This document shows, piece after piece, positions 1 to 64,000 of a stretch of 64,000 bases of DNA. The DNA is from Agroathelia rolfsii (taxonomy: Eukaryota; Basidiomycota; Agaricomycetes; Amylocorticiales; Amylocorticiaceae), in assembly GCA_018343915.1 (NCBI GenBank), contig JABRWF010000001.1, positions 5,084,001 through 5,148,000 on the forward strand, read 5' to 3'. The notes beneath the pieces were generated by a model, which did no database searches, was not told where the DNA came from, and was given only the letters and a program-made list of their open reading frames with translations. The first letter of the stretch is position 1; every line of letters begins with the position of its first letter. A program made the translations under genes and the position numbers.

Positions 1-336
1 AGAAAATTAAGTGTGTTTGGCCCTAAACAAGCCCTACACCCGCTGCATAGCTAGCGGTCAACCTGTGGACTTGAGCGTCCTCGAGTATCTCGTCTAGCTT
101 ATCTCTTCCTGCTTGATCTCTCCGCCCTACGCTCAATCTTGCCGGAACACCCGCACCAACTTGCCGTACGCCGTGCCTGCTTGCCGCGTCACCCGTATCG
201 CCGCAAGCTCCGAGATATTGAAGAGGCGACTCCACAAACCCACAGGGCTGCCATCCGGCAGTGAGCAGCTTTAGCAGTTAGCGCTCCAGGGGCATCGCCG
301 CACCGCCCGAGCTAGCTGCGAAGGCAGCTCTTGACA
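1..336 (+). mobile_element. LTR family D, 3' end of a copy cut by the window edge
   Basis: This is the inverted counterpart of the complete family D LTR at 8,250-9,122; it ends with GGCAGCTCTTGACA at 336. By analogy with the other LTRs here (sense ends in TTGACA) this copy reads in the plus sense. It lies inside an inverted family B LTR, whose sequence resumes at 337. The expected TSD on this side is 337-341 (GTAGC); the other half is outside the window. Short reading frames inside it are not genes. Confidence 0.8.
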
Positions 337-896
337 GTAGCACTGAGCACACTGGTTACCTCCTAGCACAAAGCAAAGAGGATTTTGTGGTGGAGAGAGA
401 GAGAGGGGAGATAGGCAATCACACCTTTGAGGGGTAGTGGCTCTGAAGACGAAGTTTTTTATTATGTCAGTATTTACTTAATACAAAGCACTACTGTGCT
501 TACCTGAAGACGAAGAGAACGAATCTGAGGTCTTCAGGTAGAGGCACTACAGGGTTATATACTAATTCTACCTGGTCTGTGCGCAGTTACATGGTCTGTG
601 CACAGTAATGCTAAGTATGGCATGATATTGCGCCATTATTTATTACAGTGAGTCTAAAGTGGTGTTATAATCCAGACCCATGTTCTAGACTCTGCTTACA
701 TAATATGTCACATGACTAGTGGTCACCTGATGGCCAGTCACATGGTTAACTGGTCACATGACTTGCTTAGTCATCAGAGTGTGTGTTTATGTAATATATA
801 ATATATATATCAAAAAATAGAGAAAAATCAGGAAAAATTCGGAAAAATAATGAAAAATTCAAAATAAAATTATAATACATCGAGCGACTCGTAACA
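337..896 (-). mobile_element. LTR family B, inverted, interrupted copy
   Basis: Reverse complement of the family B LTRs at 4,283-5,233 and 16,973-17,960. It ends at 896 with CGAGCGACTCGTAACA, the complement of the family B 5' end. Its other end is displaced by the family D insertion and lies off the window. It is inserted near the end of element 1's left LTR, which resumes at 897 with GGTAC (predicted TSD). Confidence 0.85.
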
Positions 897-1740
897 GGTA
901 CACTCCTTGACTTGACGAAATCACAGGTCAACACCCACAAATAACTTCAAGCACAACAAATGCCCTTCTTAACACTAAATACTTGAAGTACCTTATACGC
1001 AAGTGTTCCCACAGATAGCAATGCCTTAATCTTATTGAAGGCTTGCCCAGGTACTTTCTTATCTTACGTGTATTTGATGCTCTTAGTGATTCACACATAA
1101 TAAGGGGGATTTGCACCGCTCACAAGTAGGAGAGAGAGAGAGAGAAAGAGGGAAGGAGAGCTAGGACGGAGGGCCTAGGCCTATGAGTTAGTACCCTGAA
1201 GGCGAAGTTATATTAGTAATCTTCTACTTTAGTGGAATACAAACCCTATACTTGCCTGAAGGCGAAGAGGTCAAAGCTAAGCTCTTCAGGACAAGTTACA
1301 TGCACTATTTATACTACTATTGAGGGGCCCATATGCAGCCTTGATGGTCTGTGTACAGAGGGAAATAGAAGTGTAAGTGTGGCAATGCAGGGAAAGAGCT
1401 TTTACCCTAACTCCACCAGGCATCCGTGTGGAGATCCGTTTCTGGACCGATACCGGTAATCGTTAGGAATTGCTCAGGGAAGGAAGGCTGTGTTCCTGGG
1501 CTGTGCGTGATAGTGAAGTAGAAGTACGTGCAGCCCCAAGATTACTCCTGTGACGTGCGGCTTGGAACACGTGAGGGCCAATCACATGACCACTGCACTG
1601 CCCACAGTCCACGCCCTGAAGGGTAATTTTCTTAAGATGAAAATGAAAAAGGAAAAGAAAATGCAATAACTAATTAAATAATTGTCCAAATAATACAAGA
1701 AAATAGCCGGAAAATCGGCAAAAATTCCCTTCTCATAACA
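897..1740 (-). repeat. 3' LTR of Ty3/gypsy element 1 (family A)
   Basis: Near-identical to the right-hand LTR at 19,871-20,719. It lacks only the outermost bases because an inverted family B LTR was inserted there. Its inner end at 1,740 (CTCATAACA) borders a polypurine tract on the minus strand (1,741-1,755), as expected for the 3' LTR of a minus-strand element. Differences from the 5' LTR are mostly transitions, several at CpG. Confidence 0.9.
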
Positions 1741-2091
1741 TTACCCCCTTCCTAAGGGGATTTCCTCCAGAATATCCCAAGTTCCCATGTTCCTCCAATC
1801 TTTTCTGTTGTTTCCGTGAAGTTTTCAATTGGACGGAATGGTAAGTCCACAAAGACTGCAGCCAAAAGGCGTTTAGGTGCTTTGGGATTCTTTCTGTGGA
1901 ATTCCTTGATGAGGCGTGGGGCATTGGTAATATTCACTTCTTTTTCCCATGAGTCCTCCCCTGGATATCCCTTCCATTCGACCAGGTATTCCAACTTCTT
2001 GGTCCTTGGGCTTAGACGGCTATCTTTGATGTGCAGTACTTTGTGTTTCTCTTCTCCTTCTACTTCCACAACTTCTGGAATAGGGGCGAGT
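1741..2091 (-). pseudogene. Element 1 pol, C-terminal chromodomain segment
   Basis: Encodes a chromodomain-like stretch (LEYLVEWKGYPGEDSW, then a helix containing LIKEFHRKNP), as in Tf2/MAGGY-type chromoviruses, where it follows integrase and is thought to target insertion to chromatin. The reading frame shifts just before the expected C-terminus. The segment is separated from the rest of integrase by the solo LTR at 2,092-2,934. Homologous to residues in element 2 at 10,600-10,900. Confidence 0.85.
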
Positions 2092-2934
2092 TGTCATGAG
2101 TTGGAATTTTTGCCAATTTTTTGGTCTATCTCTTGTATTATTCGGACTATTATTTAACTTGTTACCGTATTTTCTTTCACTTTTCATTCTTTTTCTTATA
2201 AAATTACCCTTTAGGGCGTGGACTGTGGGCAGTGCAGTGGTCATGTGATTGGCCCTCACGTGTTCCAAGCCGCATGTCACAGGAGTAATCTCGGGGCTGC
2301 GCGTACTTCTATTTCACCATCACGCACAACCCAGGAACACAGCCTTCCTTTCCCTGAACTATTCCTAACAGTTACCGGTACTGGTCCAGAAACGGATCTC
2401 CACACGGATGCCCGGTGGAGTTAGGTCAAACGTTCTTCCCCTGCATTGCCACCTTCATACTTCTATCTCCCTCTGCGCACAGACCATCAATGCTGCGCAC
2501 GGACCATTCAATAGTAGTATATATAGTGCATGTAACTTGTCCTGAAGAGCTCAGCTTCGACCTCTTCGCCTTCAGGCAAGTAAACCCCAGGTTGTATTCC
2601 CTTACAAATAGATTACTAATCAAAAACTTCGCCTTCAGGGTATACTCTTTAGGCCTAGGCCACTTGTCCTAGCCCCCTCCTCTCCCTCTCTTTCCTTTTA
2701 CTTGTGGGCGGTGCAAATCCCCCTTTTATGTGCGTGTGTGAATTTAAGAAGCATCGAATATATAAGAGATAAGAAAGTACCCGGTCCACCTTCAATATAA
2801 TAAAGGTTGGATATCTGTGGGAACACTCTTGTATAGGTACTAAACTTAGTGTTAAGAAAGTGTATCAATTGGTTAAGTGCACAAGTAGGCACCCCACGCC
2901 CAACGTCACTTAGTCAAGGAGTACACCCTTGACA
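2092..2934 (+). mobile_element. Solo LTR family A, TSD CGAGT
   Basis: Begins TGTCATGAG and ends CCCTTGACA. It is flanked by perfect 5-bp direct repeats CGAGT (2,087-2,091 and 2,935-2,939). It belongs to the same LTR family as element 1 itself but is inserted in the opposite orientation between integrase and chromodomain coding sequence. The 843-bp length matches the other solo A copy at 12,959-13,801. Confidence 0.95.
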
Positions 2935-4282
2935 CGAGTGGTCTAGATTCCACCTGGACATGTGGCTTGATCAAGGAAATGTGGAATACATCGTGGATGG
3001 TCCATCTTTTTGGAATGGCAAGACAAACTGCTCGGTTCCCTATAAGCTCCATGATCTTGTAAGGACTAATCCACTTGGCTGAGAGTTTCTTTGATGGTTG
3101 GGCAAGTTTAATATTTTCTGTGCTTAGCCAAACTTTATTTCCCACAGCATACTTAGGGATTTCTGCTGCGTGCTTGTCGAAGAAGTACTTCATCCTGTTG
3201 GCAGCGTGGTCTAAAGCTGCCTTAGCATCCTCTTGAAGTTCCTTAATCTTTTCAGTCCATAACTGTGCTCCTTCAGTAGTTGGAATTCCTACCGTAGTGA
3301 GATTCATTCTGGAGGAGAAGCCATAATTCATTTCGAATGGGGAGGATCCCGTAGAGGCTTGTTGGCGATTGTTAAGCGTGAATTCAGCTAGCGGGAGGAG
3401 ACCTGCCTAGTTGTCTTGGCAATGAGATACATAGTTTTAGAGATACACTTCAACTTCCTGATTAAGGCGTTCTGTTTGCCCATCTGATTGTGGGTGGTAG
3501 GCAGTTGAGAGAGATGTTTTGATTTCCAAGCGTTTGTGGATTTCTTACATGACTTTTGCGGCAAACTAGGGTCCTCTATTGGAGGTCCACTGTTGTGGTA
3601 GTCCATGTAGCCAAAAGATGTGTGCCAAGTATAAGTCGGCCATTTCTGATGCCGTGATTGCTTCCACGCAGGGGATCAGATGACACATCTTTGTCAGCCT
3701 GTCTACCACCACTAGGATAGAGTTGAAGCCTTAGGATTTTGGGAGTTTGACAATCATATCCGATGTTACATGTTCCCATAGTCGTTTGGGGGTGGGCAGG
3801 GGCAATAGGGGTCCTACCGGCATTGATCTGGCTATTTTTGATGCAAGACAGTTTGGACATGAGGAGATGTAATCATTAATTGCTTTAGTGAGTCCGGGCA
3901 ACCAGTAATTTCTAGAAACTAGTTCCAGAGTCTTGTGATGGCCAGGATGGCTGGCTGATGGGACATCGTGGTGTAACCTAATTATGTCATTGCGGAGGGC
4001 AGTATCGCGAGGCACGTAAACTTTGCCAAGGTGCAGGATCAGACCATTTTCCTCATTCCATTCTTCTAACCCCTTTTGCAGTTTTACCGGGCCGAGTTCC
4101 TTAACCAATCCCAAAGCATTCACTATTTCCGTGTCTTTGGCCTTACTTTGGATGCGGTCTAAGATCCCCTTTTCCCCTTGGATTTCCACATGACCTCTTC
4201 TTGCTGCATTAATTCGGAAAAGCTTTGGGTCAAGGACTACTTGATCAAGGTTGTCTTCTTCATCAGAACGTTGGAAGTCCGG
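2935..4282 (-). pseudogene. Element 1 pol, integrase segment
   Basis: Contains the integrase zinc-binding region (HPGHHKTLELVSRNYW, then CPNC near 3,850), the catalytic core and the GPY/F-like region up to VFHISLIKPH. In the core, the motif corresponding to SDRGPQF reads SNRGP followed by a stop (near 3,570-3,590), so the second catalytic Asp is replaced by Asn. The Glu motif ([10 protein letters not shown], near 3,470) is kept. There are several further stops, some at positions where Trp or Arg is conserved in element 2. Non-functional. Confidence 0.9.
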
Positions 4283-5233
4283 TGTTACGAGTCGCTCGTT
4301 GTATTATAATTTTATTTCGAATTTTTCACTATTTTTCTGATTTTCTCCTGATTTTTCTCTATTTTCTGATGTATATATTGAATATTACGTAAGCACATCC
4401 TCTGATGACTAAGCAGTCATGTGACCAGTTGACCATGTGACTGGCCATCATGTGACCACTAGTCATGTGACATATTATGTAAGTAGAAGTCTAGAATATG
4501 GGTCCGGATCATGACACCATTTAGATTCACTATAATGGCGCAATATCACGCCATACTTAGCATTACTGCGCACAGACCAGGTAGAATTAGTATATAACCC
4601 TGTAGTGCCTCTACCTGAAGACCTCAGATTCGTTCTCTTTGTCTTTAGGTAAGCACAGTAGTGCAATGTATTAAGTAAATGCTAACATAATAAAAACTTC
4701 GTCTTCAGAGCCTATATCTCCAAGGCGTGATTGCCTATCTCCCCTCTCTCTCTCTCCCTCCACAAATCCTCTCTGCTCTGTGCTAGGAGGTAGCAAGTGT
4801 GCTCTGTGCTGCTTGTTGTCTAGAGGTTGCTTGGTGCTCCTCTACGTTAGAACGCATAAGACAGGTCCAGCCCATTGGGTGACCATTTGCGTTTCTGTAT
4901 ACAAAATCATCGTGCTTAGTGCACTTAAGAGAACAACGGCAGTGCCCTGCGTTCTTCACGGTTAAGATACATCGCACACCTAACAGCATACACAAGACAG
5001 TTTGTGTTCCGCGTGTAGACCTCGCTTGAAAGTCTAGCAGACTTGGAGTAAAGCTTGGTGACACAAGGACTCAAACTTGCGTGACAGTTGTGACAGCGCA
5101 AGGAAGTGTACACCCGCGCGTCCCTAGCCTTGGGAGTTGTAAAACAGCCGTTACTTGGCTACCCCGTACCTTTGAGGGGTTAACGTAGGCTTAGGTTGAG
5201 TTTTGGTGACAAGAGTCTGGTATGCTCTTGACA
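4283..5233 (+). mobile_element. Solo LTR family B, TSD TCCGG
   Basis: Begins TGTTACGAGTCGCTCG and ends GCTCTTGACA; flanked by perfect TCCGG repeats (4,278-4,282 and 5,234-5,238). Inserted between RNase H and integrase sequence of element 1. The same family recurs at 337-896 and 16,973-17,960, always as a solo LTR in this window. Confidence 0.95.
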
Positions 5234-7030
5234 TCCGGGCGGCGAGAGAGCGGGTCAGCATGTCCATTTTCTGAGCCTTGGAGATAGGAAATTGTAAAGC
5301 AAAATTTGGATAGGAATAGAGACCATCTTGCTTGGCGACGGGTTAAGTTTTGTGCCATTTTCCAGTATTCCAAATTCTTATGGTCTGTTCGTATCTCAAA
5401 GGGGTGTGGCAACCCAATAAGGTAGTGCCGCCATGCGTCCAAAGCCCTGATTATGCCTAGCATTTCTTTGTCCTATATGTTGTAATTCCTCTCGGCATTG
5501 TTCATAGCCTGGGAGAGGAAGGCGATAGGGCACTAAGAGTTGTCACTCTGCTTCTGAAGTAAAACTGCGCCTGTTGCAAAATTGGAAGCATCGGTTTTAA
5601 GGCGAGTTTCTGCCATCTGAGAGTATGCGCTGAGTACTAGTGTGGAAGTGAATGCTTTCTTTAGGCTGTCAAATGCTTCTTGTTCTTCCTGTCCCCATTT
5701 CCACTCGACTTTGCCCATTAGTCTGTCCAAAGGTTTACATATTTGTGCAAAGTTCCAAATAAAACGCCGGTAATAGTTAGCAAGACCGCGGAAACGTCAA
5801 ACATCAGAGACCTTTTGGGGTGTTGGCCATTCAAGAACTGCTTTGACCTTTTCAGGAGTCATGCAGATTGAGCCAAATGAGACTAGAGCACCTAAGATGT
5901 CTACTTCAGGAACGTCATATTTGAATTTCTCAAGGTTGGCAAATAGATTGTTGTCTTTGAGAACCCTTAGCACTTCCAGGACTCTTGTGCAAAGTTTGGT
6001 TTCCGTCTGAGCACTGATAATGATGTCATCTATGTAATGAACTAGCCACCCAAGCTGGTTAAACTTGTAAAAGAGGTCATCCATCATAGTCTGCATAGTT
6101 GCCGGTGCATTACATAGGCCAAAAGTCATGACCGTGGGTTTGAACAGGCCTTTGTTAGTGATAAAAGCTGCCTTGTACTCGTCCCCTTCTCTGATTCGGA
6201 TATTATTGAAGCCCCACCGCAGGTCGATTTTACAGAAGGTGCGGAATTTGGTCATTTTGTCCTGTAATTCGGAGATAAGGGGTAGGGGGTAGGCATTCTC
6301 AATGGTCTCAGCATTAAGCTTCCGGTAGTCTTGGACAGGTCTGAGGGAGCCATTTTTCTTCGGAACAAAGAACATAGGGGCGGCGATCGGGCTTTCTGAT
6401 TTCCTGATGTAACCCTTTTTGAGGTTTTCTTGCAAGTAATCAACTAGTACTTCCTCTTCTTTGACCAAAAGGGGATAAGCTTTGCTTCTTCGGAGTTGGG
6501 CCCCTTCTTTGAGCTTGATCTTGTAATCCCAGGGTTTTCTAAGGGGCATTCTTTGAGAAGCTTCTTTAGAAAATACGGAAGTGAACTCTGCTGCCCATTC
6601 TGGTAGGAGGCTGGAGGAGATGGTCATGCGGTTGGGGTGTGCAACCTTTCCTGTGGACCAGTCTATTACCGGGTTTTCCAACCAGAGCCAGTCAATGCCT
6701 AGGATCACATTTTCAAGGCCAATATCAGTGACCAAAAAGGGAAGTTTCTTCCATATTCCCCCAATACTTGTTTCAAGGATTGCAATTTCTTCTATTTTTC
6801 CTTGCGCGTTTAAGGAATTGTCAATGTTATGTACAGGGATGCTACGAGGTAATTTTTTTGTATTTATTTTATTTTCTGAGACGAAGTGTGAATGAATAAA
6901 GGAAGATGAGGCACCAGAATCTATCATTGCTAATGTTACAATAGAAGAAAAACGTCCATGGAACATGAGAGGGATGTGGAGGTGCTGCATTGATTGTAAT
7001 AGGGTTTGCAGCGGTGCCTTGTGTATTCTG
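5234..7030 (-). pseudogene. Element 1 pol: protease, reverse transcriptase, RNase H
   Basis: From right to left on the minus strand: an aspartic protease motif (MIDSGASSSF, near 6,915), RT motifs (KKNGSLRPVQDYR, then YIDDIIIS near 6,030) and an RNase H region (KTDASNFATGAVLLQ near 5,590; TDHKNLEYW near 5,380). A stop at 5,794-5,796 falls where element 2 has Arg before FRGLANYYRRF, and stops near 5,534 and 5,475 fall where element 2 has Trp. Upstream, the gag CCHC knuckle is missing and gag runs directly into the protease region, so an internal deletion is likely. Confidence 0.9.
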
Positions 7031-7350
7031 GAAGCGAGGTCTAGGCTTCCACCCGTCTGTCCAGATTCCTGCATCGCGTAATCCTTCCTCCGTGTCCACT
7101 ACTGCTTCCATCAAGTGTTCTAGCATGTCTTGTCGCTCTTTCGGGTATCCGCCAATGACTCCCTTGATTTTGGGGGACAAGGCCTGCCAATATCGCACCC
7201 TTTGATCTTCTCCTGATAGCTTGGTTTGATTTGCTAGGGTGGAGAATGTGGCTGTAAAGTCTGCAACTGATGAGGTGCCCTACTTAAGATCTTGCAGCTT
7301 TTGAAGGGCAATTCTCCCGAAGTCTCTTGCACCGTAGAGTGCCTTAAACC
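7000..7350 (-). pseudogene. Element 1 gag, C-terminal part
   Basis: Contains YWQALSPKIKGVIGGYP and NPITINAAPP, which match the element 2 gag (LDGLNPKIQNVLGGW and NPISINAA). The CCHC zinc knuckle present in element 2 is absent here. One stop interrupts it near 7,280. It joins the segment at 9,288 exactly in frame if the insertion 7,351-9,287 and one copy of AAACC are removed. Confidence 0.85.
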
Positions 7351-9287
7351 TGTTGAAAGATTGAATATTTACAGTCTTCATATCTTTCCAATAATTCCAA
7401 TGAATACTTCAAATAATCATCTAACATCATATCATACATGGATATTTATTTCATGATTTTACAACCATTTGTTGTTGAGATATTAACAATTCTTTACATG
7501 CATATATTCATTGAAATAATATGCATATATTCATTTATTTAATATTTTCAATATTCTATTATATCTAATCTTATCAGAGATAAGATTATCTTATCTGAAG
7601 TCACTTGACCTTATCAATTCTGAATATCTTTTCCATAAATATTAAACAATTCCATTTAAATATTCATTTCTCAACATCCATTGTGAATATAACTAAATGA
7701 TTTTTCACGTCCTAGATCCTTGCTTATAAATTACCAAAATATTTACTAAGCAAGCACATGATATTAGTAATGTTTATAAAATATTACTAATATAGATCTA
7801 ATAATAGGATATTGAGATAAATGGACATCTTTACTTACTAATACTATACAAATTACTGACTAAGCACACAGATTGCTTACCAAGCGCACAAACTGCTTAC
7901 CAAGCATATTATTCAGCAAATAGGAATATTACTAAGCTAATTTATAAGCAGATTTGTAAGCAACTTTTCTTACTAAGCGGATTAGATAAGCACAGGAATG
8001 GCTTACTAATCTTGTAGAAATTAGAATATTTTGTATTATATAAGCACCAGCAAAATCGGCTGGAAATGACAAGTTATTTTCATCAGAAATAAGTGAGTTA
8101 AATAGTCTAAGGACTAGCTCACAAGTACTAACTTCACTAACAGACTTACAAAGTCTACAAGACAAGTTATCAAAGCCATACTCTAAAGGAGTATACAAGT
8201 AAGTGTTCTTACGAGACACTGGCTAGATAACAGATCTTATCTTAGGTGTTGTCAAGAGCTGCCTTCGCAGCTAGCTCGGGCGGTGCGGCGATGCCCCTGG
8301 AGTGCTAGTTGCTAAGCGGCTCACTGCCAGATGGCAGCCCTGTGGGTTCGTGGAGACGCCTCTTCGATATCTCGGGGCCTGCGGCAATACGGGTGGCGCG
8401 GCGAGCAGTCTGACGTACGGCAGGTTGAACGGGAGGTCCGGCGAGATCAGGCGTAGAGCGGGAGATGACAAGCCAGAGGGAGAGAAAGAACGAGGTACTC
8501 AAGGACGCTCGAGTCCACAGGTTGACCGCTGGCTATGCAGCAGGTGTAGGGCTTGTTTAGGGCCAAACACACTTAATTTTCCGACTACTGTAACTACTAC
8601 ATCAGGTACAGTACATATATACTAAGTACAGTAGTCGAGAAAATGATAAATAAAGAAATGAAGGGAAAACAATAAAGACAATAAAGAATAGCGCGCGCCG
8701 CGCGCTCTGGTAGTCGTGCCACGCTGTGCACGAAGTCGGGGATGCATTCCCTCGGAACCATCGGCGGTCTGATCGTCGATCAGAGCGCGATCATAGGGAG
8801 AACCAAGCGCGATCTTCCCAGATAGGAAGGATCCGCTGGTGCGGGCACATGGCGACTCGGGGAATGTTGTCGAGAAGGCCAGTTGGCATGTGGAACGCTC
8901 TGATGGGCAGAAGCGCATTGGTGATGGAAAGGAAGCACAAAGGGAGACCATGCACATGGCTCTGGGGAAACGTCGGCGGACACATCGGAAACGCTTCCGA
9001 TGCACGGGTACGCGGCGACTCAGAAGGGAGGGCGTCGCCGGTGACTCCGTCGTAGAGGTTCGCGTGTGTCAATGTGTGCGATCGGGACGTTTGGCGGCCG
9101 GGTGCATTGGCGGGTCGTGACAGGTGTAAACAGTTACTAACCGCTTTTACATTTATAGGTTATTGCCTTTACCTATAACCTCAAACAGATCATTAACTTT
9201 TCATACAAGTAAGTTAGTTGTCTTTTCTATAGGTAACTAGTGGACTACAAGTAGTCTACATTACACCATTACCACTAACGTTTATTA
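7351..9287. mobile_element. AT-rich insertion E (probable solo LTR) in gag, TSD AAACC
   Basis: Begins TGTTGAAAGATTG at 7,351 and ends before a perfect AAACC repeat (7,346-7,350 and 9,288-9,292). Excision with one repeat restores an uninterrupted element 1 gag frame through residues YARFKALYG. Without the nested family D LTR the unit is about 1.06 kb, AT-rich and without a protein I recognise. It resembles a solo LTR of another family, but the right end (TTTATTA) is not the usual CA, so class is uncertain. Confidence 0.75.
8250..9122 (-). mobile_element. Solo LTR family D, TSD GGTGT
   Basis: Begins TGTCAAGAGCTGCC, ends GGGTCGTGACA, flanked by perfect GGTGT repeats (8,245-8,249 and 9,123-9,127). 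GC-rich compared with the AT-rich unit it interrupts. Overlapping short reading frames on both strands at 8,270-9,120 are not supported as genes. Confidence 0.93.
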
Positions 9288-9565
9288 AAACCTTGCGTAA
9301 AGGTCCTTTTTGAAGTTGAACCCTTTTGTATCGATAAGATCATCGAATTTTTGGCTCCAGGCTTTTGGAGCCCCTTCCAGTAATCCAACGAAGTATCTGG
9401 CTTTAGTTTGGTCTGAGGCATAAATCCTTGGGTTGAGTTTTATGTGGTTTTCGAACCCAAAGATAAATGACTGGTACTTTGTCCAGTCGCCTGAAAACTT
9501 CTCGGGCACCTGTCCGATTTCTTTTGGGGTAGATGAGGACGCAACTGCTGCAGGAGCTGGTTGTT
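9288..9565 (-). pseudogene. Element 1 gag, middle part
   Basis: Encodes PEKFSGDWTKYQSFIFGFEN and the following LLEGAPKAWSQKFDDL region, the conserved Tf2-type gag core (element 2: SKFTGDCEKYKDFILGFEN). Its upstream continuation is at 18,904, beyond the whole of element 2. Its downstream continuation is at 7,350. Confidence 0.85.
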
Positions 9566-10574
9566 TGTCAAGGCTTACGCTCTTGACTTAACCAAACGAC
9601 GTAACCCTCTCAAAGGTATAAGGGTGGACTGTAAGGTCCCTTTTACACGTATGTATGTCTGGTCTTTAATAGGCGCGTACGTGCTCCCGTTGCTATCCTT
9701 CGTAATAGTAACCTTGGAATCCTACTTTGCTTGGATTGCGTTCGGTACTCTAGCCAAGGGCTTCCCGTGTGCTCTCTTTGCGTTAAATAGTTTTCTCAAG
9801 ATTTTCTTACTCGGAGTAGGCGGCTTAGCCCTCCGTACTCTACAAACGCCTAAAGGGTCTTGTTACTGCCCCTACCTGAATGAACAGGGTTTCGGTCACG
9901 CGCAATTGCCTCGATGTATTGAGGACTTATGTTTCTTATCGACTTAAACCCTCTGGTACTAGGGCTTACTTATTCTACTTAGACGCCCTTGAGGCCTTAC
10001 ACTAAATAGAAGAGGGAGAGAGTGTGTGTTGGTGGGCTAGGACGTGAATAAGCCTGAAGGCGAAATATATTAGTTTTTATGTGTCTAAATACAAAAGGGG
10101 GGTTGCCCTTACCTGAAGGCGAAAAGGTCGAAGCTAAGGTTCAGGTAAGGGCTACATGCTTGTATTTATACATAAATGAAAGGGCCCGTGCGCAGCCTTG
10201 ATGGTCTGTGCGCAGCTGGGGTTCGTAAGCAGGAACATGTAAAATGCAGGGGCAGTGCTTTGTACCTAAGTCCGATGAGCAACCGATCGGAATGATGAGT
10301 CTAGTACTCCTTAGTAATCGCACAGTGATCGGAATGACCCTAGTTCCTGAGTCTAGACCTTTTGATGAAAAGGAATGGTCTAGACTCCGCCTTCCTAATA
10401 TACTCTTGTCACGAGCACTCCTGTCACGTGGGGCTAACACAGCCAGTCACACGCGCGTCAAGATGTCGCCTGCAAGGTATTTCGTCCGTATCTTAATCAA
10501 TAAAAATCGTAAAAATACAATAAAAATATGTACATGTTCGTAAGAAAAGGGCGAAAAATGTCCAACTCATAACA
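9566..10574 (-). repeat. 3' LTR of element 2 (family C)
   Basis: Begins TGTCAAGGCTTACGC and ends CCAACTCATAACA in plus-strand reading. The adjacent 10,575-10,590 (minus strand GAGAAGGGGGTAA) is the polypurine tract. The pol stop codon lies a few bases inside this LTR. Two about 100-codon reading frames in it are near-identical in the other LTR only because the LTRs are recent copies. Confidence 0.95.
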
Positions 10575-13500
10575 TTACCCCCTTCTCAAGGGAGTTACTC
10601 TGGAACTTCCCTAGTTCCCATCCTGCGGTTTCCTTCGTGTTTGTTTCTGTGAAGTTTTCTATGGGCCTGAATGGTAATTCCCCAAAGACTGCAGCGTTCA
10701 AGCGTTTAGGTGCATTGGGGTGTTTCTTGTGGAAATCTCGAATCTTGGTCTTGGCGTGTATTAGGTGATCTGCGGGTTCCCAGTTGTCTTCTCCTGGGGC
10801 ATCCTTCCAGCTGACAAGGTACTCGAGCCGTTTAGGTCTGCCCGAAATCCTAGAGTCTTTGATTGTGGCAACCTCCCATTCTTCTTCTCCTTCGACTTCT
10901 ACGGGTTCTGGTGGGGGTTGATCACGGTCAGAGGGCTTGTGAGCTGATAGAAGGGAGACGTGGAAAACGTCATGGATGGACCAAGTACGGGGAATCTTGA
11001 GGCGATAGGCAAGGGGACCGATTTTCTCTAAGATTTCGTATGGACCGGCAAACTTAGCAGATAGTTTCTTAGTTGGCTGAGAAGTCTTGAGGTTCTCGGT
11101 GGATAACCAAACTTTGTCACCCTTCTGCCAATGGGGAGATTCTCGCACGTGCTTATCAAAGGATTCCTTCATTTTCTCAGCTACTAGATTGAGGGCAGCC
11201 TGGGCATCGGATTGTGCATCCGCGATCACATGCAACCAGTCTTCTACTGCCGGGGTTTCAAAGATTCCAGTGAGGGAGAAATCCATTTGGGGGTCAAATC
11301 CATAGTTCATCCTGAAAGGTGACATTTTGGTAGCAGAATGCTGTCGGTTATTCAGGGCAAACTCGGCAGATGGTAAGAGGCGAGCCCAATCGTCCTGTCA
11401 ATGGGAAACAAAGAACCTGAGGTACGCTTCTAGCTCCTGATTGACCCGCTCGGATTGTCCATCCGTTTGTGGGTGGTAGGCAGTAGACATGGCTGTAGTG
11501 ATTCCTAGACGCTTATGTACCTCCTTCATCACCTTACTTGCGAATTGGGGTCCTCGATCAGAAGTAATCCTAGATGGTAACCCATGTAGCTTGAACACGT
11601 TTGACCATAAAAGCTCTGCAGTTCCGATTGCATTGATCTTCTCAGTTGTAGGAATGATATGAGTCATTTTTGAGAAGCGATTAACTATTACTAGGATGCT
11701 GTCGTAGCCCTGGGAGTCTGGGAGTTTGACTACCATGTCCATAGTGATGTGATCCCAGGGTCTGGCAGGTGTCGGAAGTGGTTCTAGTGGTCCAAAGGCG
11801 GGCAAATGAGAGGATTTATTCTGAATGCAGATCTGGCAGGTTTCTACATATTCATTAACAGCCTTGGTCATTCCGGGCCACCAGTAATTACGTGAGACTA
11901 GTTCGAGGGTTTTGTGTTGTCCTGGGTGACCACTGAGTAGACTATCATGATACATAGAAATGATCTGGGTTCGGATCTCCTTGTCTGTGGGTACGTACAC
12001 CTTGCCTTGTCGAAGGATAACCCCGTTTTCCTGGTTCCATTCTTCTAAACCCTTCTGAAGCTTGACAGGGCCTAAATCTTTGACCAGCCAAAGCACTTCT
12101 GCGACCTCTGCTTCGGGAGAAGCGTTCCGGATTTTCTTAAGCAGCTCGGATTCTCCTTCCATCAGCACATGACCTCGCCGGGCAGCATTTATCCGGAACA
12201 GCTTGGGGTCTAACAAGACTACATCCTGATTATCATTGGCGTCTGAAACTTGTAGGTCCGGTCGGCGGGATAGCGCATCAGCCTTGCCATTTTCAGCACC
12301 CTTTTGGTAATGAATGTGGAAATTGAAGTCTGCCAGAAAGAGGGACCAGCGAGCTTGACAACGAGTGAGGTTTCGGGCGGTAGTCCAGTATTCCAGATTT
12401 TTATGGTCAGTCCAAATCTCAAACGGTTCGGGTAGCCCTTGGAGCAGATGACGCCAGTGTTCTAAAGTGCGGATGACTCCTAGCATTTCCTTGTCCCAGA
12501 TGTCGTAGTTTCTTTCGGCATCATTCATGGACTGCGAAAGGAAGGCGATGGGGTGCCAAGCACCTGACTCATCCTTCTGGCTGAGCACGGCTCCGGTAGC
12601 GTAAGAGGAAGCATCTGTTTCTACTCAAGTTGGAGCCATCTGATCGTAGGATCGCAGCACAGGGGTAGTGCTAAAGGCCTTCTTCAGGTTTTCAAAGCTT
12701 TCCTGTTCTTCAGAACCCCAGGTCCAGTCAACTTTGCCAGTAAGGCGATCCAGAGGCTTGCAGATTTTTCCGAAGTCACGGATAAATCGTCGATAGTAAT
12801 TGGCTAGACCTCGGAATTTGCGAACCTCCTTGACGTTTTTGGGAGTTGGCCAGTCTAGAATAGGTTTGACCTTTTCTGGGTCCATGCGAACTTGCCGGTA
12901 AGAAACAATGAATCCAAGGATGTTGACTTTGGGCTTTTCAACCTCAAACTTGTCTAAGTGTCAAGGGTACACTCCTTGACTTGATGAAATCGCAGGTCAA
13001 CACCCACAAATAACTTCAAGCACAATTAATGCCCTTCTTAACACTAAATACTCTGAAGTACCCTACACGCGAGTGTTCCCACAGATAGCAATGCCTTAAT
13101 CCTATTGAAGGCTTGCCCGGGTACTTTCTTATCTCACGTGCACTCGATGCTCTTAGTGGTTCACACACACACAAACAGGGGGATTTGCACCGCCCACAAG
13201 TTGGAGAGAAAGAGAGGGAGAAAGCTAGGACGGAGGGCCTAGGCCTATGAGTTTATACCTTGAAGGCGAAGTTATTATTAGTAATCGAGCTATGGAATAC
13301 AAACCAATACTTGCCTGAAGGCGAAGAGGTCAAAGCTGAGCTCTTCAGGACAAGTTACATGCACTATTTATACTACTATACAAGGGTCCGTGCGCAGCTT
13401 TAGTGGTCTGTGCGCAGAGGGAGATAGAAGCATAAATGGTGGCAATGCAAGGGAAGAACGTTTATCCTAACTCCACCGGGCATCCGTGTGGAGATCCGTT

Positions 13501-14990
13501 TCCGGACCGATACCGGTAATCGTTAGGAATTGTTCAGGGAAGGAAGTCTGTGTTCCTGGGCTGTGTGCGATGATGAAATGGAAGTGCGCGCAGCCCCGAG
13601 ATTACTCCTGTGACGTGCGGCTTGGAACACGTGAGGGCCAATCACATGACCACTGCACTACCCACAGTCCACGCCCTAAAGGGTAATTTTTATAAGGAAA
13701 ACAAAGAAAAAAAGAAAAGAAAATGTAATAACTAAATAAATACTTGTCTAAATAATACAAGAAATAGACCAAAAAATCGGCAAAAATTCCAACTCATGAC
13801 ACTAAGTTGCCATACAGGTTGTGTTCCCGTAGGATCAAAAGAACTTCTCGCGTGACCTCTCGCAACTTTTCCTTTGTTTCTGCCCCAATGATAATATCGT
13901 CGATGTAGACCCGGACAAATCCAAGCTGAACTAAGCGGAGAAGAATGTCATCCATCAGAGCCTGCATGGAGGAGGGGGCATTACAGAGGCCAAAGGGCAT
14001 GACCAAGGGTTCGAAGAGGCCGCGTGATGTGATAAAGGCTGCTTTCCGCTCGTCTCCTTCCCTAATCCGGATATTGTTGAATCCTGCACGAAGGTCGATT
14101 TTTGTAAACCACCGGAACTTGGTCATGTGCTCCACGATTTCTGAGATCAATGGGAGAGGGTAAGCGTTCTTGACTGTTTGTTCGTTTAGGGCTTGGTAGT
14201 CTTGGACGGGACGAAGCTTCCCATTTTTCTTGGGTATGAAGAACATTGGAGCGGCGAATTCACTTTCCGATTTGCGAATATATCCCTTGGCCAGGTTGTC
14301 GTCAATCCATTCATTGAGTGCATCAGTTTTGTTGCTACTGAGGGGGTATACACGCCCTCGTCTGAGCTTGGTTTCATCAAGCAGCTCAATCTTATGGTCT
14401 GACAATTTATGGCTAGGTAATCTACTTGCTTCCTCTTCAGAGAATACATCAGCGAATTCTTCATAACCTGGTGGCATATTCGTGGTGGCTTGTACCGTTT
14501 CCTTTTCCGGTAGGAATGTGACCTCAGCAGATTTCCAATCAATTACGGGGTTTTCAAGACGCAACCAGTCGATGCCAAGGATTACATCTTCCTGGCCTAT
14601 ATTGACGACACATAGTGGCAGGTACTTTCGTTCGGATCCAATCGTAGTATCAAGTATGGCAACGGATTCTATTTTTCCTATCTGGTTTGCGGAGTTGTCA
14701 ATGTTATACAGAGGGATAGGTCGAGGTAATTTTTTTGTGGGGATTTTATGCTTTTCTACGTATCTATAATTTACAAACAAAGATGAAGCACCAGAATCAA
14801 TCATAGCAGAAGTGGAGAAATTTCTAAAGGGTCCATGGAACATAATGGGAACCTTGAGGTGCTGTCCATTCGCACCTGCAAGGGAGAAATAAGAAGACGA
14901 AGAAATGGAAATATTGCTACAGGAAGAAAGAGAAGAGAAACGATTTTGGATATATTGGTCAGACTGAATAGCCCTTTCAGTTGACCTCAA
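10567..14990 (-). pseudogene. Element 2 pol polyprotein: PR-RT-RNaseH-IN-chromodomain
   Basis: Protease MIDSGASSLF near 14,800. RT with KKNGKLRPVQDYQ, FGLCNAPSSMQ and YIDDIIIG near 13,890. RNase H with TDASSYATGAVLSQ near 12,600. Integrase zinc finger (GHPGQHKTLELVSRNYW, then CQIC), catalytic ITMDMVVK, ITSDRGPQF and DGQSERVNQE. GPY/F motif AGPYEILEKIGP near 11,030. Chromodomain LEYLVSWKDAPGEDNWEP near 10,800. It is interrupted by a solo LTR (12,959-13,801) between RT and RNase H. TGA stops at the RNase H start (near 12,627) and near 11,396 replace Arg. Otherwise nearly intact. Confidence 0.95.
12959..13801 (-). mobile_element. Solo LTR family A in element 2 pol, TSD CTAAG
   Basis: Begins TGTCAAGGGTACACTCC, ends CAACTCATGACA, with perfect CTAAG repeats at 12,954-12,958 and 13,802-13,806. 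Element 2 reads in frame across the site after removal (HNLYGNL followed by DKFEVEKPK). It postdates element 2 and belongs to element 1's LTR family, so that family was active after element 2 inserted. Confidence 0.95.
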
Positions 14991-16483
14991 GAAAAACCCA
15001 TTTGGTCCTTCAATGCAGCGATCGCAGCTGCCTGTTCTTCCATGATCTGCATTACGTGATCCGGGACCGTATAAGCTGGTGGGCTCGTGGGAGCAGAAGG
15101 TGGGGCGGGGGCAGAAGGGGCTGCTGGTTGGACGGAGGCAGATATGGATGCTTGTCCAGCAGGAGCGAACAGATGGGGTTTATACCCAAGGAGGGGGCAG
15201 CGGCACTTTGGATGGCCTAATTGGCCACAATGGAAACACTGTGCCTTCGACCAATCCCTAGGCGGGAACGATGGTCTTCCCTGAAATGAGGGTTGACTGG
15301 TTGAGGGCGTAGCGACTTGAGCCGCGTTAATCGAGATAGGGTTTGTAGCTGAACCAGCTATAGGGACCCGAGGTCTCCATGTGTCCTGCCACAACCCTGC
15401 AGAACGTAGTCCTTGTTCAGCACGAAGTGCCGCATCCATTGCCTTCTGCACGGTTTCCAAATTTGTCTGATCCCAACCACCAAGAACGTTCTGAATCTTG
15501 GGGTTCAATCCATCCAGGAATCGCACCCGCCAATCTTCTTCCGATAGATTGGTCTGTTGCGCCATAGACCAGAAGTCAGTGATGTACTCCTGCGTGCTTC
15601 TAGACCCCTGTTTCATTCCCTTGAGTTTGTCCAGGGCTGAACGTTTGTAGTCCCACAATCCATATAGACCCCTGAAGGCCTTGTAGAAGTCGTTGAAGAT
15701 GAAGGGAGATTCCTTCTTGACTTCTCCTTCTTCTTCTGCCTTGATCATATCTGACCACTTCTCTGACCACCTCCTTGGGCCTCCTTCCAGCAGAGAGATC
15801 AATAGCCTGCCCTTATCACGATCCGTGCTATACAAGGTGGGGTTCAATCCCAGGTAATTTTCAAAACCTAGGATAAAGTCCTTATATTTCTCACAGTCAC
15901 CCGTGAATTTCGAGGGCTCCTTGCCTCTTTCCTTAGTTGAGGCCACCGTGACAACCTGAGGTGGAGGTGCTGGAGCGGGAGCGGGAACAGGTGCTGGGCG
16001 GTCAGCAATCTCCACCAGCTTTTGTTGCGTCTCAGTCATGTGACGCATCATCTCGGTGGTCTGATGCTGCATTTCCAGCATTTGACCCATAAACTGTTCA
16101 AAACCGGATGACATGGCAGGTGATGGGGGGCGGGTGACTGCGGGGGTGCGAGTACGAGGGGTAGGAATAGGAGTACGGATTTTTGGGGTAACGGCAGGTG
16201 TAGGCACGCGTGAACGGGTACGCAACGCAATAGGTTCGGGAGATGGCTTTCAATACTCCGAAGGGGATGGATAGCTTTCTTCTTCAGGTTCTTCCTCCTC
16301 GTCGTCTTCTTTGTCAGATTCCTCAGGTGATGCTGGCTTGGGGGGAGAGGGGACTTTTGGAGGCGTGGGTACTTTGGGTGGTTGGGAGAAGGTTGGTTGA
16401 GGGGCAGGTACAGATACAGAGGGTTGGGCGGAGGTCTTGGGTGCAGGTTGTGTGGGTGCCTTTCCTTTTCTGGATTGGCTCAT
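14987..16483 (-). pseudogene. Element 2 gag (one internal stop)
   Basis: The basic start MSQSRKGKAPTQPAPK leads into a Pro-rich and acidic N-terminal region, then the gag core (SKFTGDCEKYKDFILGFEN, near 15,890) and a CCHC knuckle CFHCGQLGHPKCRC near 15,210. A single TGA at 16,247-16,249 interrupts the frame after SPSEY. Element 1 has Arg in the matching place (SPSEFR), so CGA to TGA is likely. The gag stop sits close to the pol start in another frame. A GGGTTTT heptamer just before the stop may allow -1 frameshifting. Confidence 0.9.
14993..14999 (-). promoter_or_regulatory. Candidate -1 ribosomal frameshift slippery heptamer
   Basis: On the minus strand the gag codons ATG GGT TTT TCT TGA contain G GGT TTT in the zero frame, fitting the X XXY YYZ pattern. 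The gag stop comes two codons later, and the pol frame (TTG AGG TCA...) is the -1 frame from there. No downstream pseudoknot was tested. An alternative is reinitiation at a near-cognate codon. Confidence 0.4.
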
Positions 16484-16901
16484 ATACAGTGGAGCAAAGG
16501 CTCAACACACAGATTTTTCTTCTTCAAAACTTAAGGCGGTAAGCCAACCACCTTCTGGTAATGTAATAAAAGCGTATAGTAGAAGGCAAACGAAAACCAA
16601 GCAGTTTTGCACCTTTGGTAAGGTGTCCCTAGAAGCAGTGGACTAACTCCACACTAGCGCCTTCGGGTAACAATACAAGTGTTCCCTGGAAGTACAGGTA
16701 CTAACAAGCCTAAATCTAAATGGGTTGAATAGAGGGTTTTAATCTCTACCAATTGCTTCCACAAACAGTTCGAGGTTTTCGTATGCTTACAAATAAGAAA
16801 GTAAAAAAGGGTTCTTGGCTTATGCTAATTTGGCAGATGTCTGGAACTGCACACCCAGAGCTAAGGCTCGACAGGTGGTTTAGGTATTAGCTTTGACCTA
16901 A
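16484..16901 (-). other. Element 2 leader between 5' LTR and gag
   Basis: Non-coding stretch between the gag start and the 5' LTR on the minus strand; the primer-binding site should lie next to 16,901. I could not assign a tRNA or a self-priming match by eye. Confidence 0.5.
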
Positions 16902-18903
16902 TGTCAAGGCTTACGCTCTTGACTTAACCAAACGACGTAACCCTCTCAAAGGTACGAGGGTGGACTGTAAGGTGTTACAAGTCGCTCGTTGTATTATAAT
17001 TTTATTTCGAATTTCTCACTATTTTTCTGAATTTTTCCTAATTTTTCTCTATTTTTTGATGTATATATTGTATATTACGTAAGCACACACTCTGATGACT
17101 AAGCAGTCATGTGACCAGTCGACCATGTGACTGGCCATCATGTGACCACTAGTCATGTGACATATCATGTAAGCAGAGTCTAGAACATGGGTCCGGATCA
17201 TGACACCACTTCAGACTCATTATAATAAATAATGGCGCAATATCACGCCATACTTAGCATTACTGCGCACAGACCATGTAACTGCGCACAGACCAGGTAG
17301 AATTAGTATATAACCCTGTAGTGCCTCTACCTGAAGACCTCAGATTCGTTCTCTTCGTCTTCAGGTAAGCACAGTAGTGCTTTGTATTAAGTAAACGCTG
17401 ACATAATAACACTTCATCTTCAGAGCCATTATCTCTTAAGGCATGACTGCCTGTCTCCCCCCTTTCTTCTCTCTCTCTCTCTATCCCTTCCCAAATCCCT
17501 TAGGGCTTTGTGCCAAAGGGTTACTGTGAGCTCTGTGCTACAGTAGTTAAAGAGGTTGCTTAGTGCCCCTCTTTTGTTAGCGTGCATAATACAGGTCCGG
17601 GCCTTTGGCTGACCACTTGCATTGCTGTATACACAACATAGTGCTTAGTGCACTCAAGCAAACAAAGGCGTTGCCCTGCGTTTGTCGCGGTTAAGATACA
17701 TCGCACCCATATCCGCATACACAAGATATTTCTTGTCTTGACAATAGACCTCGTGTGAAAGCTTAGTAAGCTTGGAGTAACACCTGGTGATTGAAGAGCT
17801 AGAAGTTGCGTGACAGCAGAGACCGGGCAAGGAAGTGTACACCCGCGTATCCTAGGTCTTAGGAGTTGTAAAATAGCCTTACTGGCTACCCCGCACCTTA
17901 CAGGGGTTGACGTAGACACTAGTTGAGTTTTGGTGACAAGAGGCAGGTGTGCTCTTGACATAAGGTCCCTTTTACACGTATGTATGTCTGGTCTTTAATA
18001 GGCGCGTACGTGCTCCTATTGCTATCCTTCGTAATAGTAACCTTGGAATCCTACTTTGCTTGGATTGCATTTGGTACTCTAGCCAAGGGCTTCCCGTGTG
18101 CTCTCTTTGCGTCAAATAGTTTTCTCAAGATTTTCTTACTTGGAGTAGGCGGCTTAGCCCTCCGTACTCTACAAATGCCTAAAGGGTCTTGTTACTGCCC
18201 CTACCTGAATAAACAGGGTTTTGGTCACGCGCAATTGCCTCAATGTATTGAGGACTTATGTTTCTTATCGACTTAAACCCTCTGGTACTAGGGCTTACTT
18301 ATTCTACTTAGACGCCCTTGAGGCCTTACACTAAATAGAAGAGGGAGAGAGTGTGTGTTGGTGGGCTAGGACGTGAATAAGCCTGAAGGCAAAATATATT
18401 AGTTTTTATGTGTCTAAATACAAAAGGGGGGTTGCCCTTACCTGAAGGCGAAAAGGTCGAAGCTAAGGTTCAGGTAAGGGCTACATGCTTGTATTTATAC
18501 ATAAATGAAAGGGCCCGTGCGCAGCCTTGATGGTCTGTGCGCAGCTGGGGTTCGTAAGCAGGAACATGTAAAATGCAGGGGCAGTGCTTTGTACCTAAGT
18601 CCGATGAGCAACCGATCGGAATGATGAGTCTAGTACTCCTTAGTAATCGCACAGTGATTGGAATGACCCTGGTTCCTGAGTCTAGACCTTTTGATGAAAA
18701 GGAATGGTCTAGACTCCGCCTTCCTAATATACTCTTGTCACGAGCACTCCTGTCACGTGGGGCTAACACAGCCAGTCACACGCGCGTCAAGATGTCGCCT
18801 GCAAGGTATTTCGTCCGTATCTTAATCAATAAAAATCGTAAAAATACAATAAAAATATGTACATGTTCGTAAGAAAAGGGCGAAAAATGTCCAACTCATA
18901 ACA
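16902..18903 (-). repeat. 5' LTR of element 2 (family C), split by a nested LTR
   Basis: Sequence 16,902-16,972 continues at 17,961-18,903 after removal of the nested family B LTR and one TAAGG. The joined length equals the other LTR (1,009 bp). Differences from the left copy are all transitions, 12 of about 15 inside CpG-derived positions. Confidence 0.95.
16973..17960 (+). mobile_element. Solo LTR family B inside an LTR, TSD TAAGG
   Basis: Begins TGTTACAAGTCGCTCG, ends GCTCTTGACA; flanked by perfect TAAGG at 16,968-16,972 and 17,961-17,965. It postdates element 2. Confidence 0.95.
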
Positions 18904-19398
18904 TTGTTCCCATTCCAGCAAGTCAGCAAAGCAGGCTTGTGTTTCCTGCATTTGCTCCATAGAAGCCTGAATTCGGGCCTGGTTGGATTGGAGAAGGGCC
19001 AGGATTTGGCCTAATTCTTGAGGTAATGACATCTCAGGTTCTGGTGGAGGGGAAGGGTCTTGCTTCTTTTCTTTGCAACGTTCATGGCGGCTTTTGCTTG
19101 GTGAGGGGTGAGGTACTACAGGGGACTCGGGATATGACGCTTCTGTGGTGTATTGTTGGCGGAATTCAGAGGGGGATAGGTACTCTGATGGTGCTTCTTC
19201 TTGGCCTTCTGGCATTTTGGGAGGTGAGGCTTGTGTGGAGAGGGCTTCTTCTCCTGACTCTTCTTCTTCTTTGGAGATGTGCAGAGCCAAGCTCGATGCA
19301 ACTTCTCTTGTAACTTCGGGGGGTAATGCGGTAGACTTTGTGGCCCAGGGGACCAGTACTTTTTTGGGCTGGTAAGAGGTGCCCTTGCGTGTGCTCAT
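18904..19398 (-). pseudogene. Element 1 gag, N-terminal part
   Basis: Starts MSTRKGTSYQPKK at 19,398, with acidic and Pro/Ser-rich sequence containing YLSPSEFRQQ and a Gln-rich helix (LLQSNQARIQASMEQMQE), as in element 2 gag. Reading continues at 9,565 once element 2 is removed. The translated frame at its 3' end runs into element 2's LTR and is not real there. Confidence 0.85.
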
Positions 19399-19870
19399 TC
19401 ACAGAGCAGGATTGTGATCTTCTTTATCACCAGTGGTCGTACCGGTTTCCAAATGCGTTTGATGGGATTTCTCTTCTTTGGCAGGGGCTAGAGCTTGCCT
19501 GTATAGTAGTCACACAAATCACTCAAAATTTTAAATGGCAGGGGGGGGTGGAAAAGGTGCCACTTGCTCTTAGAAACAATAAACTTTGATCCCCAAGGGG
19601 GACTCCTAGAATGCCAAGCGGATTAGGCCTGTGGTGTGCTTCGGATACAGCCAAGAACTTGCGTGGAACGTACATGCTATTCTTGTCTAGACGGAGTTGT
19701 AAATGGGCTTTGGAGGGCTACACACAATTGCTTTCCAAAGTAGTTTGTTTCTTAAGCGCTCAGAAATTGTATGTAAGGTTTAATATGAGAAAAGGGGCTC
19801 TTTGTGCAAGATTGTCACTCTTGCCTTCTCAGACCATGGAAGTCCAAGGGAACTGGTAGCTTTGACCTAA
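19399..19870 (-). other. Element 1 leader region
   Basis: Non-coding leader between the gag start and the 5' LTR. Nothing else recognised. Confidence 0.5.
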
Positions 19871-20719
19871 TGTCAAGGGTACACTCCTTGACTTGATGAA
19901 ATCGCAGGTCAACACCTACAAATAACTTCAAGCACAACAAATGCCCTTCTTAACACTAAATACTTGAAGTACCTTACATGCAAGTGTTCCCACAGATAGC
20001 AATGCCTTAATCTTATTGAAGGCTTGCCCGGGTACTTTCTTATCTTACGTGTATTCAATGCTCTTAGTGATTCACACACAATAAGGGGGATTTGCACCGC
20101 CCACAAGTAGGAGAGAGAGAGAGAAAGAGGGAAGGAGAGCTAGGACGGAGGGCCTAGGCCTATGAGTTAGTACCCTGAAGGCGAAGTTATATTAGTAATC
20201 TTCTACTTTAGTGGAATACAAACCCTATACTTGCCTGAAGGCGAAGAGGTCAAAGCTGAGCTCTTCAGGACAAGTTACATGTACTATTTATACTACTATT
20301 GAGGGGCCCGTGCGTAGCCTTAATGGTCTGTGTGCAGAGGGAAATAGAAGCGTAAGTGTGGCAATGCAGGGAAAGAGCTTTTACCCTAACTCCACCAGGC
20401 ATCCATGTGGAGATCCGTTTCTGGACCAATACCAGTAATTGTTAGGAATTGCTCAGGGAAGGAAGGCTATATTCCTGGGCTGTGCGTGATGGTGAAGTAG
20501 AAGTACGCACAGCCCCGAGATTACTCCTGTGACGTGCGGCTTGGAACACGTGAGGGCCAATCACATGACCACTGCACTGCCCACAGTCCACGCCCTGAAG
20601 GGTAATTTTCTTAAGATGAAAATGAAAAAGGAAAAGAAAATGCAATAACTAATTAAATAATTGTCCAAATAATACAAGAAAATAGCCGGAAAATTGGCAA
20701 AAATTCCCTTCTCATGACA
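19871..20719 (-). repeat. 5' LTR of element 1 (family A)
   Basis: Begins TGTCAAGGGTACACTCC and ends CTTCTCATGACA, 849 bp. Matches 897-1,740 except mainly for transitions, including reciprocal TG/CA pairs that point to lost CpGs. Confidence 0.95.
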
Positions 20720-21049
20720 ACAGTCCAAGAAATCCATGGAATGATTACACTTACTCCTATTTAACTTGACCTTAAGATGAGTGCGGCAAGATGACAGATG
20801 TTGCTTCAGTGCCCTAAACCACTGCACTGACATCTCCTTTATCAATGCTGTGGTTTGAGTTGCTACTTCTACTCACGATTGTTTTCTACATTCACTCAAC
20901 AAAGGCATCGGCTATGCTTGAATGCAATCCAAAATTTGAAAAACCAGCTACAAATTGGCTTAGCGAAGGCTGTAAGGATGACTACCAGCATTTTCCTATC
21001 ATTGTTGAATACCAATCATCAACCAGGGAAAAAGCATTAATATTGCGCT
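20720..21049. other. Host spacer between element 1 and the giant transposon
   Basis: About 330 bp of non-repeat sequence. A plus-strand frame from 20,845 starts MLWFELLLLLTIVFY, which looks like a signal peptide or membrane segment, followed by about 45 Cys-containing residues up to the transposon edge. It could be the remnant of a gene cut by the transposon, but I found no continuation after 43,498. Confidence 0.3.
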
Positions 21050-21055
21050 AATATC
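21050..21055. repeat. Left target-site duplication AATATC
   Basis: Six-base direct repeat AATATC, matched exactly at 43,493-43,498, bracketing the terminal inverted repeats. Confidence 0.8.
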
Positions 21056-21079
21056 TATCCGCGGCCGTTGTGGACAAAA
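21056..21079 (+). repeat. Left terminal inverted repeat
   Basis: Starts TATCCGCGGCC and ends GTGGACAAAA at 21,079. Pairs with 43,469-43,492 at 19 of 24 positions. Just inside, a second inverted TTTGTCC copy gives a small palindrome. Confidence 0.75.
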
Positions 21080-22064
21080 TACAATTTGTCCTTTGATATA
21101 CATATATATATATATATATACATATATACGTGTATATATACATATATATATATATATATACATATATACGTGTATATATACATATATATACATATATATA
21201 TATATATTGCATTCATTAGTAGTTGGTAAAGGTTATATATACGAAACTATGTACTTGTTTGCAAGAATATATAGAAATATACAGAAATATATATATATAT
21301 ATATATATTATATACAGGCACCATCTCGGCTTAGGCTAAATGTTTAGCATTTGGCCCAGAAGATTGGCCTCATCCGGTGAGGAACGGCCCAAGCATATGT
21401 TTTGGACAAAATAGCCGGTAGGGGTGGCCAAGCATGTGTTTGGGACGGAATTTAGTTTAGCCATGCATAGATGATACCAAAATGCGTTGAGCCGAGTAGT
21501 GAGGCCTTGATAAGGCGCTGTTGAGGGCGGACTTTTGTTTGCAGACTTTGGTATTTTGTCTTTTATTACACATCCCCTCCTTGCCTAGGGAAACAACACG
21601 CCATAATCAAAGCGCTATAAGATGCATCCTACCTCTTCTACTTCAAGCTTCCCAGATCTTGCATTTTCCTGTTTGCATGAGGTCTGCTGCAGTTAGCCCT
21701 GTACCTCCTATTGCCGGATGGCCAACGAGGCCACTTATGTATGTAGCTCCAACACTGCTTAGTTTCTTAGAGTAAAGCAAAGTAGAAATATAGCTTTAAA
21801 TTCATTTTCAATCTTCTTTTAAATGGTGAAGGCGCATTTTACTAAGACCAACTCTCTATAGATTGCCACCCATGCTAAAGACATTTGCATTTGCTATCAT
21901 ACGTATGACCAGCACGTTCTAGCTGCTACGCCTAGTCTTCCTGCCAGAGGACCGTCTCCTGGAAAGCCAGGCATTTGCCTGGGTTATCTGCCGGTATACA
22001 GTCTCTTATTCTAAGTATAAGAATGCTGGCTTAACAATCTCCAAAGGCATTCTGGGATTTACCT
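21080..22064. repeat. Left subterminal AT-rich zone and spacer
   Basis: Sequence 21,093-21,310 is mostly (TA)n with GAAATATACA units, like the right end. From 21,311 to 22,064 there is unique sequence in which I recognise no gene; it may hold the promoter or first exon of the HECT-like gene. Confidence 0.6.
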
Positions 22065-25000
22065 ATGCAAAGCAGCATTCAGGTTTCAGCCAACTCTCTC
22101 CTATATTCCTGTATTTGTGGAGATCCAAAGCACACCCACCCACTTATTGGTCTAGCTCAGGGCGCACCAGCTTTTAGCTCTACCAGCCCTCCTCCTAGTG
22201 TACATTCCTCTTCAAGTGCACAGCCAGGCCTCCCTACATTATTTGGGCCAACTTCTTTTGGGCAACGGGCAGCTACCTCTTCCGTATTTACTGGCCAGTT
22301 CACATTCAATAATCCTATACAACAAGCCCCAAACCCTCTAGGTGGAGATGCACGTCGTCGTCAAGAGGCAGCTCGTCACGCAGACCCAGCTTGCCTATCC
22401 TCAAGAGCAAGCTCATCAAGGCGTAGATTTCTAGCTGCACCAGGTCGAATGCCTCCCCCTACTTCCATAGAGCTAGTTCTTCTTCCAATCAAGGTTTTTC
22501 TTCATCTATTATGTATCTCCCTTCATTTAATTTTTATTCTGTTATCAGCTATCAGATATTAGCAGCATGCCAAATGGATTAGAGGCCTCATGCAAAGCTC
22601 ACCTATGGCAAGAAACATATGACATCTTTCAATCTGAAGGTCTCATCTTCCGCTTGGATGTGCGACCATCTTCAAGAGATGATTCTATTTGGCCTGAGAT
22701 AGAGGCTTTAATCAAACAAGAGCTTCCTAACTGCGGATTCCATGTTATAGGCCCTGGGTCAAATTGGCTATCCTCTGAGTTGGTTAGCATATGGGATGGC
22801 CCATTTTGTTTTGCAAAAGTTGGTGTAAAACCTGGCCGCAGAAGCAATCCAGAGTCTGAGGCTGATAGGCTGCGCTTTACACCTAACAAGGCTATCCTAA
22901 GCCCAGCCTATGTATTATTGAAAAAGCTGAAACAAACCAAGCTAGTCCATCCACTAGAGCCTCAGACGCTCATTGTTTTTATGGGTTTGTACTAAATTTC
23001 ATTATCTTACTATTATTTTACTGATAGATTTACCTAGGAATGCGCTATGAGGACCTATCTCGTAGTCAATCGCACTTTATAGATGGTCAAGACGATGCTC
23101 GCCTACCTGGTTTACATGGATGCTATGGTAGATTGGTATACTGTAGGATTGAAGACTTGAATGTAGAGGTTGAGCACAACCCATCAAGAATTGCATGTAG
23201 AACCACCTGCCCCAGGCCATCTTCTACATCTACTGACCCTCCTAATACTATTGGTACTGTACGAGAGCAGTCTTCTTCAGTAAGTCTTCTGTTTTCTCAA
23301 GTTTTATACCCTATTTAAAGCATAAAAATTGTGTTCTAGATGGCATTAGGTGCCCCTTCGCCCAAGCGAACTTTGCTTGAGGTACTTATTTTATTTTTAC
23401 TTCAAAGTTAACTTTTTTGGATTTTTATCAGTGTTGCTTAGCTGCCTAGCCAGGAAGACACTTTCTTTGGGTTTACCAACGTTCAAGGTGCACTAATAGC
23501 TAGTGCACCTTCCAATACTCCCAGCAGGAGTCCTGTCTTTTCAGACATAGCTCTTTCTAGGGCTGAGTCTCCTACGCCTTTGCTACCCACCCCTATAGCT
23601 CGGCCAAACCCAAACCCCGCTGATCTCTTTGGCTTACGTGAGCTTAGGAAGCTGCTTACTATTTCCAGCCATCACCTTTCCCCAACAATTAGTCCTTACT
23701 TACCTGATATTAACCTGGGTGCTTGCACAGAAGAAATTCTTGGTCAAGGAGTTGTATGGCTACTAGAGTATATGGCAGCCTCGGAGCTAGAGCAGCCACT
23801 TCCTACTGAGCCTCCGGAAGGCGTCATCTGTAAATCCTATCCAACTTTGCAGGCCTCATTCTTTAGAATACCTTGTGAAATCAATATGTAAGTTCCTACT
23901 TTCTTAATACTATTTCAAAGCTAACTTTTTTTAGTATTAATGAGCTAGATGAGCACAACAGCATTATTATTAGCACTGGAGATGGGGTCCGTAGAGCAGC
24001 CTTTCTTCAAGCGCAAACACTCGAGGTCTTAACAGCTAGGTGGAGCTGCACAAATGATGCCACCTATATACCAGCCTTTAACTCTTTTGACAATAAAGAG
24101 GCTGAGTTGAAATGGAATGCAGCTGGAAAGCTTCTTGCTTTATTCCTAACACTACTATACGAGGCCCCATTGATGGTGTCGCCACTAGTTGTCCTTGCCT
24201 TACTAGCAGAGGATATAGGAGATGCATTAGTTAGTACGCCTCAAGAGTTTCTTCAGATCTTGGCTCCAGATATTGCTTGTCGTATGGCTCCTTGGTTTGA
24301 TGTCCAGCCTGATGCTCCTCTTGAGCATTCCCTAACAAGCCCTTTGGCTCAGTTTCTTATGACAGAGTTCCAGTGGCATGTATGAGATTTTTAAATTATT
24401 CCAACCATAAGTAACTAACATTAGGTCTTTAGAGGCCTCTTAGCCGTCTTTGTCAACCTTCAGTTGATGGCCAGTACAAGCTCTCTAAAGCTGAACATCA
24501 GGAGCGTACGCTAGCCATCTATGCCAAAGTTGCATTCAATGATGAGACCTTCTTTGAGCGTAAGGGTTGGCATAGCTTTAGGGCTGGGTTCAACTCCCAA
24601 CTGCCTTCAGGCAGAGGCATACGACAGGTATGCACTAGTTTCTTAGACACCAGCATTCTATCAGAGCTCAATAGTTTTACTAGGCACTATATAGGAGCTC
24701 AGCTATGCTGCATTCTAAAGGGCCTGCCCGCACTGTGCTGAGTTTGTATTGTCGGCAGGTCTCTACTTCTGAAGACGTTAGAGACGTAGCCAACCACATC
24801 CAGGTCCATGCTGCCCCAAGCTTCCATTTTCCAATCAGCACAGAAAGCGAACAGTGCTACATGGAGGATGCACTCAAGTATAACTTTAACAATGGCAGCC
24901 CTAAATTCGATAATAGCTCTCAAGATGGAAGGAGGAATAGGGCAGTCTACCATGGGTTTTGTCGTGCCATCCAGGATTACATTCTGGGTGTTGGGCCACC

Positions 25001-25462
25001 AAAGAGTTTGCCAGAGTCTCCAGTACTTGAGCTTCCAAGCAGCTTTCCTAGTACAACCCTAGAAACACTTTGCGCAACTCTAATGCTTATAGCTCTATCA
25101 TCATCCCCAAATCATCCAAGCAAATCAAATTGGAATCTCAAAGTAAGCCCAAGCTGCTTAATCTATACTTTGCTCTGACTTCATTATCTACAGTGGACGC
25201 TCATTAGCCCTACATCGGTAAGGCTTTTTTTTTTTGAAAACCCTTTACTAGGCTAACTTCAAATATACAGTCAGATGCAATCGAGGCCTCATCTATTCAT
25301 ACCTGCTTTTCATCAGCCAAGATATATGCAGACTCTTTTTTCCAGCGCCTTGTTGCTCTTCACCTTGTGTCCAGAAGCAATGATCAGCTGACATCAACGG
25401 CGTTTGAGATTTGGCTTCACAACCTACTTGTAGTAAACGCGTCTTCTTTTAATCAGGCGTAG
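22065..25462 (+). CDS. HECT-like E3 ubiquitin ligase candidate, multi-exon
   Basis: Possible product: a C-terminal HECT-like E3 that would pass ubiquitin from E2 to a substrate through a Cys. Joined by eye from about nine exons with 45-70 bp introns (examples: 22,984-23,025; 23,281-23,340). The N-terminus is Ser/Pro/Gln-rich. A conserved-looking block follows (SEGLIFRLDVRPSS, 22,630-22,980). The HECT-like part begins near 24,540 (WHSFRAGFNSQLPSG) and includes HAAPSFHFPIS (near 24,810). The last exon holds IHTCFSSAK, matching the HECT HTCF active-site motif (Cys codon 25,304-25,306). At least one in-frame stop near 24,430 depends on the chosen splice. Start uncertain. Family call from memory. 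Confidence 0.5.
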
Positions 25463-26479
25463 CACTCTTATGTAAAGAAAATATGCCTTACATGTATTTT
25501 GCTTGTCTTTCATTAAAGCTTAGTCATCCTGCAAAAGTTTTGCCAGCTTGCCTTTTTTTTGTCCTAGCAACTGTTTGTCCCAAATGCAACTACAGTTAAG
25601 CCTGCCAATAGTAGTTTGGCTGAAATCATGGTTTAGCCAAAACAGCTGTTCAGCTAAAATCATTGTTCAGCTGAAATAATTATTTGGCTAAAATCACGGT
25701 TCAGCCAAACTAATAGTTCAGCTGAAATTGCAGTTCAGCCCAACTAATAGTTCAGCTGAAATCGCAGTTCAGCCAAACTAATAGTTCAGCTGAAATCGCA
25801 GTTCAGCCAAACTAATAGTTCAGCTGAAATCGCAGTTCAGCCAAACTAATAGTTCAGCTGAAATCGCAGTTCAGCCCAACTAATAGTTCAGCTGAAATCG
25901 CAGTTTAGCCAAAATCATTGTTTGGTTGAAATTGTGATTCGGCCAGAATCACCCAGCTTGTCTGCCCCCCGCCCCCCCAGGAGCATCTGCAGTACCGCCC
26001 GTCTGCGCGGCAAAGGCCTAACCTGAACAGCATATGTTTATAATTAAATAGAAGCAAATCTTCTAGCACCGCAAGCTTTTTATTCAGCCATTTAGAACTT
26101 TATGCTTGCAATCCTTCTGACAATCAAAGGGTTTATTGAGGGGAAACTTAAAGGCAACACTAAGCGCTAGTCCATTATTATACACGCTTGGAATCTCTAG
26201 AAAGGATGAAGATTAAATATAACAAGTGTATAGCCATTATATAAGAGAATCAAATAAAAATAAACATGCTGCACTAATGAGAGCAAAGGAAATATACACC
26301 TGCAATAAAAAACAGTGGGTAAAAAGAAAGGTAGAGCAGACGGCAAGCATAGCAGCAGCGACGCATAGGCGTGGATCAGCAGAGATCACCAGCATCTTTG
26401 CGTGTACGCAAGAAAAAGGATTAAAGTATGAATCAAAGGCGCCAAAGAGGATGCTGCTGTGATATACGCCCTGCAAGCT
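25463..26479. repeat. Spacer with 34-bp minisatellite
   Basis: Six 34-bp tandem units lie at 25,707-25,910, each holding TAATAGTTCAGCTGAA and GCAGTTCAGCC. Degenerate half-units flank them (25,620-25,706 and 25,911-25,960). The motif TTCAGC(C/T)(G/A)AA recurs elsewhere in this transposon. Sequence 25,960-26,479 has no recognised gene and separates the 3' ends of two convergent genes. Confidence 0.85.
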
Positions 26480-29400
26480 TTAATTTCTTCTTGGCTTCCT
26501 CCTCTTTCTTGGCTCAGCTGCAGGGGGCAGTTCATCTTCAGAGAGTTGGCCTGAAACAGAAGCTTTTGGCTGTATTTCCCTATAACAAATCATGAGATGC
26601 CATTATTCTTGAGACTAGCTTGAATAAATCCTTGCTTCTGACCTTGGCACTGCTTGCTGCTTTCGACCTTTTGGCTGGCTGGGCTGGCCCAATTTTTTTA
26701 GCTGCTTTTCGACCAAATGCGTGATCTCTTCAAGGTCAACCAGCTCTTGTACACCCAGCTCTGAAAGGCGTAAATGCATTGCTGCCACCTCGTCATCTGC
26801 CTCTGTCTCCATTGCCTTGATAGCCTCTCTCTCTAGCAGACCAATGGCAAACAGACAGCGCTGGGCATGCCGGTATGGCAGATTAGAAAAGCTGCGAACC
26901 TCCTCCTGTATCACGCTGCGAAGATGATTGTGCACCTCTAGCTGGTGAAGGGCAGCTAACCCCTCATCTAACACGCTCTGCGGGGTTCTCCAATCAAGCC
27001 AATCAGGAAGCTGGCCTGTAGGCTGCCCTGAGTGATTGGGCCAATTCTTGCGGTTATATAGTCAGAAAGTAAGTACCAGTAAGGCTCTCAGAGAAACAAG
27101 ATGATTTCTCACCGGTGGGGCGCATCCATTCATCAGGCTCACAGCTGATGCAAATACAGACATTGAAGTTTTTCCAGCTAAGAAAGCTAGCTGGGATGCT
27201 GCCTGGTTGTCAGGGTCTATGCTGTCAATGCTCATAGAGGCGTGGCCATGGTCTGAGTCTTCTGACGGAGCTATGGGTCGCTTACTGCCGCGAGGACGCT
27301 TGCCAAGAAGAGAAAGCTCTGATTTGGGATTTGCGTCTTCATCCGAGCTCTTATCAACCGGCATATCTGGAAACGCAAAGTTAGCAACCTACAATAAAAA
27401 AGCATCTGCATCACAATATACACACCGTCATCCTTCTTGGTTGGAGGCGTTGGCGTCCTACTTGGATGCGCAGTGCCCTCTGCTGCCTGGAGCTCCTGAA
27501 TTGTCTTTTCCATTGCCGCCTTTGCTATTGCAAGGCGTTTTCTCAGGCCAGCCTCTTTTTTCTGGGCCTTAGAGCTGGATGAAGCCTCCAGTCCAAAAGC
27601 ATTCCATGCATCTTCAGCTTCCCAGAACTTTTCTGCTTCAGCCTGTAAGCGGGCTCTTAACTCATCCGGAGTAAGAGGGGTGGCAGAGACCGCTGGTTTG
27701 GCCAGAACAGGGGTGGGGGCAGAGGGGGGAGCGCGGCTTGGCAGCGGCTGGCGATTGCGGCTTTTACCCTTCTGCTGCATAGCAGGTTGTGGCGTTGGCT
27801 CCTCAGCAGCTTCTGAAACAGCCTTCTGCAGCTCGCTCTCGTCAGCTTCAGAGCCAGCGCCCGGTGCCTGCGCTTTGCCCTTGCGCCGTACTGCAGGTCT
27901 AGACTGCATAGCCGGATCCGTATGCTCTGGCACCGCCTCCTCAAAAGCAGCCTGGTAAGTACACGCATCTTCGTCAGATGATAAATCAAGGTCCTTCTTG
28001 TTGAATATGTGCTGCATGTACTTATGTCTTGAGCTTCCATGACCTGCGCCTTGTTCAAAGAAGTCGATGCTATGCCCCGGAGCCCTTGAGCGAGGCCCAA
28101 CCCACTCAATCTCTTCCTTTTTTCCCAATAGCTCTCTATAAAATGCGACAATTTGCTCAGTTTCTTGACGCGTCAGCTTGGTGGGATCCTTCATAGGCAC
28201 TGCTTCTGGCCAGGACTGCGCTGACAGGATTTCTCCTGAGCTGTCTTGGAGCCCTGCCCAGGGCACAGATGCCTTTAAGTTATTACAAAAGGTTTCTAAG
28301 GAAATTGATATCTCAGCTACTTAGTATATAAGGATGCACTTTATATTGCTTACGGTATGATATTGTTAAAATTCTTCTTATTGTATACTTGAGAAATTCT
28401 AACCCATCTGAGGTTTTCAGAGCGTCCCCGGCAGCCCAAGGTTCCGGGAAGATTGGCTGCCCACGCCGATCGGGCAAAACAGCAGGCCAGTCCTCCCATC
28501 TATTCTCTTTTTTTGCTGGCCCCCTTTTTGGCGCCTTCCCCTTCTTCTTAGATGCCTGACGGGCCGGCGCTTTGGGGGCTGGTGGCAACGCCTCTGTGCT
28601 TGGAGCTGGACTGCATATGGTGGGAGGTATTGGGGGGGTTGCAGGCAGTAGAGGAGCCGCAGGCACTAGGCTTGGATATGAGGATACCGCTGCAGGCGCC
28701 TCGCCTGCAGTTGGCTCCACCACACCTTGTGAAATAAGCATTACAAGCAATACATCAGCTAACAATTCTGCCTTACTTAGCTGCTCGCCAATATACTGAG
28801 TGATATCTTCATATTTAAGGTGTTCGAGCACCGGTTTGTACATCGTCATGAATCCCTCTCCGCTTCGAGGATGAGGCTCCTGACTGACGGCTTAAAGAGT
28901 TAAGATACAGCTATGTATAAATGTAGCAATGCACGCACCATAGAATTTCAGGCAACTGAGAATCGCCATCTTTTGTTCCAACAAAAAGCAAACCGTGAGC
29001 TCCAAAGCGATCCTGAAGTATACGGGAAACAGATTGCAGGTAGCCCTGTAGCTCAGCAGCAGCAAGCCTAAGGTTGTTTTTTTTGTTAATTGATCTGAGT
29101 GTAGCGCATTGATGTTAGGCTAGCTTACCTCTGTTGCTCTTGCTGGGTAAAGCCAGAAGACTGCATGGAGTTCACCCACCGCACGCCCTCCTGTTTCCTT
29201 TCTGCATTTTCAGGCTGGTCCAGCTCCTCCAGCATCTGGTTCACAACAGCCGCAAAGTGGTGCCGGAAGGTAGGATCGCCGAACTTGACATCCTGCTCAG
29301 AGCGAGTGCGTATTCTAGCCAATACATCCTCGCTCCGGCAAACTTCAATCCATTGAGAAAGGCCATAGCGGCTGGTCTCTTTCTCACTGGACAGCGCGGC

Positions 29401-29743
29401 CTCCTTGGCGTGGCTATCAAACCATTGGGCTAGCGCCTATGGTACAAGATTCAATCAAGACAATAAGTATTATGCAATACGGCTTAGCTCTTACCTGTTC
29501 TTGGTCGGGACAAAGGCCCCAATTTTTTTTCTTGGCCTCAGCAGTCATGGCGGCCATTGTGGCACGGGTGATTTGCATCCTCTCAACACTGCTGCCAGCT
29601 ACATTGTACTCTTTCTGCCTTTCATCAACAAGGGCCTTGAAAGTCATGTACCAGGATGGGAACATTTTAAGTAATTTCAATTGAAAGCTTGGAGGGGATT
29701 GAAGCTGATGCGGCTGAGGGTGAGATGGACAGATGGGATGCAA
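26480..29743 (-). CDS. Unrecognised multi-exon transposon cargo protein
   Basis: Function unknown. Reading by eye: start at 29,743 or, more likely, 29,665 (MFPSWYMTFKALVDERQKEY). Exon 2 has ALAQWFDSHAKEAALSS and WIEVCRSEDVLARIRTR. Exon 3 has YLQSVSRILQDRFGAHG near 29,030. A long exon (27,430-28,270) has LTRQETEQIVAFYRELLG and an Ala/Pro/Glu-rich linker. The last exons contain a helical segment (SVLDEGLAALHQLEVH) and end in a basic KRRKPRRN, a plausible nuclear signal. Introns such as 29,437-29,494 start with GTAAG. It resembles large hypothetical proteins common in Agaricomycete genomes; no catalytic motif seen. It may be divergently transcribed with the gene at 29,899. Confidence 0.6.
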
Positions 29744-29898
29744 AGATGCGGAAGCCTCAAGTTTGGCTTAAATCATGTGACTGCTCAGCGCAGCATCTGT
29801 CCTCATGGCAAACAGGCTACTCTGCAGTCTGGCCATAGCAGTTGCAGTTTGCATTCCAGCTTCTAACTTGTCTTAAACTCCTCTAGCTTTACTCCAAC

Positions 29899-32219
29899 AT
29901 GTCTCAAAGCAAACAAAGCCTGTCAAACAAAGGCAAGGCCAAGGATTCAGGTAAGTTTAGGGCTCTATCTACTCTGCATCCGTGTGCTTAGCTACACACG
30001 TTCTCTTTAACAGGCCGCCTCACTCGCCAGAGATCTCAGGAGCAGACAAGCAGCTCTGCTCCAAGTAGAGGCCGCAACCCCCACCCCACGATCTCAGCGG
30101 AGGAGCCTGCAGGGTCTGAAGTAGGCGTGGATGTGAGTTCAGCCGAACTCCGCAGGATGAACGAAACCCTAGCCTCTCTTGGCATTAAGGTGAGATCTTT
30201 TTTAGGGGCATAGAGGGATTTCTAGAGCTATAGCTTTTTTCAGCGTCCAGCGCCTTCCTCAGAGCAGGAAACTACAGCTTCTATGGGCATTGAGGTAAGA
30301 TTTTTTTTTTAGGAGCGTAGAGCAGCGCCTTAAGCAACGGCTCTTTTCAGCACCCAGCGCCTCCCCCTGGGCAAGAAGTATGTAGCCTTTTTCATTATTG
30401 CACTGGCCTTTACTTTTATCTTTTGCTAATGCCGCCATTATGAAGCCAGCTTCATCTACCACAATAGACGCAGATGTAAGACAGATCACCTCAAGCTTGG
30501 CCAGGCCTTGCCCTTCTAACGCATGCCCCAATTGATTTAGAGTTCACTCAGAGTAAAGTTGCTGCCAGGTAAGATTCTGTATAACAGCTTGCCCCGCGGC
30601 CATGATCAGGTATGCTGCCTTCGGCTCTACTGCCTCTCTCCTTTATTGCTAAGGTTTAAAATCTTAGGGATGTCATAAATGCGGGGATCAAGCCCAGGTT
30701 GCCTGCGACTTCTGCCCTCGAAGCGTGTGCCTTAACTGCTACAAAATACCCAGAAAGTCCAACCTAAATAAGCTTGCGTTTGCATGTATCTACTGCTTCA
30801 ACAAGGCATACTATTCCTCTCTTGATAAGGATGGGAAGCAATATACTGAAGGATCCAAGCCTCCTTACATGGTGAGTTTTCTCTATCACTTAACACAGCC
30901 AGCCTCACGTATTGCCCTAGGGGCTCTATAAACCTGAACTTCCAAAAACGCCTGGCCGACGCCTCCAATACTCATTAATTCCCTTGCTAAAACCTGCGTT
31001 TACAAAACCCTTAGATGTACAAGGCTCTTTTGTTGGCCCTCCTCGGCAGCGTTTCTTGAGTTCAACCATTGCTGTCATCAATTTGCATCTATTTACATTT
31101 ACTCCATTGGCCATGGATACTTCGCCTGGCGCTGTGGCTCGCAGGTACCTCGCAGGATGGTATGAAAATATCTATGAAGGTGGCACCCTGCCAACATTTC
31201 TAAGTGAAGACATATCATTCAACATTAAAGATAACGATGCTTTGGAGGGCCATCAAAAGGTTTTGGATGGGCTTAGGTTAAAGTTATGGGGGTAAATTTT
31301 CTTATTTTCTTTACTGTATGGCAAAGTATTAAATGCTGACCTTCTCTAGCCTCCGCCCTGAACAAATTCTAGTAGTTCTTACAACACACTCGGACACCAC
31401 CACCGGCGAACTGAATGTCGAGAAGAATGGGGCTCTTCCACCTGAGGAGGTAGGCAGTTGCATTGCTGGGCTGTATTATTCAAACCGCAGCTTATCCGCT
31501 TGGCATAGGCGCTTCAAACCATCCTTGGACCCCTTGCTGAGGAAATCAAAATGTGTAGCAGCACGTATCTCTGGCTAATAGCATGCGGGCAAGTTATTAG
31601 CTAGGAAGAGTCCCGCACATCTCTGCTCCGGGGCATAACACAGTGAGTTTTAGTCAGACCAATTCTCTTACTGCTGCTGATGAAAAGGCCTCGACTTAGT
31701 GTTGGAATCCAGCATGTTATCGGCTTTACAGCTCCTACCCTGCTAACACTTTTCCCCCAGAACATGATGCTGACATTCTGCTATAAGGTTCTGATTAGCC
31801 GTTTCCCCTTGAAGGACTGCATAGAGGATATCTGTATTTCGTCTGTAACAATGCCACAGCACTCCTCCATCTTTTACGCTTCGCCCGATGATCCTTTGGG
31901 CTCTATATATGCTTGGCATAACCCGCTCCATCGTCCATTTAGAGAGAGCACACTAGCCCAATGTCCTTTGTGCAAGCGCGTTGATTCGTTTGCTGCGCGG
32001 CTTGAAGGGCGGGGGTTAGAAGCTGCCAAGGCTGGTGCGCTTCATGAGCAAGCCGTCGTCCTTCAATGCCAGAATCCTGAATGCGAATGGCGCAAAGTGA
32101 GGCAGCGGCCTATGGAGGTTAAAGAAGTCAAAGGATCCAGCCTTAAAGGGTGTTGGGTTACATACCATCTGCCAGAGCCTGCGCCAGGGCAAAAGGGTCC
32201 AGCAGAAGCTTCAAGTTAA
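29899..32219 (+). pseudogene. Zinc-finger protein with possible caspase/CHAT-like core
   Basis: Exon 1 starts MSQSKQSLSNKGKAKDS at 29,899; several short exons carry near-repeats (ASLGIK, then ASMGIE). An exon at 30,668-30,869 encodes a Cys/His cluster (CHKCGDQAQVACDFCPRSVC, later CIYC), a PHD-like finger. The central region has VVLTTHSDTTTGEL (His codon 31,387-31,389) and, after an intron, LWLIACGQ (Cys codon 31,584-31,586). Strand-His then strand-Cys spacing recalls the caspase/CHAT (clan CD) fold; this is inference. The C-terminus has a zinc-ribbon-like CPLCKR and CQNPEC. A TAG at 31,602-31,604 appears in frame, so this copy may be broken. Function unknown. Confidence 0.5.
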
Positions 32220-33420
32220 AATTTTGTAGCTGTATCTAGAGTTTTTGGTAATGTAACAGTGTGTATTCAGTAGGTAGCGGCTTGTGTTCTTTTTGGAGTG
32301 ATTTTGTAAGAGTTGCAAAATGCCCCCAAACAGCAGCGGTTTCACACTAGATCCTTCAGCCTTTCAGCTGAAGCGGTTAGTTTGGCCAAGCTCTAGGTGG
32401 GCGCAGGACCCTGCAGCCTTTTGGCAAAAACAGTTGGTTCAGCTAAACTGTAGGCTGGTGGCAGATCTTTGGCCAAAGCAGCTGGTTCAGCTGAGCTATG
32501 GCCTAGTCCTGGTCTTCCGTTGAAGTGGCTGGTTTGTCTAATCCCTTGGCTGACCTAGGATTGCATCTACTGTTTGGCTGAACTATGGGCCAATGCTAGA
32601 TCTCTAGCTGTAGGCCTGGGTCTTAGCACGCTTATTCAACCTCATTTCCAACTTGATTTCATGCAATTACATTATAAAAAGTTTAGGACAATATAGTAAT
32701 CTACAGTACTACATTGCATGTGGAGCAGGTGCTATTTGTAATGCTGTTGAGGCTTAGTTATAATAGAATCATAGTATAGGTGATTTTATTCTACTCACCC
32801 AAGGTAAAGGGGTGCATGAGCGGGCAGGGTCTATTAACATATAAAGCAGCAAATAGATGCTATAGCTTGTGCAGCTTAGATAAAAAATAGAGGGTGTAAT
32901 TACTGTAGATGCATATGTACCTTGATAGTCAAAGGGATGGCTACTATTGCATCAGGACATATGTTGGTCTGAGATGAGTAGGCTGGACATACCTTTGCTT
33001 ACTGTCCTGTACGAAGGCAACAGTGGAGATAAGTGTTGGAATTTATATACACCAGTAAGGTGTGTAGGTGGGACCAGCATATTAGGATACATGTTTGTCT
33101 AGAATAAGTTAGATAGACATACCTGGGCCCTTGATTTCCACTGATGCAATGCAGGAGATAGATACTATAGGTTGAAGCATGCTAGTAAGGTGTGCAAGCA
33201 GACCATGGGTTTTCATCAATATATCAGAGTGTAATCATCCACAATAAATTAGATGGACATACTTGAGCCCTTATTGCATACCAATGCAACATAAAAGATA
33301 AGTGCTTTCAATCAATGCACGCCAGTAGAGCATGTGCACAGACTGTGGATTAACACCAATATATCAGAATGTCCATGTTTCCAGAATAAATTAAATAAAC
33401 ATACCTAAGGCTTTGTTTAA
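32220..33420. repeat. Non-coding spacer with about 140-bp degenerate repeats
   Basis: Four diverged tandem units recur about every 130-143 bp between about 32,900 and 33,415, anchored on GACATACC (32,986; 33,116; 33,256; about 33,399). Sequence 32,320-32,640 holds scattered CAGCTGAA/GGCTGAA motifs. No gene recognised. Confidence 0.6.
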
Positions 33421-33429
33421 CTTTTGCAG

Positions 33430-33840
33430 CTATCCAGCTGTGTTCACACCTGCAAGGCAATGTTAAGGCTAAGTGCTATTGAGCACGCTCTGAATTCACA
33501 CAGCCGCTTGGCCACATTCTTGAGATCCAGACGAATGCTAAAGGCAGCTAAGCGCTATCCAGCGCATCACCAACCCTCATGGCTATCCAGCCGCGTCCAT
33601 GCTTGTAAGACAAGGTTAGGGAGGACTAAGCGCCATCCGATGCGTCGTCCATCCCCGTGGCTATCCTGCCGCGCCCTTGAGATCCAGATGGACGCTGAGG
33701 GAAACTAAGCACCATCCGGTGCACCGTTGACCCTCGTGGCTATCCAGCCATGTCCACACCTGCAAAGCGACGTTAAGGAAGACTAAGCGCTATCCAACGC
33801 GTCATCTGTCCCCACAACCATCCGGTCGCGCCCTGCCTAG
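33430..33840. repeat. 79-bp minisatellite, five units
   Basis: The anchor TAAGCGCTATCC (variants) recurs at 33,470, 33,549, 33,627, 33,706 and 33,784, a 78-79 bp period. Units also share GGCTATCCAGCC. GC-rich against its surroundings, and not coding in any consistent frame. Confidence 0.85.
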
Positions 33841-34639
33841 GTGAGGCCTGGAGGCCATGCCCGCCCCTAGAGGAGATGGACGTGGTTGAAGAAAAAGAGC
33901 AGGGCTGCGGCATTTGAAAATTGGTTGATGGTGGCAGTGCAGCTAGTCTGTGATGCTGCGTTATGGTTCAGTAGGACGGCAGGTGGGAAAGAAAAAAAAG
34001 AGAGGAATCAGCAGTGGATCGATGCTGTCACTGCTTAGTCAAAACTATACAGTTCTTTTGGACTCAAACTTGTCTTCCATATAAATAGTATTTGTGTGTA
34101 TTGAGAAGAGGATGAGCTCTTTGGAAAATTGCAGCCTTCGCTTGGCGTCCGATACTCTGTGACTATTCGTAACCGTCACATAGTCAAATCATGTAACTCT
34201 GACGGCATGGCAGATGGCGCAGCACTGGCTAGGCTTTAGCCAATAGCCTGAACCAGTTTGTGCAGCAGGGAATTTCAAACAGCATTGAGTCAATTAACGG
34301 AAAATAAGCAGCCTGATTGGCTAAGACCTGCTTACCAATTAGCTAAGGACAGCCGGTGGCTTGGCTAGCTTATGCAGAACTGTTCCTTTACAACATTAGA
34401 GAGCAAGAGAGAGCGCGGACAAACCAGAGGAGTTGAAAAAGAGCAAGGGGGTAAGAGCATGCGGGAGAGTGCGCAAGAAAATGAGAACAGCTGAAGGCAT
34501 TTTGCCAGCTCTTGGGCTAGCCGCTTATGCCGTTGAACAGTAGCAGCTCTGCCGCTGCATCTGCGTTTGCGTTGGCTCTGCAGCACGCTCCATTTTCAGC
34601 CAGTCCCAGCCGCACTGCTTCAGCTGAGCAAAGCCATGC
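33841..34639. other. Non-coding spacer
   Basis: No gene recognised. Contains scattered short GGCT/AGCC-rich motifs, and nothing else that I can support. Confidence 0.4.
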
Positions 34640-34807
34640 GGTTTCAGCCGAACATTGTCCTGCGGTTTCAGTCAAACTTAGTCACGTGGTTTCAGCCAAA
34701 CATGGTCATGTGGTTTCAGCCGAACATTGTCCTGCGGTTTCAGTCGAACTCAGTCACATGGTTTCAGCCGAACATGGTCATGTGGTTTCAGCCGAACATA
34801 GCTATGT
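34640..34807. repeat. 24-bp minisatellite, seven units
   Basis: Seven units, each starting GGTTTCAGCC or GGTTTCAGTC followed by (G/A)AAC, at 34,640-34,807. Units 1-3 and 4-6 match in order, giving a 72-bp higher-order repeat. The same TTCAGCCGAA core is found in the 34-bp array and near the transposon's right end. Confidence 0.9.
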
Positions 34808-35066
34808 AGCTCCAGCTAAATGTAATTGCAGCACCCTGTGTGAGGCGCTGGCCTATTTCAATTGCTTAGGCTGCTCGCCGCCCTATTTTCAGTGCACGAG
34901 AGTCATAGATATCTCTCTCTCCCTGGCTATTGTGCGTACTTGTCTCATGTCCCTGCAGCCGTCTTTTGTGTATCTTGTAGCTATATAGAGTGCAGCTACC
35001 TATTTATAAAAAGGCTGCCCTTCAAGCCATCTCACACATCCCAGCAAACAGCTGCCTGAGCTTATA

Positions 35067-35808
35067 TGTCATGAGTTGAACTTTTGGCTTTTCTACTCTC
35101 TTGATTTTTCCCTGGTTTTTCTATATTTTTCCTGATTTTATTTTATTTTATATGATTTTCTTTGATTTTGTGCATTGAATGTTTTGCTTACTGTACTTGC
35201 ATTTCTTTTCTGATCATTGAATCCTTTTAGAGGGACCTTAGGGTAGTATTCCTTTACCTTATTTTCTACTCTGATTATCTTATCTCATCTTTGATCTTAT
35301 TGAATATGCTTTTTACTTTACATGTTTGCATTTCTCCTCTTTGTGGCTGATGTGGCTACACTTTCATTCTCCTCTTCAATATTAGGACTCAGCTACTGTA
35401 CAGTTCATGTATGTACTTAAGGCTGGCTGTCCTAGAGAATGCTTCTCTAGTTCAGACCACTCTGTTCACCACTCAGTGTTCTTTGCTCAATCTACTCTTT
35501 CACTTTCTTATGTCTTGGTGATGATGATGCTGGCTTGTCTCTGCTTATGTTCTATGTCTGTATTGTCAAGAGAGGCTGTGTACTCTAATAATCAGTGAGG
35601 GATAGGGTATCTCAATAGTCTGCTCTGTTAGGGACACAGGTATGTAAAGTCCAATGATGTTTGGCATTTGTTAGCCCTTGCCAGGGGTATTCCCACCATG
35701 TTTATTTTCTCAGTTCCCCACCACCTTTTCCATTGTCTCCTACCCCCCCCTCTCTCTTTTTATGGTTGTTTGGAGTGGTTGGTCATGGCCTCTGGCCATG
35801 CCCTGACA
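35067..35808 (+). mobile_element. Solo LTR family F inside the giant transposon, TSD TTATA
   Basis: Begins TGTCATGAGTTGAAC and ends ATGCCCTGACA, 742 bp, flanked by perfect TTATA repeats (35,062-35,066 and 35,809-35,813). The first bases resemble family A LTRs, but the body is different. Weak reading frames within are ignored. It shows that the giant transposon was already in place when this LTR element inserted. Confidence 0.85.
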
Positions 35809-37068
35809 TTATACCCGGTTCTGATGACAAGCAAAAACGCATCCATTATATAAATTCATGCTGCAACACAATTTTTTTTTAGTCTTAAAGCATCATCAAA
35901 GGGAGATTGCTTCGCCTATATGCTTGGCACCTTCCTGCCTACAACACAAGGCTCCATGCAAGCATGATGCGCTCACACACATAACACACCATAACCCTTG
36001 CCCGCACCCACGCACAAGCTCGCCAACAAACTGCTCTAATTTTTCTTGTTGTAATACACCTGACTCATCAAAGAATTTGGTGTATGGCTTCGATCCGTGC
36101 ATCTTGCCCTTGCCCAGCAGCAATTTGCCGTTACTGGCGGAACGGATGTAGTTCAGGGAGACTTCATACCCAGGCGGCTTTGTTTTCTTTAAGGGCTGTG
36201 TCCTCAAGGACACAGTCAGGCGTTTGGAGATGATCTAGTGAGCTAATAGAAGGTAACACAGGTGAGGTGAGGATGAGGACAAAGGCTACAACTTATTGTC
36301 ATATGAGTCACTTACATGTTTTGATACTGTCTTTTGTTTTCCTGTGAAGATGATATCGCCTTCAATAAAGTATGCATGTAACGTTGCAGGTCCGGTCCTC
36401 CTGCTTCTGCCCTGACGCTTACAAGCCCCTGCTGGCCTTGTTTGCCTCATAATTTAGTTTTAATAAGCATTCGTAGCCAAGCGCACCCCTTTTTTTACAG
36501 GCGCAAACCGCCAACCCCAGTGGAAAGCTACTCTGCCAAAATCTGACAAAATCCACCCAGATATCTACATTTCTGGTTATATAATAATTATCTTTAAATT
36601 TAAATGTATAGTCAATCAAATTTTATTTTATCCATACTATACAGAAGGTGTGTTGTAACATCAAGTTTGAAGGCAGAGAAGTTCTGTAGAATGATGCAAG
36701 TTGATAATGCAAAAGATTGATTATACTGAAATACACCAAAATACAGAAATTCATACAGCTGCATATCTGTGAGACCAACAAATTGCTTATATTAGAATTA
36801 ATGCCCTTTTGATATTAAGAACATGCAAAAACTTTTTTCTTTGATGCTGGCTAGGACGGCAGCGCAGCTCAGGCTAATGGCTTCAGCCTATAAACGGCAT
36901 AGCCAGCATGGCGCTAGCCGCGGGGTCTTAGCTGAGCATGGCCGCGCGGCTTCAGCCCAATAAGTTAGGCTGCCTATATGCTCAGGCACATGGGCTCCAC
37001 AAGAAACCCCTGCCTGCCTATGCCTTTTCCAGCTATCTTCTTGGCAACCACCTTCTCTTAAAAAAATC
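35809..37068. other. Spacer with one possible minus-strand exon
   Basis: A minus-strand frame at about 35,990-36,213 encodes SASNGKLLLGKGKMHGSKPY and FFDESGVLQQEKLEQFVGEL. It looks protein-like but has no recognised family and no clear start. The rest (36,240-37,068) has no gene that I can support. GGCTTCAGCC motifs recur at 36,870-36,960. Confidence 0.3.
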
Positions 37069-38756
37069 ATGCCTGCCTATAGATCTTCCCGAAAGCGCTC
37101 CAGGGTGTCCAAGCTAGGCTCAAGGAAAGGCAGCGCTAGACCAGATGAAGAGTCTAGAAATGGATCTATCAGAGAGGCTACGCATGTGAGCAAGCCTGCT
37201 GCAATTTAAGGGCTAAGGGGTTTAGGAATTGTTTTTACAGGGGCCTCAAACACTTCAGGAGTATATAGAGGCCTGGCTCAAAAATGCAGTAGATATGCTC
37301 ACTCGCCAGTACATGGGGCCTGGCAAAACGCTTTCATCCAAGTTTGAATTGCTTTGCAAGAACATTTGGCATGCTTTCTCTATTTTATATCTTGATGCAA
37401 AGGCTAATCTACCGGCGGGCGTGTTGCAGTCTAGATGCTCGAGCTCACAGACAAGAACTCTACAATAAAATCTCGGCAGCTGAACTATCGGCCCATCCAA
37501 GCGAAGGCGAGTGGAGCCTGGTTGCTCTGACGATCGCCGCTGCCCTGCTAAATCCAGGTCAGCTATGCAGCTTAGTAGCCTTACCCTTGAGCCTTATTTA
37601 ATGCTTTTATTATATAGTAACAGTGCCTATTGATGTTTCTCGATTATCTTATCAAGTGAAGAACTTCAAGGCGGCGGCTGATGGGACGCTGTCTCAGCAG
37701 GAGAAATTGTTTGCTAAAAATGCATATAGTAAATTAGAGCCAGTCGGGGACATTCAAGATCCTACAGTTCTTGTTGACAAGCACGGCTATATCCTGTGTT
37801 TTGCATTGCCAGGCATAATACACCCCAAATGCATGGTAATGGCTAACAACACTCCTCTCTGTTGCTTATGTGGCTAAAAAACAGGCTCTTTTCTCCTAGA
37901 ACAATTTTAATAATGGTGCATCCAGTATCTCTAGTTTACTCCGGCAGTCTCGTATGGGTGGCAAATCAAAATCTTCATGGCGAGCATCTGGCTTCCGGGT
38001 TTCTGACAAAAATGCTATTGAAGCTGGAAATCTTGATCTCTCTCCTGGATGGTTTCAGCAGGGCCATAAGGTAAAGTATTATACACTATCCAGTAGCTTG
38101 TTAAGTTAAAAGAGCTTTTTTTTTTTTAGAAACCAGACAGCTCCCTACACTCTTCACCTGCTATTAATTCCGAGGCTGCTGTAAGATTTTTCACCAATAT
38201 CCATGGAGCAGAAAGCTTGGCCGAAGCTACTGCAAGCCTTGTTATGCCACTACAGTATGCTGCCTGTAGGCTTGTTTTGGCCGAGCTGCGTGAAGAGGGG
38301 GTAGTATCAGGCAACCATCCAAATAGACTCCTTTGGAGGATGCCTTTCAACGGGTTAGGTTTGATTTCTAATCGCATCACCCCATCTCACCATGACAACT
38401 CCGGTGCCAAGCCTGTAATGGATCTTCTGGTTGGTGCTGGAACAATGACAGAAGCGTACCTGAGTCTGTATCTGGCTTTTTTATTTATTGAAGAATGCCA
38501 TTAACCTCTATTGGCAGGCTTGGATGAACTGGGAGGAAGAATCAAGTATCTCCCCAGAACTATAGTTTCTATACTTGGGTCAATATTTAGACACAGCTGC
38601 ACTGATTGGAAGGGGGGTGACCGACTTTGCTATGCCTACTATATAAAGGATGAGGTCCTTGCTAAATTTGCTATAAAATGCCCAGACTTCATGCAGATTG
38701 GTAGCATACAGTCTCTGCCTAGCCATTACCTTAAACTATTGCTAGCTAAACAATGA
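37069..38756 (+). CDS. TET/JBP-family 2-oxoglutarate/Fe(II) dioxygenase (candidate 5mC oxidase)
   Basis: TET/JBP enzymes oxidise 5-methyl groups of cytosine or thymine in DNA. Fungal members are known as cargo of DNA transposons. Here a basic start (MPAYRSSRKRSRVSK) is followed by about seven exons. The C-terminal double-stranded beta-helix shows SNRITPSHHDNSG with the HxD iron ligands (His codon 38,388-38,390, Asp codon 38,394-38,396), VMDLLVGAGT, then after an intron IKYLPRTIVSILGSIFRHSC (distal His 38,592-38,594) and GDRLCYAYYIKDEV (Arg 38,622-38,624, likely 2-oxoglutarate binding). All catalytic ligands are present. One stop near 37,880 is avoided or not depending on the splice chosen between 37,830 and 37,915, so integrity is not certain. 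Confidence 0.75.
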
Positions 38757-38987
38757 GACACATGTTTGTAATAGCTTAGCTGCTTTGATTAAATTTTCTA
38801 GAATAGGCGGAGCTAGCAACAAGAGTTTGGCTGAACTTAGGCTAAGGCATAGCAACAGGCCTTGGCTTTGCGGCTTCTTCCTTGCTGCACATTGCAAACA
38901 TCTAACTAGACAGCATCTTTACTAACTGTGCTTGCCCTTAAACATTCTTTAATATATTTTATGGATGCTAGCTTTGATACAATTGCT
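38757..38987. other. Spacer between convergent cargo genes
   Basis: No gene seen; short GGCTGAA motifs near 38,830. Confidence 0.4.
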
Positions 38988-40846
38988 CTACATAATTTCC
39001 CCAATCTGGGCAGCCATAAGTCGCTTCATAGCCTCCCATTTTATAGACCCTGCAATACATTCTAACTGCGATGCACCTTCTGTAGGCATTGGTAGCAATT
39101 TGCTTGTACTGTTTGTTTGGATGGTAAGGATGATGCTCCTAGCTCGGAATATTTGGTCACAGCTGGCCCTAACTTGTGCTGCCTTATTTGGGTCAATGTT
39201 ACTTGACTCAACAAGAGGCACTAGGTAGTCAGTGTTAAGGATGAAGTCAGCCATCTTCTTTATGTTGGTTTTCCACTGCTGGTAGGTGTTGTAGCTTATG
39301 CCCATCCAATGTGAAACATCCTGAATTGTGAGATTATAACCTCCATTAATCTCTTTAGAGGTAAAGCGTCCATCTATACAAGGTAAGCCCAAATTCAATG
39401 CTGCCCTTTCAACAAACAAAACCTGCAGCCAGTTCTTATACAGAGTTCCATATGGCCTAGTCCTAGTTTGAATCCAATGCTGGCGGAGATTGGCTATATG
39501 GTCCTGCATCCAGTCAAGACAAGGCTGATTTATCTTAGCCAGTAGGCGGTCAACAGATGGCTCAGATCCAGAAGCATTGGCCTGGGGAGCATTTTGAGCT
39601 TGCTGGCTAGCATTTATATGTAACCTGGCAGCAGAGCTTTGTTGAATAAGAAGATAGAATGCCTTGAGCATAGATGAGAATGTGCCAATAAGTAAGTATA
39701 TAGCTTGCTTACATCATAATAAATATACAAGCTAAAAACTGGGCTTCCTAATGGCAGCTGGTGCAGATCAAGGAGTTGAGAGAGCTGGGGTGATGTTGCA
39801 GAGTGAGGAAGGATGGAATAGTCTAGAAAGGAGGATAGAGGCCCAAGAGAGGTGAATCCATAGTCTATACGCTTGTACTGCTCATGTACATCAATTGGTG
39901 CAGCAGAAATGCCTAGAGTAGCTGCTATAACTCCAGACATAAGCTGCTGCCACAGCTCCTGTAAATCAGCGGAGGCATTGAATTGAGGTTGGCATAAGTT
40001 CTGAACTGAAATCCCAGTGGCAGCCTGAGAAACAGAGCATTCAAAGTGAAATACTCTTGTTTCCTTGATTTTGTTGAAATCCAAGCCAAGAACAAGAAGG
40101 GCTAGAAATTGTAAGCCGACTTCCAAGGCATTGCTAGCAGACACTGAAACCTCACCAGAAAGATTAGGTGAGCTAGACGCAGCCTGAGTGCTAGTAGCGC
40201 TCTCATATAAAGCTGTGGATGCAATGAATCTCTGCCTTAGATAGAGTATTCAAGATGCTTTACTTACAAGGGTTTTGTAGAGATGAGATAGGCTGACCTA
40301 AAATAAGTTCAGCTAGCTCTAGAGGGTCCATTATAGGAGAGGATGGGATAGCTGTAGCTTTTAGTTTGGATGCACAAAGGGTTAGAATAACTTGAAGCTC
40401 TTACTAGCATCTTCAGTCCAGGACAAACTAGGAGATGGGGCAAAAAGCGGTGAAGGAGGGGTACGTATCCCCCTTGCAACCTCTTCATAGCTAATCTCTG
40501 TAACTGAGAACGTAGGTGAATCCTGATGGGGAGAAGGCGGGGTAGCTGATGGAGCTCTAGAAATTGCCTGATGATCAAACCCTTCATGGCCAAGAGTTGC
40601 TTCAATATTCAGATGGGTTTGCTGATGAGCATTGCTATCTATACGAGGTTATGTTAGCAATCAAAGCTAAATGCTACAATTAAAGACTATATAAGACTTA
40701 CTGGAGCGTTGAGGAGGGGGTCCTGTCCTCCTCTCAGTTAAGTTGGCCAAACTATTCCTTTCAGCATGGGTCCTGCCTGCATATGATATCTCTGCATCGG
40801 CAGGAATAGGAGCCTGGCGAGATCTAGTGCTGCGACGGGGAAGCAT
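38988..40846 (-). CDS. Unrecognised cargo protein, about five exons
   Basis: Function unknown. Starts MLPRRSTRSRQAPIPADAEI at 40,846. Exon 2 (about 40,410-40,640) is Ser/Pro-rich (SATPPSPHQDSPTFSVTEIS). A long exon (39,720-40,190) includes VGLQFLALLVLGLDFNKIKE. The final exon (38,988-39,660) includes GYNLTIQDVSHWMGISYNTY and QQWKTNIKKMADFILNTDYL, which could be a helix-turn-helix-like DNA-contact region (inference). It lies next to the transposase and in the same orientation, so a role in transposition is possible. No stop was seen in the joined frame. Confidence 0.55.
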
Positions 40847-41033
40847 ATTGGATATGGTAGGAGAAAACTTAGGCTGGGGCTTGATGCTAACTACTGAACT
40901 GGCAGTTGCCGCTTATAATAGCACAGCTCCATAGTGCCTTATAGTTTGCCGAGGGTTTTAAAACTTCCGTAAAGTTATAGTAGCAGGGAAATACAATTAA
41001 CAGTGCATACAACAATTGTAAGCTAAACATAGA

Positions 41034-43000
41034 ATCTTATCCAGAGGTATTAAACCTAGCACTACAGAATTCTAATACATCTACCCAGACCTGCAGGCAA
41101 GCTTCCATTTGCTGCAAAGCTATAGCAGGATGCTCTGCTAAGTATACACGTAGAGTCTCTTCATGTTCAGAAGATAGTGGTGAATTCGGAGGATTGCAAG
41201 GTACATGGGATAAATCCGCCGGTCGGCCGACGCTTGCAATAAATGGATTAGGCCGATCCATCTGGCTGGCGTTCTCCCCCCAAAAATGTCCCATAAGGGC
41301 ACTATTGTTGTACTCCTCCCAGTGTTGGAATAGCAATCCGTAGCTATGGAGTATGTGTGACGTAGTCACAGTCACGCGTAGCGTGACATAGTATTTAGAG
41401 TAGCCGCGCATTGTAGTTTGTACCGCATCTGTTTGTCGGCGTACCGTGACCAAGTACAATGACAAGCAGAATAATATCTTGCTTTTTATATTGATTTTGG
41501 CTGGCTGGCTCGCTCGACAAAATAACACCCAGTCTACCCCAAAATGAGCCAGGTCCTGAATGTAGTTGTCTTGTTCCAGATTCTGCAGTCCACGAGGTCC
41601 ATCAAGGTACATGCTATAAAAAAACAATTCCCTTGGAGACTTATCCTCCTGGTGGGTCAGCCAAATTTTGTGGTTGTTCCATGCCTCTGCCCAGTCAAGA
41701 GCATCGCCATGAACAGCATTGAGAAAGATATAATGAATAAGCCATATGTGTGTAGGGTTTAAATGGTCAAGGCCATAGTAAGCTTCCAGTAGTTCAAAGA
41801 ATGACTTCCATTTTCCGCCAAATCCTTGCGTCACATCAACCCAAAGTCTTTCAATGCGTATATTATGGACAGACCTAGAAGAACTAAGAATGCAAGGGCT
41901 AAAATAAAGAAAGGAATGACGAACTTTCCCCAGATATAAGAGCCCCTATTTAAACCATGATGAGCCTCCATCTACTCTGCTACTTGAACGTTCTCTGTGC
42001 CATGGTCGCCATGCACTTGTGAAGGAACTCCATGAACTGATACTGCCTCAAGGAATACAGAAAGGACTGTGGCAGCTTGATTATTGTTGGAAACCCGGAT
42101 GCCAGTCACTAGCCGAGACTTGCCATCAACAAAAGCATGTATAACCATCTTCCAGCAAATAAGACCATGCTGGCCATCGTAATGCCATAGTGAATTTGCA
42201 CCTGGAACCTGGTAAGGCTGGCGTTGTATTGCTTGAGGTCTAAAAGCGCGCGCAGGGCCACAAACTCGTGTATATGCCTCAACGGCCCTTTGGCGGGTGA
42301 TGCAGATATTCATGCGACGTAAAGCTCCCCATAGCAGGCCTCGGCCAAAACCAGGAAACTGATTAAGAATATTGGCTATAAGAGTGTCCAGTTCACCATT
42401 TGATATCTCTGGTAGGCTAGGCTCCAGGTTAGGCATTCGACGAGGCGGTCTACCCTCAGAATATTCAAAGAGAGGTGGCTGAACCGCACGGAGCCCAACA
42501 TCTTGGGCCCGACGGCGGAGTGTCCTGGTAGAGACCCTTGCAACCTTAGCCATCTGAACCATGCTACCCCGGCCAAATCCCAGTCCAGTTTGCATAAAAG
42601 AAGGATCGATATCTATGCGAGGTCTGCCAGGCAAGCCACTGCTTGCCTTCCATGACACAGCAAGGGAAGGGCCGTTATAGGGGTCAATGGACTTTGTTCA
42701 TGCGTTGTTAAGTTCTATAAGCATCTGCTCTAGACTAGTACACAATTCTGCATACAAATTGGCAGGAAAGGCATCTCTATGCTGGCGTACTTGTTAATAT
42801 GGTTGTTAAAGCGCTGATTATGCACCTATGCTACTTACTTGTTCGGCTGAAACGCGAAAGCGCAAGACTTCATTGCGCTTCTCAGTAAGACGGCCTTCAT
42901 CACCTAGCTGGGTTCTTAGGGCAACTTGGACTGTCTGGCTTAGTGACCGGAAGCTAGATGCAAAGTTTGCAAGGCGGTCAGTAGGGTTGAGTAGCGACAT
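41034..43000 (-). pseudogene. DDE integrase-core transposase with two nonsense codons
   Basis: N-terminal exon 42,818-43,000 (LLNPTDRLANFASSFRSLSQ). Then a helix-turn-helix-like segment (MVQMAKVARVSTRTLRRRAQ) after GLPGRPRIDID. The retroviral-integrase-like core has SLWHYDGQHGLICWKMVIHA (Asp 42,176-42,178), VHGDHGTENV (Asp 42,005-42,007) and, after an intron, SVHNIRIERLWVDVT (Glu 41,850-41,852). TGA at 42,698-42,700 and TAG at 41,972-41,974 break the frame; the TAG stands where related proteins as I recall them have Trp. Sequence 41,340-41,500 looks like an in-frame insertion with short palindromes. It probably cannot move the element unless supplied elsewhere. Confidence 0.75.
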
Positions 43001-43468
43001 GCCAGTAGCTTAACAATAGTAGAGCAATAAGTCCTAGTGTAGGCTTCACAAGATTCTGCTTGGCTGCATATGCGTGCATGTAATGCCAAGAAATACTACA
43101 GTGAAACAGCCGAGGTATGCGAGTTCAGCCGAAATCAGATCTCACATTAGATCTAGCATCAGATTAGGCCATTAGCCGAGCTGTTGCAATTGTGTGCCTG
43201 TATACAGGAATATATATATATTCCTATATACGCAATATGCAATGTAGGTGCATTATATAGGAATATATATATATTCCTATATACACACATCTAAGCAACG
43301 CTTGACAAATATACAGAAATATATAGAAATATACAGAAATATACAGAAATATACAGAAATATACAGAAATATACAGATATATATATACTGTATATAAGAA
43401 TATATAGAATATATGTATATATACATATATATACGTATATATATATATATTGACAATATTATACAGGG
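43001..43468. repeat. Right subterminal zone: motif, hairpins, GAAATATACA array
   Basis: GTTCAGCCGAA occurs near 43,125. Two perfect AT palindromes with the core AGGAATATATATATATTCCT lie near 43,205-43,228 and 43,258-43,281. GAAATATACA is repeated about six times at 43,313-43,375, followed by (TA)n to the terminal repeat. The left end shares the GAAATATACA and (TA)n elements. Confidence 0.75.
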
Positions 43469-43492
43469 TTTTGTCCACTTTGGACGAGGATA
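43469..43492 (-). repeat. Right terminal inverted repeat
   Basis: Starts TTTTGTCCAC and ends GAGGATA, followed by AATATC at 43,493-43,498. Complementary to 21,056-21,079 at 19 of 24 positions. Confidence 0.75.
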
Positions 43493-43498
43493 AATATC
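43493..43498. repeat. Right target-site duplication AATATC
   Basis: Exact copy of 21,050-21,055. Confidence 0.8.
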
Positions 43499-43743
43499 AA
43501 ATCAAAATCAAGGCCTTTTATTCGTAAGCTAGAGCTCTCAAACGTCTGAAGAACAAGGTCAAACTTTTACAAAGGCTGAACGATGAGTCCTTGACTTTAA
43601 GCGAAGTATGATTTCATTTTGTGAAAAATGATCTAAAGAAATAACACAAAGTCTATGAGAATGCAATTGTGCTCAAGCCTTCTATCAACACAGATTACTG
43701 TGTCTTCCAAATTTTAAATCCAATTAAACTGATTTTTTGAGAC

Positions 43744-44581
43744 TCATGAGTTAATACATATCAGTTCCAGAGAGCATGATGGCTTACATGTGCAGCAGAT
43801 GTTAAGAGCAAGAGTCACGGAGAAAAGCCCGATACGAGATGCATTGTAGGTTATCCAGTTGTCCATAATTCCCAATAAAGTCGAATACTGATCCGAGTCG
43901 AAGGTAGTTATATACTGATTGAGTACCTCTACTTCTATGTTATCAGATATATAGAGAATACCAATGGCTGAATATTCATAAGTGTCAGAACCACTCCGAA
44001 GAAAATGTAGCACACCAGTATCCGCCAGGAAAGCTACCACCAGTAATATGGCCATTCCCAAGCGTCTGTTACAAACCACATAGAAGCGAAATACCTATTG
44101 TTGAAAATATTGCAACCATGGCTCTTCAGCATATTCAGATAATGGGTTAGAAATACTAATAACAAGAACGAGTCGGAAATCAATATTGCCATTACAAAAA
44201 GGACTCCTTTATAAGTAGTAACTCAATTGTATGGCACAAAGCATGTATAATTCTTAGTCGGAAATGTATAAATATGATTTTCGTCAAGGCTTTCAAGTAG
44301 AGGAAGGGCGTGAGTATTATCTGTTGATAATTGCAGAAAATAGTCGTTGCTAGATTCTGAAAAATCATTTCCTTTAGTCACTTTAAAGATTCAAATGCAG
44401 AAGAATGAAATATTACTATTAAAGCGATCAGATACAGGACAATCAACGTGAAACACAGATGTAAAAATATCTTATTATTGACATGGGAATCCGCTTGCAA
44501 TCGCCATGAGTCAAGGATCTGCATACACTTATAGAAAAGTATTGTATAGCCCCCTATATAATATATGATTATCAGCCTCAT
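43744..44581 (-). CDS. Fungal multi-pass (7TM-like) membrane protein, copy A, probably truncated
   Basis: Start near 44,581 with hydrophobic GGYTILFYKCMQIL, then LHLCFTLIVLYLIALIVIF. Further segments are GVLFVMAILISDSFLLLV (near 44,190) and VVCNRRLGMAILLVVAF (near 44,070), ending with SRIGLFSVTLALNICC. Each block pairs with one in copy B on the other strand (GGYMAIFCRCIQVL, HALFVISIFISDSVL, RCYVVFNRSFKATLFPIIAF, SRLALFSITLALNI). It stops where copy B continues with its last helices, so the 3' part is missing. Introns are assumed between the blocks. Function unknown; such proteins are common in Agaricomycetes. Confidence 0.5.
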
Positions 44582-45078
44582 GATTATATTTGCAGGAAAG
44601 TGCTAAAAGTTATGACCATAAAGAAATATTACAATTATGACGGTGGCATACTCTGCATTGAGAACGGGAGGTTGTACTAAGTGGGCCATTGTCGGTGATA
44701 TTACAGGTACAAGTAGCTTGAAGTTGAAAACTTATGGTACACAGCTAAGCTTGGGTCCCCTCTATCACCAAAGTAACATCACCGGTTTTGCTGCCTTTAA
44801 AAGAGGAGACAGGATGTGGACATCAAAAATTTTGTGCAAGCATCTATCAATTATCAATCAGCAGTCATTTTCATCAGTTATCTCCCACATCGGCCGTCAA
44901 TAACAGCCCGTATATCAGCAGACAAAATTCCCGAGACTCCCTAATGTCATCTTTTCAGGTTATATCGCATGGGGCGCAACGGTATAGCATATTATTTATT
45001 AACGCGGACCGCGGCAATGGTACACAGATTTTCTATCGCATTGGCTTGACAAATTCATATTGAATATCAGGGGGTTAT
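44582..45078. other. Shared upstream region of the divergent membrane-protein pair
   Basis: About 0.5 kb between the two starts. I see no convincing exon; it could be a bidirectional promoter. Confidence 0.3.
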
Positions 45079-46669
45079 ATGGCCATTTTCTGTAGATGCA
45101 TACAGGTCCTCAATAGGATTTTCCGACAACGTACTAGTAACGCTACTTATATTTATAAGACCCAAATGCCCTATTTGTACTGTGCATTGATCATGCTATT
45201 TCTAACTACCACAATAGTGAATTGATTATGCACTTATGACTACATCGTATATGCTATTGACCAAGAAACTAGAATCTAGTAACAACCGTGTTCTGCAGTT
45301 TCAAACAGGTTTACTACGTTGATTCCAATGATGGATTGGTCTATTTTCCTGCGGGCTTCGCCCAAGTTCATGAGGGCTCTTTCCTGAACAAAAACTCATA
45401 TCCTGGGATATACATACTGAAGCACGCTCTATTTGTGATTTCAATTTTCATATCGGATTCGGTCCTGGTAGTTTGAATTTTACACACACTGATTATGTAA
45501 CGGAGTTAACAACCAAGGATTTTGTGCAGGTCTTGCGCTGTTATGTAGTCTTCAATAGGAGTTTCAAAGCGACACTATTCCCAATAATAGCTTTTTTAGT
45601 TGATATTGGTATGTTTCAGATGCTTCAATCTGTAAGGCGGTCACCGGCAAGCTCAACTGTCTTCTATAGCTGTTGGCTGCCTAATGATATCTGATATAGT
45701 TCAATCTTCGAGTTCTATATACTCTGTCTCCGAACTAGTAGCGAATATTGCTTATGACGCTTCCCGCTTGGCGCTTTTCTCCATAACTCTTGCTCTCAAT
45801 ATCATGTGCACATGTAAGTAAACTAGCGCTCCTTTGTTTTGGAGCCAGGGTTTCATTTGAATATATAGCAATGATTGCGTTCCGGATGTGGAAGATACAG
45901 AGACAAGCCCACCAGCACATCCCACGGTCCGGTCATGTCAGAAACACCTTTTTAACTGTTATTGGGTCTGGTATGAATGATTTCTTTTTCTCAGTAAATA
46001 TAGGAGCTGGAATTCCACACAACCTAGGTTTTATTTACTGCACCTGGATTGCAATTTTGCTAGGTACATCCTTCTTAGTTTCTGGAGTGGATGTATTCTT
46101 CCAGGATACCGTAAGTATCGATAAGCTATCAAATTTAAACTACATTGCTACCGAGCATTGATTCTGTTAAAAAACTTAGACTATACAAATTATTGTAAGT
46201 ACCAAGCCTTATGTTAAGGTTAATAATCATGAGCAAGACTAACTTATACGACACAATCTGAACAATAAACCGTTAGTAAGGCCATAACAGTAATCCCATG
46301 GATCAATTTTTAAATATTTTCACTACTAAAATATTTATATTTTAGTTCTCAATCATAATTTCACGTATGGGTCGGGATATAGGCACGGGAGGCAGTCAAA
46401 TACAAAACAGAGGCGCTGGATGGACCAATACTAGTACGTACCTTCATACGGGAACTTTTCAAAGCAGCACACCGGCCAATGTCTCTAACAAGTATGCAAG
46501 TGGCCAACCGGTACAGGTTGTGATTAGTCATGATGCCTGGCATGAAGAGGACATCGAACTAGGGAGCCATAATCCTCTATCTCTGCAAACCAGTGCATTA
46601 TCCGTACATAACGATAGTATCAAATCAGATCTAGAGAGCTTAGGAATGGAGATTAGTAGTTATAACTAG
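45079..46669 (+). CDS. Fungal multi-pass (7TM-like) membrane protein, copy B
   Basis: Proposed start MAIFCRCIQVLNR at 45,079. Later exons give NDGLVYFPAGFAQVHEGSF, the helix HALFVISIFISDSVL, RCYVVFNRSFKATLFPIIAF (near 45,535), SRLALFSITLALNIMC (near 45,770), YIAMIAFRMWKIQRQAHQHI (near 45,865), SGMNDFFFSVNIGAG, and a C-terminal soluble tail rich in Ser/Asn (46,367-46,669) after an AT-rich intron ending near 46,342. The R-x-W-x-x-x-R-Q cytoplasmic loop is typical of this fungal family as I recall it. The exon chain was assembled by eye and is approximate. Confidence 0.5.
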
Positions 46670-47900
46670 CCCTATACCTATTCATTATCAGGCTCGGGAT
46701 TAACGGAACAAACATTTTAATGGCGGAATTTAGTGGATGATTTATTGCGCAAATTGCCACAACTGATAATGGAGTGCGCAATGCGGTAATATATTTGTAC
46801 TTGTAACGCCTTAGTGACACCAAGAAATAGTTGAGCCTGACTCGGAGGCTAGATCCTATATCTGAGGTTCTATACGATTTTACTGTTATCGTTTCGTTTT
46901 GTGCCAGTGGGCGTTGAGAAAATAAATTATAATGGAACTCCTCCACATAATATGAGAGGGAACAAAGTACAACCAACAAAAATCGAGCTTGTATCCAAGT
47001 CACTCACCCACAACTTCTTGTGTAGCAGCAAGGTATCATTTGAGTTCTGTAGACTCGGAGGTGGAGGATGATCAAGGCATATTAGTAAATATTGTGCAAT
47101 GATGTGATATGCGAAATCTTTCATTGTTGTAGTATACACCTCATGCATCATGAATAAACACCTATTATATTATTAAGTTCAAGGTAAGGTGGATAGGTAT
47201 TTTCATGCAGGAGTTACATCGCTAATTGATTGTACTAGTGCAGCAATAGCAGTTAAGGATGGAGTACACGATGCTTAAGAGGTTATCATATTTTTGCTGT
47301 CGATGAATTAAATAGTGATCTTATCAAAAGATTGCAAACTAGTATAATCATAATCCTAGCTTTATTGTCCGAAGGTGGTGTGAAAAGGTAGGGAACCCTG
47401 CCCTAGGAGATTAGCACAGTTAAATTTGCATAATCCCTCCGTATCCTCCTTCATGCACTTTACAGATACTAAAGTAAGTATGTATTAAGGTATACCAGCT
47501 GCTGGGTTACATTTGCTATTAATATTAGTTTGATGATTCGAAACGACCACCACTGGCAAGTGAGCTATAAAATGAATTCCAGAGGTAATGCTATTCAAGT
47601 TGCTTCCCAAAAGATTCAACACAAGGGCAAAGCAGCAGCTCATTTCACCATGTCTTCCAGGGCCAAAATTCAACTCAGCGCTAATGGTTGTGGGAGATTC
47701 AAGAAGAGTCACTCAGACTGGCAGAGCAAGTTGAAGGGCTCGGATAGGAGTTGCCTGCTCGTGATTGATTTGCTTCCGTCGGCAAAGCTCCCAGGGTCAT
47801 TGCAACCTGAGGTGCTGCGACTATTGCTACAGTCTACACGGCCCCTCCACGTTGTTTCACACAGCTGCTGATAACACGTTGAATATTGACGAGCTGCAAA
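46670..47900. other. Intergenic region upstream of kinase copy 1
   Basis: No recognised gene. A 113-codon plus-strand frame (47,530-47,871) has no family resemblance that I can see and overlaps the likely promoter of the kinase gene. Confidence 0.3.
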
Positions 47901-49336
47901 ATGAATTATATTCAGGCAAGCATCGAATTTTTAGCAATGACTTCCTTCCCTGAACATTCCAACAGCTTGAGAAACTAGGCATGCCTCGCCGTTGTCCAAA
48001 TTCCTTGATCATTTGAAGCTTATCCAAGGGTAATTTTAGGTGAAGGAACGTATGCTACGGTATACAAGGCGAGTGAAGCCACGCATGCGTCATTTCTGAT
48101 GATAAACAAACGGACAAATCTTAGGGTCGTTCTCGCACCACGAACGAAATTGTAGCCCTGAAGGAGATCCACCTCGATGCTGAGGAAGGCACACCATCGA
48201 CCGCTATCCGCGAGATTTCACTCATGAAAGAGCTTAAGCATCCTAACGTCCTTCGCCTGCACGATGTAATACATACGGAATCGAAGCTTGTCCTCGTCTT
48301 CGAGTACTGTGATCAAGATCTGAAGAAATACATGGATCAACACGGTGACCGCTGTGCCTTGGAGCCAAATCTCGTCCGCAGTTTCATGTACCAGCTGCTG
48401 CGCGGGATTGCTTACTGCCACGACAATCGGGTCTTGCATCGCGATTTGAAGCCTCAAAATCTACTTATCAACCGAAAAGGAGAGCTCAAGATTGCAGATT
48501 TTGGTCTGGCTCGTGCATTTGGAGTGCCCGTTAACACATTTTCTAATGAGGTGGGATCTTGATGTCACAGTTTTCTGGTTTCCTGAACTAACTTGCGTAA
48601 AGGTTGTTACGTTATGGTATCGCTCTCCCGATGTCCTACTAGGATCACGCACATACAGCACATCCATTGATGTCTGGTCATGTGGTTGCATCTTTGCAGA
48701 AATGATCTCTGGCGTGCCCTTGTTCCGAGGCCGAGACAACGCGGACCAACTCCTTCATATCATGCGCATTATTGGTACACCTGACGAGAGGACTCTTCTT
48801 GGAATCGCACGAGATTCGGTGACTATCGATACTCCTTTCAGTTAATACGAAAACGCTGACATTTCCAAACATAGCCTGACGTTCAAATTAAACAATACCC
48901 ACGATACCCCAAGATTCCTTTCCAGCAAATTCTCCCCAAGGCTTCCCCTCAAGGTAACCCTTTCTGCATAATTGAGTTTCATGGTATCACTAAAATACTT
49001 CTTCCCCATCAAGCAATTGACCTGTTGGAACGCCTTCTTCAGTTCGACCCTGCTAAGCGCATGACCGCCACCGAGGCACTATCTCATCCTTATTTCACCT
49101 CCCAGCCCCAAACAATGCCTCCGCCACCAGCGTTCTACCCATACCCTCCGGCCCAGCAGGCACCCTACCAGCCGGCGGCTTTCGTGCCAGCTAATGCACA
49201 ACAATACGCAGCAGCTCAGCAGGCGCAAGCGCAAGCCCAGGCTCAGGCTCAAGCCCAGGCCCAGGCTCAGGCCCAAGCGCAGTACAATGCCAACATGATG
49301 GCTGCCGGGTACCCTGCTCAGCAAGCGTATCGCTAA
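47901..49336 (+). CDS. Pho85-like cyclin-dependent kinase, copy 1
   Basis: A Ser/Thr kinase of the Pho85/PSTAIRE CDK group, acting with a cyclin in nutrient (phosphate) signalling and the cell cycle. Exons: 47,901-47,915 (MNYIQ), 47,966-47,978, 48,040-48,068 ([10 protein letters not shown]), 48,125-48,550 ([19 protein letters not shown]; catalytic [16 protein letters not shown]), 48,603-48,818 ([23 protein letters not shown]), 48,875-48,953, and 49,014-49,336. The first three introns begin with GC, not GT, at 47,916, 47,979 and 48,069. The tail is Gln/Ala-rich (QAQAQA repeats) after [14 protein letters not shown], longer than in yeast Pho85. A close paralogue lies at 54,053-55,582. All key kinase residues are present. 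Confidence 0.9.
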
Positions 49337-49904
49337 ACCGGTTCGACTTCTGATCGCTCGGTTCCAAGTAATCTTCCTCATTTCTCATCTCTCTTAAGCC
49401 TTTTGTTTTCACTTCTTCCACGATCTCAACTTCTAATTCCGAGATACATAAACACTAATTCGTCAATTCAGCGCCAATATCCCCCTGTAAACATTTCTTT
49501 CTCTTCTCTTTTGCGTTTCTCCCTTGTTCCTCATTCATTGCCTCGAAGGAAGTGTATAGTATTAGTGTACCCTAACAAATCTTCAAGCTTCAAGTTTTAC
49601 TTTGTATGTTTTCATCATGCATTCCTGAATCGACGAATAGCCGGCCCTATTTTGCTACGACACGTCAATACAAACTATTTAATCCGATGTTTACTAAATA
49701 GCACTTCGAAATTTTTCTTATAACACTGGGATCTTACTCCGCAACGAGTAACAGTGAAAAACATTGCCTCCCCCAGGCCTTCATATACTCGCAAGTCAAA
49801 CATTCGCCCAATTCTTGACTTCATCCCCACGACCAGCCTTCTCGCGCATCATACTCCCATCTTCATTTGCAAATGAACAGTCCCAGCTCCTTAACAGCAC
49901 CTTC
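49337..49904. other. Intergenic region downstream of kinase copy 1
   Basis: 3' flank of the kinase and of the convergent beta-lactamase-like pseudogene; no gene seen. Confidence 0.4.
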
Positions 49905-51000
49905 ATCTTAGTTAAATACAACCCCCCCCCCGCCCAGCTTCCCATGTAGCTCAAACGGCATCTTGCTAGCGCTCATATTTATCCAGGTAAAGCTGTATGA
50001 CCATGAATCCAAAAATATGCTCGTATCCAGCTGGCTGGAGACTGCGTATGGGGGTGAGACGGATGTATGACGAGAAAGAGGCGTTTCCACGCCCCAAAGA
50101 GCTGATGTCGGTTTTTGTATTTCGAAAAGCTGGAACCCTCCCCCTCCCACCCCGCGCCATTGATGGTGGAGTCAACTTTGGTAAAGTCGCCAAAAAACTT
50201 GGTAACAGTAAGATGATGAATCAAACGACGTCGAAGTTGACGATGTGTTTGATGCGCAGAGCATGAAAGAGCCGTAGCCGGGGTTATTCACAGTAACAAT
50301 GTAGGAGCAGTCGGCCGGAGCTTGTACACCCGTGCTCCCTGTGGCGAGCGCCTTGAATATTTCCACCGTTGAGAATTCCATGCCGAGAAGAGAGATCATC
50401 CGCTCGCAAGCAAAGTCAGTGTAAGACTGCCGAGAGCAGGTTTAGGTTTCAAGGATGTGTGCGCCAATGACATGTATCTGGTTATACGTGGTATAGGCCT
50501 CCGGAAATCATTTTAGGAGCGTTTGAAGGCTGGCGAAGTCCGTAAGCAAGTCGCAGATGAGGCGGACACAGGAGTGCATCCACGGTATACTCTTGAGAAT
50601 TGTATGCGAAGTCATTGTCTGTGGTTATTTGCGAAGGACAGGGATTGAGAGGAGGGAGAAGTCCTTAATACATTTAGAAGTGCAGAGATACACCTGGGAA
50701 TTTCCGTAATATGACCCGCGCAAATTTGCCTTTTTATCTTGAAGACACCATTCGTCGTCTGGAAGTAGCACCTAAATTTTCATTGTCCAGTCCGGCTTGA
50801 CTACGCAATCGAATAGCGTGGTGAAGTTACGAATCTTAGCAAAGCCATTAATAAGGATACTAACAGATGACGAGAGCAAGCGTTTCGACGTCGATGCCAG
50901 TTCAAATAGGCTCTATAGTTATATAGAATGCATTTTGTTTATAAGTATTGATCCGCCCTGGTTCCGCAAACAAGTGCATGCTTAATTTCACACCATTCTT
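49905..51000 (-). pseudogene. Serine beta-lactamase-like pseudogene
   Basis: Degenerate copy of the gene at 51,295-53,492. It keeps a LFELASTSKRLLSSS block (SxxK nucleophile region, near 50,890), AYNSQEYTVDALL and LRLAYGLRQ pieces near 50,560, SLLGMEFSTVEIFKAL (near 50,380), then jumps to the C-terminal NPGYGSFMLCAS (near 50,290) and QLFGAWKRL (near 50,100). The central part with the HTG motif is deleted, and several stops and frameshifts are present. Not functional. Confidence 0.8.
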
Positions 51001-51294
51001 GAATAACATATTTGTCCAGCCAGTCCAGTAAGAACGCTCTTGATATGAAAGAATTATATAAGTCCATGTACTGGGTAAGAAAATAATACACATGGATGCC
51101 AATCAAGCAGCTAGATCTGCAAGCAAAAATCGGGGTATTAAACTGAAGACTGTGTTTTTACCAGTACAGATTCGAGCATAAAAAAGGGATACAGACCGGT
51201 TCAGGAGTCAAGAGACATTGGCACCAAGATAGAGAGGGCAGAATGAGGGAGGGATAAGTCAAACGTTCCCCAAGAATATTGTCCTCTGGCAGCT

Positions 51295-53492
51295 CTATAC
51301 CCTCACAAACCAAGCGTCCGCCCGGTTCTCAATCCCATCCGCACGTCCAGACTTCTCACGCATCCTGCCCAGAGTCTCATCCTCTTCTGAAGTAAACAAT
51401 CCCAGCCCCTTTACAACACCATCATCATCGTCAAACACAAACACCACCCTACCCAGCTTGTGGTGTTGCTCAAATGGCGTCTTGTTGGCCCCATAGCCAT
51501 CTGGGTAAAGCTGTACAGGCGTAAAATTAAAGGTATGTTCGTACCCCACCGACGCCGCCTTTAATTTAGAAATGGGCGTGATACGGATGTGTGATGACCA
51601 GAGGCGTTCCCACGCGCCAAGGAGCTGTTGTCGGCGGTAGTTTGCAGAGCTAGGAACAATAGTGGGGGTCGCGGAATCGACTTTGGCGAAGTCGTACAGG
51701 ACTTGTTGGCAGTAAGCAGACGAATTGGATGACTCTGATGGTATTCCAGATGCGCAGAGAGTGAAAGAGCCGTAGCCGGGGTTGTAATATGTTCCTGCAA
51801 ACGCATCCAAGTTCACCGATGTCTCAGCAGACTCGGTAATCTCCTCTACGTTCGTGGGGGATGCCTTTTCATCATCTCCAAGAGCCGAGTTATTTAATCG
51901 GACACTGAATGCTTGTTTTAAGAGAATATTATGGATCTTTTTCATACTACCAGATGCCGAGTCCGTGTTTGCAAGAAGAATAAAGCCGATATTGTCGTCT
52001 GGAGCGAAAGAGACTCTAGTTGAATATCCAGGGACGTCTCCGGTATGCCATACGATCTATTTCGAAAAATTGAATGTGATGAAAAGATCCAGGTTGTTCA
52101 ATGAGTTTCTTTAATGCGTAGTGGAAACAAAAAAGGAAATGAAACGGGGTATCATGACCACTTACTGAGTGGTCCAAGAAGCTATCTCGGAACCAGCCAA
52201 GGCCGTACCCAAGCAGCGGGATATCATCGTTATGCGCGACGGAGTGAGCAGTCGTCATGGTGTTGTAAGTATCCAGGGGCAGGATAATATTTTCTTGCCC
52301 ATCATGGACTTGAACACCGCGACGGAGAAGGAGCTCCATCCATTTGGTCTAGTGTACATTATATGCATGTGATCCCGGAGCAAGCCTCGTGAGAAAGACA
52401 GGAGGACTGGAGGAGAGAGGGGAGGTAAGAGGGGAAGCCACACACCATGTCAATTGCACTGCTAATAATCCCGCCAGGACCAGCATTCATGCCAGACCCA
52501 ACCTCGTCTGAGAAGCAGTGTGGAAGCAACCGGCCAGAGTCCGTCCATCCATCAGTCATCCTCCCCGTTTCGACCGCTTTGGAGATCTCAAACGTTGTGG
52601 ATTCCATGCCGAGAGGGAGGAAAATCCGCTTGCGAGCAAAGCTTGGGTAGGACTGACCAGAGTAGGTTTCTAAGATGTGCATGCCGATAACATACATCTA
52701 GTTATACGTTGTAAGACCTCAGGAGATTATCATAGAAGCGTTGAAGGAGAGCATGTACCATATTGTTGTAGGACCATCTCTGGCGCAGCTCGTAGGCGGG
52801 TCGTAAATAATGGAGACGACGGATTACATCAAGAGTGGAATCTTGAGGACCGTAAGAAAAGTCGTGTCTACAGTTACATATAGCAACTCGAGTTTAGAAG
52901 GGGGAGAATGGCACCTTGACCCAAGCCCGAATACAAGCACATACCTAGGCATGCCCGTAACATGGCCAAGAATATCCCGCAAATTTGCTTTCTCAGTAGT
53001 CCATCTATCCTCAAGCTGCCATTCAGTGTCAGGGAGCAGTGCCTGGATCTTGGTCGTCCAGTCCAGCTTGTCTACGCCCTCAGGTAGTGCGGTGACATTG
53101 CGACCACTAGCGAAATCATCGATGAGGATACCGATAGACGATGCTAGGAACGCCTTGGACACTGATGCCAATTGGAAGAGGCTCTATAGTAGGACAATGT
53201 ATAATTATTTACACAGAAAGGGATGGAAACATACGTCTTGCGTGACCCCATCACCCGATTCCGTTGCTTGGCCCCATTGAAGATATTCATGTTGCGAACC
53301 AGGATGAACGACGGCAAGGGCTAGGCCCTTGACGTTATTCTCCAGACAGATTTGTTCAATCAATCCTCGGACCTCTGAAGTCAATACCTCGCGACGGGCA
53401 ATATCAGTTTGGGACGAATATGCATTCCATAGATTGAGTAGACCAAAGAATGAAGATAGGATGGTAGTAAACGCGTTCGAGTCGAAGAGCAT
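51295..53492 (-). CDS. Serine beta-lactamase-like / class C-type hydrolase
   Basis: Member of the serine beta-lactamase-like (PF00144-type) hydrolase/esterase group; substrate unknown. Start at 53,492 (MLFDSNAFTTILSSFFGLLN, possible signal or membrane segment). Motifs in order: SVSK in LFQLASVSKAFLASS (SxxK, near 53,150), YNN in RQRWSYNNMVHALL (near 52,770), and HTG in WHTGDVPGYSTRV (near 52,050). A C-terminal beta-rich domain (AGTYYNPGYGSFTLCASG) ends at 51,295. About five introns interrupt it (for example a very short one near 52,700). All three active-site boxes are present, so it looks intact, unlike the neighbouring pseudogene. Confidence 0.8.
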
Positions 53493-54052
53493 GATCTTGA
53501 AGCAACACCGCTGAAAGAGAAAAGGCTAGGTGATATACGGCATATCCTTGCGATGGCGAAGAACTCGCCGCCGATAGCGCCGAAAGAGAGCGGTCGCTGC
53601 GCGTCTGCAGCGCAGTAGTGATGACATCGATGACAACCAGCCAAAAATTTCAGATGGAGATAGACTTGGACGCGTCAGATACAGCTTCCATCTAAATCAA
53701 AGAGTAGTAAATCCAGACTACAATAACGAATTAACATAGACGCCAATCTTTGGTGTTCAACAGATCCGAGATGGCTGAACATTCAATTGGGATTTTCACT
53801 ACAACAGGCGAACAATACTAAATGGATGTTTGAAGTACAGTAGTCTACATTAATAATGACAAGAAGGCCTGAAGGGGGGGGGGGGAGGATGAAAGATAAA
53901 AACAAAACGAGCGAGTACACCAAGAACACCGAAGTACCCAGAGAGAGAAAAGGTTTAATTATTTGACAATAGAGAATAGCAATGGCAAGAATAGAAAGAA
54001 GTTAAGACCAAGGATCCAGCGCCAGCCGATGGAGCAGGTGTGATAAACAACA
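53493..54052. other. Spacer between beta-lactamase-like gene and kinase copy 2
   Basis: Promoter side of the beta-lactamase-like gene and 3' flank of kinase copy 2. A G-tract lies near 53,876-53,887. No gene. Confidence 0.4.
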
Positions 54053-55582
54053 TCACCGGTAGGCTTGTTGTTGAGCTGCGGGGTTGCTCTGATATGGCAT
54101 CATGTTAGCGCCATACTGAGCTTGGGCCTGGGCCTGCACTTGCGCCTGAGCCTGGGCTTGCGCTTGAACGTGTGCGGCTTGGGCTTGAGCTTGGGCTTGG
54201 GCTTGGGCTTGTGCTTGCGCCTGCGTCTGTGCCTGAACTTGAGCCTGCTGGGCTGCAGTGATCTGCTGCGCAGTGCTGGTTGAGACATATGACGTGGGCT
54301 GGTAAGGTGCTTGCTGAGCATGAGGGTAGGGATAAAAGGTAGAAGATGGCCCCATGACCTGGGTTCCAGAGGTAAAGTAAGGGTGCTTGAGCGCTTCGGC
54401 AGCGGTTATGCGTTTGGCAGGGTCGAACTGTAAGAGGCGTTCAAGTAGGTCGATTGCTAAACGCGGTAATTTATTTCAATGTCGCAGGAAACGCATTCGT
54501 AACGCCGCAAACTTACCTGGAGGGGACGCTTTGGGTAGGATTTGTTGGAATGGGATTTTGGGATATCGAGAGAATTGTTTCAATTGAACATCGGGCTATG
54601 GAACATGGAAGACTTGGTTAGATGGCGTTGTGGCAATGTTTTGATGATTCGGGAGAATTACCGAGTCTCGTGCAATTGCTTGAAGTGTCCTGTCGTCGGG
54701 CGTACCAAGTATACGTACGATCTGATGCAGTTGATCTGAGTTATCTCGGCCTCGGAACAACGGCACACCAGAAATCATTTCCGCAAATATGCAACCGCAT
54801 GACCAGACATCGATCGAAGTGCTATATGTGCGCGAGCCGAGGAGGACGTCTGGAGAACGATACCATAATGTAACAACCTTGAGAGTAATTAGGAAAATAG
54901 ACATGAAGAGCGTGGTCCGTAGATCTCACCTCGTTAGAAAACGTATTGACAGGTACGCCGAATGCACGAGCCAAGCCAAAGTCTGCGATTTTGAGCTCGC
55001 CCTTGCGGTTGATGAGAAGATTCTGAGGCTTCAAATCACGATGAAGAACGCGGTTGTCGTGACAAAACGATATTCCACGAAGCAACTGGTACATGAAGCT
55101 TCGGACAGTGTTTGGTTCGAGCGCGCAACGATCGCCGTGTTGATCCATGTACTTCTTGAGATCTTGATCACAATACTCGAAAATGAGGACGAGCTTGGTC
55201 TCCGTGTGGATAACGTCGTGTAACCGAACAATGTTGACGTGCTTGAGTTCCTTCATGAGAGAAATCTCCCGGATGGCCGTGGATGGCGTGCCTTCTTCAG
55301 CATCGAGATGAATTTCCTTCAGAGCAACAGTCTCGTTTGTTGTGCGAGATCGACCCTATTTCCTTGATTAGACAGAATATAGTGAGCACTAGTGTGTCCG
55401 ACATACCTTGTATACCGTGGCGTAGGTTCCCTCACCTGCAAGGATGTGAACCATTAGTATGGCGTCATGTTTGGTAATGCGCGAAAGTGCATGCCTAGTT
55501 TCTCAAGCTGAAAAACAAAATAGGAGCATAAGCCAGATATATATAATACAGGAGCTAGGGGACGTACTTGGATGTAGTTCAT
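54053..55582 (-). CDS. Pho85-like cyclin-dependent kinase, copy 2
   Basis: Paralogue of copy 1 with the same exon layout. Start MNYIQ at 55,582-55,568; next exon LEKLG; then [10 protein letters not shown] (near 55,420); HRDLKPQN and IADFGLAR (near 55,000); [13 protein letters not shown] (near 54,850); and [20 protein letters not shown] (near 54,430). The first and third introns start GT; the second, after the LEKL codons near 55,500, starts GC as in copy 1. The tail is a longer Gln/Ala run (54,100-54,260). Kinase residues are intact. It faces copy 1 (convergent), with the beta-lactamase-like genes between, consistent with an inverted segmental duplication. Confidence 0.9.
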
Positions 55583-57167
55583 GGCAATGAGCAATATAGC
55601 ACTCGGACTTGTAGCTGTGCCCGGAGGGGGGTGTCTCAGACTGGGGAAGGAGTTGAAGTGAGGCGGATGTGCTTGCGCCACATGGCTCGGAACCAAAATA
55701 TTATAAACCATGGCCGGGTGGCAGTGCTCGAGCGAGACCTCGCGCAGCCTTGCCACAGGTTCTGCCGGGCCCAGGCGCGTCTGCCAGACAGGATGCTTTT
55801 TGTCACTGTAGCGTCTCTTGATAGATCGCTTCTCTCACAGCTTTTACACTGATATATCCTGAGACAGAAAAAGAATAGGCGCATTTACACAACTTGCATT
55901 TACATAAATACCCTAGCTGATTCAAGTTACTCTCCGAGTCTACATGTACTTCGTGCTTTTAATAGTCGTATCAGTGCGAACATTATAATCAGCCAATTGC
56001 TCTTAAACCTCGCCTTAATACAAGCTCTAGGAGGCTCCAGAACAATGCACTGCTAATTACCCTAAAACACTGACAAGACCTCCGAAGCTTGAGCTCATTA
56101 ATCAAGACAATGCCCTCTATCTATACAAAGCAGCATGAAGAATGATGGCAGTAGGTCTCGCAACTATACTAAGCACAATCATGGCTATTTGACTGGGTAT
56201 TTCATTGTTTTTGTCAAGTACTAGGTATAGCAAGGTAAATAGCAAGGCCGAGCCTCTAAAGGAGCTCAGCTGATCACCGAGCATACAAGCGACTGGATAC
56301 GCCTCTTTTTGAAAATAGACTTATATTGATACGTGGGCGCTGAGTACTTTGGATTTGGAAAGGTTCTGCAGCCACGATTCACGTCGAATTTCTTATCCAT
56401 TGACTTGGAAAAGATCCCCAGTGATTCAGCCACATGGCCCTCCGAGTGACTGGTGGCAGCGGAAAGCGAGCTTTCATATATAACCTTCCAAAGCTATCAT
56501 ATAGTAACCGACTTTGCTGGCAAAACGACGACATTTTGAACGCTTAACTCTTTATTTCAAAACCAACTGTCCCTCCGTATAATTGCTGACAAGAAACTCG
56601 TCGATTTTGTATTCGAGAATGTTTATTGCACGTTTATCAGCAAGCTAAGACTCAGCCTAGGGGTATCTGGGGGCTTTACTAATTGCCGAAAAGAGGTACC
56701 CAGTGCACAGCCCTCAACATCCAGCGCTCATACGTGTTTAGATGTAAAGGCGACTGCTCAGCGCACAGTACTCAGTTGATCAGTACTTAGCGCCCAACTC
56801 CCGGCTCCAGCCGCTCAGAAAGCCGCCCGGAGCTCAGGTTCATCCGCTGAGGCGGTGTCAGATGGCTTTGGGCGTTCTCCGTGTTCCGGCATCTACTGGG
56901 CTTCTCCCTATTGTGATCTTGTCAAGTGACTCGGGGCTACAAGCTTGGATTCAAAATAATCGCTACCTGCAACACCAGAGGATAACTTTTTTGGAAATGA
57001 GAAGGTGATTGAATGGCCAGGCACTATCCGAGACAATCGCAAGCATGCGCCTCTGGATCTGATATTCTGGTATTCTTTATTCCTTGTACTAAAAAGCTTT
57101 TATATTAAATAGCATGCATTGCTCGCCTGGGAAGGTACTAGTTCCTGACTCTCAAACTCCCCAGCAA
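55583..57167. other. Intergenic region upstream of kinase copy 2 and the SDR array
   Basis: No recognised gene in about 1.6 kb. Should contain the promoters of kinase copy 2 (minus) and of SDR copy 1 (plus). Confidence 0.4.
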
Positions 57168-58402
57168 ATGTCGCAGCCAAGGATTGCGATCGTAACAGGC
57201 AGTGCAGTTGGCATTGGCCACGCAATCGCACTTAGACTTGCAGACGATGGCTGCAACCTTATATTGAATGACTTGCCTAGCCAATCAGAGCAATTGAATG
57301 CTGTTGTGAAAGAGATTGAAGCCAAAGGACGCAAAGCTGTAACTTATATTGGTGATATTTCGGTAGAAAAAAACGTTCAGGAACTCGTTGATATGGCAGT
57401 TACATCGTTCGGTGGACTCGACATTGTACGTGCCAGCATAATTTCACAGAATTAACTTTTAATATGTTTCTTAGATGGTGGCCAATGCGGGTATTGGACT
57501 GCTTGGGTCCATTATGGACAGTAAGTTGAAGAAATACTTTTGGGATCATCTCTTTCCAAGTCTTACAAATGAATCTTTATTTATAACTAATATGAAACTG
57601 GATGCAATCTTAGCATCTATGGAAGATTTCAATAAAGTTCTCAGCGTCAACTTGGGCAGTGTTTTCCTATCGTACAAGTATGCTGCTGCACAAATGATTA
57701 AACAAGGCCGTGGTGGTCGTATAATCGGTCTGCCGCCTTTTTCCACACCTAATCATGTTTTGTTTTAATCAATCCGATGTCTTTTAAAGGTGCCTCTTCT
57801 GTTTGGGGAAAGACTGCTCGCGCATCTACAGGCGCATACAGTGCGTCGAAATTTGCTATTCGTGGATTAACTCAGTCAGCAGGTCAGGCTCAATACTTAT
57901 ATGACTCTTCTAAGAGATTTGATTTTTTTTTTCAGCCCAAGAATGGGGTCAATATGGTATTACCGTCAATGCGTATTGCCCGGGTCTAATTTGGACACCA
58001 ATGAGTGAGTCTATCGTCCCATGTAATTCCACCGAAGGGCATGTTGCATCTATTTATCCATCTTCCTTTCAATAATTTAGTTCAAAATGGTCATGATTTC
58101 ATGAAAAGCACAAAGTTTTATGGTTCTTCTGGTGACATGAGAGATGTTGCAAGTATAATCTTGTTCTCAACCTCAACCTCTTGTTTACTATTTCTTTTCC
58201 TCAGTGGGCCGAAGTTAGTGCTGTGAAGAGGCATGGCCTACCTGAGGATATAGCCAACCTTGTCTCGTTTTTTGCTTCAGAAAAAAGTAGTTTTGTCACA
58301 GGGCAGAGTGTAAGTCAATCCTGGCATTTGTACAATAAAATTGAATTCTAATATTAAATTCATGGATAGATTCTGGCAGATGGCGGTACACTATTTGATT
58401 GA
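57168..58402 (+). CDS. Short-chain dehydrogenase/reductase, copy 1 (intact)
   Basis: Classical SDR with an N-terminal Rossmann motif TGSAVGIG (TGxxxGxG), NDLP, GDISVEKNV, a VANAG motif after the first intron, and a catalytic YSASK (YxxxK) with upstream GASSVWGKTARAS supplying Ser. Then NAYCPGLIWTPM and a C-terminal GRG...DGGTLFD ending at 58,402. About eight exons with 50-90 bp introns (57,426-57,474; 57,520-57,614; 57,731-57,790 and others). Likely an NAD(P)-dependent ketone/diol reductase of the diacetyl/acetoin reductase-like type; substrate unknown. First gene of a same-strand tandem array. Confidence 0.85.
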
Positions 58403-58705
58403 TTTCACTGATCAGACTTTCTGTCAACGTCTCACATGTGTAAATCATCGCTGCATCGTGGCTGAGATTGTAAATAAATTAATAATTTAGAAGGAATTAA
58501 TCGTCATTTCAGTCGTTGCTTACTGTCCCTCAGTATTGATTTTATTTTATTTCTTTGCTTGGCACTTTATCACACCCATCCACTTACGCGAGAAGTTTGC
58601 ATACGTATCAGTGTGACAGGTATCTGAAAATAGTCTTTGGATAGACTCTGAAACTCCTATCTGCTAACTGGCTCCCAGTAGAACGATCTTTCTGCTTTGC
58701 CAAAT

Positions 58706-58847
58706 TCATCTTTCGGTGGACCTGATGATGTTGTGAGTTTTTATACTCCCACTCCGGTTTAAGTGCTTAAACAAGTAGCTTCAGTTTGTCTTTTAACTTG
58801 AAATGGTAGCAATGCGGCAATCGGTCCGCCGAAGCTCCTCTTGGAAA
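58706..58847 (+). pseudogene. SDR relic (two exon fragments)
   Basis: The pieces TTTCGGTGGACCTGATGATG and, from 58,803, ATGGTAGCAATGCGGCAATC match the exon junction of the SDR copies (FGG-x-D-I then MVANAG-x-G). They are separated by about the right intron distance, followed by GTGAG. One base is missing in the second piece. This appears to be a further, nearly lost array member. Confidence 0.45.
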
Positions 58848-59477
58848 GTGAGCCAGATAACTTTACTTCTTAAAAAACACTCTCCGACAGCAAAAACAAT
58901 CCTAGCTTAGTGGTGATGGTGTGCCGCATTGCCGGTGGCAAGAATGCCACGGCCGACGCCACTCCCGCAACTGGGCTCGAGTCTGATCCCATTGAGCAAA
59001 TCGACCGTTGCATCGAGTGTACGAATCAATCTGTTGAACCTGCTCTGCTTCAATCCTGGTCTTTCCCAAGCCATGAAACAATGAGTTCAAGAATGAGCAT
59101 GCTGGTTTTGGATGTGAAAGGGTATTAATAAACACAAAATATAAATACAGCTGAATTGATACTGTTCTCGTCTACACCCTAGTCATATGATCCACATTTT
59201 TTTTAATACGTTTATATACCGCATCATATACTATAGACAAACTACGGTGTGAGGAGCTATGGTAACTGTTTGGAAGGTAAGGGAAGTGTGGTGTGTAGTA
59301 GCATAAGGGGAAGTTAGGAGGTTTGAAGCTGTTCATATGATCCACACCTCATGACTCAATCGCAATCGCGCTCGCCGAAGTCAATTTATTTTTACTCATA
59401 AGGCCCGGAAGTAATTACCCCGCACATTTGTCCTGATAACATCGACTCTGTCGCTCGTTCTAAGCACGGCACTGGTC
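58848..59477. other. Spacer after the SDR relic
   Basis: No recognised gene; 58,900-59,130 is open in two frames but has no match that I can name. Confidence 0.3.
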
Positions 59478-60636
59478 ATGTCACCACCAAGGATTGCCGT
59501 TGTGACCGGCTGTTGTAGGGGGATCGGTCGTAGCATAGCCCTTCGACTTGCGGAAGATGGCTGTGACATTGTGGCCAATGATTTAGAACATCAAATGCCT
59601 CATCTACAAACACTTGTGGAAGAGATCGCCTCGAAAGGCCGTGCGGCTGTAATCCATGTAGGTGATATATCAGTCGAAGGCAATGTGAAGGAGCTGGTAG
59701 AGCTGGCTGTCACTACATTTGGGGGTATCGATATAGTATGTTTTTATCCATCGGTTGTGATTTGTGCAATAAGCTCAAATATTTGAAGATGGTGGCAAAC
59801 GCAGGCATCACTTTCCAAAAATCAATATTTGACAGTATGCATCGGTTCGTAAGGCAATCTGAGAAATTGTCTGATCTGACACACAGCGTCTGTTGAGGAA
59901 CTCGATCAAATGCTCAATATTAATGTTAAGACTGTGTTTCTGTCATACAAGTATGCCGCCGCTCAGATGATTAAGCAAGGTCGTGGTGGCCGAATAATTG
60001 GTGAAGTTTACGCATACTCCCGCCATCGATGTTCCACCGCTTGATGTACACTTCTCTAGGTGCATCTTCTATATCGGGGAAAAAGGCGAGAGCGTATTCA
60101 GGAGCGTATGGAGCATCAAAATTTGCCATCAGGGGCTTGACTCAATCCGCTGGTGTGTTGGAAGTTGTTTGCCCTGGCCGGAATCACTTTTACCGAGTCC
60201 TCGTCAGCTCAGGAATGGGGTGTGCATGGTATTACAATAAACGCATATTGCCCAGGGCCAACGAGGACATCAATGAGTACGTAATTGCTTCTCAGGTACC
60301 ATTATCTACTGATATTCAATTATAATAGCTGAAAGTTTAAGCATTTCTTGGGGTAAGTTTTTTGAAACGTCCGAAGCTGGAGTTTGGGAAACGGTAAAGC
60401 AATATCTTTTCTACTATTTCCTTCTCAAGTTTATGTGGACTAGTGGGCAAAAGCGACTTCAATCGGCAGAGTTGGCGAACCACAAGATGTTGCGCAACTC
60501 GTGTCATTCTTAGCCTCAAAGGAAAGTGGGTTTATTACTGGTCAAAGTGTGGGTGCAATCAATTTTGCTTGTTTTTGCCAAGATGGAGCTGATACCTTTG
60601 CAGATAACCGTGGATGGAGGGTATCTTTTTGATTAA
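59478..60636 (+). CDS. Short-chain dehydrogenase/reductase, copy 2 (intact)
   Basis: Same exon plan as copy 1. It has TGCCRGIG, NDLEHQ, GDISVEGNV, MVANAGITFQKS, KYAAAQMIKQGRGGRIIG, GASSISGKKARAYSG with YGASK, then ITINAYCPGPTRTSM, WAKATSIGRVGEPQDVAQLV and ITVDGGYLFD, ending with TAA at 60,634-60,636. No stop seen in the joined frame, all catalytic residues kept. Pro-Thr-Arg-Thr in place of Ile-Trp-Thr-Pro after the active site differs from its siblings, so substrate preference may differ. Confidence 0.85.
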
Positions 60637-61336
60637 AGCAAGGCTTGTAGTTTTGATCGTATCATCATAAAATCATCAATTATTTGATTAGCAACAAAAT
60701 CCAGATGGATTATCATAAACCCGATACTTATGCACTCCGAAGGCAACTGTGTGTGACGTGAAGCAACTGCTAATGGTCATACCCATTTTAATCCAAGGTG
60801 GTTCGCTGTTTTTTCAGGTTTGAGATAATAAGGAGTGACCAGCAATTCCTCCTGATTGGAACACTGGAGCTTGGGAAACTATCTCGATCGGTGCATGCAT
60901 TCGGGATTAGTTCAGCGAAGCAAAATATGTTACTCCTGACTTAGACTTTGGTCTCATCGATCCCTGATTCTGACTGAATTGCGACTCTTGAAAATATGAA
61001 ATATATCAATGATTCAAACACGTATATTTGAATAGGGACCGATCCAAGGTGATAACGGGGGACGCCTTTGATACCCCTACAATCCATTAACAGAACTGCA
61101 ACTGACGAAGCCACAATCACTGTTATCCAGTAGTGTAGATACTAGGAAAAGGACGTCATCACCGCATCATTAGTGGGTCGTCCGTTTGTTCCTGTATTGA
61201 TCGGCCGCCCATGTGATCGTTAATTACCCACCTGGCAAAACAATTTACAGCTTATTACCTACATATAACCATATTGAACTTGAATAGCAGGTGTCATTAT
61301 TGATCTTCTTCCTCCCCGAATACAACTTCAAGAATC
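60637..61336. other. Intergenic spacer
   Basis: No gene recognised in about 700 bp between SDR copies 2 and 3. Confidence 0.4.
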
Positions 61337-62561
61337 ATGTCGGACTCCAGAGTTGCCATTGTCACAGGCTCAGCGAATGGTATAGGCAAGGCTATTGCTC
61401 TCAGACTAGCCACAGACCGCTGCGACATCGTCGTGAATGGCTTGCCGCACCAAACTGAACGCCTGAGAAGCACTATCCAAGAGATCGAAGCAACAGGACG
61501 AAGAGCTACACTGTTTGTTGGCAGCGTTACTGTGGAGGATGATTTTCGCCTTTTAGTCGAACACGCTGTTTCTACCTTTGGTGGTGTCGATATTGTCTGT
61601 CCTCTGGTGCACAATAACGATGGTGTCAACTATACTAATCTGTTTGCTAATATATGGTCGCCAATGCTGGAGTATTCTTCGCTCAGCCGATTGTCGAGAG
61701 TGTGTAACACATATTGTACTCAATTCTACCAAGTTAAACCGATCTTCTTGGTTTAGTGACAGCCGACGATTTCGATAAGACAACTTGCGAGGAGTATTTC
61801 TTTCGTAAAAATATGCAGCCATACAAATGATCAAACAGGGAAGAGGTGGCCGTATTACTGGTATGAAATAAATGAAAATGTACAATTGGGGTTTCTGTAC
61901 AGAAAAAAAAAATCAACCACAGGAGCATCTTCTGTTGTGGGCAAGCGTGGTCAAGAAAATAGCTCATCCTATGCAGCATCTAAATTTGGGGTTCGAGGGC
62001 TGACACAGTCAGCAGGCAAGTTATGCATGAGCCATTATAGGATATGATCTCTAAGCATTAAACCTTTAACAGCACTAGAATGAGGATCTCATCAAATAAC
62101 CGTGAACGCTTACTGTCCGGGTGTAATTTGGACGCCTATGAGTATGTTGATCAATAAACTAAAATGATTTACGCATACGAGGTGATTCATAACAACAGTA
62201 CGCAGGCTCATAACTGAAGAGTCTACAGAAAAAATGTTGGAAAATGAGGTTTTTGGATTCATTTCAAGCTTTTTTCCTACGAAGCAACAGTTAATCTTGG
62301 GCTGTACAGCCCAATATACATGTTTATAGCCCAATATGCATGTGTATAGTGGGCCAACAAGGTTGCTGCTCACCGGCTAGGCCAGCCTGAAGAAATAGCA
62401 AATCTTGTTTCTTTCCTGAGTTCAAAGGAGAGTAGCTTCATAACGGGGCAAAGTGTAAGGTGAAGTCATCTCAACTGAAGATGATTTATATTTTCACTAC
62501 AAATCATTCTGCTAATAATGTCTGATAGGTGACAATTGATGGAGGATATGTCTTTGATTAA
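61337..62561 (+). pseudogene. Short-chain dehydrogenase/reductase, copy 3 (broken)
   Basis: The first exon is intact (TGSANGIG; NGLPHQTERL; FGGVDI). Later exons carry three lesions: a deletion with frameshift around 61,780-61,790 where siblings read MNVKL, TAA in place of Tyr before KYAAIQMIKQ, and TGA in place of Trp in LEWGSHQITVNAY (near 62,085). YAASK, the GVIWTPM region and the terminal DGGYVFD exon (ending 62,561) remain. Recently inactivated. Confidence 0.8.
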
Positions 62562-63137
62562 CATGAAGACTAGACAGAGATACTTGTTATCGAATTATCG
62601 CAAATTTCTAGATGGAATTAATACAGATACATCTAGACCTAGTTAACTCAGGAAAACCCTACGACCACGAAGTGTTCCACGATTATAATCCAGATAATTT
62701 CGTGATTGCTATCGTCCCTGTGGCTACTTGCTACCTCTTCCTTTCTCAAACACTCTCTCACTCCCTCATATGCTCTCTGATTTCCTCCTATCACTCGATG
62801 ATCTTCTCTCTCGTAAAGCCACTCTAACTTGCACAATTTTCAGAAGGTAAAACACCTGATTTAAGATTCGATTGATTTTTTATATATGAAGGATTGCAAC
62901 TGCGATGGGGTGTGTTTATATTATGGATGGTCCAAATGCTTGTATTATCGCAACCGAACAATCGGCGAATCTTTGCCCTGTATTACCCTGTTCGAATCGC
63001 GGAGTACCAGTTAGTACCATGTGACTTAATCTCAGTTGGGGTTTCTCGCTCACCTGAAAAAAAAGCATCTACATTGATAACCTGTTAGACACCAAGCTTC
63101 TATTGTTGCCTGCTTTCTGGACCTAACTTCTGAACCC
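62562..63137. other. Intergenic spacer
   Basis: No recognised gene. Confidence 0.4.
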
Positions 63138-63700
63138 ATGTCGGATCCTCGAATTGCTATTATTACAGGTCCAGCAAATGGTTTAGGTAAGGCGATCGCT
63201 TTCAGGCTTGCTGCGGATGAATGCGATATTATTTTAAACGATTTACTGTACCAAACTGAGAATTTGAAGAGGATTTCCCGAGAAATTGAAGCAGCAGGGC
63301 GAAGAGCCTAATTCTTTGTAGGAAATCTGACTGTAGAGGACGATTTTCGTTGTCTAGCTGAACATGCCGTTTCTACCTTTGATGGGGTCGACATTGTCTA
63401 TTTTAGTTTCTTGTCAAAAATAAGTATTAGAGTCCACAATGCTACAAAATTTTCGCATACAGATGGTTGCCAGTGCAGGAGTAGTCTTCCCTCAGTTAAT
63501 TACCGATAGTATGTAACATAAGCCATGTGATTAAACACGGAGATAAACCATTTTTCATTATTCAGTGACTGTCGAAGATTTTGACAGAACGATGAATGTT
63601 AAATTGCAAGGCGTATTCCTTCCATACAAATATGCAGCTATGCAAATGATTAAGCAGGAAAGATGTAGTAGTATCATCAGTACGAAATGCAAGATAGGAA
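63138..63700 (+). pseudogene. Short-chain dehydrogenase/reductase, copy 4 (broken, truncated)
   Basis: Starts MSDPRIAIITGPANGLGKAI at 63,138. A TAA near 63,309 interrupts AAGRRA/FFVGN. The MVASAG exon (from 63,462) and MNVKLQGVFLPYKYAAMQMI (near 63,595) are present. After ERCSSIIS the sequence loses all similarity to the siblings; the YxxxK exon and everything after are missing. A dead 5' half. Confidence 0.8.
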
Positions 63701-63957
63701 AAGAAATAAAAGTTACATCTTCAAGTTGCACGCCAGTAGTAGCGAGTAGCCAATATAATAGTACTTAGCACAGGCATCCGGACCGGGTTGTGCATCTCTA
63801 ATGCCATCATGATTAGTACACAGCTTGCTTATTCGGTGTCGTCATCTTGAGCAGCTATAGCCCCCAGTCCAGGGCCAAGCTGCGCAGCCACTTCATCTCT
63901 TTACTAAGCTGCTACCACCACCACCACCACCTACGCAAACTATCTCATACACTCAAG
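63701..63957. other. Spacer before the window end
   Basis: Contains a CCA microsatellite (63,914-63,931) and probably the promoter of a gene starting at 63,958. Confidence 0.3.
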
Positions 63958-64000
63958 ATGTCAGGAAGTGAGTTGGTCTACCATAGTCGATTGTCACATC
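63958..64000 (+). CDS. Possible first exon of a gene running off the window
   Basis: ATGTCAGGAA followed at once by a GTGAG donor-like site, preceded by a pyrimidine/CA-rich leader. Only a few codons are visible, so the product cannot be named. Confidence 0.25.
   Translation, partial: MSGSELVYHSRLSH

Follow-up and report, generated by a model that had tools for sequence, protein, structure and literature searches.

Is the 22.4-kb segment between two short inverted repeats in the genome of Agroathelia rolfsii a transposon, to which group does it belong, and what do the genes on it do for the element? The segment lies in a window of 64 kb (the whole stretch of DNA analyzed, C1:5084001-5148000) from a genome of 37.67 Mb in 8 contigs, and it contains a transposase gene, a TET/JBP dioxygenase gene, and four further multi-exon genes. 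With a probability of roughly 0.8, we consider it a large IS3EU-type DNA transposon of the cut-and-paste class, with its own DD34E transposase, a CcTET-like dioxygenase, and four unrecognized genes. Four parts of this reading were observed directly: ends common to the copies, target duplications of 6-7 bp, the presence of three long copies in separate places, and uninterrupted target sites.

Ends and architecture of the element

The features of the window copy are as follows; the gene models come from a simple purpose-written exon finder and are approximate.

21050..21055, no strand: left target site duplication, AATATC
21056..21079, plus strand: left terminal inverted repeat, starting TATCC
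22065..25142, plus strand: gene A, multi-exon, no recognized domain (earlier labeled HECT-like); 3' end uncertain
26480..29665, minus strand: gene B, multi-exon, 912-aa model with a long low-complexity stretch, no recognized domain
30668..32219, plus strand: gene C, multi-exon, weak N-terminal PHD/C5HCH-like finger (earlier labeled caspase-like)
35062..35808, no strand: stretch of about 740 bp that the C1 and C8 copies lack, borders approximate; an insertion here or a deletion there
37069..38756, plus strand: gene D, TET/JBP dioxygenase, putatively CcTET-like, with HxD and distal His; no stop in the modeled exons of the window copy
38988..40846, minus strand: gene E, multi-exon, weak HTH-like match
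41037..43000, minus strand: transposase gene with a DD34E integrase core (PF24764), broken in frame by a stop codon (41972-41974); its last exon contains an insertion
41323..41528, no strand: insertion of about 205 bp in a transposase exon, flanked by CCCAGT, absent from the C1, C7, and C8 copies
43469..43492, minus strand: right terminal inverted repeat, matching its left counterpart at 19/24 positions
43493..43498, no strand: right target site duplication, AATATC

The left terminal repeat (TATCCGCGGCCGTTGTGGACAAAA, 21056-21079) and the right one, read inverted (TATCCTCGTCCAAAGTGGACAAAA, 43469-43492), are imperfect, being alike at 19 of 24 positions in the window copy, and AATATC adjoins both ends of the element. 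The first-pass annotation, which described 24-bp imperfect repeats inside a perfect 6-bp duplication and at least six multi-exon genes between them, was thus accurate in ends, coordinates, and duplication, and six gene models (A to E and the transposase) fall between the ends. AT-rich simple repeats adjoin both ends of the window copy, and an Rfam scan of the element gave no match at the gathering score. A degenerate pattern of both ends occurs at 2 sites in the 64-kb window, both of them the element ends, against a mean of 0.01 in shuffled sequences. Since this pattern was built from the same two ends, the search is partly circular, and other copies with these ends are the stronger evidence.

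Other copies and uninterrupted target sites

Two further long copies have these ends: one of 22,047 bp on C1, flanked by the 7-bp duplication GGTAATG, and one of 28,431 bp on C8, flanked by the 6-bp duplication CGGGCC. Three short derivatives consist of the ends alone (760, 715, and 719 bp, with duplications GTGCCAT, GACGTC, and GTAATA). Compared in pairs over about 21.2 kb, the long copies are 96.44, 97.95, and 97.46% identical. All three long copies have the termini TATCC..GGATA, and a few of the short ones have TATCT at one end. Six copies combine two ends with a duplication, which measures 6 bp in four of them and 7 bp in the other two. One more pair of ends, 3,334 bp apart (L031), lacks a matching duplication; this pair and the two 7-bp duplications count against our best explanation. 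For two more left ends (L032 and L034), no right end was found within the stretches fetched, and at another locus (L033) no element end was found at up to 3 changes in the stretch fetched.

Searching the genome with a transposase exon recovered four close copies (the window copy, C8 at 96%, C7 at 91%, and C1:1126220 at 90%), plus a divergent locus on C6. In the stretch fetched, the C7 copy retains a single end, and other repeats break it up. A nested Gypsy retrotransposon of some 7.2 kb, which interrupts the modeled start of gene E, accounts for most of the extra length of the C8 copy.

The C1 copy is itself inserted in a Gypsy element, which provides comparison sites. Its joined flanks match at least 43 places, 40 of which are continuous across the junction at 84-92% identity. 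Scoring covered 40 of 588 candidates, which makes this a lower bound, and the flanks of the copy itself are absent among the matches listed. A Gypsy copy inside the window has GGTAATG once, uninterrupted. Joined flanks of the window copy gave 13 matches, of which 2 are the flanks themselves and 8 touch one side only; C1:5176540-5176975 spans the junction (53-500) at 77%, and two short matches cross it at 72-73%.

The first-pass annotation had called the segment a DNA transposon with intact ends and had proposed a search for copies with the same terminal repeats and cargo and for empty sites matching the joined flanks. Its call is upheld by further copies with the same ends and their own duplications. 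The search yielded two further long copies with the same ends and duplications of 6-7 bp, together with Gypsy copies uninterrupted at the site of the C1 copy; for the window copy, one place at 77% and two short ones at 72-73% run across the junction. The element looks recently mobile and now decaying.

The TET/JBP gene

The first-pass annotation of gene D as a TET/JBP dioxygenase is confirmed by a match to the solved fungal CcTET at an E value of about 6e-14, in which the iron ligands (HxD and the distal His) are kept, as are both substrate residues at the positions of Gly331 and Asp337. In CcTET, these two residues are tied to 6mA and 5mC activity in the main text of Kojima 2025 (PMC12730594). 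The HxD motif reads HHD in the window and C1 copies and HRD in the C8 copy; HxE would mark the PE type. Judged by motif and key residues, gene D would be an AG-type (CcTET-like) TET. Against the Pfam family PF12851, gene D scores E 1.8e-7, under the curated cut-off, which counts against our best explanation.

Genome-wide, PF12851 matches three places, none above the curated cut-off, and all of them lie in the three long copies. Among 8000 candidates scored, the relatives of the TET protein come down to one metagenome protein (P0121, E 1.7e-24, 37% over 53% of the query), and a viral_contigs scan with the TET exon confirmed no relatives.

The other cargo genes

In a genome search, one exon each of TET, gene A, and gene E was found in the three long copies only (the gene A exon, 23879-24385, occurs at three genome places, which are these copies), so these three genes move together with the element. 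For gene A, there was no Pfam match up to E 10, no homologue among 8000 candidates scored, and no useful match among solved structures; a viral_contigs scan with a gene A exon confirmed no relatives.

The first-pass annotation had described the cargo as of the chromatin/ubiquitin type, with a HECT-like gene and possibly a caspase-like one. PF00632 has 24 exon matches genome-wide in six host loci (C1, C2, C4, C5, C6, and C7) and none in any copy of the element. A profile of three host HECT domains, which with so few sequences makes a weak test, scores 16.5 against gene A, with eight shuffles of gene A reaching up to 16.0. With no PF00632 match and a profile score at shuffle level, we rejected the HECT identity, and any resemblance of gene A to HECT may be remote or not real. 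An AlphaFold model of a single gene A exon was too poor for use (mean pLDDT 43). The caspase-like identity of gene C was likewise dropped, as no match to it was found. The C5HCH/PHD-like finger of gene C scores E 0.0009 with the exon alone and 0.017 with the longer model, below the curated cut-off, and the HTH match of gene E scores E 0.036 and 0.091, respectively. The chromatin half of the description therefore stands on the TET gene and weakly on the gene C finger, and the ubiquitin half is unsupported because the HECT label failed.

Decay of the copies and the role of the cargo

An in-frame stop lies within a matched exon of every close transposase copy (4/4); the divergent C6 locus also contains stops, which may fall in introns. 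In the cargo, the five models (with the last exons of A, C, and TET left off) are free of stops in the window copy, the C1 copy has 2 in gene A, 7 in B, 0 in C, 2 in TET, and 1 in E, and the C8 copy has one, in gene A. Changes private to a copy are mostly C-to-T or G-to-A (225/326 in the window copy, 392/430 in C1, and 68/109 in C8); they were scored without an outgroup, so that those private to the window copy include any that arose on the common branch of the C1 and C8 copies. Taken over all three copies together, the changes affect about 39% of TCG sites, 19-30% of other NCG sites, and 8-12% of NCA sites, versus 0.6-3.6% of NCC and NCT sites. Transitions to transversions between copies run 719:37, 414:22, and 520:20. 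The corresponding ratio is 681:169 across 16 alignments between other repeats in the same genome; these alignments overlap one another and represent older repeats (90-93% identity). RIP-like CpG mutation is recorded in another Agaricomycete, Rhizoctonia solani AG8, in the text of PMC4014442; the main text of Kojima 2025 gives hypermutation as undetected among Agaricomycotina (PMC12730594). With stops in their transposases and C-to-T decay at CpG and CpA, the copies in this assembly look immobilized.

In five models compared over the three long copies, the cargo shows no sign of purifying selection after the copies diverged, and this also counts against our best explanation. Nonsynonymous and synonymous counts match the no-selection expectation in all five models under hand-set context weights (TET, 25/15 observed versus 26.1/13.4 expected), and cargo exons differ at 0.0399 changes per site versus 0.0414 in the rest of the element. 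Such a pattern is as expected of decay after insertion and speaks neither for nor against function during spread.

These data bear on the alternative that survives best, namely that TET and genes A, B, C, and E were picked up a single time and ride along without contributing to the life of the element, and that the transposase alone matters. The no-selection fit of all five models and the equal divergence of cargo exons and the rest of the element agree with it, and the short derivatives made of ends only indicate that the cargo is dispensable in cis. However, post-insertion decay gives the same pattern whatever the earlier function, the window copy retains five cargo models without a stop, and the capture of TET by several transposon lineages reported in the main text of PMC12730594 argues for use. 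On balance, we regard mere carriage of the cargo as unlikely.

In the preferred explanation, the TET enzyme serves the transposon. It would most likely oxidize 5-methylcytosine on the element and thereby render the element's genes expressible, to judge from CcTET chemistry and the argument made by Kojima. Oxidation of 5-methylcytosine would in this way counter methylation-based silencing of the element, and an anti-silencing role of TET is probable. A methylated substrate is plausible because PF00145 has 9 exon matches in the genome, at methyltransferase-like loci.

Transposase and superfamily assignment

The integrase-core DDE transposase named by the first-pass annotation is well supported: it matches PF24764 at E 5.8e-60 and rve at E 4.5e-8, with a catalytic spacing of D-56-D-34-E. 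It has 287 relatives, and in the best 120, which were listed and aligned, the catalytic D, D, and E are kept in 116, 119, and 116, the remainder being mostly gaps. The named relatives among the matches listed are, we presume, from basidiomycetes. A viral_contigs scan with the transposase exon confirmed no relatives. The insertion of about 205 bp in the window copy of this gene has a second copy at C1:1049970-1050176.

In the text of PMC10045372, IS3EU is defined by TA..TA ends and duplications usually of 6 bp, and IS3EU/GingerRoot elements generally share with ours these two features and an integrase-related DDE transposase. The termini here are TATCC..GGATA, the duplication is 6 bp in 4/6 copies, and the transposase is of the integrase type (PF24764). 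Judged from termini, duplications, and transposase type, the element most likely belongs to the superfamily IS3EU. Its transposase would most likely recognize and bind the TATCC ends and excise the element, and would then join it to target cuts staggered by 6-7 bp. The KDZ transposase domain, PF18758, is not what this protein carries; a genome-wide search for it gave no match, but control genomes gave none either, so that this silence is no evidence of absence.

A placement in some other integrase-related group, Polinton-like or an undescribed superfamily, is improbable, more so than carriage of idle cargo. Polintons also make 6-bp duplications (PMC10045372, in the text), and the IS3EU assignment draws on termini, duplications, and domain. 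Nevertheless, no polymerase or capsid domain is among the Pfam matches of the gene models scanned, the repeats are short (24 bp), and TA..TA ends are those given for IS3EU in the text of PMC10045372. Finally, a third reading takes the ends for a coincidental resemblance within AT-rich DNA and the genes for ordinary genes of the host in a fixed position, as the AT-rich simple repeats flanking both ends might suggest; it can be rejected because two other long and three short copies share these ends, each with its own duplication, and uninterrupted target copies exist.

Relation to known TET-carrying transposons

Fungal TET/JBP genes had been taken by the first-pass annotation to travel on KDZ elements, a view now outdated, since the main text of Kojima 2025 reports them on 11 DNA transposon lineages, IS3EU included (PMC12730594). 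According to that text, the TET+ IS3EU of rusts have a PU-type TET, repeats of more than 30 bp, TAYGG ends, and an alpha-kinase gene, with TET placed between alpha-kinase and transposase, and Tuber indicum has one TET+ IS3EU family, with a PE-type TET. For Agaricomycotina, it lists Kyakuja, Zisupton, EnSpm, Plavaka, and Helitron2 as TET carriers, and it gives the AG type for Kyakuja and Zisupton only (PMC12730594, main text).

Like the TET+ IS3EU of rusts and Tuber, the element described here combines TA..TA ends, 6-bp duplications, and an integrase-type transposase with TET/JBP in one transposon. Unlike those of rusts, it has TATCC ends and 24-bp imperfect repeats instead of TAYGG and more than 30 bp, a difference that counts against our best explanation, and it has a CcTET-like TET, four unrecognized genes, a length of 22 kb, and no alpha-kinase among the Pfam matches of the approximate gene models and exons scanned (gene B minus one end). 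It also differs from the Tuber family, whose TET is PE-type, in its CcTET-like TET with HxD. Its dioxygenase, which keeps HxD and the residues equivalent to Gly331 and Asp337, resembles instead the AG-type TETs on Kyakuja and Zisupton (KDZ) of mushrooms. However, the element's transposase is PF24764, and the main text of PMC12730594 gives Kyakuja CA..TG ends, 7-bp duplications, and no inverted repeats, and Zisupton 8-bp duplications.

No IS3EU element with a TET gene in Agaricomycotina, and none with a TET of the AG type, was found in the main text of PMC12730594 or in a literature search. The suggestion of the first-pass annotation that its pairing of transposase, TET, HECT-like, and caspase-like genes may be undescribed thus survives in part: TET+ IS3EU is already known and the HECT and caspase labels are unsupported, but an AG-type TET on IS3EU is unreported in that main text. 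Longer and without a detected alpha-kinase, the element most likely extends the known TET+ IS3EU pairing, if the IS3EU and AG assignments hold. More tentatively, and at somewhat less than even odds, an AG-type TET may have moved onto IS3EU in a mushroom-lineage fungus and may form with the four unrecognized genes a multigene counter-silencing module, the CpG/CpA decay recording the defense.

If true, TET capture by IS3EU would extend to another fungal group, and a CcTET-like enzyme, a type with solved structures, would be placed on a transposon class for which the survey's main text gives only other TET types (PMC12730594). Several copies, uninterrupted sites, a methylation-type mutation record, and all detected PF12851 genes on the element occur in one genome. 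Because these coincide there, the question of TET versus silencing is testable in the A. rolfsii genome.

Element copies

Strong C-to-T mutation marks the three long copies of the putative IS3EU-type element, those on C1 and C8 and the one in the window, with triplets affected in the order TCG > other CpG > CpA. These strongly mutated copies belong to an element with a TET gene of its own. The transposase exon of the window copy holds a repeat of about 205 bp flanked by CCCAGT, and a second genomic place of this repeat lies at C1:1049970-1050176 of the host assembly (98.6% identity). The repeat is possibly a small non-autonomous element.

Other features of the window

41323-41528, the above ~205-bp repeat inside transposase exon
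2906-7279 (-), Gypsy-type retrotransposon ORFs
10567-16479 (-), Gypsy-type retrotransposon ORFs
48125-49336 (+), CDK-like kinase gene, domain confirmed
54053-55355 (-), CDK-like kinase gene
57093-57455 (+), short-chain dehydrogenase-like exon, domain confirmed
59415-59786 (+), short-chain dehydrogenase-like exon
61304-61756 (+), short-chain dehydrogenase-like exon

All but the repeat were taken from the ORF list. Scanning of one ORF from the two Gypsy-type sets showed RNase H, H2C2 and integrase-core domains; the other ORFs were assigned by eye. The two kinase genes are highly alike on opposite strands, and the three dehydrogenase-like exons are consecutive on one strand.

Paired contigs

By their HECT exon matches, contigs of the host assembly pair up as C1/C2, C4/C5 and C6/C7 (loci L047/L049, L048/L050), a pairing seen in part also for DNA-methylase matches. 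Identity within two HECT pairs is 92.8 and 93.1% over 1.1 kb, introns included, and the assembly may contain two diverged haplotypes or subgenomes.
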